Source: Henricia sp. BOLD:AAB3569
Taxonomy: Eukaryota; Echinodermata; Asteroidea; Spinulosida; Echinasteridae
NCBI GenBank assembly: GCA_037783545.1
Contig: JBBELK010001208.1
Location: forward strand, 124,001 to 188,000
Length of the DNA stretch: 64,000 bases
Reading direction: 5' to 3'
The notes under the pieces were generated by a model. It saw only the letters and a list, made by a program, of their open reading frames with translations, did not search any database and was not told where the DNA came from. Below are positions 1 to 64,000 of the stretch, in pieces (position 1 is the stretch's first letter; every line of letters begins with the position of its first letter). The position numbers were made by a program, and so were the translations under genes.

Positions 1-220
1 GAGCAGTCAGGAAGCCCCAACCCAGTTTTCCCTAAACTTTGAAATTTCTCTGCCATTTCCCGGCGAAAGTGTGTCAATTTTTTAGGACAAGTGCGCAATA
101 TAGAGAGTTTGGAGCATGCAAAATTTGAAGTTCGTCGGAACATTTTTCGACCTCCAAATTTGCCGACGTTTGGACCACACTTTGACCAAATTGCCGAGCC
201 AAACTGGGCTGCGTCAACGA

Positions 221-235
221 CAGTCCGAAGGACTG
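221..235. other. Perfect short dyad, one per monomer
   Basis: CAGTCC-GAA-GGACTG: a 6-bp perfect stem with a 3-nt loop. It recurs at the same place in nearly every monomer across 64 kb. Some variants keep the stem (loop AAA near 15650, 25975 and 28925; loop GAG near 34440, 37355 and 41435). Others break one pair: CAGTCGGAAGG, common at 16.8-41 kb; GAATGACTG at 49.6-60 kb; CATTCC at 50.5-63.8 kb. It could be a protein-binding dyad, a hairpin or cruciform, or simple sequence chance; no function is shown. Confidence 0.8.
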
Positions 236-255
236 AGCATTCGCACGACTCAGGA

Positions 256-276
256 GTACACCAAAGAGGTGTGTAC
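256..276. other. Imperfect stem-loop, one per monomer
   Basis: GTACACC, loop AAAGA, then GGTGTGTAC. The right arm carries an extra GT, so the stem is bulged. It lies 20 bp after the perfect dyad in each monomer. One copy at 14196-14214 lacks two bases and forms a perfect 7-bp stem. Four copies (38.5, 42.6, 43.8 and 45.0 kb) have lost nine bases covering part of the left arm and the loop. Function is unknown. Confidence 0.65.
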
Positions 277-3032
277 AGACAGCCACGGTGTGCGTGAGCA
301 GTCAGGAAGCCCCAACCCAGTTTTCCCTAAACTTTGAAATTTCTCTGCATTTCCCGGCGAAAGTTTGTCAATTTTTTAGGACAAGTGCGCAATCTAGAGA
401 GTTTGGAGCAAGCAAAATTTGAAGTTCGTCGGAACATTTTTCGACCTCCAAATTTGCCGACGTTTGGACCACACTTTGACCAAATTGCCGAGCCAAACTG
501 GGCTGCGTCAACGACAGTCCGAAGGACTGAGCATGCGCACGACTCAGGAGTACACCAAAGAGGTGTGTACAGATAGCCACGGTGTGCGTGAGCAGTCAGG
601 AAGCCCCAACCCAGTTTTCCCTAAACTTTGAAATTTCTCTGCCATTTCCCGGCGAAAGTTTGTCAATTTTTTAGGACAAGTGCGCAATATAGAGAGTTTG
701 GAGCATGAAAAATTTGAAGTTCTTCGGAACATTTTTCGACCTCCAAATTTTCCGACGTTTGGACAACACTTTGACCAAATTGCCGAGCCAAACTGGGCTG
801 CGTCAACGACAGTCCGAAGGACTGAGCATGCGCACGACTCATGAGTACACCAAAGAGGTGTGTACAGACAGCCACGGTGTGCGTGAGCAGTCAGGAAGCC
901 CCAACCCAGTTTTCCCTAAACTTTGAAATTTCTCTGCCATTTCCCGGCGAAAGTTTGTCAATTTTTTAGGACAAGTGCGCAATATAGAGAGTTTGGAGCA
1001 TGCAACATTTGAAGTTCGTCGGAACATTTTTCGACCTCCAAATTTGCCGACGTTTGGACCACACTTTGACCAAATTGCCGAGCCAAACTGGGCTGCGTCA
1101 ACGACAGTCCGAAGGACTGAGCATGCGCACGACTCAGGAGTACACCAAAGAGGTGTGTACAGACAGCCACGGTGTGCGTGAGCAGTCAGGAAGCCCCAAC
1201 CCAGTTTTCCCTAAACTTTGAAAATTCTGCCATTTCCCGGCGAAAGTTTGTCAATTTTTTAGGACAAGTGCGCAATATAGAAAGTTTGGAGCATGCAAAA
1301 TTTGAAGTTCGTCGGAACATTTTTCGACCTCCAAATTTGCCGACGTTTGGACCACACTTTGACCAAATTGCCGAGCCAAACTGGGCTGCGTCAACGACAG
1401 TCCGAAGGACTGAGCATGCGCACGACTCAGGAGTACACCAAAGAGGTGTGTACAGACAGCCACGGTTTGCGTGAGCAGTCAGGACGCCCCAACCCAGTTT
1501 TCCCTAAACTTTGAAATTTCTCTGCCATTTCCCGGCGAAAGTCTGTCAATTTTTTAGGACAAGTGCGCAATATAGAGAGTTTGGAGCATGCAAAATCTGA
1601 AGTTCGTCGGAACATTTTTCGACCTCCAAATTTGCCGACGTTTGGACCACACTTTGACCAAATTGCCGAGCCAAACTGGGCTGCGTCAACAACAGTCCGA
1701 AGGACTGAGCATGCGCACGACTCAGGAGTACACCAAAGAGGTGTGTACAGACAGCCACGGTGTGCGTGAGCAGTCAGGAAGCCCCAACCCAGTTTTCCCT
1801 AAACTTTGAAATTTCTCTGCCATTTCCCGGCGAAAGTCTGTCAATTTTTTAGGACAAGTGCGCAATTTAGAGAGTTTGGAGCAAGCAAAATTTGAAGTTC
1901 GTCGGAAAATTTTTCGACCTCCAAATTTGCCGACGTTTGGACCACACTTTGACCAAATTGCCGAGCCAAACTGGGCTGCGTCAACGACAGTCCGAAGGAC
2001 TGAGCATGCGCACGACCCAGGAGTACACCAAAGAGGTTTGTACAGACAGCCACGGTGTGCGTGAGCAGTCAGGAAGCCCCAACCCAGTTTTTCCCTAAAC
2101 TTTGAAATTTCTCTGCCAATTCCCCGCGAAAGTCTGTCAATTTTTTAGGACAAGTGCGCAATATAGAGAGTTTGGAGCATGCACAATTTGAAGTTCGTCG
2201 GAACATTTTTCGACCTCCAAATTTGCCGACGTTTGGACCACACTTTGACCAAATTGCCGAACCAAACTGGGCTGCGTCAACGACAGTCCGAAGGACTGAG
2301 CATGCGCACGACTCAGGAGTACACCAAAGAGGTGTGTACAGACAGCCACGGTTTGCGTGAGCAGTCAGGAAGCCCCAACCCAGTTTTCCCTAAACTTTGA
2401 AATTTCTCTGCCATTACCCGGCGAAAGTCTGTCAATTTTTTAGGACAAGTGCGCAATCTAGAGAGTTTGGAGCAAGCAAAATTTGAAGTTCGTCGGAAAA
2501 TGTTTCAACCTCCAAATTTGCCGACGTTTGGACAACACTTTGACCAAATTGCCGAGCCAAACTGGGCTGCGTCAACGACAGTCCGAAGGACTGAGCATGC
2601 GCACGACTCAGGAGTACACCAAAGAGGTGTGTACAGACAGCCATGGTGTGCGTGAGCAGTCAGGAAGCCCCAACCCAGTTTTCCCTAAACTTTGAAATTT
2701 CTCTGCCATTTCCCGGCGAAAGTGTGTCAATTTTTTAGGACAAGTGCGCAATATAGAGAGTTTGGAGCATGCAAAATTTGAAGTTCGTCGGAACATTTTT
2801 CGACCTCCAAATTTGCCGACGTTTGGACCACACTTTGACCAAATTGCCGAGCCAAACTGGGCTGCGTCAACGACAGTCCGAAGGACTGAGCATTCGCACG
2901 ACTCAGGAGTACACCAAAGAGGTGTGTACAGACAGCCACGGTGTGCGTGAGCAGTCAGGAAGCCCCAACCCAGTTTTCCCTAAACTTTGAAATTTCTCTG
3001 CCATTTCCCGGCGAAAGTTTGTCAATTTTTTA

Positions 3033-4488
3033 GGACAAGTGCGCAATCTAGAGAGTTTGGAGCAAGCAAAATTTAAAGTTCGTCGGAAAATTTTTCGACC
3101 TCCAAATTTGCCAACGTTTGGACCACACTTTGACCAAATTGCCGAGCCAAACTGGGCTGCGTCAACGACAGTCCGAAGGACTGAGCATGCGCACGACACA
3201 GGAGTACACCAAAGAGGTTTGTACAGACAGCCACGGTGTGCGTGAGCAGTCAGGAAGCCCCAACCCAGTTTTCCCTAAACTTTGAAATTTCTCTGCCAAT
3301 TCCCCGCGAAGGTCTGTCAATTTTTTAGGACAAGTGCGCAATATAGAGAGTTTGGAGCATGCACAATTTGAAGTTCGTCGGAACATTTTTCGACCTCCAA
3401 ATTTGCCGACGTTTGGACCACACGTTGACCAAATTGCCGAGCCAAACTGGGCTTCGTCAACGACAGTCCGAAGGACTGAGCATGCGCACGACTCAGGAGT
3501 GCACCAAAGAGCTGTGTACAGACAGCCACGGTTTGCGTGAGCAGTCAGGAAGCCCCAACCCAGTTTTCCCTAAACTTTGAAATTTCTCTGCCATTTCCCG
3601 GCGAAAGTCTGTCATTTTTTTAGGACAAGTGCGCAATCTAGAGAGTTTGGAGCAAGCAACATTTTTCGACCTCCAAATTTGCCGACGTTTGGACCACACT
3701 TTGACCAAATTGCCGAGCCAAACTGGGCTGCGTCAACGACAGTCCGAAAGACTGAGCATGCGCACGACTCAGGAGTACACCAAAGAGGTGTGTACAGACA
3801 GCCACGGTTTGCGTGAGCAGTCAGGAAGCTCCAACCCAGTTTTCCCTAAACTTTGAAATTTCTCTGCCATTTCCCGGCGAAAGTCTGTCAATTTTTTAGG
3901 ACGAGTGCGCAATATAAAGAGTTTGGAGCATGCAAAATTTGAAGTTCGTCGGAACATTTTTCGACCTCCAAATTTGCCGACGTTTGGACCACACTTTGAC
4001 CAAATTTCCGAGCCAAACTGGGCTGCGTCAACGACAGTCCGAAGGACTGAGCATGCGCACGACTCAGGAGTACACCAAAGAGGTGTGTACAGACAGCCAC
4101 GGTTTGCGTGAGCAGTCAGGGAGCCCCAACCCAGTTTTCCCTAAGCTTTGAAATTTCTCTGCCATTTCCCGGCGAATGTCTGTCAATTTTTTAGGACAAG
4201 TGCGCAATATAGAGAGTTTGGAGCATGCAAAATTTGAAGTTTGTCGGAACATTTTTCGACCTCCAAATTTTCCGACGTTTGGACCACACTTTGACCAAAT
4301 TGCCGAGCCAAACTGGGCTGCGTCAACGACAGTCCGAAGGACTGAGCATGCGCACGACTCAGAAGTACACCAAAGAGGTGTGTACAGACAGCCACGGTTT
4401 GCGTGAGCAGTCAGGAAGCCCCAACCCAGTTTTCCCTAAACTTTGAAATTTCTCTGCCATTTCCCGGCGAAAGTCTGCCAATTTTTAA
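3033..4488. repeat. 1456-bp higher-order unit, copy 1
   Basis: Five monomers, one of them shortened by 19 bp (5 x 295 - 19 = 1456). Near-identical to the directly adjacent 4489-5944. The pattern of variant monomers, including the 19-bp deletion and the GTGCACCAAAGAGCTG variant, is repeated in the same order, which shows block duplication rather than independent mutation. Confidence 0.9.
3539..3814. repeat. 276-bp monomer with 19-bp deletion
   Basis: The stretch between GAGCAAGCAA and CATTTTTCGACC is missing (junction near 3659). The same junction, also with the GCAATCTAGAG variant upstream, recurs in monomers at 4995-5270, 34512-34787, 35378-35653, 37424-37699, 39461-39736 and 41507-41782. 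One deletion event has therefore been copied to at least seven places. Confidence 0.9.
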
Positions 4489-5944
4489 GGACAAGTGCGC
4501 AATCTAGAGAGTTTGGAGCAAGCAAAATTTAAAGTTCGTCGGAAAATTTTTCGACCTCCAAATTTGCCAACGTTTGGACCACACTTTGACCAAATTGCCG
4601 AGCCAAACTGGGCTGCGTCAACGACAGTCCGAAGGACTGAGCATGCGCACGACACAGGAGTACACCAAAGAGGTTTGTACAGACAGCCACGGTGTGCGTG
4701 AGCAGTCAGGAAGCCCCAACCCAGTTTTCCCTAAACTTTGAAATTTCTCTGCCAATTCCCCGCGAAGGTCTGTCAATTTTTTAGGACAAGTGCGCAATAT
4801 AGAGAGTTTGGAGCATGCACAATTTGAAGTTCGTCGGAACATTTTTCGACCTCCAAATTTGCCGACGTTTGGACCACACGTTGACCAAATTGCCGAGCCA
4901 AACTGGGCTTCGTCAACGACAGTCCGAAGGACTGAGCATGCGCACGACTCAGGAGTGCACCAAAGAGCTGTGTACAGACAGCCACGGTTTGCGTGAGCAG
5001 TCAGGAAGCCCCAACCCAGTTTTCCCTAAACTTTGAAATTTCTCTGCCATTTCCCGGCGAAAGTCTGTCATTTTTTTAGGACAAGTGCGCAATCTAGAGA
5101 GTTTGGAGCAAGCAACATTTTTCGACCTCCAAATTTGCCGACGTTTGGACCACACTTTGACCAAATTGCCGAGCCAAACTGGGCTGCGTCAACGACAGTC
5201 CGAAAGACTGAGCATGCGCACGACTCAGGAGTACACCAAAGAGGTGTGTACAGACAGCCACGGTTTGCGTGAGCAGTCAGGAAGCTCCAACCCAGTTTTC
5301 CCTAAACTTTGAAATTTCTCTGCCATTTCCCGGCGAAAGTCTGTCAATTTTTTAGGACGAGTGCGCAATATAAAGAGTTTGGAGCATGCAAAATTTGAAG
5401 TTCGTCGGAACATTTTTCGACCTCCAAATTTGCCGACGTTTGGACCACACTTTGACCAAATTTCCGAGCCAAACTGGGCTGCGTCAACGACAGTCCGAAG
5501 GACTGAGCATGCGCACGACTCAGGAGTACACCAAAGAGGTGTGTACAGACAGCCACGGTTTGCGTGAGCAGTCAGGGAGCCCCAACCCAGTTTTCCCTAA
5601 GCTTTGAAATTTCTCTGCCATTTCCCGGCGAATGTCTGTCAATTTTTTAGGACAAGTGCGCAATATAGAGAGTTTGGAGCATGCAAAATTTGAAGTTTGT
5701 CGGAACATTTTTCGACCTCCAAATTTTCCGACGTTTGGACCACACTTTGACCAAATTGCCGAGCCAAACTGGGCTGCGTCAACGACAGTCCGAAGGACTG
5801 AGCATGCGCACGACTCAGAAGTACACCAAAGAGGTGTGTACAGACAGCCACGGTTTGCGTGAGCAGTCAGGAAGCCCCAACCCAGTTTTCCCTAAACTTT
5901 GAAATTTCTCTGCCATTTCCCGGCGAAAGTCTGCCAATTTTTAA
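4489..5944. repeat. 1456-bp higher-order unit, copy 2
   Basis: Tandem copy of 3033-4488 at an offset of exactly 1456 bp. The left junction is visible: CTGCCAATTTTTAAGG occurs at 4475 and again at 5931, just inside the end of each copy. Unequal exchange between misaligned monomers is the simplest origin. Confidence 0.9.
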
Positions 5945-7336
5945 GGACAAGTGCGCAATATAGAGAGTTTGGAGCATGCAAAATTTGAAGTTCGTCGGAA
6001 CATTTTTCGACCTCCAAATTTGCCGACGTTTGGACCACACTTTGACCAAATTGCCGAGCCAAACTGGGCTGCGTCAACGACAGTCCGAAGGACTGAGCAT
6101 GCGCACGACTCAGAAGTACACCAAAGAGGTGTGTACAGACAGCCACGGTTTGCGTGAGCAGTCAGGAAGCCCCAACCCAGTTTTCCATAAACTTTGAAAT
6201 TTCTCTGCCATTTCCCGGCCAAAGTCTGTCAATTGTTTAGGACAAGTGCGCAATATAGAGAGTTTGGAGCATGCAAAATTTGAAGTTCTTCGGAACACTT
6301 TTCGACCTCCAAATTTTCCGACGTTTGGACCACACTTTGACCAAATTGCCGAGCCAAACTGGGCTGCGTCAACGACAGTCCGAAGGACTGAGCATGCGCA
6401 CGACTCATGAGTACACCAAAGAGGTGTGTACAGACAGCCACGGTGTGCGTGAGCAGTTAGGAAGCCCCAACCCAGTTTTCCCTAAACTTTGAAATTTCTC
6501 TGCCATTTCCCGGCGAAAGTTTGTCAATTTTTTAGGACAAGTGCGCAATATAGAGAGTTTGGAGCATGCAAAATTTGAAGTTCGTCGGAACATTTTTCGA
6601 CCTCCAAATTTGCCGACGTTTGGACCACACTTTGACCAAATTGCCGAGCCAAACTGGGCTGCGTCAACGACAGTCCGAAGGACTGAGCATTCGCACGACT
6701 CAGGAGTACACCAAAGAGGTGTGTACAGACAGCCACGGTGTGCGTGAGCAGTCAGGAAGCCCCAACCCAGTTTTCCCTAAACTTTGAAATTTCTCTGCCA
6801 TTTCCCGGCGAAAGTTTGTCAATTTTTTTAGGACAAGTGCGCAATATAGAAAGTTTGGAGCATGCAAAATTTGAAGTTCGTCGGAACATTTTTCGACCTC
6901 CAAATTTGCCGACGTTTGGACCACACGTTGACCAAATTGCCGAGCCAAACTGGGCTGCGTCAACGACAGTCCGAAGGACTGAGCATGCGCACGACTCAGG
7001 AGAGCACCAAAGAGGTTTGTACAGACAGCCACGGTGTGCGTGAGCAGTCAAGAAGCCCCAACCCAGTTTTCCCTAAACTTTGAAATTTCTCTGCCAATTC
7101 CCCGCGAAAGTCTGTCAATTTTTTAGGACAAGTGCGCAATATAGAGAGTTTGGAGCATGCACAATTTGAAGTTCGTCGGAACATTTTTCGACCTCCAAAT
7201 TTGCCGACGTTTGGACCACACGTTGACCAAATTGCCGAGCCAAACTGGGCTGCGTCAACGACAGTCCGAAGGACTGAGCATGCGCACGACTCAGGAGTAC
7301 ACCAAAGAGGTGTGTACAGACAGCCACGGTTTGCGT

Positions 7337-7512
7337 GAGCAGTCAGGAAGCCCCAACCCAGTTTTCCCTAAACTTTGAAATTTATCTGCCATTTCTTGGC
7401 GAAAGTCTGTCAATTTTTTAAGACAAGTGCGCAATATAGAGAGTTTGGAGCATGCAAAATTTGAAGTTCGTCGGAACATTTTTCGATCTCCAAATTTGCC
7501 GACGGTTTGCGT
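7337..7512. repeat. Truncated 176-bp monomer
   Basis: Lacks 119 bp: the sequence runs from TTTGCCGAC straight into GGTTTGCGTGAG, so both the dyad and the second stem-loop are lost. The deletion ends share short similarity (CGACGTTTG versus CACGGTTTG). Copied at 9163-9338. Confidence 0.9.
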
Positions 7513-8397
7513 GAGCAGTCAGGAAGCCCCAACCCAGTTTTCCCTAAACTTTGAAATTTCTCTGCCATTTCCCGGCGAAAGTCTGTCAATTTTTTAGGAC
7601 AAGTGCGCAATATAAAGAGTTTGGAGCATGCAAAATTTGAAGTTCGTCGGAACATTTTTCGACCTCCAAATTTGCCGACGTTTGGACCACACTTTGACCA
7701 AATTGCCGAGCCAAACTGGGCGGCGTCAACGACAGTCCGAAGGACTGAGCATGCGCACGACTCAGGAGTACACCAAATAGGTGTGTACAGACAGCCACGG
7801 TTTGGGGGAGCAGTCAGGAAGCCCCAACCCAGTTTTCCCTAAACTTTGAAATTTCTCTGCCATTTCCCTGCGAAAGTCTGTAAATTTGTTAAGACAAGTG
7901 CGCAATATAGAGAGTTTGGAGCATGCAAAATTTGAAGTTCGTCGGAACATTTTTCGACCTCCAAATTTGCCGACGTTTGGACCACACTTTGACCAAATTG
8001 CCGAGCCAAACTGGGCTGCGTCAACGACAGTCCGAAGGACTGAGCATGCGCACGACTCAGGAGTACACCAAAGAGGTGTGTACAGACAGCCACGGTTTGC
8101 GTGAGCAGTCAAGAAGCCCCAACCCAGTTTTCCCTAAACTTTGAAATTTCTCTGCCATTTCCCTGCGAAAGTCTGTAATTTTTTTAGGACAAGTGCGCAA
8201 TATAGAGAGTTTGGAGCATGCAAAATTTGAAGTTCGTCGGAACATTTTTCGACCTCCAAATTTGCCGACGTTTGGACCACACTTTGACCAAATTGCCGAG
8301 CCAAACTGGGCTGCGTCGACGACAGTCCGAAGGACTGAGCATGCGCACGACTCAGGAGTACACCAAAGAGGTGTGTACAGACAGCCACGGTTTGCGT

Positions 8398-8572
8398 GAG
8401 CAGTCAGGAAGCCCCAACCCAGTTTTCCCTAAACTTTGAAATTTCTCTGCCATTTCTCGGCGAAAGTCTGTCAATTTGTTAGGACAAGTGCGCAATATAG
8501 AGAGTTTGAGCATGCAAAATTTGAAGTTTGTCTGAACATTTTTCGACCTCCAAATTTGCCGACGGTTTGCGT
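8398..8572. repeat. Truncated 175-bp monomer
   Basis: Same internal deletion as the monomer at 7337-7512, with one further base lost (GAGTTTGAGC). Copied at 10224-10398. The shared junction shows that the two truncated monomers within one 1826-bp unit descend from a single event. Confidence 0.9.
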
Positions 8573-9083
8573 GAGCAGTCAGGAAGCCCCAACCCAGTTT
8601 TCCCTAAACTTTGAAATTTCTCTGCCATTTCCTGGCGAAAGTCTGTCATTTTTTTAGGACAAGTGCGCAATATAGAGAGTTTGGAGCATGCAAAATTTGA
8701 AGTTCGTCGGAACATTTTTCGACCTCCAAATTTGCCGACGTTTGGACCACACTTTGACCAAATTGCCGAGCCAAATTGGGCTGCGTCAACGACAGTCCGA
8801 AGGACTGAGCATGCGCACGACTCAGGAGAACACCAAAGAGGTGTGTACAGACAGCCACGATTTGCGTGAGCAGTCAGGAAGCCCCAACCCAGTTTTCCCT
8901 AAACTTTGAAATTTCTCTTCTATTTCCTGGCGAAAGTCTGTCAATTTTTTAGGACAAGTGCGCAATATAGAGAGTTTGGAGCATGCCAAAGTTGAAGTTC
9001 GTCGGAACATTTTTCGACCTCCAAATTTGCCGACGTTTGGACCACACTTTGACCAAATTGCCGAGCCAAACTGGGCTGCGTCG

Positions 9084-10909
9084 ACGACAGTCCGAAGGAC
9101 TGAGCATGCGCACGACTCAGGAGTACACCAAAGAGGTGTGTACAGACAGCCACGGTTTGCGTGAGCAGTCAGGAAGCCCCAACCCAGTTTTCCCTAAACT
9201 TTGAAATTTATCTGCCATTTCTTGGCGAAAGTCTGTCAATTTTTTAAGACAAGTGCGCAATATAGAGAGTTTGGAGCATGCAAAATTTGAAGTTCGTCGG
9301 AACATTTTTCGATCTCCAAATTTGCCGACGGTTTGCGTGAGCAGTCAGGAAGCCCCAACCCAGTTTTCCCTAAACTTTGAAATTTCTCTGCCATTTCCCG
9401 GCGAAAGTCTGTCAATTTTTTAGGACAAGTGCGCAATATAAAGAGTTTGGAGCATGCAAAATTTGAAGTTCGTCGGAACATTTTTCGACCTCCAAATTTG
9501 CCGACGTTTGGACCACACTTTGACCAAATTGCCGAGCCAAACTGGGCGGCGTCAACGACAGTCCGAAGGACTGAGCATGCGCACGACTCAGGAGTACACC
9601 AAATAGGTGTGTACAGACAGCCACGGTTTGGGGGAGCAGTCAGGAAGCCCCAACCCAGTTTTCCCTAAACTTTGAAATTTCTCTGCCATTTCCCTGCGAA
9701 AGTCTGTAAATTTGTTAAGACAAGTGCGCAATATAGAGAGTTTGGAGCATGCAAAATTTGAAGTTCGTAGGAACATTTTTCGACCTCCAAATTTGCCGAC
9801 GTTTGGACCACACTTTGACCAAATTGCCGAGCCAAACTGGGCTGCGTCAACGACAGTCCGAAGGACTGAGCATGCGCACGACTCAGGAGTACACCAAAGA
9901 GGTGTGTACAGACAGCCACGGTTTGCGTGAGCAGTCAAGAAGCCCCAACCCAGTTTTCCCTAAACTTTGAAATTTCTCTGCCATTTCCCTGCGAAAGTCT
10001 GTAATTTTTTTAGGACAAGTGCGCAATATAGAGAGTTTGGAGCATGCAAAATTTGAAGTTCGTCGGAACATTTTTCGACCTCCAAATTTGCCGACGTTTG
10101 GACCACACTTTGACCAAATTGCCGAGCCAAACTGGGCTGCGTCGACGACAGTCCGAAGGACTGAGCATGCGCACGACTCAGGAGTACACCAAAGAGGTGT
10201 GTACAGACAGCCACGGTTTGCGTGAGCAGTCAGGAAGCCCCAACCCAGTTTTCCCTAAACTTTGAAATTTCTCTGCCATTTCTCGGCGAAAGTCTGTCAA
10301 TTTGTTAGGACAAGTGCGCAATATAGAGAGTTTGAGCATGCAAAATTTGAAGTTTGTCTGAACATTTTTCGACCTCCAAATTTGCCGACGGTTTGCGTGA
10401 GCAGTCAGGAAGCCCCAACCCAGTTTTCCCTAAACTTTGAAATTTCTCTGCCATTTCCTGGCGAAAGTCTGTCATTTTTTTAGGACAAGTGCGCAATATA
10501 GAGAGTTTGGAGCATGCAAAATTTGAAGTTCGTCGGAACATTTTTCGACCTCCAAATTTGCCGACGTTTGGACCACACTTTGACCAAATTGCCGAGCCAA
10601 ATTGGGCTGCGTCAACGACAGTCCGAAGGACTGAGCATGCGCACGACTCAGGAGTACACCAAAGAGGTGTGTACAGACAGCCACGATTTGCGTGAGCAGT
10701 CAGGAAGCCCCAACCCAGTTTTCCCTAAACTTTGAAATTTCTCTTCTATTTCCTGGCGAAAGTCTGTCAATTTTTTAGGACAAGTGCGCAATATAGAGAG
10801 TTTGGAGCATGCCAAAGTTGAAGTTCGTCGGAACATTTTTCGACCTCCAAATTTGCCGACGTTTGGACCACACTTTGACCAAATTGCCGAGCCAAACTGG
10901 GCTGCGTCG
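9084..10909. repeat. 1826-bp higher-order unit, copy 2
   Basis: Tandem copy of 7258-9083 with the same order of full and truncated monomers. The boundary is set by a TCAACG/TCGACG difference at 7257 versus 9083. Confidence 0.9.
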
Positions 10910-13423
10910 ACGACAGTCCGAAGGACTGAGCATGCGCACGACTCAGGAGTACACCAAAGAGGTGTGTACAGACAGCCACGGTTTGCGTGAGCAGTCAGGA
11001 AGCCCCAACCCAGTTTTCCCTAAACTTTGAAATTGCTCTGCCATTTCCCTGCGAAAGTCTGTAATTTTTTTAGGACAAGTGCGCAATATAAAGAGTTTGG
11101 AGCATGCAAAATTTGAAGTTCGTCGGAACATTTTTCGACCTCCAAATTTGCCGACGTTTGGACCACACTTTGACCAAATTGCCGATCCAAACTGGGCTGC
11201 GTCGACGACAGTCCGAAGGACTGAGCATGCGCACGACTCAGGAGTACACCAAAGAGGTGTGTACAGACAGCCACGGTTTGCGTGAGCAGTCAGGAAGCCC
11301 CAACCCAGTTTTCCCTAAACTTTGAAATTTATCTGCCATTTCCCGGCGAAAGTCTGTCAATTTTTTAGGACAAGTGCGCAATATAGAGAGTTTGGAGCAT
11401 GCAAAATTTGAAGTTCGTCGGAACATTTTTCGACCTCCAAATGTGCCGACGTTTGGACCACACTTTGACCAAATTGCCGAGCCAAACTGGGCTGCGTCAA
11501 CGACAGTCCGAAGGACTGAGCATGCGCACGACTCAGGAGTACACCAAAGATGTGTGTACAGACAGCCACGGTTTGCGTGAGCAGTCAGGAAGCACCAACC
11601 CAGTTTTCCCTAAACTTTGAAATTTCTCTGCCATTTCCCGGCGAAAGTCTGTCAATTTTTTAGGACAAGTGCGCAATATAGAGAGTTTGGAGCATGCAAA
11701 ATTTGAAGTTCGTCGCAACATTTTTCGACCTCCAAATTTGCCGACGTTTGGACCACACTTTGACCAAATTGCCGAGCCAAACTGGGCTGCGTCAACGACA
11801 GTCCGAAGGACTGAGCATGCGCACGACTCAGGAGTACACCAAAGAGGTGTGTACAGACAGCCACGGTTTGCGTGAGCAGTCAGGAAGCCCCAACCCAGTT
11901 TTCCCTAAACTTTGAAATTTCTCTGCCATTTCCCGACGAAAGTCTGTCAATTTTTTAGGACAAGTGCGCAATATAGAGAGTTTGGAGCATGCAAAATTTG
12001 AAGTTCGTCGGAACATTTTTCGACCTCCAAATTTGCCGACGTTTGGACCACACTTTGACCAAATTGCCGAGCCGAACTGGGCTGCGTCAACGGCAGTCCG
12101 AAGGACTGAGCATGCGCACGACTCAGGAGTACACCAAAGAGGTGTGTACAGACAGCCACGGTTTGCGTGAGCAGTCAGGAAGCCCCAACCCAGTTTTCCC
12201 TAAACTTTGAAATTTCTCTGCCATTTCCCGGCGAAAGTCTGTCAATTTTTTAGGACAAGTGCGCAATATAGAGAGTTTGGAGCATGCACAATTTGAAGTT
12301 CGTCGGAACATTTTTCCACCTCCAAATTTGCCGACGTTTGGACCACACTTTGACAAAATTGCCGAGCCAAACTGGAATGCGTCAACGACAGTCCGAAGGA
12401 CTGAGCATGCGCACGACTCAGGAGTACACCAAAGAGGTGTGTACAGACAGCCACGGTTTGCGTGAGCAGTCAGGAAGCCCCAACCCAGTTTTCCCTAAAC
12501 TTTGAAATTTCTCTGCCATTTCCGGGGCAAAGGCTGTCAATTTTTTAGGACTAGTGCGCAATATAAAGAGAGTTTGGAGCATGCAAAATTTGAAGTTCGT
12601 CGGAACATTTTTCAACCTCCAAATTTGCCGACGTTTGGACCACACTTTGACCAAATTGCCGAGCCAAATTGGGCTGCGTCAACGACAGTCCGAAGGACTG
12701 AGCATGCGCACGACTCAGGAGTACACCAAAGAGGTGTGTACAGACAGCCACGGTGTGCGTGAGCAGTCAGGAAGCCCCAACCCAGTTTTCCCTAAACTTT
12801 GAAATTTCTCTGCCATTTCCCAGCGAAAGTCTGTCAATTTTTCAGGAGAAGTGCGCAATATAGAGAGTTTGGAGCATGCAAAATTTGAAGTTCGTCGGAA
12901 AATTTTTCGACCTCCAAATTTGCCGACGTTTGGACCACACTTTGACCAAATTGCCTAGAAAAACTGGGCTGCGTCAACGACAGTCCGAAGGACTGAGCAT
13001 GCGCACGACTCAGGAGTACACCAAAGAGGTGTGTACAGACAGCCACGGTTTGCGTGAGCAGTCAGGAAGGCCCAACCCAGTTTTCCCTAAACTTTGAAAT
13101 TTCTCTGCCATTTCCCGGCGAAAGTCTGTCAATTGTTTAGGACAAGTGCGCAATATAGAGAGTTTGGAGCATGCAAAATTTGAAGTTCGTCGGAACATTT
13201 TTCGACCTCCAAATTTGACGACGTTTGGACCACACTTTGACCAAATTGCCTAGAAAAACTGGGCTGCGTCAACGACAGTCCGAAGGACTGAGCATGCGCA
13301 CGACTCAGGAGTACACCAAAGAGGTGTGTACAGACAGCCACGGTTTGCGTGAGCAGTCAGGAAGGCCCAACCCAGTTTTCCCTAAACTTTGAAATTTCTC
13401 TGCCATTTCCCGGCGAAAGTCTG

Positions 13424-14013
13424 TCAATTGTTTAGGACAAGTGCGCAATATAGAGAGTTTGGAGCATGCAAAATTTGAAGTTCGTCGGAACATTTTTTGA
13501 CCTCCAAATTTGCCGACGTTTGGACCACACTTTGACCAAATTGCCGAGCCAAAATGGGCTGCGTCAACGACAGTCCGAAGGACTGAGCATGCGCACGACT
13601 CAGGAGTACACCAAAGAGGTGTGTACAGACAGCCACGGTTTGCGTGAGCAGTCAGGAAGCCCCAACCCAGTTTTCCCTAAACTTTGAAATTTCTCTGCCA
13701 TTTCCCGGCGAAAGTCTGTCAATTGTTTAGGACAAGTGCGCAATATAGAGAGTTTGGAGCATGCAAAATTTGAAGTTCGTCGGAACATTTTTTGACCTCC
13801 AAATTTGCCGACGTTTGGACCACACTTTGACCAAATTGCCGAGCCAAAATGGGCTGCGTCAACGACAGTCCGAAGGACTGAGCATGCGCACGACTCAGGA
13901 GTACACCAAAGAGGTGTGTACAGACAGTCACGGTTTGCGTGAGCAGTCAGGAAGCCCCAACCCAGTTTTCCCTAAACTTTGAAATTTCTCTGCCATTTCC
14001 CGGCGAAAGTCTG
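13424..14013. repeat. Near-identical monomer doublet
   Basis: Two adjacent 295-bp copies share private variants (ATTTTTTGACC, AAAATGGGCTG, CAATTGTTTAGG) and differ at only about one base. The preceding pair (about 12834-13423) likewise shares the private TTGCCTAGAAAAACTGG variant. This is local one-monomer homogenisation. Confidence 0.8.
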
Positions 14014-14463
14014 TCAATTTTTTAGGACAAGTGCGCAATATAGAGAGTTTGGAGCATGCAAAATTTGAAGTTCGTCGGAACATTTTTCGACCTCCAAATT
14101 TGCCGACGTTTGGACCACACTTTGACCAAATTGCCGAGCCAAACTGGGCTGCGTCAACGACAGTCCGAAGGACTGAGCATGCGCACGACTCAGGAGTACA
14201 CCAAAGAGGTGTACAGACAGCCACGGTTTGCGTGAGCAGTCAGGAAGCCCCAACCCAGTTTTCCCTAAACTTTGAAATTTCTCTTCCATTTCCCGGCGAA
14301 AGTCTGTCATTTTTTTTAGGACAAGTGCGCAATATAGAGAGTTTGGAGCATGCAAAATTTGAAGTTCGTCAGAACCTTTTTTTGACCTCCAAATTTGCCG
14401 ACGTTTGGACCACACTTTGACCAAATTGCCGAGCCAAATTGGGCTGCGTCAACAACAGTCCGA

Positions 14464-14476
14464 AGGACTGAGCATG
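14464..14476. repeat. Target-site duplication, left copy
   Basis: AGGACTGAGCATG, 13 bp, is part of the satellite monomer and is repeated perfectly at 14767-14779 on the other side of the SINE. This is the direct sign of target-primed insertion. Confidence 0.95.
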
Positions 14477-14494
14477 TTGTTGTTGTTGTTGTTG
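14477..14494 (-). repeat. (CAA)6 tail of the SINE
   Basis: Six TTG units on the plus strand, directly against the left target-site duplication. A simple-repeat 3' tail is usual for tRNA SINEs mobilised by a LINE. The clean tail and perfect duplication suggest a fairly young insertion. Confidence 0.9.
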
Positions 14495-14699
14495 TATATT
14501 TTATGGCATCTTCGGCAACTAAGGCCCTTTATGCCATCAACTATACGGTTTTAGCTTTAACTATACTATATTATCAACTTGAGATGACGAAGAAGGAGTT
14601 GCAGTTTTAGAAGTGGGAGGAAAACCCCCAGAGAAATGCCCCAGGGGAAAACCCACGCGGTCAAGTAGGGACTGCAAACCCAATCCACATACACGCCCC

Positions 14700-14710
14700 G
14701 GATTCGAACC
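14700..14710 (-). promoter_or_regulatory. Pol III B box of the SINE
   Basis: Minus strand GGTTCGAATCC, a perfect match to the GGTTCGANTCC consensus of tRNA and tRNA-derived SINE internal promoters. Confidence 0.93.
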
Positions 14711-14742
14711 CGGGACCCCAGAGGTGAAAGGCGAGGAAAGAA

Positions 14743-14753
14743 CCCGTACGCCA
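14743..14753 (-). promoter_or_regulatory. Pol III A box of the SINE
   Basis: Minus strand TGGCGTACGGG matches 9 of 11 positions of TGGCNNAGTGG. It starts 13 nt inside the SINE 5' end and 43 nt before the B box, normal tRNA-like spacing. The two mismatches mean promoter strength is uncertain. Confidence 0.75.
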
Positions 14754-14766
14754 ACCCGACCGCCCC

Positions 14767-14779
14767 AGGACTGAGCATG
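14767..14779. repeat. Target-site duplication, right copy
   Basis: AGGACTGAGCATG, identical to 14464-14476. It keeps only the right arm of the monomer dyad; the left side of the insertion keeps the whole dyad. Confidence 0.95.
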
Positions 14780-16191
14780 CGCCCGACTCAGGAGTACACC
14801 AAAGAGGTGTGTACAGACAGCCACGGTTTGCGTGAGCAGTCAGGAAGCCCCAACCCAGTTTTCCCTAAACTTTGAAATTTTTCTGCCATTTCCCGGCAAA
14901 AGTCTGTCAATTTTTTAGGACAAGTGCGCAATATAGAGAGTTTGGAGCATGCAAAATTTGAAGTTCGTCGGAACATTTTTCGACCTCCAAATTTGCCGAC
15001 GTTTCGACCACACTTTGACCAAATTGCCGAGCCAAACTGGGCTGCGTCAACGACAGTCCGAAGGACTGAGCATGCGCACGACTCAGGAGTACACCAAAGA
15101 GGTGTGTACAGACAGCCACGGTTTGCGTGAGCAGTCAGGAAGCCCCAACCCAGTTTTCACTAAACTTTGAAATTTCTCTGCCATTTCCCGGCGAAAGTCT
15201 GTCAATTTTTTAAGACAAGTGCGCAATATAGAGAGTTTGGAGCATGCAAAATTTGAAGTTCGTCGGAACATTTTTCGACCTCCAAATTTGCCGACGTTTG
15301 GACCACACTTTGACCAAATTGCCGAGCCAAACTGGGCTGCGTCAACGACAGTCCGAAGGACTGAGCATGCTCACGACTCAGAAGTACACCAAAGAGGTGT
15401 GTACAGACAGCCACGGTTTGCGTGAGCAGTCAGGAAGCCCCAACCCAGTTTTCCCTAAACTTTGAAATTTCTCTGCCATTTCTCGGCGAAAGTCTGTCAA
15501 TTGTTTAGGACAAGTGCGCAATATAGAGAGTTTGGAGCATGCAAAATTTGAAGTTCGTCGGAACATTTTTCGACCTCCAAATTTGCCGACGTTTGGACCA
15601 CACTTTGACCAAATTGCCGAGCCAAACTGGGCTGCGTCAACGACAGTCCAAAGGACTGAGCATGCGCACGACTCAGGAGTACACCAAAGAGGTGTGTACA
15701 GACAGCCACGATGTGCGTGAGCAGTCAGGAAGCCCCAACCCAGTTTTCCCTAAACTTTGAAATTTCTCTGCCATTTCCCGGCGAAAGGTTGTCAATTTTT
15801 TAGGACAAGTGCGCAATATAGAGAATTTGGAGCATGCAATATTTGAAGTTCGTCGGAACATTTTTCGACCTCCAAATTTGCCGACGTTTGGACCATACTT
15901 TGACCAAATTGCCGAGCCAAACTAGGCTGCGTCAACGACAGTCCGAAGGACTGAGCATGCGCACGACTCAGGAGTACACCAAAGAGGTGTGTACAGACAG
16001 CCACGGTTTGCGTGAGCAGTCAGGAAGCCCCAACCCAGTTTTCCCTGAACTTTGAAATTTCTCTGCCATTTCCCGGCGAAAGTTTGTCAATTTTTTAGGA
16101 CAAGTGCGCAATATAGAGAGTTTGGAGCATGCAATATTTGAAGTTCGTCGGAACATTTTTCGACCTCCAAATTTGCCGACGTTTGGACCAT

Positions 16192-17723
16192 ACTTTGACC
16201 AAATTGCCGAGCCAAACTGGGCTGCGTCAACGACAGTCCGAAGGACTGAGCATGCGCACGACTCAGGAGTACACCAAAGAGGTGTGTACAGACAGCCACG
16301 GTTTGCGTGAGCAGTCAGGAAGCCCCAACCCAGTTTTCCCTAAACTTTGAAATTTCTCTGCCATTTCCCGGCGAAAGTCTGTCAATTTTTTAGGACAAGT
16401 GCGCAATATAGAGAGTTTGGAGCATGCAAAATTTGAAGTTCGTCGGAACATTTTTCGACCTCCAAATTTGCCGACGTTTGGACCACACTTTGACCAAATT
16501 GCCGAGCCAAACTGGGCTGCGTCAACGACAGTCCGAAGGACTGAGCATGCGCACGACTCAGAAGTACACCAAAGAGGTGTGTACAGACAGCCACGGTTTG
16601 CGTGAGCAGTCAGGAAGCCCCAACCCAGTTTTCCCTAAACTTTGAAATTTCTCTGCCATTTCCCGGCGAAAGTCTGTCAATTGTTTAGGACAAGTGCGCA
16701 ATATAGAGAGTTTGGAGCATGCAAAATTTGAAGTTCGTCGGAACATTTTTCGACCTCCAAATTTGCCGACGTTTGGACCACACTTTGACCAAATTGCCGA
16801 GCCAAACTGGGCTGCGTCAACGACAGTCGGAAGGACTGAGCATGCGCACGACTCAGGAGTACACCAAAGAGGTGTGTACAGACAGCCACGGTTTGTGTGA
16901 ACAGTCAGGAAGCCCCAACCCAGTTTTCCCTAAACTGTGAAATGTCTCTGCCATTTTCCGGCGAAAGTCTGTCATTTTTTTAGGACAAGTGCGCAATATA
17001 GAGAGTTTCGAGCATGCAAAATTTGAAGTTCGTCGGAACATTTTTCGACCTCCAACCTGGCCGACGTTTGGACCACACTTTGACCAAATTGCCGAGCCAA
17101 ACTGGGCTGCGTCAACGACAGTCCGAAGGACTGAGCATGCGCACGACTCAGGAGTACACCAAAGAGGTGTTTACAGACAGCCACGGTTTGCGTGAGCAGT
17201 CAGGAAGCCCCAACCCAGTTTTCACTAAACTTTGAAATTTCTCTTCCATTTCCCGGCGAAAGTCTGTCATTTGTTTAGGACAAGTGCGCAATATAGAGAG
17301 TTTGGAGCATGCAAAATTTGAAGTTCGTCGGAACATTTTTCGACCTTCAAATTTGCCGACGTTTGGACCACACTTTGACCAAGTTGCCGAGCCAAACTGG
17401 GTTGCGTCAACGACAGTCCGAAGGACTGAGCATGCCCACGACTCAGGAGTACACCAAAGAGGTGTGTACAGACAGCCACGGTTTGCGTGAGCAGTCAGGA
17501 AGCCCCAACCCAGTTTTCCCTGAACTTTGAAATTTCTCTGCCATTTCCCGGCGAAATTTTGTCAATTTTTTAGGACAAGTGCGCAATATAGAGAGTTTGG
17601 AGGATGCAATATTTGAAGTTCGTCGGAACATTTTTCGACCTCCAAATTTGCCGACGTTTGGACCATACTTTGACCAAATTGCCGAGCCAAACTAGGCTGC
17701 GTCAACGACAGTCCGAAGGACTG
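16192..17723. repeat. Seven-monomer (2065-bp) repeat, copy 1
   Basis: Matches 18257-19788 at an offset of 2065 bp (7 x 295), with the same order of variant monomers, including the distinctive TCCAACCTGGCCGACG copy near 17054/19119. Few substitutions separate them. Confidence 0.8.
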
Positions 17724-18256
17724 GGCATGCGCACGACTCAGAAGTACACCAAAGAGGTGTGTACAGACAGCCACGGTTTGCGTGAGCAGTCAGGAAGCCC
17801 CAACCCAGTTTTCCCTAAACTTTGAAATTTCTCTGCCATTTCCCGGCGAAAGTCTGTCAATTGTTTAGGACAAGTGCGCAATATAGAGAGTTTGGAGCAT
17901 GCAAAATTTGAAGTTCGTCGGAACATTTTTCGACCTCCAAATTTGCCGACGTTTGGACCACACTTTGACCAAATTGCCGAGCCAAACTGGGCTGCGTCAA
18001 CGACAGTCGGAAGGACTGAGCATGCGCACGACTCAGGAGTACACCAAAGAGGTGTGTACAGACAGCCACGGTTTGTGTGAACAGTCAGGAAGCCCCAACC
18101 CAGTTTTCCCTAAACTGTGAAATGTCTCTGCCATTTTCCGGCGAAAGTCTGTCAATTTTTTAGGACAAGTGCGCAATATAGAGAGTTTCGAGCATGCAAA
18201 ATTTGAAGTTCGTCGGAACATTTTTCGACCTCCAAATTTGCCGACGTTTGGACCAC

Positions 18257-19788
18257 ACTTTGACCAAATTGCCGAGCCAAACTGGGCTGCGTCAACGACA
18301 GTCCGAAGGACTGAGCATGCGCACGACTCAGGAGTACACCAAAGAGGTGTGTACAGACAGCCACGGTTTGCGTGAGCAGTCAGGAAGCCCCAACCCAGTT
18401 TTCCCTAAACTTTGAAATTTCTCTGCCATTTCCCGGCGAAAGTCTGTCAATTTTTTAGGACAAGTGCGCAATATAGAGAGTTTGGAGCATGCAAAATTTG
18501 AAGTTCGTCGGAACATTTTTCGACCTCCAAATTTGCCGACGTTTGGACCACACTTTGACCAAATTGCCGAGCCAAACTGGGCTGCGTCAACGACAGTCCG
18601 AAGGACTGAGCATGCGCACGACTCAGAAGTACACCAAAGAGGTGTGTACAGACAGCCACGGTTTGCGTGAGCAGTCAGGAAGCCCCAACCCAGTTTTCCC
18701 TAAACTTTGAAATTTCTCTGCCATTTCCCGGCGAAAGTCTGTCAATTGTTTAGGACAAGTGCGCAATATAGAGAGTTTGGAGCATGCAAAATTTGAAGTT
18801 CGTCGGAACATTTTTCGACCTCCAAATTTGCCGACGTTTGGACCACACTTTGACCAAATTGCCGAGCCAAACTGGGCTGCGTCAACGACAGTCGGAAGGA
18901 CTGAGCATGCGCACGACTCAGGAGTACACCAAAGAGGTGTGTACAGACAGCCACGGTTTGTGTGAACAGTCAGGAAGCCCCAACCCAGTTTTCCCTAAAC
19001 TGTGAAATGTCTCTGCCATTTTCCGGCGAAAGTCTGTCATTTTTTTAGGACAAGTGCGCAATATAGAGAGTTTCGAGCATGCAAAATTTGAAGTTCGTCG
19101 GAACATTTTTCGACCTCCAACCTGGCCGACGTTTGGACCACACTTTGACCAAATTGCCGAGCCAAACTGGGCTGCGTCAACGACAGTCCGAAGGACTGAG
19201 CATGCGCACGACTCAGGAGTACACCAAAGAGGTGTTTACAGACAGCCACGGTTTGCGTGAGCAGTCAGGAAGCCCCAACCCAGTTTTCACTAAACTTTGA
19301 AATTTCTCTTCCATTTCCCGGCGAAAGTCTGTCATTTGTTTAGGACAAGTGCGCAATATAGAGAGTTTGGAGCATGCAAAATTTGAAGTTCGTCGGAACA
19401 TTTTTCGACCTTCAAATTTGCCGACGTTTGGACCACACTTTGACCAAGTTGGCGAGCCAAACTGGGTTGCGTCAACGACAGTCCGAAGGACTGAGCATGC
19501 GCACGACTCAGGAGTACACCAAAGAGGTGTGTACAGACAGCCACGGTTTGCGTGAGCAGTCAGGAAGCCCCAACCCAGTTTTCCCTGAACTTTGAAATTT
19601 CTCTGCCATTTCCCGGCGAAATTTTGTCAATTTTTTAGGACAAGTGCGCAATATAGAGAGTTTGGAGGATGCAATATTTGAAGTTCGTCGGAACATTTTT
19701 CGACCTCCAAATTTGCCGACGTTTGGACCATACTTTGACCAAATTGCCGAGCCAAACTAGGCTGCGTCAACGACAGTCCGAAGGACTG
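18257..19788. repeat. Seven-monomer (2065-bp) repeat, copy 2
   Basis: Second copy of 16192-17723. The right end is set by a GGGCATGC/GAGCATGC difference (17724 versus 19789). Confidence 0.8.
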
Positions 19789-20881
19789 AGCATGCGCACG
19801 ACTCAGGAGTACACCAAAGAGGTGTGTACAGACAGCCACGGTTTGCGTGAGCAGTCAGGAAGCCCCAACCCAGTTTTCCCTAAATTTTGAAATTTCTCTG
19901 CCATTTCCCGGCGAAAGTCTGTCAATTTTTTAGGACAAGTGCGCAATATAGAGAGTTTGGAGCATGCAAAATTTGAAGTTCGTCGGAACATTTTTCGACC
20001 TCCAAATTTGCCGACGTTTGGACCACACTTTGACCAAATTGCCGAGCCAAACTGGGCTGCGTCAACGACAGTCCGAAGGACTGGGCATGCGCACGACTCA
20101 GAAGTACACCAAAGAGGTGTGTACAGACAGCCACGGTTTGCGTGAGCAGTCAGGAAGCCCCAACCCAGTTTTCCCTAAACTTTGAAATTTCTCTGCCATT
20201 TCCCGGCGAAAGTCTGTCAATTGTTTAGGACAAGTGCGCAATATAGAGAGTTTGGAGCATGCAAAATTTGAAGTTCGTCGGAACATTTTTCGACCTCCAA
20301 ATTTGCCGACGTTTGGACCACACTTTGACCAAATTGCCGAGCCAAACTGGGCTGCGTCAACGACAGTCGGAAGGACTGAGCATGCGCACGACTCAGGAGT
20401 ACACCAAAGAGGTGTGTACAGACAGCCACGGTTTGTGTGAACAGTCAGGAAGCCCCAACCCAGTTTTCCCTAAACTGTGAAATGTCTCTGCCATTTTCCG
20501 GCGAAAGTCTGTCAATTTTTTAGGACAAGTGCGCAATATAGAGAGTTTCGAGCATGCAAAATTTGAAGTTCGTCGGAACATTTTTCGACCTCCAAATTTG
20601 CCGACGTTTGGACCACACTTTGACCAAATTGCCGAGCCAAACTGGGCTGCGTCAACGACAGTCCGAAGGACTGAGCATGCGCACGACTCAGAAGTACACC
20701 AAAGAGGTGTGTACAGACAGCCACGGTTTGCGTGAGCAGTCAGGAAGCCCCAACCCAGTTTTCCCTAAACTTTGAAATTTCTCTGCCATTTCCCGGCGAA
20801 AGTCTGTCAATTGTTTAGGACAAGTGCGCAATATAGAGAGTTTGGAGCATGCAAAATTTGAAGTTCGTTGGAACATTTTTC
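19484..20881. repeat. Nine-monomer-offset (2655-bp) repeat, copy 1
   Basis: Near-identical to 22139-23536 at an offset of 2655 bp (9 x 295). The left edge is a TCCGAAGG/TCGGAAGG difference. Beyond the right edge the best match switches to an offset of 2065 bp, which indicates that this copy gained an extra 590-bp dimer. Confidence 0.8.
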
Positions 20882-22003
20882 GACCTCCAAATTTGCCGAC
20901 GTTTGGACCACACTTTGACCAAATTGCCGAGCCAAACTGGGCTGCGTCAACGACAGTCGGAAGGACTGAGCATGCGCACGACTCAGGAGTACACCAAAGA
21001 GGTGTGTACAGACAGCCACGGTTTGTGTGAACAGTCAGGAAGCCCCAACCCAGTTTTCCCTAAACTGTGAAATGTCTCTGCCATTTTCCGGCGAAAGTCT
21101 GTCAATTTTTTAGGACAAGTGCGCAATATAGAGAGTTTCGAGCATGCAAAATTTGAAGTTCGTCGGAACATTTTTCGACCTCCAAATTTGCCGACGTTTG
21201 GACCACACTTTGACCAAATTGCCGAGCCAAACTGGGCTGCGTCAACGACAGTCCGAAGGACTGAGCATGCGCACGACTCAGAAGTACACCAAAGAGGTGT
21301 GTACAGACAGCCACGGTTTGCGTGAGCAGTCAGGAAGCCCCAACCCAGTTTTCCCTAAACTTTGAAATTTCTCTGCCATTTCCCGGCGAAAGTCTGTCAA
21401 TTGTTTAGGACAAGTGCGCAATATAGAGAGTTTGGAGCATGCAAAATTTGAAGTTCGTTGGAACATTTTTCAACCTCCAAATTTGCCGACGTTTGGACCA
21501 CACTTTGACCAAATTGCCGAGCCAAACTGGGCTGCGTCAACGACAGTCGGAAGGACTGAGCATGCGCACGACTCAGGAGTACACCAAAGAGGTGTGTACA
21601 GACAGCCACGGTTTGTGTGAACAGTCAGGAAGCCCCAACCCAGTTTTTCCTAAACTGTGAAATGTCTCTGCCATTTTCCGGCGAAAGTCTGTCAATTTTT
21701 TAGGACAAGTGCGCAATATAAAGAGTTTCGAGCATGCAAAATTTGAAGTTCGTCGGAACATTTTTCGACCTCCAAATTTGCCGACGTTTGGACCACACTT
21801 TGACCAAATTGCCGAGCCAAACTGGGCTGCGTCAACGACAGTCCGAAGGACTGAGCATGCGCACGACTCAGAAGTACACCAAAGAGGTGTGTACAGACAG
21901 CCACGGTTTGCGTGAGCAGTCAGGAAGCCCCAACCCAGTTTTCCCTAAACTTTGAAATTTCTCTGCCATTTCCCGGCGAAAGTCTGTCAATTGTTTAGGA
22001 CAA
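20234..22003. repeat. Three 590-bp dimers
   Basis: Two monomer types alternate: one with CAATTGTTTAGG, GTCGGAAGG and TGTGTGAACAG; the other with TTTCGAGCATGC and CTCAGAAGTAC. Three AB pairs follow each other (about 20234, 20824 and 21414), giving a true dimeric period inside the 295-bp array. Confidence 0.8.
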
Positions 22004-22138
22004 GTGCGCAATATAGAGAGTTTGGAGCATGCAAAATTTGAAGTTCGTCGGAACATTTTTCGACCTCCAAATTTGCCGACGTTTGGACCACACTTTGACC
22101 AAATTGCCGAGCCAAACTGGGCTGCGTCAACGACAGTC

Positions 22139-23536
22139 GGAAGGACTGAGCATGCGCACGACTCAGGAGTACACCAAAGAGGTGTGTACAGACAGCCACG
22201 GTTTGCGTGAGCAGTCAGGAAGCCCCAACCCAGTTTTCCCTGAACTTTGAAATTTCTCTGCCATTTCCCGGCGAAATTTTGTCAATTTTTTAGGACAAGT
22301 GCGCAATATAGAGAGTTTGGAGGATGCAATATTTGAAGTTCGTCGGAACATTTTTCGACCTCCAAATTTGCCGACGTTTGGACCATACTTTGACCAAATT
22401 GCCGAGCCAAACTAGGCTGCGTCAACGACAGTCCGAAGGACTGAGCATGCGCACGACTCAGGAGTACACCAAAGAGGTGTGTACAGACAGCCACGGTTTG
22501 CGTGAGCAGTCAGGAAGCCCCAACCCAGTTTTCCCTAAATTTTGAAATTTCTCTGCCATTTCCCGGCGAAAGTCTGTCAATTTTTTAGGACAAGTGCGCA
22601 ATATAGAGAGTTTGGAGCATGCAAAATTTGAAGTTCGTCGGAACATTTTTCGACCTCCAAATTTGCCGACGTTTGGACCACACTTTGACCAAATTGCCGA
22701 GCCAAACTGGGCTGCGTCAACGACAGTCCGAAGGACTGGGCATGCGCACGACTCAGAAGTACACCAAAGAGGTGTGTACAGACAGCCACGGTTTGCGTGA
22801 GCAGTCAGGAAGCCCCAACCCAGTTTTCCCTAAACTTTGAAATTTCTCTGCCATTTCCCGGCGAAAGTCTGTCAATTGTTTAGGACAAGTGCGCAATATA
22901 GAGAGTTTGGAGCATGCAAAATTTGAAGTTCGTCGGAACATTTTTCGACCTCCAAATTTGCCGACGTTTGGACCACACTTTGACCAAATTGCCGAGCCAA
23001 ACTGGGCTGCGTCAACGACAGTCGGAAGGACTGAGCATGCGCACGACTCAGGAGTACACCAAAGAGGTGTGTACAGACAGCCACGGTTTGTGTGAACAGT
23101 CAGGAAGCCCCAACCCAGTTTTCCCTAAACTGTGAAATGTCTCTGCCATTTTCCGGCGAAAGTCTGTCAATTTTTTAGGACAAGTGCGCAATATAGAGAG
23201 TTTCGAGCATGCAAAATTTGAAGTTCGTCGGAACATTTTTCGACCTCCAAATTTGCCGACGTTTGGACCACACTTTGACCAAATTGCCGAGCCAAACTGG
23301 GCTGCGTCAACGACAGTCCGAAGGACTGAGCATGCGCACGACTCAGAAGTACACCAAAGAGGTGTGTACAGACAGCCACGGTTTGCGTGAGCAGTCAGGA
23401 AGCCCCAACCCAGTTTTCCCTAAACTTTGAAATTTCTCTGCCATTTCCCGGCGAAAGTCTGTCAATTGTTTAGGACAAGTGCGCAATATAGAGAGTTTGG
23501 AGCATGCAAAATTTGAAGTTCGTTGGAACATTTTTC
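22139..23536. repeat. Nine-monomer-offset (2655-bp) repeat, copy 2
   Basis: Second copy of 19484-20881. The stretch after it (23479-23870, with CGTTGGAAC, TTCAACC and ATATAAAGAG) matches 21414-21805 at 2065 bp. Confidence 0.8.
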
Positions 23537-23794
23537 AACCTCCAAATTTGCCGACGTTTGGACCACACTTTGACCAAATTGCCGAGCCAAACTGGGCTGC
23601 GTCAACGACAGTCGGAAGGACTGAGCATGCGCACGACTCAGGAGTACACCAAAGAGGTGTGTACAGACAGCCACGGTTTGTGTGAACAGTCAGGAAGCCC
23701 CAACCCAGTTTTTCCTAAACTGTGAAATGTCTCTGCCATTTTCCGGCGAAAGTCTGTCAATTTTTTAGGACAAGTGCGCAATATAAAGAGTTTC

Positions 23795-26744
23795 GAGCAT
23801 GCAAAATTTGAAGTTCGTCGGAACATTTTTCGACCTCCAAATTTGCCGACGTTTGGACCACACTTTGACCAAATTGCCGAGCCAAACTGGGCTGCGTCAA
23901 CGACAGTCGGAAGGACTGAGCATGCGCACGACTCAGGAGTACACCAAAGAGGTGTGTACAGACAGCCACGATGTGCGTGAGCAGTCAGGAAGCCCCAACC
24001 CAGTTTTCCCTAAACTGTGAAATGTCTCTGCCATTTTCCGGCGAAAGTCTGTCAATTTTTTAGGACAAGTGCGCAATATAGAGAGTTTCGAGCATGCAAA
24101 ATTTGAAGTTCGTCGGAACATTTTTCGACCTTCAAATTTGCCGACGTTTGGACCACACTTTGACCAAGTTGCGGAGCCAAACTGGGTTGCGTCAACGACA
24201 GTCCGAAGGACTGAGCATGCGCACGACTCAGGAGTACACCAAAGAGGTGTGTACAGACAGCCACGGTTTGCGTGAGCAGTCAGGAAGCCCCAACCCAGTT
24301 TTCCCTGAACTTTGAAATTTCTCTGCCATTTCCCGGCGAAAGTTTGTCAATTTTTTAGGACAAGTGCGCAATATAGAGAGTTTGGAGCATGCAATATTTG
24401 AAGTTCGTCGGAACATTTTTCAACCTCCAAATTTGCCGACGTTTGGACCATACTTTGACCAAATTGCCGAGCCAAACTAGGCTGCGTCAACGACAGTCCG
24501 AAGGACTGAGCATGCGCACGACTCAGGAGTACACCAAAGAGGTGTGTACAGACAGCCACGGTTTGCGTGAGCAGTCAGGAAGCCCCAACCCAGTTTTCCC
24601 TAAACTTTGAAATTTCTCTGCCATTTCCCGGCGAAAGTCTGTCAATTGTTTAGGACAAGTGTGCAATATAGAGAGTTTGGAGCATGCAAAATTTGAAGTT
24701 CGTCGGAACATTTTTCGACCTCCAAATTTGCCGACGTTTGGACCACACTTTGACCAAATTGCCGAGCCAAACTGGGCTGCGTCAACGACAGTCGGAAGGA
24801 CTGAGCATGCGCACGACTCAGGAGTACACCAAAGAGGTGTGTACAGACAGCCACGGTTTGTGTGAACAGTCAGGAAGCCCCAACCCAGTTTTCCCTAAAC
24901 TGTGAAATGTCTCTGCCATTTTCCGGCGAAAGTCTGTCAATTTTTTAGGACAAGTGCGCAATATAGAGAGTTTCGAGCATGCAAAATTTGAAGTTCGTCG
25001 GAACATTTTTCGACCTTCAAATTTGCCGACGTTTGGACCACACTTTGACCCAATTGCCGAGCTAAACTGGGCTGCGTCAACGACAGTCCGAAGGACTGAG
25101 CATGCGCACGACTCAGGAGTACACCAAAGAGGTGTGTACAGACAGCCACGGTTTGTGTGAACAGTCAGGAAGCCCCAACCCAGTTTTCCCTAAACTTTGA
25201 AATATCTCTGCCATTTCCCGGCGAAAGTCTGTCAATTTTTTAGGACAAGTGCGCAATATAGAGAGTTTGGAGCATGCAAAATTTGAAGTTCGTCCGAACA
25301 TTTTTCGGCCTCCAAATTTGCCGACGTTTGGACCACACTTTGACCCAATTGCCGAGCCAAACTGGGCTGCGTCAACGACAGTCCGAAGGACTGAGCATGC
25401 GCACGACTCAGAAGTACACCAAAGAGGTGTGTACAGACAGCCACGGTTTGCGTGAGCAGTCAGGAAGCCCCAACCCAGTTTTCCCTAAACTTTGAAATTT
25501 ATCTGCCATTTCCCGGCGAAAGTCTGTCAATTGTTTAGGACAAGTGCGCAATATAGAAAGTTTGGAGCATGCAAAATTTGAAGTTCGTCGGAACATTTTT
25601 CGACCTCCAAATTTGCCGACGTTTGGACCACACTTTGACCAAATTGCCGAGCCAAACTGGGCTGCGTCAACGACAGTCCGAAGGACTGAGCATGCGCACG
25701 ACTCAGAAGTACACCAAAGAGGTGTGTACAGACAGCCACGGTTTGCGTGAGCAGTCAGGAAGCCCCAACCCAGTTTTCCCTAAACTTTGAAATTTCTCTG
25801 CCATTTCCCGGCGAAAGTCTGTCAATTGTTTAGCACAAGTACGCAATATAGAGAGTTTGGAGCATGCAAAATTTGAAGTTCGTCGGAACATTTTTCGACC
25901 TCCAAATTTGCCAACGTTTGGACCACACTTTGACCAAATTGCCGAGCCAAACTGGGCTGCGTCAACGACAGTCCAAAGGACTGAGCATGCGCACGACTCA
26001 GGAGTACACCAAAGAGGTGTGTACAGACAGCCACGATGTGCGTGAGCAGTCAGGAAGCCCCAACCCAGTTTTCCCTAAACTTTGAAATTTCTCTGCCATT
26101 TCCCGGCGAAGGTTTGTCAATTTTTTGGGACAAGTGCGCAATATAGAGAGTTTGGAGCATGCAATATTTGAAGTTCGTCGGAACATTTTTCGACCTCCAA
26201 ATTTGCCGACGTTTGGACCATACTTTGACCAAATTGCCGAGCCAAACTAGGCTGCGTCAACGACAGTCCGAAGGACTGAGCATGCGCACGACTCAGGAGT
26301 ACACCAAAGAGGTGTGTACAGACAGCCACGGTTTGCGTGAGCAGTCAGGAAGCCCCAACCCAGTTTTCCCTAAACTTTGAAATTTCTCTGCCATTTCCCG
26401 GCGAAAGTCTGTCAATCTTTTAGGACAAGTGCGCAATATAGAGAGTTTGGAGCATGCAAAATTTGAAGTTCGTCGGAACATTTTTCGACCTCCAAATTTG
26501 CCGACGTTTGGACCACACTTTGACCAAATTGCCGAGCTAAACTGGGCTGCGTCAACGACAGTCCGAAGGACTGAGCATGCGCACGACTCAGAAGTACACC
26601 AAAGAGGTGTGTACAGACAGCCACGGTTTGTGTGAGCAGTCAGGAAGCCCCAACCCAGTTTTCCCTAAACTTTGAAATTTCTCTTCCATTTCCCGGCGAA
26701 AGTCTGTCAATTGTTTAGGACAAGTGCGCAATATAGAGAGTTTG
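23795..26744. repeat. Ten-monomer (2950-bp) higher-order unit, copy 1
   Basis: Exactly 10 x 295 bp; repeated in tandem at 26745-29694, with identity continuing to 29870. Marker variants CACGATGTGCG, TTAGCACAAGTACGC, CGTCCGAACATTTTTCGGCC and CAATCTTTTAGG recur in the same order in both copies. Only scattered single-base differences are seen. Confidence 0.88.
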
Positions 26745-29694
26745 GAGCATGCAAAATTTGAAGTTCGTCGGAACATTTTTCGACCTCCAAATTTGCCGAC
26801 GTTTGGACCACACTTTGACCAAATTGCCGAGCCAAACTGGGCTGCGTCAACGACAGTCGGAAGGACTGAGCATGCGCACGACTCAGGAGTACACCAAAGA
26901 GGTGTGTACAGACAGCCACGATGTGCGTGAGCAGTCAGGAAGCCCCAACCCAGTTTTCCCTAAACTGTGAAATGTCTCTGCCATTTTCCGGCGAAAGTCT
27001 GTCAATTTTTTAGGACAAGTGCGCAATATAGAGAGTTTCGAGCATGCAAAATTTGAAGTTCGTCGGAACATTTTTCGACCTTCAAATTTGCCGACGTTTG
27101 GACCACACTTTGACCAAGTTGCCGAGCCAAACTGGGTTGCGTCAACGACAGTCCGAAGGACTGAGCATGCGCACGACTCAGGAGTACACCAAAGAGGTGT
27201 GTACAGACAGCCACGGTTTGCGTGAGCAGTCAGGAAGCCCCAACCCAGTTTTCCCTGAACTTTGAAATTTCTCTGCCATTTCCCGGCGAAAGTTTGTCAA
27301 TTTTTTAGGACAAGTGCGCAATATAGAGAGTTTGGAGCATGCAATATTTGAAGTTCGTCGGAACATTTTTCAACCTCCAAATTTGCCGACGTTTGGACCA
27401 TACTTTGACCAAATTGCCGAGCCAAACTAGGCTGCGTCAACGACAGTCCGAAGGACTGAGCATGCGCACGACTCAGGAGTACACCAAAGAGGTGTGTACA
27501 GACAGCCACGGTTTGCGTGAGCAGTCAGGAAGCCCCAACCCAGTTTTCCCTAAACTTTGAAATTTCTCTGCCATTTCCCGGCGAAAGTCTGTCAATTGTT
27601 TAGGACAAGTGCGCAATATAGAGAGTTTGGAGCATGCAAAATTTGAAGTTCGTCGGAACATTTTTCGACCTCCAAATTTGCCGACGTTTGGACCACACTT
27701 TGACCAAATTGCCGAGCCAAACTGGGCTGCGTCAACGACAGTCGGAAGGACTGAGCATGCGCACGACTCAGGAGTACACCAAAGAGGTGTGTACAGACAG
27801 CCACGGTTTGTGTGAACAGTCAGGAAGCCCCAACCCAGTTTTCCCTAAACTGTGAAATGTCTCTGCCATTTTCCGGCGAAAGTCTGTCAATTTTTTAGGA
27901 CAAGTGCGCAATATAGAGAGTTTCGAGCATGCAAAATTTGAAGTTCGTCGGAACATTTTTCGACCTTCAAATTTGCCGACGTTTGGACCACACTTTGACC
28001 CAATTGCCGAGCCAAACTGGGCTGCGTCAACGACAGTCCGAAGGACTGAGCATGCGCACGACTCAGGAGTACACCAAAGAGGTGTGTACAGACAGCCACG
28101 GTTTGTGTGAACAGTCAGGAAGCCCCAACCCAGTTTTCCCTAAACTTTGAAATATCTCTTCCATTTCCCGGCGAAAGTCTGTCAATTTTTTAGGACAAGT
28201 GCGCAATATAGAGAGTTTGGAGCATGCAAAATTTGAAGTTCGTCCGAACATTTTTCGGCCTCCAAATTTGCCGACGTTTGGACCACACTTTGACCCAATT
28301 GCCGAGCCAAACTGGGCTGCGTCAACGACAGTCCGAAGGACTGAGCATGCGCACGACTCAGAAGTACACCAAAGAGGTGTGTACAGACAGCCACGGTTTG
28401 CGTGAGCAGTCAGGAAGCCCCAACCCAGTTTTCCCTAAACTTTGAAATTTCTCTGCCATTTCCCGGCGAAAGTCTGTCAATTGTTTAGGACAAGTGCGCA
28501 ATATAGAAAGTTTGGAGCATGCAAAATTTGAAGTTCGTCGGAACATTTTTCGACCTCCAAATTTGCCGACGTTTGGACCACACTTTGACCAAATTGCCGA
28601 GCCAAACTGGGCTGCGTCAACGACAGTCCGAAGGACTGAGCATGCGCACGACTCAGAAGTACACCAAAGAGGTGTGTACAGACAGCCACGGTTTGCGTGA
28701 GCAGTCAGGAAGCCCCAACCCAGTTTTCCCTAAACTTTGAAATTTCTCTGCCATTTCCCGGCGAAAGTCTGTCAATTGTTTAGCACAAGTACGCAATATA
28801 GAGAGTTTGGAGCATGCAAAATTTGAAGTTCGTCGGAACATTTTTCGACCTCCAAATTTGCCAACGTTTGGACCACACTTTGACCAAATTGCCGAGCCAA
28901 ACTGGGCTGCGTCAACGACAGTCCAAAGGACTGAGCATGCGCACGACTCAGGAGTACACCAAAGAGGTGTGTACAGACAGCCACGATGTGCGTGAGCAGT
29001 CAGGAAGCCCCAACCCAGTTTTCCCTAAACTTTGAAATTTCTCTGCCATTTCCCGGCGAAAGTTTGTCAATTTTTTGGGACAAGTGCGCAATATAGAGAG
29101 TTTGGAGCATGCAATATTTGAAGTTCGTCGGAACATTTTTCGACCTCCAAATTTGCCGACGTTTGGACCATACTTTGACCAAATTGCCGAGCCAAACTAG
29201 GCTGCGTCAACGACAGTCCGAAGGACTGAGCATGCGCACGACTCAGGAGTACACCAAAGAGGTGTGTACAGACAGCCACGGTTTGCGTGAGCAGTCAGGA
29301 AGCCCCAACCCAGTTTTCCCTAAACTTTGAAATTTCTCTGCCATTTCCCGGCGAAAGTCTGTCAATCTTTTAGGACAAGTGCGCAATATAGAGAGTTTGG
29401 AGCATGCAAAATTTGAAGTTCGTCGGAACATTTTTCGACCTCCAAATTTGCCGACGTTTGGACCACACTTTGACCAAATTGCCGAGCTAAACTGGGCTGC
29501 GTCAACGACAGTCCGAAGGACTGAGCATGCGCACGACTCAGAAGTACACCAAAGAGGTGTGTACAGACAGCCACGGTTTGCGTGAGCAGTCAGGAAGCCC
29601 CAACCCAGTTTTCCCTAAACTTTGAAATTTCTCTTCCATTTCCCGGCGAAAGTCTGTCAATTGTTTAGGACAAGTGCGCAATATAGAGAGTTTG
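26745..29694. repeat. Ten-monomer (2950-bp) higher-order unit, copy 2
   Basis: Tandem copy of 23795-26744. Identity ends at 29870, where GTTTGTGTGA replaces ATGTGCGTGA (26921). Confidence 0.88.
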
Positions 29695-30345
29695 GAGCAT
29701 GCAAAATTTGAAGTTCGTCGGAACATTTTTCGACCTCCAAATTTGCCGACGTTTGGACCACACTTTGACCAAATTGCCGAGCCAAACTGGGCTGCGTCAA
29801 CGACAGTCGGAAGGACTGAGCATGCGCACGACTCAGGAGTACACCAAAGAGGTGTGTACAGACAGCCACGGTTTGTGTGAACAGTCAGGAAGCCCCAACC
29901 CAGTTTTCCCTAAACTGTGAAATGTCTCTGCCATTTTCCGGCGAAAGTCTGTCAATTTTTTAGGACAAGTGCGCAATATAGAGAGTTTCGAGCATGCAAA
30001 ATTTGAAGTTCGTCGGAACATTTTTCGACCTTCAAATTTGCCGACGTTTGGACCACACTTTGACCAAGTTGCCGAGCCAAACTGGGCTGCGTCAACGACA
30101 GTCCGAAGGACTGAGCATGCGCACGACTCAGAAGTACACCAAAGAGGTGTGTACAGACAGCCACGGTTTGCGTGAGCAGTCAGGAAGCCCCAACCCAGTT
30201 TTCCCTAAACTTTGAAATTTCTCTGCCATTTCCCGGCGAAAGTCTGTCAATTGTTTAGGACAAGTGCGCAATATAGAGAGTTTGCAGCATGCAAAATTTG
30301 AAGTTCGTCGGAACATTTTTCGACCTCCAAATTTGCCGACGTTTG

Positions 30346-31017
30346 AACCACACTTTGACCAAATTGCCGAGCCAAACTGGGCTGCGTCAACGACAGTCCA
30401 AAGGACTGAGCATGCGCACGACTCAGGAGTACACCAAAGAGGTGTGTACAGACAGCCACGATGTGCGTGAGCAGTCAGGAAGCCCCAACCCAGTTTTCCC
30501 TAAACTTTGAAATTTCTCTGCCATTTCCCGGCGAAAGTTTGTCAATTTTGGAGCATGCAATATTTGAAGTTCGTCGGAACATTTTTCGACCTCCAAATTT
30601 GCCGACGTTTGGACCATACTTTGACCAAATTGCCGAGCCAAACTAGGCTGCGTCAACGACAGTCCGAAGGACTGAGCATGCGCACGACTCAGGAGTACAC
30701 CAAAGAGGTGTGTACAGACAGCCACGGTTTGCGTGAGCAGTCAGGAAGCCCCAACCCAGTTTTCCCTGAACTTTGAAATTTCTCTGCCATTTCCCGGCGA
30801 AAGTTTGTCAATTTTTTAGGACAAGTGCGCAATATAGAGAGTTTGGAGCATGCAATATTTGAAGTTCGTCGGAACATTTTTCGACCTACAAATTTGCCGA
30901 CGTTTGGACCATACTTTGACCAAATTGCCGAGCCAAACTAGGCTGCGTCAACGACAGTCCGAAGGACTGAGCATGCGCACGACTCAGGAGTACACCAAAG
31001 AGGTGTGTACAGACAGC
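30346..31017. repeat. Repeat at 2302-bp offset, copy 1
   Basis: Matches 32648-33319. The offset equals eight monomers less two 29-bp deletions, both present in the interval. It contains a shortened monomer (30469-30734) and the TTCGACCTACAAATTT variant (30893/33195). Confidence 0.78.
30469..30734. repeat. 266-bp monomer with 29-bp deletion
   Basis: GTCAATTTTGGAGCATGC shows 29 bp lost between two TTT runs, removing the GGACAAGTGCGC stretch. The same junction occurs at 31030-31295 and 32771-33036. The repeated TTT at both ends fits a microhomology or slippage deletion, later copied with the block. Confidence 0.88.
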
Positions 31018-32647
31018 AACGATGTGCGTGAGCAGTCAGGAAGCCCCAACCCAGTTTTCCCTAAACTTTGAAATTTCTCTGCCATTTCCCGGCGAAAGTT
31101 TGTCAATTTTGGAGCATGCAATATTTGAAGTTCGTCGGAACATTTTTCGACCTCCAAATTTGCCGACGTTTGGACCACACTTTGACCAAATTGCCGAGCC
31201 AAACTGGGCTGCGTCAACGACAGTCCGAAGGACTGAGCATGCGCACGACTCAGGAGTACACCAAAGAGGTGTGTACAGACAGCCACGGTTTGCGTGAGCA
31301 GTCAGGAAGCCCCAACCCAGTTTTCCCTAAACTTTGAAATTTCTCTTCCATTTCCCGGCGAAAGTCTGTCAATTGTTTAGGACAAGTGCGCAATATAGAG
31401 AGTTTGGAGCATGCAAAATTTGAAGTTCGTCGGAACATTTTTCGACCTCCAAATTTGCCGACGTTTGGACCACACTTTGACCAAATTGCCGAGCCAAACT
31501 GGGCTGCGTCAACGACAGTCGGAAGGACTGAGCATGCGCACGACTCAGGAGTACACCAAAGAGGTGTGTACAGACAGCCACGGTTTGTGTGAACAGTCAG
31601 GAAGCCCCAACCCAGTTTTCGCTAAACTGTGAAATGTCTCTGCCATTTTCCGGCGAAAGTCTGTCAATTTTTTAGGACAAGTGCGCAATATAGAGAGTTT
31701 CGAGCATGCAAAATTTGAAGTTCGTCGGAACATTTTTCGACCTTCAAATTTGCCGACGTTTGGACCACACTTTGACCAAGTTGCCGAGCCAAACTGGGCT
31801 GCGTCAACGACAGTCCGAAGGACTGAGCATGCGCACGACTCAGGAGTACACCAAAGAGGTGTGTACAGACAGCCACGGTTTGCGTGAGCAGTCAGGAAGC
31901 CCCAACCCAGTTTTCCCTAAACTTTGAAATATCTCTGCCATTTCCCGGCGAAAGTCTGTCAATTATTTAGGACAAGTGCGCAATATAGAGAGTTTGGAGC
32001 ATGCAAAATTTGAAGTTCGTCCGAACATTTTTCGGCCTCCAAATTTGCCGACGTTTGGACCACACTTTGACCCAATTGCCGAGCCAAACTGGGCTGCGTC
32101 AACGACAGTCCGAAGGACTGAGCATGCGCACGACTCAGAAGTACACCAAAGAGGTGTGTACAGACAGCCACGGTTTGCGTGAGCAGTCAGGAAGCCCCAA
32201 CCCAGTTTTCCCTAAACTTTGAAATTTCTCTGCCATTTCCCGGCGAAAGTCTGTCAATTGTTTAGGACAAGTGCGCAATATAGAGAGTTTGGAGCATGCA
32301 AAATTTGAAGTTCGTCGGAACATTTTTCGACCCCCAAATTTGCCGACGTTTGGACCACACTTTGACCAAATTGCCGAGCCAAACTGGGCTGCGTCAACGA
32401 CAGTCCGAAGGACTGAGCATGCGCACGACTCAGAAGTACACCAAAGAGGTGTGTACAGACAGCCACGGTTTGCGTGAGCAGTCAGGAAGCCCCAACCCAG
32501 TTTTCCCTAAACTTTGAAATTTCTCTGCCATTTCCCGGCGAAAGTCTGTCAATTGTTTAGGACAAGTGCGCAATATAGAGAGTTTGGAGCATGCAAAATT
32601 TGAAGTTCGTCGGAACATTTTTCGACCTCCAAATTTGCCGACGTTTG

Positions 32648-33319
32648 GACCACACTTTGACCAAATTGCCGAGCCAAACTGGGCTGCGTCAACGACAGTC
32701 CAAAGGACTGAGCATGCGCACGACTCAGGAGTACACCAAAGAGGTGTGTACAGACAGCCACGATGTGCGTGAGCAGTCAGGAAGCCCCAACCCAGTTTTC
32801 CCTAAACTTTGAAATTTCTCTGCCATTTCCCGGCGAAAGTTTGTCAATTTTGGAGCATGCAATATTTGAAGTTCGTCGGAACATTTTTCGACCTCCAAAT
32901 TTGCCGACGTTTGGACCATACTTTGACCAAATTGCCGAGCCAAACTAGGCTGCGTCAACGACAGTCCGAAGGACTGAGCATGCGCACGACTCAGGAGTAC
33001 ACCAAAGAGGTGTGTACAGACAGCCACGGTTTGCGTGAGCAGTCAGGAAGCCCCAACCCAGTTTTCCCTGAACTTTGAAATTTCTCTGCCATTTCCCGGC
33101 GAAAGCTTGTCAATTTTTTAGGACAAGTGCGCAATATAGAGAGTTTGGAGCATGCAATATTTGAAGTTCGTCGGAACATTTTTCGACCTACAAATTTGCC
33201 GACGTTTGGACCATACTTTGACCAAATTGCCGAGCCAAACTAGGCTGCGTCAACGACAGTCCGAAGGACTGAGCATGCGCACGACTCAGGAGTACACCAA
33301 AGAGGTGTGTACAGACAGC
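32648..33319. repeat. Repeat at 2302-bp offset, copy 2
   Basis: Second copy of 30346-31017, with one visible difference at AAGCTTGTC (33105) against AAGTTTGTC. Confidence 0.78.
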
Positions 33320-33578
33320 CACGGTTTGCGTGAGCAGTCAGGAAGCCCCAACCCAGTTTTCCCTAAACTTTGAAATTTCTCTGCCATTTCCCGGCGAAAG
33401 TCTGTCAATTTTTTAGGACAAGTGCGCAATATAGAGAGTTTGGAGCTTGCAAAATTTGAAGTTCGTCGGAACATTTTTCGACCTCCAAATTTGCCGACGT
33501 TTGGACCACACTTTGACCAAATTGCCGAGCCAAACTGGGCTGCGTCAACGACAGTCCGAAGGACTGAGCATGCGCACC

Positions 33579-35294
33579 ACTCAGAAGTACACCAAAGAGG
33601 TGTGTACAGACAGCCACGGTTTGCGTGAGCAGTCAGGAAGCCCCAACCCAGTTTTCCCTAAACTTTGAAATTTCTCTGCCATTTCCCGGCGAAAGTCTGT
33701 CAATTGTTTAGGACAAGTGCGCAATATAGAGAGTTTGGAGCATGCAAAATTTGAAGTTCGTCGGAACATTTTTCGACCTCCAAATTTGCCGACGTTTGGA
33801 CCACACTTTGACCAAATTGCCGAGCCAAACTGGGCTGCGTCAACTACAGTCGGAAGGACTGAGCATGCGCACGACTCAGGAGTACACCAAAGAGGTGTGT
33901 ACAGACAGCCACGGTTTGTGTGAACAGTCAGGAAGCCCCAACCCAGTTTTCCGTAAACTGTGAAATGTCTCTGCCATTTTCCGGCGAAAGTCTGTCAATT
34001 TTTTAGGACAAGTGCGCAATATAGAGAGTTTCGAGCATGCAAAATTTGAAGTTCGTCGGAACATTTTTCGACCTTCAAATTTGCCGACGTTTGGACCACA
34101 CTTTGACCAAGTTGCCGAGCCAAACTGGGCTGCGTGAACGACAGTCCGAAGGACTGAGCATGCGCACGACTCAGGAGTACACCAAAGAGGTGTGTACAGA
34201 CAGCCACGGTTTGCGTGAGCAGTCAGGAAGCCCCAACCCAGTTTTCCCTAAACTTTGAAATTTCTCTGCCATTTCCCGGCGAAAGTCTGTCAATTTTTTA
34301 GGACAAGTGCGCAATATAGAGAGTTTGGAGCATGCAAAATTTGAAGTTCGTCCGAACATTTTTCGGCCTCCAAATTTGCCGACGTTTGGACCACACTTTG
34401 ACCAAATTGCCGAGCCAAACTGTGCTGCGTCAACGACAGTCCGAGGGACTGAGCATGCGCACGACTCAGGAGTGCACCAAAGAGCTGTGTACAGACAGCC
34501 ACGGTTTGCGTGAGCAGTCAGGAAGCCCCAACCCAGTTTTCCCTAAACTTTGAAATTTCTCTGCCATTTCCCGGCGAAAGTCTGTCAATTTTTTAGGACA
34601 AGTGCGCAATCTAGAGAGTTTGGAGCAAGCAACATTTTTCGACCTCCAAATTTGCCGACGTTTGGACCACACTTTGACCAAATTTCCGAGCCAAACTGGG
34701 CTGCGTCAACGACAGTCCGAAGGACTGAGCATGCGCACGACTCAGGAGTACACCAAAGAGGTGTGTACAGACAGCCACGGTTTGCGTGAGCAGTCAGGAA
34801 GCCCCAACCCAGTTTTCCCTAAACTTTGAAATTTCTCTGCCATTTCCCGAAGAAAGTCTGTCAATTTTTTAGGACAAGTGCGCAATATGGAGAGTTTGGA
34901 GCATGCAAAATTTGAAGTTCGTCGGAACATTTTTCGACCTCCAAATTTGCCGACGTTTGGACCACACTTTGACCAAATTGCCGAGCCAAACTGGGCTGCG
35001 TCAACGACAGTCCGAAGGACTGAGCATGCGCACGACTCAGGAGTACACCAAAGAGGTGTGTACAGACAACCACGGTTTGCGTGAGCAGTCAGGAAGCCCC
35101 AACCCAGTTTTCCCTAAACTTTGAAATTTCTCTGCCATTTCCCGGCGAAAGTCTGTCAATTTTTTAGGACAAGTGCGCAATATAGAGAGTTTGGAGCATG
35201 CAAAATTTGAAGTTCGTCGGAACATTTTTCGACCTCCAAATTTGCCGACGTTTGGACCACACTTTGACAAAATTGCCGAGCCAAACTGGGCTGC
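33579..35294. repeat. 1716-bp block, copy 1 of 3
   Basis: Recurs at 36491-38206 (offset 2912) and at 40574-42289 (a further 4083). Shared private variants are CAACTACAGTCGG, CTGCGTGAACG, CAAACTGTGCTGC, the GTGCACCAAAGAGCTG variant and the 19-bp-deleted monomer, all in the same order. Confidence 0.87.
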
Positions 35295-35352
35295 ATCAAC
35301 GACAGTCCGAAGGACTGAGCATGCGCACGACTCAGGAGTACACCAAAGAGGT
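34487..35352. repeat. 866-bp trimer, copy 1
   Basis: Three monomers less 19 bp. Directly followed by a second copy at 35353-36218, and present again from about 37399, 39448 and 41482. It holds the 19-bp-deleted monomer, a CCCGAAGAAAG monomer with GACAACCACGG, and a TTTGACAAAATTG monomer. Confidence 0.87.
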
Positions 35353-36218
35353 GTGTACAGACAGCCACGGTTTGCGTGAGCAGTCAGGAAGCCCCAACCC
35401 AGTTTTCCCTAAACTTTGAAATTTCTCTGCCATTTCCCGGCGAAAGTCTGTCAATTTTTTAGGACAAGTGCGCAATCTAGAGAGTTTGGAGCAAGCAACA
35501 TTTTTCGACCTCCAAATTTGCCGACGTTTGGACCACACTTTGACCAAATTTCCGAGCCAAACTGGGCTGCGTCAACGACAGTCCGAAGGACTGAGCATGC
35601 GCACGACTCAGGAGTACACCAAAGAGGTGTGTACAGACAGCCACGGTTTGCGTGAGCAGTCAGGAAGCCCCAACCCAGTTTTCCCTAAACTTTGAAATTT
35701 CTCTGCCATTTCCCGAAGAAAGTCTGTCAATTTTTTAGGACAAGTGCGCAATATGGAGAGTTTGGAGCATGCAAAATTTGAAGTTCGTCGGAACATTTTT
35801 CGACCTCCAAATTTGCCGACGTTTGGACCACACTTTGACCAAATTGCCGAGCCAAACTGGGCTGCGTCAACGACAGTCCGAAGGACTGAGCATGCGCACG
35901 ACTCAGGAGTACACCAAAGAGGTGTGTACAGACAACCACGGTTTGCGTGAGCAGTCAGGAAGCCCCAACCCAGTTTTCCCTAAACTTTGAAATTTCTCTG
36001 CCATTTCCCGGCGAAAGTCTGTCAATTTTTTAGGACAAGTGCGCAATATAGAGAGTTTGGAGCATGCAAAATTTGAAGTTCGTCGGAACATTTTTCGACC
36101 TCCAAATTTGCCGACGTTTGGACCACACTTTGACAAAATTGCCGAGCCAAACTGGGCTGCGTCAACGACAGTCCGAAGGACTGAGCATGCGCACGACTCA
36201 GGAGTACACCAAAGAGGT
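35353..36218. repeat. 866-bp trimer, copy 2 (tandem)
   Basis: Tandem copy of 34487-35352; identity continues to about 36288. Confidence 0.87.
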
Positions 36219-36360
36219 GTGTACAGACAGCCACGGTTTGCGTGAGCAGTCAGGAAGCCCCAACCCAGTTTTCCCTAAACTTTGAAATCTCTCTGCCATT
36301 TCCCGGCGAAAGTCTGTCAATTTTTTAGGACAAGTGCGCAATATAGAGAGTTTGGAGGAG

Positions 36361-39300
36361 GCAAAATTTGAAGTTCGTCGGAACATTTTTCGACCTCCAA
36401 ATTTGCCGACGTTTGGACCACACTTTGACCAAATTGCCGAGCCAAACTGGGCTGCGTCAAAGACAGTCCGAAGGACTGAGCATGCGCACGACTCAGAAGT
36501 ACACCAAAGAGGTGTGTACAGACAGCCACGGTTTGCGTGAGCAGTCAGGAAGCCCCAACCCAGTTTTCCCTAAACTTTGAAATTTCTCTGCCATTTCCCG
36601 GCGAAAGTCTGTCAATTGTTTAGGACAAGTGCGCAATATAGAGAGTTTGGAGCATGCAAAATTTGAAGTTCGTCGGAACATTTTTCGACCTCCAAATTTG
36701 CCGACGTTTGGACCACACTTTGACCAAATTGCCGAGCCAAACTGGGCTGCGTCAACTACAGTCGGAAGGACTGAGCATGCGCACGACTCAGGAGTACACC
36801 AAAGAGGTGTGTACAGACAGCCACGGTTTGTGTGAACAGTCAGGAAGCCCCAACCCAGTTTTCCGTAAACTGTGAAATGTCTCTGCCATTTTCCGGCGAA
36901 AGTCTGTCAATTTTTTAGGACAAGTGCGCAATATAGAGAGTTTCGAGCATGCAAAATTTGAAGTTCGTCGGAACATTTTTCGACCTTCAAATTTGCCGAC
37001 GTTTGGACCACACTTTGACCAAGTTGCCGAGCCAAACTGGGCTGCGTGAACGACAGTCCGAAGGACTGAGCATGCGCACGACTCAGGAGTACACCAAAGA
37101 GGTGTGTACAGACAGCCACGGTTTGCGTGAGCAGTCAGGAAGCCCCAACCCAGTTTTCCCTAAACTTTGAAATTTCTCTGCCATTTCCCGGCGAAAGTCT
37201 GTCAATTTTTTAGGACAAGTGCGCAATATAGAGAGTTTGGAGCATGCAAAATTTGAAGTTCGTCCGAACATTTTTCGGCCTCCAAATTTGCCGACGTTTG
37301 GACCACACTTTGACCAAATTGCCGAGCCAAACTGTGCTGCGTCAACGACAGTCCGAGGGACTGAGCATGCGCACGACTCAGGAGTGCACCAAAGAGCTGT
37401 GTACAGACAGCCACGGTTTGCGTGAGCAGTCAGGAAGCCCCAACCCAGTTTTCCCTAAACTTTGAAATTTCTCTGCCATTTCCCGGCGAAAGTCTGTCAA
37501 TTTTTTAGGACAAGTGCGCAATCTAGAGAGTTTGGAGCAAGCAACATTTTTCGACCTCCAAATTTGCCGACGTTTGGACCACACTTTGACCAAATTTCCG
37601 AGCCAAACTGGGCTGCGTCAACGACAGTCCGAAGGACTGAGCATGCGCACGACTCAGGAGTACACCAAAGAGGTGTGTACAGACAGCCACGGTTTGCGTG
37701 AGCAGTCAGGAAGCCCCAACCCAGTTTTCCCTAAACTTTGAAATTTCTCTGCCATTTCCCGAAGAAAGTCTGTCAATTTTTTAGGACAAGTGCGCAATAT
37801 AGAGAGTTTGGAGCATGCAAAATTTGAAGTTCGTCGGAACATTTTTCGACCTCCAAATTTGCCGACGTTTGGACCACACTTTGACCAAATTGCCGAGCCA
37901 AACTGGGCTGCGTCAACGACAGTCCGAAGGACTGAGCATGCGCACGACTCAGGAGTACACCAAAGAGGTGTGTACAGACAACCACGGTTTGCGTGAGCAG
38001 TCAGGAAGCCCCAACCCAGTTTTCCCTAAACTTTGAAATTTCTCTGCCATTTCCCGGCGAAAGTCTGTCAATTTTTTAGGACAAGTGCGCAATATAGAGA
38101 GTTTGGAGCATGCAAAATTTGAAGTTCGTCGGAACATTTTTCGACCTCCAAATTTGCCGACGTTTGGACCACACTTTGACAAAATTGCCGAGCCAAACTG
38201 GGCTGCGTCAACGACAGTCCGAAGGACTGAGCATGCGCACGACTCAGGAGTACACCAAAGAGGTGTGTACAGACAGCCACGGTTTGCGTGAGCAGTCAGG
38301 AAGCCCCAACCCAGTTTTCCCTAAACTTTGAAATCTCTCTGCCATTTCCCGGCGAAAGTCTGTCAATTTTTTAGGACAAGTGCGCAATATAGAGAGTTTG
38401 GAGCATGCAAAATTTGAAGTTCGTCGGAACATTTTTCGACCTCCAAATTTGCCGACGTTTGGACCACACTTTGACCAAATTGCCGAGCCAAACTGGGCTG
38501 CGTCAAAGACAGTCCGAAGGACTGAGCATGCGCACGACTCAGGAGTAGGTGTGTGCAGACAGCCACGGTTTGCGTGAGCAGTCAGGAAGCCCCAACCCAG
38601 TTTTCCCTAAACTTTGAAAATTCTCTGCCATTTCCCCGCGAAAGTCTGTCAATTTTTTAGGACAAGTGCGCAATATAGAGAGTTTGGAGCATGCAAAATT
38701 TGAAGTTCGTCGGAACATTTTTCGACCTCCAAATTTGCCGACGTTTGGACCACACTTTGACCAAATTGCCGAGCCAAACTGGGCTGCGTCAACGACAGTC
38801 CGAAGGACTGAGCATGCGCACGACTCAGGAGTACACCAAAGAGGTGTGTACAGACAGCCACGGTTTGCGTGAGCAGTCAGGAAGCCCCAACCCAGTTTTC
38901 CCTAAACTTTGAAATTTCTCTGCCATTTCCCAGGGAAAGTCTGTCAATTTTTTAGGAAAAGTGCGCAATATAGAGAGTTTGGAGCATGCAAAATTTGAAG
39001 TTCGTCGGAACATTTTTCGACCTCCAAATTTGCCGACGTTTGGACCATACTTTGACCAAATTTCCGAGCTAAACTGGGCTGCGTCAACGACAGTCCGAAG
39101 GACTGAGCATGCGCACGACTCAGGAGTACACCAAAGAGGTGTGTACAGACAGCCACGGTTTGCGTGAGCAGTCAGGAAGCCCCAACCCAGTTTTCCCTAA
39201 ACTTTGAAATTTCTCTGCCATTTCCCAGGGAAAGTCTGTCAATTTTTTAGGAAAAGTGCGCAATATAGAGAGTTTGGAGCATGCAAAATTTGAAGTTCGT

Positions 39301-39446
39301 CGGAACATTTTTCGACCTCCAAATTTGCCGACGTTTGGACCATACTTTGACCAAATTTCCGAGCTAAACTGGGCTGCGTCAACGACAGTCCGAAGGACTG
39401 AGCATGCGCACGACTCAGGAGTACACCAAAGAGGTGTGTACAGACA
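36361..39446. repeat. 3086-bp block at 4083-bp offset, copy 1
   Basis: Near-identical to 40444-43529. It includes the second copy of the 1716-bp block, one 866-bp trimer, a monomer with a 9-bp deletion (38547/38548) and a doublet of CCCAGGGAAAG monomers (about 38931-39446). Confidence 0.88.
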
Positions 39447-40443
39447 ACCACGGTTTGCGTGAGCAGTCAGGAAGCCCCAACCCAGTTTTCCCTAAACTTT
39501 GAAATTTCTCTGCCATTTCCCGGCGAAAGTCTGTCAATTTTTTAGGACAAGTGCGCAATCTAGAGAGTTTGGAGCAAGCAACATTTTTCGACCTCCAAAT
39601 TTGCCGACGTTTGGACCACACTTTGACCAAATTTCCGAGCCAAACTGGGCTGCGTCAACGACAGTCCGAAGGACTGAGCATGCGCACGACTCAGGAGTAC
39701 ACCAAAGAGGTGTGTACAGACAGCCACGGTTTGCGTGAGCAGTCAGGAAGCCCCAACCCAGTTTTCCCTAAACTTTGAAATTTCTCTGCCATTTCCCGAA
39801 GAAAGTCTGTCAATTTTTTAGGACAAGTGCGCAATATGGAGAGTTTGGAGCATGCAAAATTTGAAGTTCGTCGGAACATTTTTCGACCTCCAAATTTGCC
39901 GACGTTTGGACCACACTTTGACCAAATTGCCGAGCCAAACTGGGCTGCGTCAACGACAGTCCGAAGGACTGAGCATGCGCACGACTCAGGAGTACACCAA
40001 AGAGGTGTGTACAGACAACCACGGTTTGCGTGAGCAGTCAGGAAGCCCCAACCCAGTTTTCCCTAAACTTTGAAATTTCTCTGCCATTTCCCGGCGAAAG
40101 TCTGTCAATTTTTTAGGACAAGTGCGCAATATAGAGAGTTTGGAGCATGCAAAATTTGAAGTTCGTCGGAACATTTTTCGACCTCCAAATTTGCCGACGT
40201 TTGGACCACACTTTGACAAAATTGCCGAGCCAAACTGGGCTGCGTCAACGACAGTCCGAAGGACTGAGCATGCGCACGACTCAGGAGTACACCAAAGAGG
40301 TGTGTACAGACAGCCACGGTTTGCGTGAGCAGTCAGGAAGCCCCAACCCAGTTTTCCCTAAACTTTGAAATCTCTCTGCCATTTCCCGGCGAAAGTCTGT
40401 CAATTTTTTAGGACAAGTGCGCAATATAGAGAGTTTGGAGCAT

Positions 40444-43400
40444 GCAAAATTTGAAGTTCGTCGGAACATTTTTCGACCTCCAAATTTGCCGACGTTTGGA
40501 CCACACTTTGACCAAATTGCCGAGCCAAACTGGGCTGCGTCAAAGACAGTCCGAAGGACTGAGCATGCGCACGACTCAGAAGTACACCAAAGAGGTGTGT
40601 ACAGACAGCCACGGTTTGCGTGAGCAGTCAGGAAGCCCCAACCCAGTTTTCCCTAAACTTTGAAATTTCTCTGCCATTTCCCGGCGAAAGTCTGTCAATT
40701 GTTTAGGACAAGTGCGCAATATAGAGAGTTTGGAGCATGCAAAATTTGAAGTTCGTCGGAACATTTTTCGACCTCCAAATTTGCCGACGTTTGGACCACA
40801 CTTTGACCAAATTGCCGAGCCAAACTGGGCTGCGTCAACTACAGTCGGAAGGACTGAGCATGCGCACGACTCAGGAGTACACCAAAGAGGTGTGTACAGA
40901 CAGCCACGGTTTGTGTGAACAGTCAGGAAGCCCCAACCCAGTTTTCCGTAAACTGTGAAATGTCTCTGCCATTTTCCGGCGAAAGTCTGTCAATTTTTTA
41001 GGACAAGTGCGCAATATAGAGAGTTTCGAGCATGCAAAATTTGAAGTTCGTCGGAACATTTTTCGACCTTCAAATTTGCCGACGTTTGGACCACACTTTG
41101 ACCAAGTTGCCGAGCCAAACTGGGCTGCGTGAACGACAGTCCGAAGGACTGAGCATGCGCACGACTCAGGAGTACACCAAAGAGGTGTGTACAGACAGCC
41201 ACGGTTTGCGTGAGCAGTCAGGAAGCCCCAACCCAGTTTTCCCTAAACTTTGAAATTTCTCTGCCATTTCCCGGCGAAAGTCTGTCAATTTTTTAGGACA
41301 AGTGCGCAATATAGAGAGTTTGGAGCATGCAAAATTTGAAGTTCGTCCGAACATTTTTCGGCCTCCAAATTTGCCGACGTTTGGACCACACTTTGACCAA
41401 ATTGCCGAGCCAAACTGTGCTGCGTCAACGACAGTCCGAGGGACTGAGCATGCGCACGACTCAGGAGTGCACCAAAGAGCTGTGTACAGACAGCCACGGT
41501 TTGCGTGAGCAGTCAGGAAGCCCCAACCCAGTTTTCCCTAAACTTTGAAATTTCTCTGCCATTTCCCGGCGAAAGTCTGTCAATTTTTTAGGACAAGTGC
41601 GCAATCTAGAGAGTTTGGAGCAAGCAACATTTTTCGACCTCCAAATTTGCCGACGTTTGGACCACACTTTGACCAAATTTCCGAGCCAAACTGGGCTGCG
41701 TCAACGACAGTCCGAAGGACTGAGCATGCGCACGACTCAGGAGTACACCAAAGAGGTGTGTACAGACAGCCACGGTTTGCGTGAGCAGTCAGGAAGCCCC
41801 AACCCAGTTTTCCCTAAACTTTGAAATTTCTCTGCCATTTCCCGAAGAAAGTCTGTCAATTTTTTAGGACAAGTGCGCAATATAGAGAGTTTGGAGCATG
41901 CAAAATTTGAAGTTCGTCGGAACATTTTTCGACCTCCAAATTTGCCGACGTTTGGACCACACTTTGACCAAATTGCCGAGCCAAACTGGGCTGCGTCAAC
42001 GACAGTCCGAAGGACTGAGCATGCGCACGACTCAGGAGTACACCAAAGAGGTGTGTACAGACAACCACGGTTTGCGTGAGCAGTCAGGAAGCCCCAACCC
42101 AGTTTTCCCTAAACTTTGAAATTTCTCTGCCATTTCCCGGCGAAAGTCTGTCAATTTTTTAGGACAAGTGCGCAATATAGAGAGTTTGGAGCATGCAAAA
42201 TTTGAAGTTCGTCGGAACATTTTTCGACCTCCAAATTTGCCGACGTTTGGACCACACTTTGACAAAATTGCCGAGCCAAACTGGGCTGCGTCAACGACAG
42301 TCCGAAGGACTGAGCATGCGCACGACTCAGGAGTACACCAAAGAGGTGTGTACAGACAGCCACGGTTTGCGTGAGCAGTCAGGAAGCCCCAACCCAGTTT
42401 TCCCTAAACTTTGAAATCTCTCTGCCATTTCCCGGCGAAAGTCTGTCAATTTTTTAGGACAAGTGCGCAATATAGAGAGTTTGGAGCATGCAGAATTTGA
42501 AGTTCGTCGGAACATTTTTCGACCTCCAAATTTGCCGACGTTTGGACCACACTTTGACCAAATTGCCGAGCCAAACTGGGCTGCGTCAAAGACAGTCCGA
42601 AGGACTGAGCATGCGCACGACTCAGGAGTAGGTGTGTGCAGACAGCCACGGTTTGCGTGAGCAGTCAGGAAGCCCCAACCCAGTTTTCCCTAAACTTTGA
42701 AAATTCTCTGCCATTTCCCCGCGAAAGTCTGTCAATTTTTTAGGACAAGTGCGCAATATAGAGAGTTTGGAGCATGCAAAATTTGAAGTTCGTCGGAACA
42801 TTTTTCGACCTCCAAATTTGCCGACGTTTGGACCACACTTTGACCAAATTGCCGAGCCAAACTGGGCTGCGTCAACGACAGTCCGAAGGACTGAGCATGC
42901 GCACGACTCAGGAGTACACCAAAGAGGTGTGTACAGACAGCCACGGTTTGCGTGAGCAGTCAGGAAGCCCCAACCCAGTTTTCCCTAAACTTTGAAATTT
43001 CTCTGCCATTTCCCAGGGAAAGTCTGTCAATTTTTTAGGAAAAGTGCGCAATATAGAGAGTTTGGAGCATGCAAAATTTGAAGTTCGTCGGAACATTTTT
43101 CGACCTCCAAATTTGCCGACGTTTGGACCATACTTTGACCAAATTTCCGAGCTAAACTGGGCTGCGTCAACGACAGTCCGAAGGACTGAGCATGCGCACG
43201 ACTCAGGAGTACACCAAAGAGGTGTGTACAGACAGCCACGGTTTGCGTGAGCAGTCAGGAAGCCCCAACCCAGTTTTCCCTAAACTTTGAAATTTCTCTG
43301 CCATTTCCCAGGGAAAGTCTGTCAATTTTTTAGGAAAAGTGCGCAATATAGAGAGTTTGGAGCATGCAAAATTTGAAGTTCGTCGGAACATTTTTCGACC

Positions 43401-43529
43401 TCCAAATTTGCCGACGTTTGGACCATACTTTGACCAAATTTCCGAGCTAAACTGGGCTGCGTCAACGACAGTCCGAAGGACTGAGCATGCGCACGACTCA
43501 GGAGTACACCAAAGAGGTGTGTACAGACA
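40444..43529. repeat. 3086-bp block at 4083-bp offset, copy 2
   Basis: Second copy of 36361-39446; the 9-bp-deletion junction is at 42630/42631. The 997 bp between the two copies (39447-40443) is itself mostly a further 866-bp trimer. Confidence 0.88.
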
Positions 43530-43679
43530 GCCACAGTTTGCGTGAGCAGTCAGGAAGCCCCAACCCAGTTTTCCCTAAACTTTGAAATTTCTCTGCCATT
43601 TCCCGAAGAAAGTCTGTCAATTTTTTAGGACAAGTGCGCAATATAGAGAGTTTGGAGCATGCAAAATTTGAAGTTCGTC

Positions 43680-44850
43680 GGAACATTTTTCGACCTCCAA
43701 ATTTGCCGACGTTTGGACCACACTTTGACCAAATTGCCGAGCCAAACTGGGCTGCGTCAAAGACAGTCCGAAGGACTGAGCATGCGCACGACTCAGGAGT
43801 AGGTGTGTGCAGACAGCCACGGTTTGCGTGAGCAGTCAGGAAGCCCCAACCCAGTTTTCCCTAAACTTTGAAATTTCTCTGCCATTTCCCGAAGAAAGTC
43901 TGTCAGTTTTTTAGGACAAGTGCGCAATATAGAGAGTTTGGAGCATGCCAAATTTGAAGTTCGTCGGAACATTTTTCGACCTCCAAATTTGCCGACGTTT
44001 GGACCACACTTTGACCAAATTGCCGAGCCAAACTGGGCTGCGTCAACGACAGTCCGAAGGACTGAGCATGCGCACGACTTAGGAGTACACCAAAGAGGTG
44101 TGTACAGACAGCCACGGTTTGCGTTAGCAGTCAGGAAGCCCCAACCCAGTTTTCCCTAAACTTTGAAATTTCTCTGCCATTTCCCAGGGAAAGTCTGTCA
44201 ATTTTTTAGGAAAAGTGCGCAATATAGAGAGTTTGGAGCATGCAAAATTTGAAGTTCGTCGGAACATTTTTCGACCTCCAAATTTGCCGACGTTTGGACC
44301 ATACTTTGACCAAATTTCCGAGCTAAACTGGGCTGCGTCAACGACAGTCCGAAGGACTGAGCATGCGCACGACTCAGGAGTACACCAAAGAGGTGTGTAC
44401 AGACAGCCACGGTTTGCGTGAGCAGTAAGGAAGCCCCAACCCAGTTTTCCCTAAACTTTGAAATTTCTCTGCCATTTCCCGAAGAAAGTCTGTCATTTTG
44501 TTAGGACAAGTGCGCAATATAGAGAGTTTGGAGCATGCAAAATTTGAAGTTCGTCGGAACATTTTTCGACCTCCAAATTTGCCGACGTTTGGACCACACT
44601 TTGACCAAATTGCCGAGCCAAACTGGGCTGCGTCAACGACAGTCCGAAGGACTGAGCATGCGCACGACTCAGGAGTACACCAAAGAGGTGTGTACAGACA
44701 GCCACGGTTTGCGTGAGCAGTCAGGAAGCCCCAACCCAGTTTTCCCTAAACTTTGAAATTTCTCTGCCATTTCCCGGCGAAAGTCTGTCAATTTTTTAGG
44801 ACAAGTGCGCAATATAGATAGTTTGGAGCATGCAAAATTTGAAGTTCGTC
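43680..44850. repeat. 1171-bp tetramer, copy 1
   Basis: Four monomers less a 9-bp deletion (43801/43802, CAGGAGTAGGTGTGTGCAG). Tandem copy at 44851-46021. Shared markers are GTCAGTTTTTTAGG or a near variant, GACTTAGGAG, GCGTTAGCAG and GAGCAGTAAGG. Confidence 0.85.
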
Positions 44851-46021
44851 CGAACATTTTTCGACCTCCAAATTTGCCGACGTTTGGACCACACTTTGAC
44901 CAAATTGCCGAGCCAAACTGGGCTGCGTCAAAGACAGTCCGAAGGACTGAGCATGCGCACGACTCAGGAGTAGGTGTGTGCAGACAGCCACGGTTTGCGT
45001 GAGCAGTCAGGAAGCCCCAACCCAGTTTTCCCTAAACTTTGAAATTTCTCTGCCATTTCCCGAAGAAAGTCTGTCAGTTTTATAGGACAAGTGCGCAATA
45101 TAGAGAGTTTGGAGCATGCAAAATGTGAAGTTCGTCGGAACATTTTTCGACCTCCAAATTTGCCGACGTTTGGACCACACTTTGACCAAATTGCCGAGCC
45201 AAACTGGGCTGCGTCAACGACAGTCCGAAGGACTGAGCATGCGCACGACTTAGGAGTACACCAAAGAGGTGTGTACAGACAGCCACGATTTGCGTTAGCA
45301 GTCAGGAAGCCCCAACCCAGTTTTCCCTAAACTTTGAAATTTCTCTGCCATTTCCCAGGGAAAGTCTGTCAATTTTTTAGGAAAAGTGCGCAATATAGAG
45401 AGTTTGGAGCATGCAAAATTTGAAGTTCGTCGGAACATTTTTCGACCTCCAAATTTGCCGACGTTTGGACCATACTTTGACCAAATTTCCGAGCTAAACT
45501 GGGCTGCGTCAACGACAGTCCGAAGGACTGAGCATGCGCACGACTCAGGAGTACACCAAAGAGGTGTGTACAGACAGCCACGGTTTGCGTGAGCAGTAAG
45601 GAAGCCCCAACCCAGTTTTCCCTAAACTTTGAAATTTCTCTGCCATTTCCCGAAGAAAGTCTGTCATTTTGTTAGGACAAGTGCGCAATATAGAGAGTTT
45701 GGAGCATGCAAAATTTGAAGTTCGTCGGAACATTTTTCAACCTCCAAATTTGCCGACGTTTGGACCACACTTTGACCAAATTGCCGAGCCAAACTGGGCT
45801 GCGTCAACGACAGTCCGAAGGACTGAGCATGCGCACGACTCAGGAGTACACCAAAGAGGTGTGTACAGACAGCCACGGTTTGCGTGAGCAGTCAGGAAGC
45901 CCCAACCCAGTTTTCCCTAAACTTTGAAATTTCTCTGCCATTTCCCGGCGAAAGTCTGTCAATTTTTTAGGACAAGTGCGCAATATAGATAGTTTGGAGC
46001 ATGCAAAATTTGAAGTTCGTC
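44851..46021. repeat. 1171-bp tetramer, copy 2
   Basis: Tandem copy of 43680-44850 with a few substitutions; the matching 9-bp deletion is at 44972/44973 in the phase-shifted copy just left of the unit boundary pattern. Parts of the same monomer series recur at 46.8-48.8 kb in altered order. Confidence 0.78.
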
Positions 46022-47951
46022 GGAACATTTTTCGACCTCCAAATTTGCCGACGTTTGGACCACACTTTGACCAAATTGCCGAGCCAAACTGGGCTGCGTC
46101 AACGACAGTCCGAAGGACTGAGCATGCGCACGACTCAGGAGTACACCAAAGAGGTGTGTACAGACAGCCACGGTTTGCGTGAGCAGTCAGGAAGCCCCAA
46201 CCCAGTTTTCCCTAAACTTTGAAATTTCTCTTCCATTTCCCTGCGAAAGTCTGTCAATTTTTTAGGACAAGTGCGCAATATAGAGAGTTTGGAGCATGCA
46301 AAATTTGAAGTTCGTCGGAACATTTTTCGACCTCCAAATTTGCCGACGTTTGGACCACACTTTGACCAAATTGCCGAGCCAAACTGGGCTGCGTCAACGA
46401 CAGTCCGAAGAACTGAGCATGCGCACGACTCAGGAGTACACCAAAGAGGTGTGTACAGACAGCCACGGTTTGCGTGAGCAGTAAGGAAGCCCCAACCCAG
46501 TTTTCCCTAAACTTTGAAATTTCTCTGCCATTTCCCGAAGAAAGTCTGTCAATTTTTTTAGGACAAGTGCGCAATATAGAGAGTTTGGAGCATGCAAAAT
46601 TTGAAGTTCGTCGGAACATTTTTCGACCTCCAAATTTGCCGACGTTTGGACCACACTTTGACCAAATTTCCGAGCCAAACTGGGCTGCGTCAACGACAGT
46701 CCGAAGGACTGAGCATGCGCACGACTCAGGAGTACACCAAAGAGGTTTGTACAGACAGCCACGGTTTGCGTGAGCAGTCAGGAAGCCCCAACCCAGTTTT
46801 CCCTAAACTTTGAAATTTCTCTGCCATTTCCCGAAGAAAGTCTGTCAGTTTTTTAGGACAAGTGCGCAATATAGAGAGTTTGGAGCATGCAAAATTTGAA
46901 GTTCGTCGGAACATTTTTCGACCTCCAAATTTGCCGACGTTTGGACCACACTTTGACCAAATTGCCGAGCCAAACTGGGCTGCGTCAACGACAGTCCGAA
47001 GGACTGAGCATGCGCACGACTTAGGAGTACACCAAAGAGGTGTGTACAGACAGCCACGGTTTGCGTGAGCAGTCAGGAAGCCCCAACCCAGTTTTCCCTA
47101 AACTTTGAAATTTCTCTGCCATTTCCCAGGGAAAGTCTGTCAATTTTTTAGGAAAAGTGCGCAATATAGAGAGTTTGGAGCATGCAAAATTTGAAGTTCG
47201 TCGGAACATTTTTCGACCTCCAAATTTGCCGACGTTTGGACCATACTTTGACCAAATTTCCGAGCTAAACTGGGCTGCGTCAACGACAGTCCGAAGGACT
47301 GAGCATGCGCACGACTCAGGAGTACACCAAAGAGGTGTGTACAGACAGCCACGGTTTGCGTGAGCAGTCAGGAAGCCCCAACCCAGTTTTCCCTAAACTT
47401 TGAAATTTCTCTGCCATTTCCCGAAGAAAGTCTGTCAATTTTTTAGGACAAGTGCGCAATATACAGAGTTTGGAGCATGCAAAATTTGAAGTTCGTCGGA
47501 ACATTTTTCGACCTCCAAATTTGCCGACGTTTGGACCACACTTTGACCAAATTTCCGAGCCAAACTGGGCTGCGTCAACGACAGTCCGAAGGACTGAGCA
47601 TGCGCACGACTCAGGAGTACACCAAAGAGGTGTGTACAGACAGCCACGGTTTGCGTGAGCAGTAAGGAAGCCCCAACCCAGTTTTCCCTAAACTTTGAAA
47701 TTTCTCTGCCATTTCCCGAAGAAAGTCTGTCATTTTGTTAGGACAAGTGCGCAATATAGAGAGTTTGGAGCATGCAAAATTTGAAGTTCGTCGGAACATT
47801 TTTCGACCTCCAAATTTGCCGACGTTTGGACCACACTTTGACCAAATTGCCGAGCCAAACTGGGCTGCGTCAACGACAGTCCGAAGGACTGAGCATGCGC
47901 ACGACTCAGGAGTACACCAAAGAGGTGTGTACAGACAGCCACGGTTTGCGT

Positions 47952-48211
47952 GAGCAGTCAGGAAGCCCCAACCCAGTTTTCCCTAAACTTTGAAATTTCT
48001 CTGCCATTTCCCGGCGAAAGTCTGTCAATTTTTTAGGACAAGTGCGCAATATAGATAGTTTGGAGCATGCAAAATTTGCCGACGTTTGGACCACACTTTG
48101 ACCAAATTGCCGAGCCAAACTGGGCTGCGTCAACGACAGTCCGAAGGACTGAGCATGCGCACGACTCAGGAGTACACCAAAGAGGTGTGTACAGACAGCC
48201 ACGGTTTGCGT
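47952..48211. repeat. 260-bp monomer with 35-bp deletion
   Basis: GCAAAATTTGCCGACG joins two AAATTTG motifs that are 35 bp apart in normal monomers. The deletion lies exactly between direct AAATTTG repeats. It is unique in the window, so it arose after the local amplification. Confidence 0.9.
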
Positions 48212-50054
48212 GAGCAGTCAGGAAGCCCCAACCCAGTTTTCCCTAAACTTTGAAATTTCTCTGCCATTTCCCGGCGAAAGTCTGTCAATTTTTTAGGACA
48301 AGTGCGCAATATAGATAGTTTGGAGCATGCAAAATTTGAAGTTCGTCGGAACATTTTTCGACCTCCAAATTTGCCGACGTTTGGACCACACTTTGACCAA
48401 ATTGCCGAGCCAAACTGGGCTGCGTCAACGACAGTCCGAAGGACTGAGCATGCGCACGACTTAGGAGTACACCAAAGAGGTGTGTACAGACAGCCACGGT
48501 TTGCGTGAGCAGTCAGGAAGCCCCAACCCAGTTTTCCCTAAACTTTGAAATTTCTCTGCCATTTCCCAGGGAAAGTCTGTCAATTTTTTAGGAAAAGTGC
48601 GCATAATAGAGAGTTTGGAGCATGCAAAATTTGAAGTTCGTCGGAACATTTTTCGACCTCCAAATTTGCCGACGTTTGGACCATACTTTGACCAAATTTC
48701 CGAGCTAAACTGGGCTGCGTCAACGACAGTCCGAAGGACTGAGCATGCGCACGACTCAGGAGTACACCAAAGAGGTGTGTACAGACAGCCACGGTTTGCG
48801 TGAGCAGTCAGGAAGCCCCAACCCAGTTTTCCCTAAACTTTGAAATTTCTCTGCCATTTCCCGAAGAAAGTCTGTCAATTTTTTAGGACAAGTGCGCAAT
48901 ATAGAGAGTTTGGAGCATGCAAAATTTGAAGTTCGTCGGAACATTTTTCGACCTCCAAATTTGCCGACGTTTGGACCATACTTTGACCAAATTTCCGAGC
49001 TAAACTGGGCTGCGTCAACGACAGTCCGAAGGACTGAGCATGCGCCCGACTCAGGAGTACACCAAAGAGGTGTGTACAGACAGCCACGGTTTGCGTGAGC
49101 AGTCAGGAAGCCCCAACCCAGTTTTCCCTAAACTTTGAAATTTCTCTGCCATTTCCCGAAGAAAGTCTGTCAATTTTTTAGGACAAGTGCGCAATATAGA
49201 GAGTTTGGAGCATGCAAAATTTGAAGTTCGTCGGAACATTTTTCGACCTCCAAATTTGCCGACGTTTGGACCACACTTTGACCAAATTGCCGAGCCAAAC
49301 TGGGCTGCGTCAACGACAGTCCGAAGGACTGAGCATGCGCACGACTCAGGAGTACACCAAAGAGGTGTGTACAGACAGCCACGGTTTGCGTGAGCAGTCA
49401 GGAAGCCCCAACCCAGTTTTCCCTAAACTTTGAAATTTCTCTGCCATTTCCCGAAGAAAGTCTGTCAATTTTTTAGGACAAGTGCGCAATATAGAGAGTT
49501 TGGAGCATGCAAAATTTGAAGTTCGTCGGAACATTTTTCGACCTCCAAATTTGCCGACGTTTGGACCACACTTTGACCAAATTGCCGAGCCAAACTGGGC
49601 TGCGTCAACGACAGTCCGAATGACTGAGCATGCGCACGACTCAGGAGTACACCAAAGAGGTGTGTACAGACAGCCACGGTTTGCGTGAGCAGTCAGGAAG
49701 CCCCAACCCAGTTTTCCCTAAACTTTGAAATTTCTCTGCCATTTCCCGGCGAAAGTCTGTCAATTTTTTAGGACAAGTGCGCAATATAGAGAGTTTGGAG
49801 CATGCAAAATTTGAAGTTCGTCGGAACATTTTTCGACCTCCAAATTTGCCGACGTTTGGACCACACTTTGACCAAATTTCCGAGCCAAACTGGGCTGCGT
49901 CAACGACAGTCCGAAGGACTGAGCATGCGCACGACTCAGGAGTACACCAAAGAGGTGTGTACAGACAGCCACGGTTTGCGTGAGCAGTAAGGAAGCCCCA
50001 ACCCAGTTTTCCCTAAACTTTGAAATTTCTCTGCCATTTCCCGAAGAAAGTCTG

Positions 50055-53000
50055 TCATTTTGTTAGGACAAGTGCGCAATATAGAGAGTTTGGAGCATGC
50101 AAAATTTGAAGTTCGTCGGAACATTTTTCGACCTCCAAATTTGCCGACGTTTGGACCACACTTTGACCAAATTGCCGAGCCAAACTGGGCTGCGTCAACG
50201 ACAGTCCGAAGGACTGAGCATGCGCACGACTCAGGAGTACATCAAAGAGGTGTGTACAGACAGCCACGGTTTGCGTGAGCAGTCAGGAAGCCCCAAACCA
50301 GTTTTCCCTAAACTTTGAAATTTCTCTGCCATTTCCCGGCGAAAGTCTGTCAATTTTGTAGGACAAGTGCGCAATATAGAGAGTTTGGAGCATGCAAAAT
50401 TTGAAGTTCGTCGGAACATTTTTCGACCTCCAAATTTGCCGACGTTTGGACCACACTTTGACAAAATTGCCGAGCCAAATTGGGCTGCGTCAACGACATT
50501 CCGAAGGACTGAGCATGCGCACGACTCAGGAGTACACCAAAGAGGTGTGTACAGACATCCACGGTTTGCGTGAGCAGTCAGGAAGCCCCAACCCAGTTTT
50601 TCCTAAACTTTGAAATTTCTCTGCCATTTCCCGGCGAAAGTCTGTCAATTTTGTAGGACAAGTGCGCAATATAGAGAGTTTGGAGCATGCAAAATTTGAA
50701 GTTCGTCGGAACATTTTTCGACCTCCAAATTTGCCGACGTTTGGACCACACTTTGACCAAATTGCCGAGCCAAACTGGGCTGCGTCAACGACAGTCCGAA
50801 GGACTGAGCATGCGCACGACTCAGGAGTACACCAAAGAGGTGTGTACAGACAGCCACGGTTTGCGTGAGCAGTCAGGAAGCCCCAACCCAGTTTTCCCTA
50901 AACTTTGAAATTTCTCTGCCATTTCCAGGCGAAAGTCTGTCAATTTTTTAGGACAAGTGCGTAATATAGAGAGTTTGGAGCATGCAAAATTTGAAGTTCG
51001 TCGGAACATTTTTCGACCTCCAAATTTGCCGACGTTTGGACCATACTTTGACCAAATTTCCGAGCTAAACTGGGCTGCGTCAACGACAGTCCGAAGGACT
51101 GAGCATGCGCACGACTCAGGAGTACACCAAAGAGGTGTGTACAGACAGCCACGGTTTGCGTGAGCAGTCAGGAAGCCCCAACCCAGTTTTCCCTAAACTT
51201 TGAAATTTCTCTGCCATTTCCCGAAGAAAGTCTGTCAATTTTTTTAGGACAAGTGCGCAATATAGAGAGTTTGGAGCATGCAAAATTTGAAGTTCGTCGG
51301 AACATTTTTCGACCTCCAAATTTGCCGACGTTTGGACCACACTTTGACCAAATTGCCGGGCCAAACTGGGCTGCGTCAACGACAGTCCGAAGGACTGAGC
51401 ATGCGCACGACTCAGGAGTACACCAAAGAGGTGTGTACAGACAGCCACGGTTTGCGTGAGCAGTCAGGAAGCCCCAACCCAGTTTTTCCTAAACTTTGAA
51501 ATTTCTCTGCCATTTCCCGGCGAAAGTCTGTCAATTTTGTAGGACAAGTGCGCAATATAGAGAGTTTGGAGCATGCAAAATTTGAAGTTCGTCGGAACAT
51601 TTTTCGACCTCCAAATTTGCCGACGTTTGGACCACACTTTGACCAAATTGCCGAGCCAAACTGGGCTGCGTCAACGACAGTCCGAAGGACTGAGCATGCG
51701 CACGACTCAGGAGTACACCAAAGAGGTGTGTACAGACAGCCACGGTTTGCGTGAGCAGTCAGGAAGCCCCAACCCAGTTTTCCCTAAACTTTGAAATTTC
51801 TCTGCCATTTCCAGGCGAAAGTCTGTCAATTTTTTAGGACAAGTGCGTAATATAGAGAGTTTGGAGCATGCAAAATTTGAAGTTCGTCGGAACATTTTTC
51901 GACCTCCAAATTTGCCGACGTTTGGACCACACTTTGACCAAAATTGCCGAGCCAAACTGGGCTGCGTCAACGACAGTCCGAAGGACTGAGCATGCGCACG
52001 ACTCAGGAGTACACCAAAGAGGTGTGTACAGACAGCCACGGTTTGCGTGAGCAGTCAGGAAGCCCCAACCCAGTTTTCCCTAAACTTTGAAATTTCTCTG
52101 CCATTTCCCGGCGAAAGTCTGTCATTTTTTTAGGACAAGTGCGCAATATAGAGAGTTTGGAGCATGCAAAATTTGAAGTTCGTCGGAACATTTTTCGACC
52201 TCCAAATTTGCCGACGTTTGGACCACACTTTGACAAAATTGCCGAGCCAAATTGGGCTGCGTCAACGACATTCCGAAGGACTGAGCATGCGCACGACTCG
52301 GGAGTACACCAAAGAGGTGTGTACAGACATCCACGGTTTGCGTGAGCAGTCAGGAAGCCCCAACCCAGTTTTTCCTAAACTTTGAAATTTCTCTGCCATT
52401 TCCCGGCGAAAGTCTGTCAATTTTGTAGGACAAGTGCGCAATATAGAGAGTTTGGAGCATGCAAAATTTGAAGTTCGTCGGAACATTTTTCGACCTCCAA
52501 ATTTGCCGACGTTTGGACCACACTTTGACCAAATTGCCGAGCCAAACTGGGCTGCGTCAACGACAGTCCGAAGGACTGAGCATGCGCACGACTCAGGAGT
52601 ACACCAAAGAGGTGTGTACAGACAGCCACGGTTTGCGTGAGCAGTCAGGAAGCCCCAACCCAGTTTTCCCTAAACTTTGAAATTTCTCTGCCATTTCCAG
52701 GCGAAAGTCTGTCAATTTTTTAGGACAAGTGCGTAATATAGAGAGTTTGGAGCATGCAAAATTTGAAGTTCGTCGGAACATTTTTCGACCTCCAAATTTG
52801 CCGACGTTTGGACCATACTTTGACCAAATTTCCGAGCCAAACTGGGCTGCGTCAACGACAGTCCGAATGACTGAGCATGCGCACGACTCAGGAGTACACC
52901 AAAGAGGTGTGTACAGACAGCCACGGTTTGCGTGAGCAGTCAGGAAGCCCCAACCCAGTTTTCCCTAAACTTTGAAATTTCTCTGCCATTTCCAGGCGAA

Positions 53001-54776
53001 AGTCTGTCAATTTTTTAGGACAAGTGCGTAATATAGAGAGTTTGGAGCATGCAAAATTTGAAGTTCGTCGGAACATTTTTCGACCTCCAAATTTGCCGAC
53101 GTTTGGACCACACTTTGACCAAATTGCCGAGCCAAACTGGGCTGCGTCAACGACAGTCCGAAGGACTGAGCATGCGCACGACTCAGGAGTACCTCAAAGA
53201 GGTGTGTACAGACAGCCACGGTTTGCGTGAGCAGTCAGGAAGCCCCAAACCAGTTTTCCCTAAACTTTGAAATTTCTCTGCCATTTCCCGGCGAAAGTTT
53301 GTCAATTTTGTAGGACAAGTGCGCAATATAGAGAGTTTGGAGCATGCAAAATTTGAAGTTCGTCGGAACATTTTTCGACCTCCAAATTTGCCGACGTTTG
53401 GACCACACTTTGACCAAATTGCCGAGCCAAATTGGGCTGCGTCAACGACATTCCGAAGGACTGAGCATGCGCACGACTCAGGAGTACACCAAAGAGGTGT
53501 GTACAGACAGCCACGGTTTGCGTGAGCAGTCAGGAAGCCCCAACCCAGTTTTTCCTAAACTTTGAAATTTCTCTGCCATTTCCCAAAGAAAGTCTGTCAA
53601 TTTTTTAGGACAAGTGCGCAATATAGAGAGTTTGGAGCATGCAAAATTTGAAGTTCGTCGGAACATTTTTCGACCTCCAAATTTGCCGACGTTTGGACCA
53701 CACTTTGACCAAATTGCCGAGCCAAACTGGGCTGCGTCAACGACAGTCCGAATGACTGAGCATGCGCACGACTCAGGAGTACACCAAAGAGGTGTGTACA
53801 GACAGCCACGGTTTGCGTGAGCAGTCAGGAAGCCCCAACCCAGTTTTCCCTAAACTTTGAAATTTCTCTTCCATTTCCCGGCGAAAGGTTGTCATATTTT
53901 TAGGACAAGTGCGCAATATAGAGAGTTTGGAGCATGCAAAATTTGAAGTTCGTCGGAACATTTTTCGACCTCCAAATTTGCCGACGTTTGGACCACACTT
54001 TGACCAAATTGCCGAGCCAAACTGGGCTGCGTCAACGACAGTCCGAAGGACTGAGCATGCGCACGACTCAGGAGTACACCAAAGAGGTGTGTACAGACAG
54101 CCACGGTTTGCGTGAGCAGTCAGGAAGCCCCAACCCAGTTTTCCCTAAACTTTGAAATTTCTCTGCCATTTCCCGGCGAAAGTCTGTCAATTTTTTAGGA
54201 CAAGTGCGTAATATAGAGAGTTTGGAGCATGCAAAATTTGAAGTTCGTCGGAACATTTTTCGACCTCCAAATTTGGCGACGTTTGGACCACACTTTGACC
54301 AAATTGCCGAGCCAAACTGGGCTGCGTCAACGACAGTCCGAAGGACTGAGCATGCGCACGACTCAGGAGTACACCAAAGAGGTGTGTACAGACAGCCACG
54401 GTTTGCGTGAGCAGTCAGGAAGCCCCAACCCAGTTTTCCCTAAACTTTGAAATTTCTCTTCCATTTCCCGGCGAAAGTCTGTCAATTTTTTAGGACAAGT
54501 GCGCAATATAGAGAGTTTGGAGCATGCAAAATTTGAAGTTCGTCGGAACATTTTTCGACCTCCAAATTTGCCGACGTTTGGACCACACTTTGACCAAATT
54601 GCCGAGCCAAACTGGGCTGCGTCAACGACAGTCCGAAGGACTGAGCATGCGCACGACTCAGGAGTACACCAAAGAGGTGTGTACAGACAGCCACGGTTTG
54701 CGTAAGCAGTAAGGAAGCCCCAACCCAGTTTTCCCTAAACTTTGAAATTTCTCTGCCATTTCCCGAAGAAAGTCTG
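50055..54776. repeat. Super-repeat A (4722 bp, 16 monomers)
   Basis: Begins with the signature CTGTCATTTTGTTAGG, then ACATCAAAGAGG with CCCCAAACCAG, then the CATTCCGAAGG/GACATCCACGG monomer. The same signature series starts again at 54777, 56252 and 60668. Length is 16 x 295 plus two 1-bp insertions (near 51246 and 51942). Confidence 0.85.
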
Positions 54777-56251
54777 TCATTTTGTTAGGACAAGTGCGCA
54801 ATATAGAGAGTTTGGAGCATGCAAAATTTGAAGTTCGTCGGAACATTTTTCGACCTCCAAATTTGCCGACGTTTGGACCACACTTTGACCAAATTGCCGA
54901 GCCAAACTGGGCTGCGTCAACGACAGTCCGAAGGACTGAGCATGCGCACGACTCAGGAGTACATCAAAGAGGTGTGTACAGACAGCCACGGTTTGCGTGA
55001 GCAGTCAGGAAGCCCCAAACCAGTTTTCCCTAAACTTTGAAATTTCTCTGCCATTTCCCGGCGAAAGTCTGTCAATTTTGTAGGACAAGTGCGCAATATA
55101 GAGAGTTTGGAGCATGCAAAATTTGAAGTTCGTCGGAACATTTTTCGACCTCCAAATTTGCCGACGTTTGGACCACACTTTGACAAAATTGCCGAGCCAA
55201 ATTGGGCTGCGTCAACGACATTCCGAAGGACTGAGCATGCGCACGACTCAGGAGTACACCAAAGAGGTGTGTACAGACATCCACGGTTTGCGTGAGCAGT
55301 CAGGAAGCCCCAACCCAGTTTTTCCTAAACTTTGAAATTTCTCTGCCATTTCCCGGCGAAAGTCTGTCAATTTTGTAGGACAAGTGCGCAATATAGAGAG
55401 TTTGGAGCATGCAAAATTTGAAGTTCGTCGGAACATTTTTCGACCTCCAAATTTGCCGACGTTTGGACCACACTTTGACCAAATTGCCGAGCCAAACTGG
55501 GCTGCGTCAACGACAGTCCGAAGGACTGAGCATGCGCACGACTCAGGAGTACACCAAAGAGGTGTGTACAGACAGCCACGGTTTGCGTGAGCAGTCAGGA
55601 AGCCCCAACCCAGTTTTCCCTAAACTTTGAAATTTCTCTGCCATTTCCAGGCGAAAGTCTGTCAATTTGTTAGGACAAGTGCGTAATATAGAGAGTTTGG
55701 AGCATGCAAAATTTGAAGTTCGTCGGAACATTTTTCGACCTCCAAATTTGCCGACGTTTGGACCATACTTTGACCAAATTTCCGAGCCAAACTGGGCTGC
55801 GTCAACGACAGTCCGAATGACTGAGCATGCGCACGACTCAGGAGTACACCAAAGAGGTGTGTACAGACAGCCACGGTTTGCGTGAGCAGTCAGGAAGCCC
55901 CAACCCAGTTTTCCCTAAACTTTGAAATTTCTCTGCCATTTCCCGGCGAAAGTCTGTCAATTTTTTAGGACAAGTGCGCAATATAGAGAGTTTGGAGCAT
56001 GCAAAATTTGAAGTTCGTCGGAACATTTTTCGACCTCCAAATTTGCCGACGTTTGGACCACACTTTGACCAAATTTCCGAGCCAAAGTGGGCTGCGTCAA
56101 CGACAGTCCGAAGGACTGAGCATGCGCACGACTCAGGAGTACACCAAAGAGGTGTGTACAGACAGCCACGGTTTGCGTGAGCAGTAAGGAAGCCCCAACC
56201 CAGTTTTCCCTAAACTTTGAAATTTCTCTGCCATTTCCCGAAGAAAGTCTG
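54777..56251. repeat. Super-repeat B (1475 bp, 5 monomers)
   Basis: A short version carrying the first four monomers of the super-repeat and then one that matches the monomer preceding super-repeat A (49.6-50.05 kb, offset 6197 bp). This layout suggests unequal exchange between A-type units. Confidence 0.82.
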
Positions 56252-59200
56252 TCATTTTGTTAGGACAAGTGCGCAATATAGAGAGTTTGGAGCATGCAAA
56301 ATTTGAAGTTCGTCGGAACATTTTTCGACCTCCAAATTTGCCGACGTTTGGACCACACTTTGACCAAATTGCCGAGCCAAACTGGGCTGCGTCAACGACA
56401 GTCCGAAGGACTGAGCATGCGCACGACTCAGGAGTACATCAAAGAGGTGTGTACAGACAGCCACGGTTTGCGTGAGCAGTCAGGAAGCCCCAAACCAGTT
56501 TTCCCTAAACTTTGAAATTTCTCTGCCATTTCCCGGCGAAAGTCTGTCAATTTTGTAGGACAAGTGCGCAATATAGAGAGTTTGGAGCATGCAAAATTTG
56601 AAGTTCGTCGGAACATTTTTCGACCTCCAAATTTGCCGACGTTTGGACCACACTTTGACAAAATTGCCGAGCCAAATTGGGCTGCGTCAACGACATTCCG
56701 AAGGACTGAGCATGCGCACGACTCAGGAGTACACCAAAGAGGTGTGTACAGACATCCACGGTTTGCGTGAGCAGTCAGGAAGCCCCAACCCAGTTTTTCC
56801 TAAACTTTGAAATTTCTCTGCCATTTCCCGGCGAAAGTCTGTCAATTTTGTAGGACAAGTGCGCAATATAGAGAGTTTGGAGCATGCAAAATTTGAAGTT
56901 CGTCGGAACATTTTTCGACCTCCAAATTTGCCGACGTTTGGACCACACTTTGACCAAATTGCCGAGCCAAACTGGGCTGCGTCAACGACAGTCCGAAGGA
57001 CTGAGCATGCGCACGACTCAGGAGTACACCAAAGAGGTGTGTACAGACAGCCACGGTTTGCGTGAGCAGTCAGGAAGCCCCAACCCAGTTTTCCCTAAAC
57101 TTTGAAATTTCTCTGCCATTTCCAGGCGAAAGTCTGTCAATTTTTTAGGACAAGTGCGTAATATAGAGAGTTTGGAGCATGCAAAATTTGAAGTTCGTCG
57201 GAACATTTTTCGACCTCCAAATTTGCCGACGTTTGGACCATACTTTGACCAAATTTCCGAGCTAAACTGGGCTGCGTCAACGACAGTCCGAAGGACTGAG
57301 CATGCGCACGACTCAGGAGTACACCAAAGAGGTGTGTACAGACAGCCACGGTTTGCGTGAGCAGTCAGGAAGCCCCAACCCAGTTTTCCCTAAACTTTGA
57401 AATTTCTCTGCCATTTCCCGAAGAAAGTCTGTCAATTTTTTTAGGACAAGTGCGCAATATAGAGAGTTTGGAGCATGCAAAATTTGAAGTTCGTCGGAAC
57501 ATTTTTCGACCTCCAAATTTGCCGACGTTTGGACCACACTTTGACCAAATTGCCGGGCCAAACTGGGCTGCGTCAACGACAGTCCGAAGGACTGAGCATG
57601 CGCACGACTCAGGAGTACACCAAAGAGGTGTGTACAGACAGCCACGGTTTGCGTGAGCAGTCAGGAAGCCCCAACCCAGTTTTTCCTAAACTTTGAAATT
57701 TCTCTGCCATTTCCCGGCGAAAGTCTGTCAATTTTGTAGGACAAGTGCGCAATATAGAGAGTTTGGAGCATGCAAAATTTGAAGTTCGTCGGAACATTTT
57801 TCGACCTCCAAATTTGCCGACGTTTGGACCACACTTTGACCAAATTGCCGAGCCAAACTGGGCTGCGTCAACGACAGTCCGAAGGACTGAGCATGCGCAC
57901 GACTCAGGAGTACACCAAAGAGGTGTGTACAGACAGCCACGGTTTGCGTGAGCAGTCAGGAAGCCCCAACCCAGTTTTCCCTAAACTTTGAAATTTCTCT
58001 GCCATTTCCAGGCGAAAGTCTGTCAATTTTTTAGGACAAGTGCGTAATATAGAGAGTTTGGAGCATGCAAAATTTGAAGTTCGTCGGAACATTTTTCGAC
58101 CTCCAAATTTGCCGACGTTTGGACCACACTTTGACCAAAATTGCCGAGCCAAACTGGGCTGCGTCAACGACAGTCCGAAGGACTGAGCATGCGCACGACT
58201 CAGGAGTACACCAAAGAGGTGTGTACAGACAGCCACGGTTTGCGTGAGCAGTCAGGAAGCCCCAACCCAGTTTTCCCTAAACTTTGAAATTTCTCTGCCA
58301 TTTCCCGGCGAAAGTCTGTCATTTTTTTAGGACAAGTGCGCAATATAGAGAGTTTGGAGCATGCAAAATTTGAAGTTCGTCGGAACATTTTTCGACCTCC
58401 AAATTTGCCGACGTTTGGACCACACTTTGACCAAATTGCCGAGCCAAACTGGGCTGCGTCAACGACAGTCCGAAGGACTGAGCATGCGCACGACTCAGGA
58501 GTACACCAAAGAGGTGTGTACAGACAACCACGGTTTGCGTGAGCAGTTAGGAAGCCCCAACCCAGTTTTCCCTAAACTTTGAAATTTCTCTGCCATTTCC
58601 AGGCGAAAATCTGTCAATTTTTTAGGACAAGTGCGCAATATAGAGAGTTTGGAGCATGCAAAATTTGAAGTTCGTCGGAACATTTTTCGATCTCCAAATT
58701 TGCCGACGTTTGGACCACACTTTAACCAAATTGTCGAGCCAAACTGGGCTGCGTCAACGACAGTCCGAAGGACTGAGCATGCGCACGACTCAGGAGTACA
58801 CCAAAGAGGTGTGTACAGACAGCCACGGTTTGCGTGAGCAGTCAGGAAGCCCCAACCCAGTTTTCCCTAAACTTTGAAATTTCTCTGCCATTTCCAGGCG
58901 AAAGTCTGTCAATTTTTTAGGACAAGTGCGTAATATAGAGAGTTTGGAGCATGCAAAATTTGAAGTTCGTCGGAACATTTTTCGACCTCCAAATTTGCCG
59001 ACGTTTGGACCACACTTTGACCAAATTGCCGAGCCAAACTGGGCTGCGTCAACGACAGTCCGAAGGACTGAGCATGCGCACGACTCAGGAGTACCTCAAA
59101 GAGGTGTGTACAGACAGCCACGGTTTGCGTGAGCAGTCAGGAAGCCCCAAACCAGTTTTCCCTAAACTTTGAAATTTCTCTGCCATTTCCCGGCGAAAGT

Positions 59201-60667
59201 TTGTCAATTTTGTAGGACAAGTGCGCAATATAGAGAGTTTGGAGCATGCAAAATTTGAACATTTTTCGACCTCCAAATTTGCCGACGTTTGGACCACACT
59301 TTGACCAAATTGCCGAGCCAAATTGGGCTGCGTCAACGACATTCCGAAGGACTGAGCATGCGCACGACTCAGGAGTACACCAAAGAGGTGTGTACAGACA
59401 GCCACGGTTTGCGTGAGCAGTCAGGAAGCCCCAACCCAGTTTTTCCTAAACTTTGAAATTTCTCTGCCATTTCCCAAAGAAAGTCTGTCAATTTTTTAGG
59501 ACAAGTGCGCAATATAGAGAGTTTGGAGCATGCAAAATTTGAAGTTCGTCGGAACATTTTTCGACCTCCAAATTTGCCGACGTTTGGACCACACTTTGAC
59601 CAAATTGCCGAGCCAAACTGGGCTGCGTCAACGACAGTCCGAATGACTGAGCATGCGCACGACTCAGGAGTACACCAAAGAGGTGTGTACAGACAGCCAC
59701 GGTTTGCGTGAGCAGTCAGGAAGCCCCAACCCAGTTTTCCCTAAACTTTGAAATTTCTCTTCCATTTCCCGGCGAAAGTCTGTCAATTTTGTAGGACAAG
59801 TGCGCAATATAGAGAGTTTGGAGCATGCAAAATTTGAAGTTCGTCGGAACATTTTTCGACCTCCAAATTTGCCGACGTTTGGACCACACTTTGACCAAAT
59901 TGCCGAGCCAAACTGGGCTGCGTCAACGACAGTCCGAATGACTGAGCATGCGCACGACTCAGGAGTACACCAAAGAGGTGTGTACAGACAGCCACGGTTT
60001 GCGTGAGCAGTCAGGAAGCCCCAACCCAGTTTTCCCTAAACTTTGAAATTTCTCTGCCATTTCCCGGCGAAAGTCTGTCAATTTTTTAGGACAAGTGCGT
60101 AATATAGAGAGTTTGGAGCATGCAAAATTTGAAGTTCGTCGGAACATTTTTCGACCTCCAAATTTGCCGACGTTTGGACCACACTTTGACCAAATTGCCG
60201 AGCCAAACTGGGCTGCGTCAACGACAGTCCGAAGGACTGAGCATGCGCACGACTCAGGAGTACACCAAAGAGGTGTGTACAGACAGCCACGGTTTGCGTG
60301 AGCAGTCAGGAAGCCCCAACCCAGTTTTCCCTAAACTTTGAAATTTCTCTTCCATTTCCCGGCGAAAGTCTGTCAATTTTTTAGGACAAGTGCGCAATAT
60401 AGAGAGTTTGGAGCATGCAAAATTTGAAGTTCGTCGGAACATTTTTCGACCTCCAAATTTGCCGACGTTTGGACCACACTTTGACCAAATTGCCGAGCCA
60501 AACTGGGCTGCGTCAACGACAGTCCGAAGGACTGAGCATGCGCACGACTCAGGAGTACACCAAAGAGGTGTGTACAGACAGCCACGGTTTGCGTAAGCAG
60601 TAAGGAAGCCCCAACCCAGTTTTCCCTAAACTTTGAAATTTCTCTGCCATTTCCCGAAGAAAGTCTG
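56252..60667. repeat. Super-repeat C (4416 bp, 15 monomers)
   Basis: Like A but one monomer shorter, and with a private 11-bp deletion in the monomer 59131-59414. 15 x 295 + 2 - 11 = 4416. It is followed directly by D at an offset of 4416 bp. Confidence 0.87.
59131..59414. repeat. 284-bp monomer with private 11-bp deletion
   Basis: AAATTTGAACATTTTTCG shows 11 bp lost between two GAA motifs. The homologous monomers in A (about 53302) and D (about 63620) are intact. Confidence 0.9.
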
Positions 60668-63600
60668 TCATTTTGTTAGGACAAGTGCGCAATATAGAGA
60701 GTTTGGAGCATGCAAAATTTGAAGTTCGTCGGAACATTTTTCGACCTCCAAATTTGCCGACGTTTGGACCACACTTTGACCAAATTGCCGAGCCAAACTG
60801 GGCTGCGTCAACGACAGTCCGAAGGACTGAGCATGCGCACGACTCAGGAGTACATCAAAGAGGTGTGTACAGACAGCCACGGTTTGCGTGAGCAGTCAGG
60901 AAGCCCCAAACCAGTTTTCCCTAAACTTTGAAATTTCTCTGCCATTTCCCGGCGAAAGTCTGTCAATTTTGTAGGACAAGTGCGCAATATAGAGAGTTTG
61001 GAGCATGCAAAATTTGAAGTTCGTCGGAACATTTTTCGACCTCCAAATTTGCCGACGTTTGGACCACACTTTGACAAAATTGCCGAGCCAAATTGGGCTG
61101 CGTCAACGACATTCCGAAGGACTGAGCATGCGCACGACTCAGGAGTACACCAAAGAGGTGTGTACAGACATCCACGGTTTGCGTGAGCAGTCAGGAAGCC
61201 CCAACCCAGTTTTTCCTAAACTTTGAAATTTCTCTGCCATTTCCCGGCGAAAGTCTGTCAATTTTGTAGGACAAGTGCGCAATATAGAGAGTTTGGAGCA
61301 TGCAAAATTTGAAGTTCGTCGGAACATTTTTCGACCTCCAAATTTGCCGACGTTTGGACCACACTTTGACCAAATTGCCGAGCCAAACTGGGCTGCGTCA
61401 ACGACAGTCCGAAGGACTGAGCATGCGCACGACTCAGGAGTACACCAAAGAGGTGTGTACAGACAGCCACGGTTTGCGTGAGCAGTCAGGAAGCCCCAAC
61501 CCAGTTTTCCCTAAACTTTGAAATTTCTCTGCCATTTCCAGGCGAAAGTCTGTCAATTTTTTAGGACAAGTGCGTAATATAGAGAGTTTGGAGCATGCAA
61601 AATTTGAAGTTCGTCGGAACATTTTTCGACCTCCAAATTTGCCGACGTTTGGACCATACTTTGACCAAATTTCCGAGCTAAACTGGGCTGCGTCAACGAC
61701 AGTCCGAAGGACTGAGCATGCGCACGACTCAGGAGTACACCAAAGAGGTGTGTACAGACAGCCACGGTTTGCGTGAGCAGTCAGGAAGCCCCAACCCAGT
61801 TTTCCCTAAACTTTGAAATTTCTCTGCCATTTCCCGAAGAAAGTCTGTCAATTTTTTTAGGACAAGTGCGCAATATAGAGAGTTTGGAGCATGCAAAATT
61901 TGAAGTTCGTCGGAACATTTTTCGACCTCCAAATTTGCCGACGTTTGGACCACACTTTGACCAAATTGCCGGGCCAAACTGGGCTGCGTCAACGACAGTC
62001 CGAAGGACTGAGCATGCGCACGACTCAGGAGTACACCAAAGAGGTGTGTACAGACAGCCACGGTTTGCGTGAGCAGTCAGGAAGCCCCAACCCAGTTTTT
62101 CCTAAACTTTGAAATTTCTCTGCCATTTCCCGGCGAAAGTCTGTCAATTTTGTAGGACAAGTGCGCAATATAGAGAGTTTGGAGCATGCAAAATTTGAAG
62201 TTCGTCGGAACATTTTTCGACCTCCAAATTTGCCGACGTTTGGACCACACTTTGACCAAATTGCCGAGCCAAACTGGGCTGCGTCAACGACAGTCCGAAG
62301 GACTGAGCATGCGCACGACTCAGGAGTACACCAAAGAGGTGTGTACAGACAGCCACGGTTTGCGTGAGCAGTCAGGAAGCCCCAACCCAGTTTTCCCTAA
62401 ACTTTGAAATTTCTCTGCCATTTCCAGGCGAAAGTCTGTCAATTTTTTAGGACAAGTGCGTAATATAGAGAGTTTGGAGCATGCAAAATTTGAAGTTCGT
62501 CGGAACATTTTTCGACCTCCAAATTTGCCGACGTTTGGACCACACTTTGACCAAAATTGCCGAGCCAAACTGGGCTGCGTCAACGACAGTCCGAAGGACT
62601 GAGCATGCGCACGACTCAGGAGTACACCAAAGAGGTGTGTACAGACAGCCACGGTTTGCGTGAGCAGTCAGGAAGCCCCAACCCAGTTTTCCCTAAACTT
62701 TGAAATTTCTCTGCCATTTCCCGGCGAAAGTCTGTCATTTTTTTAGGACAAGTGCGCAATATAGAGAGTTTGGAGCATGCAAAATTTGAAGTTCGTCGGA
62801 ACATTTTTCGGCCTCCAAATTTGCCGACGTTTGGACCACACTTTGACCAAATTGCCGAGCCAAACTGGGCTGCGTCAACGACAGTCCGAAGGACTGAGCA
62901 TGCGCACGACTCAGGAGTACACCAAAGAGGTGTGTACAGACAACCACGGTTTGCGTGAGCAGTTAGGAAGCCCCAACCCAGTTTTCCCTAAACTTTGAAA
63001 TTTCTCTGCCATTTCCCGGCGAAAGTCTGTCAATTTTTTAGGACAAGTGCGCAATATAGAGAGTTTGAAGCATGCAAAATTTGAAGTTCGTCGGAACATT
63101 TTTCGATCTCCAAATTTGCCGACGTTTGGACCACACTTTAACCAAATTGTCGAGCCAAACTGGGCTGCGTCAACGACAGTCCGAAGGACTGAGCATGCGC
63201 ACGACTCAGGAGTACACCAAAGAGGTGTGTACAGACAGCCACGGTTTGCGTGAGCAGTCAGGAAGCCCCAACCCAGTTTTCCCTAAACTTTGAAATTTCT
63301 CTGCCATTTCCAGGCGAAAGTCTGTCAATTTTTTAGGACAAGTGCGTAATATAGAGAGTTTGGAGCATGCAAAATTTGAAGTTCGTCGGAACATTTTTCG
63401 ACCTCCAAATTTGCCGACGTTTGGACCACACTTTGACCAAATTGCCGAGCCAAACTGGGCTGCGTCAACGACAGTCCGAAGGACTGAGCATGCGCACGAC
63501 TCAGGAGTACCTCAAAGAGGTGTGTACAGACAGCCACGGTTTGCGTGAGCAGTCAGGAAGCCCCAAACCAGTTTTCCCTAAACTTTGAAATTTCTCTGCC

Positions 63601-64000
63601 ATTTCCCGGCGAAAGTTTGTCAATTTTGTAGGACAAGTGCGCAATATAGAGAGTTTGGAGCATGCAAAATTTGAAGTTCGTCGGAACATTTTTCGACCTC
63701 CAAATTTGCCGACGTTTGGACCACACTTTGACCAAATTGCCGAGCCAAATTGGGCTGCGTCAACGACATTCCGAAGGACTGAGCATGCGCACGACTCAGG
63801 AGTACACCAAAGAGGTGTGTACAGACAGCCACGGTTTGCGTGAGCAGTCAGGAAGCCCCAACCCAGTTTTTCCTAAACTTTGAAATTTCTCTGCCATTTC
63901 CCAAAGAAAGTCTGTCAATTTTTTAGGACAAGTGCGCAATATAGAGAGTTTGGAGCATGCAAAATTTGAAGTTCGTCGGAACATTTTTCGACCTCCAAAT
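60668..64000. repeat. Super-repeat D (partial, runs off the window)
   Basis: Tandem copy of C with very few differences (for example TTTCGGCCTCC near 62808, AAGCATGC near 63069). It lacks the 11-bp deletion of C, so that deletion came after the C/D duplication. It is cut by the window end after about 11 monomers. Confidence 0.87.

What the first reader, a model, noticed from the sequence alone, without database searches (positions are those of the whole stretch)
1..64000. 64-kb satellite array with a 295-bp monomer of unrecognised family
About 217 direct copies with no inverted copy and no gene. I do not recognise the monomer as any satellite I know. The array exceeds the window on both sides, so the true length is unknown. 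Such arrays usually mark centromeric, pericentromeric or subtelomeric heterochromatin.
Basis: partly seen in the sequence, partly recalled or inferred. Interest (0 to 1): 0.7.

Follow-up and report, generated by a model that had tools for sequence, protein, structure and literature searches.

The report
Young satellite DNA in a sea star
The window is one stretch of a long head-to-tail repeat array, an ordinary kind of non-coding chromosome DNA, in what looks like a sea star genome; it may mark a centromere but nothing here proves it.

Summary
The array is real. The window is one head-to-tail 295-bp satellite, 99.5% covered, all in one orientation, monomers 95.8% alike on average. The host has the echinoderm mitochondrial code and a starfish-type tRNA order before COX1, so most likely a sea star; species unknown. 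In the 96 kb sampled of the rest of the 258-kb contig, all is satellite except SINE copies and one young Ty3/gypsy element. The satellite lies on at least 12 contigs, roughly 24,000-32,000 copies, 7-9 Mb, about 1% of the assembly, so a local artefact is unlikely. On contig C766 one array of about 270-295 kb (left edge read, right edge bracketed by point samples) switches orientation. There is no array-wide higher-order repeat, only local block duplications. I found no described match, but Dfam, Repbase and other eukaryote genomes could not be searched. Best reading: an ordinary, recently homogenised satellite of (peri)centromeric heterochromatin. Its chromosomal position was not shown. A new member of a known kind, of low to moderate interest, chiefly as a candidate sea star centromere marker.

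The parts
1..64000 (+). 295-bp satellite array (part of contig C1208), broken only by the SINE listed below
878..1172 (+). one full monomer, used as the query for the folds
14477..14766 (-). tRNA-type SINE insertion (B-box-like GGTTCGAATCC, (CAA)n tail); dispersed family, 3744 exact 26-mer matches in the assembly
14464..14476 (+). left 13-bp target-site duplication of the SINE
14767..14779 (+). right 13-bp target-site duplication of the SINE
35276..39523 (+). stretch 99.8% identical to the DNA 4083 bp (14 monomers) further on: a recent local block duplication
23743..26925 (+). stretch 99.6% identical to the DNA 2950 bp (10 monomers) further on
7163..9222 (+). stretch 99.6% identical to the DNA 1826 bp further on; monomers with a 124-bp deletion (spacing 175-176) lie in it and in its copy
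30462..33029 (+). region with three monomers sharing one 29-bp deletion (266 bp; at 30462, 31023, 32764)
34505..41775 (+). region with five of the seven monomers that share one 19-bp deletion (276 bp; at 34505, 35371, 37417, 39454, 41500; the other two are at 3532 and 4988)

Best explanation
An ordinary satellite DNA of an echinoderm, most likely a sea star, forming the repeated DNA of (peri)centromeric heterochromatin. Shown: long arrays, high sequence homogeneity, local block duplications, young transposon insertions of which some were copied along with the array, and spread over many contigs with nearly one shared consensus. Inferred: arrays grow and stay alike by unequal exchange and conversion-like copying, with some copying between chromosomes; the DNA is packed as heterochromatin; and the arrays sit at or beside centromeres, where being repeated matters more than the sequence itself.
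For: Array through the sampled parts of the 258-kb C1208 and about 270-295 kb on C766. Roughly 24,000-31,700 copies, 7.1-9.4 Mb, 1.0-1.3% of 740.7 Mb. Consensus of C283, C766, C1483 and the right part of C1208 identical, C134 and C180 one change away; the left part of C1208 differs by two or three substitutions. Block duplications at 1826, 2950 and 4083 bp with 99.6-99.8% identity, so homogenisation is recent. Young insertions: SINE copies about 99% alike and an LTR element with 99.8% identical LTRs. Melters et al. [quoted passage not shown]
Against: No CENP-A ChIP, FISH or chromosome map. I could not show that this is the most abundant tandem repeat of the genome. The same paper speaks of often more than 10,000 copies per chromosome for centromere repeats; 24,000-32,000 in the whole assembly is far below that, though satellites collapse in assemblies and the paper also names small centromeres. 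CENP-B box core absent (0 exact in the window; best 7 of 9 in the consensus, reached or passed in 176 of 300 shuffles). Dyad symmetry is weak (14 of 300 shuffles reach it; a first run gave 0 of 40). Short arrays also sit inside long contigs: 16 exact matches near 2.19 Mb of the 4.37-Mb C3 and an array from 196 kb of the 6.62-Mb C46.
Confidence: 0.45

Rival explanations
1. A satellite of subtelomeric or interstitial heterochromatin blocks (knob-like), not of centromeres.
For: Matches lie within about 45 kb of contig ends on C7, C37 and C38, and inside contigs on C3 and C46. Melters et al. note that maize knob repeats outnumber the centromere repeat.
Against: No (TTAGGG)3 in the window or in the satellite loci scanned, while TTAGGG repeats are plentiful in the assembly. 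Contig ends fall in any long repeat.
Confidence: 0.35
2. A tandem repeat that rides inside transposable elements and was amplified from one of them.
For: Satellite-like repeats carried by transposons are reported (Crassostrea Helentrons, PMC7492417, listing only). Transposons lie inside these arrays.
Against: The elements seen are inserted into the satellite, not around it. The monomer shows no RNA-family match and no internal repeat beyond shuffles (self-match 9, shuffled mean 8.9). Dispersed single copies were not searched for.
Confidence: 0.08
3. Assembly artefact: a low-copy repeat inflated by the assembler.
For: The assembly seems to hold a concatemer elsewhere: three COX1 matches of equal score 16,221 bp apart on C955.
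Against: Monomers differ from their consensus by 6.7 changes on average, with shared deletions in some. At least twelve contigs carry it. Exact array lengths may still be wrong.
Confidence: 0.04

Closest known systems
Monomeric (non-HOR) tandem repeats taken as centromere candidates, as surveyed by Melters et al. 2013 (PMC4053949, passages seen)
   Same: Unit of a few hundred bases, head to tail, homogenised, high copy
   Different: Centromere role not tested; rank among this genome's tandem repeats not known; copy number per chromosome probably lower
Tribolium madens TmSat1/TmSat2 arrays with macro-dyad symmetry (PMC13081366, passages seen)
   Same: On C766 one array changes orientation, giving inverted subarrays tens of kb or more long
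   Different: One switch bracketed in one contig, very unequal arms (about 40 kb and 230-250 kb); junction not read; no second satellite seen
Alpha satellite with CENP-B box (recalled)
   Same: Long tandem arrays with local block amplification
   Different: 171-bp unit and CENP-B box absent here; no array-wide higher-order repeat (identity 0.958-0.964 for lags 1-24)

Membership tests
Satellite DNA | Long head-to-tail array of a non-coding unit | tested here: met
Satellite DNA | High copy number at several genomic places | tested here: met
   21,098 exact 26-mer matches on at least 12 contigs
Satellite DNA | Homogenised monomers (concerted evolution) | tested here: met
   95.8% in the window; 95.2-97.5% within and 94.0-97.1% between nine samples of six contigs
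Centromeric satellite | Bound by CENP-A chromatin | not testable with these tools
   needs ChIP or CUT&RUN
Centromeric satellite | Present at the primary constriction of most chromosomes | not testable with these tools
   contigs are not placed on chromosomes
CENP-B-box satellites (alpha satellite type) | CENP-B box core NTTCGNNNNANNCGGGN (motif recalled) | tested here: not met
   0 exact on both strands of the window; best 7 of 9 core positions in the consensus, as in shuffles
Higher-order-repeat satellites | Multi-monomer unit repeated through the array | tested here: not met
   identity flat over lags 1-24 in the window; only local blocks
Subtelomeric satellites | Next to telomere repeats | tested here: inconclusive
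   none in the window or the satellite loci scanned, but chromosome ends were not examined
Ribozyme or RNA-gene-derived satellites | Match to a known RNA family | tested here: not met
   0 matches to 4227 Rfam families up to E = 1 in window 1-2000

The most novel reading that the evidence does not exclude
This is the centromere satellite of a sea star, about one array of 250-400 kb per chromosome, each with an orientation switch that makes a macro-dyad like that of Tribolium. It would be a sequence handle on echinoderm centromeres in a classic oocyte-meiosis model.
Probability: 0.15. Interest if true: 0.5.

Novelty: new member of a known kind. Interest (0 to 1): 0.22.

Why it matters
If it is the centromere repeat, it gives a probe and a ChIP target for sea star centromeres; the rows I saw in the paper listings showed no description of one. 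Otherwise it is one more species-level satellite, useful for karyotyping and for explaining where the assembly breaks.

Tried and rejected
Rfam on window 1-2000: no match; on 14200-15000: two weak matches far below their gathering scores. Single-strand folding of one monomer: DNA z -1.46, RNA z -0.86, not notable. Internal subrepeats: no better than shuffles. CENP-B box: no. Dyads: 0 of 40 shuffles reached the best score at first, but 14 of 300 did in the larger run, and 38 of 300 had at least as many perfect stems; I treat this as weak. WW dinucleotide spectrum: strongest short periods 11.3 and 21.1, no control run, so not used. Plant telomere repeat: one site only, which turned me away from a plant. 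Literature by unit length: nothing on this repeat in the rows seen. Mitochondrial length search for the species: one unrelated paper. Starfish genome papers, passages only: Zoroaster (PMC10394057) does not mention satellites or centromeres; Asterias amurensis (PMC11090083) gives 1.80% satellite without naming a repeat; the satellite-finder preprint PMC10153287 used Marthasterias glacialis reads, but the passages show no unit. Searches of viral, prokaryote, plasmid and phage collections: no match.

The DNA search with the SINE gave no match although the SINE is in the genome, presumably because that tool skips very common words; a pattern count was used instead.

Full report
OBSERVATION. The window repeats with period 295: self-identity is 0.859 at lag 295, and Tandem Repeats Finder reports one array over 1-64000 with 216.5 copies. 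An anchor word (up to 5 errors) occurs 219 times on the + strand and never on the - strand. The consensus is 295 bp, 48.5% G+C. The mean pairwise identity is 95.8% (lowest 76.9%) over 213 of 218 monomers; four short ones and one with an insert were dropped before the alignment. Identity does not depend on the distance between monomers (0.958-0.964 for lags 1-24), so there is no array-wide higher-order repeat. There are local block duplications at offsets of 1826, 2950 and 4083 bp with 99.6-99.8% identity, and families of monomers that share one deletion: 19 bp in seven monomers, 29 bp in three, 124 bp in four, 9 bp in four; two more deletions (35 and 11 bp) are single.

A consensus dimer leaves 290 bases of the window uncovered. 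They are a SINE in reverse orientation at 14477-14766 with a 13-bp target-site duplication. It has a tRNA-type B-box-like word and a (CAA)n tail; ARAGORN finds no tRNA gene in it, and that it is tRNA-derived is my reading. A 26-base word of it occurs 3744 times in the assembly, in both orientations; the first 100 places listed lie on 14 contigs. Three copies about 99% identical to it lie at C1208 55.3-61.3 kb; two of these share almost the same flanks (99.9% over 1187 bases), so they were probably copied together with the array rather than inserted one by one.

THE GENOME. The window is contig C1208:124001-188000 of a 740.7-Mb assembly of 2104 contigs. It has 33,443 forward and 31,257 reverse matches of (TTAGGG)5, against one site with (TTTAGGG)4, which points to an animal. 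COX1 is on a 16,221-bp contig with 11 in-frame TGA codons. All 8 AAA codons of the stretch translated align with asparagine in the best solved COX1 chain, which fits the echinoderm and flatworm mitochondrial code. Before COX1 come tRNA-Leu(-), tRNA-Asn(-), tRNA-Gln(+) and one tRNA(-) just under the Rfam cut-off. [quoted passage not shown] That the order found here is the starfish side of it is my recall of the two gene maps; the same paper groups brittle stars with starfish by gene order and calls ophiuroid orders extensively rearranged. Most likely a sea star; species not identified.

EXTENT. I examined 96 kb of C1208 outside the window in samples: satellite at both contig ends, and everywhere sampled apart from the SINE copies and one 6.58-kb insertion at about 216.9-223.5 kb. 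That insertion is a Ty3/gypsy element with LTRs 99.8% identical and the domain order SCAN, integrase, reverse transcriptase, RNase H, that is, integrase before reverse transcriptase, as I recall for Gmr1-like elements. The left part of C1208 (sampled at 1-10 kb and 100-110 kb) carries another subfamily, with GGAATCCCGA where the window has GGAAGCCCCA. The satellite is on at least 12 contigs: C134, C180, C283, C766, C1208 and C1483 (where 40 of 2253 candidates were scored) and C3, C7, C30, C37, C38 and C46 (first 100 places only). A 26-base word of the monomer has 21,098 exact matches. Calibrated on the window (190 of 216 copies) and on 18 all-satellite 10-kb loci (406 matches in 180 kb), this gives 24,000-31,700 copies, 7.1-9.4 Mb, 1.0-1.3% of the assembly. 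The word misses the other subfamily (0 in the first 10 kb of C1208), so the count is rough.

ONE ARRAY NEARLY BOUNDED. C766 (314.5 kb) begins with 5.2 kb of other DNA at 40% G+C, is satellite at 14 of 15 points or stretches sampled from there to 275 kb (the other point is a SINE tail; one stretch also holds a 1.6-kb insert), and is other DNA at the two 60-base points at 300 kb and near its end. The right edge is thus bracketed, not read; single points can mislead, as on C180, where the point at 240 kb is other DNA but those at 80 and 307.6 kb are satellite. C766 reads minus up to at least 45.06 kb and plus from 47.5 kb on. The 1.6-kb insert at about 70.4-72.0 kb has 35-bp inverted ends. So one array is about 270-295 kb, with inverted subarrays of about 40 and 230-250 kb. 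C134 is satellite in the stretches sampled at 1-10, 75-85 and 100-110 kb and other DNA at the points at 150, 250 and 500 kb of its 763 kb. C283 is satellite at its sampled stretches and points, with a 4.0-kb insert near its start.

HOMOGENEITY. Over 607 monomers of 285-302 bp from nine samples of six contigs (at most 60 per sample used for the pair means; other lengths left out), identity is 95.2-97.5% within and 94.0-97.1% between samples. The consensus is the same in C283, C766, C1483 and the right part of C1208, and differs by one base in C134 and C180. The left part of C1208 differs in 8-10 alignment columns, of which six come from where the monomer was cut and the rest are two to four substitutions. 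Either arrays on different chromosomes exchange sequence, or some contigs are two haplotypes of one place; I could not tell these apart.

FUNCTION. The window has no closed ORF of 200 aa; the monomer has no RNA family match, no CENP-B box, no internal repeat beyond shuffles, and only weak dyad symmetry (14 of 300 shuffles). The best reading is heterochromatic satellite, at or beside centromeres, from abundance and array length. If the haploid number were 22, as in Marthasterias glacialis (22 pseudomolecules, PMC10015122, abstract in the listing), 7.1-9.4 Mb would be about 320-425 kb per chromosome, near the size of the C766 array. That is a suggestive sum, not a test: the species differs, short arrays also lie inside long contigs, and it means only some 1,100-1,400 copies per chromosome, where Melters et al. 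speak of often more than 10,000.

VERDICT. Real, ordinary in kind, undescribed as far as I could search, with position and function untested.

Noticed in passing
L022:898-7473 (contig C1208 about 216.9-223.5 kb): A young Ty3/gypsy element inside the satellite, LTRs 99.8% identical, with a SCAN-like domain and integrase before reverse transcriptase in one 1503-residue frame.
   Followed up: partly
contig C955 (COX1 at 7592, 23813 and 40034): Three COX1 matches of equal score 16,221 bp apart: probably the mitochondrial genome assembled as a concatemer.
   Followed up: no
L029:362-2006 and L025:1691-5695: Inserts with matching inverted ends (TAGTCCATGGGCCAGAGGGGCCCACCGTGCACC...) and G-rich internal tandem repeats (GGGATGGCTTCGGGCTG...) inside the satellite on C766 and C283.
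   Followed up: partly
   Followed up: partly
L011 (C1208:1-10000): A second satellite subfamily fills the sampled left part of the contig; its first 10 kb lack the commonest 26-mer of the window altogether.
   Followed up: partly
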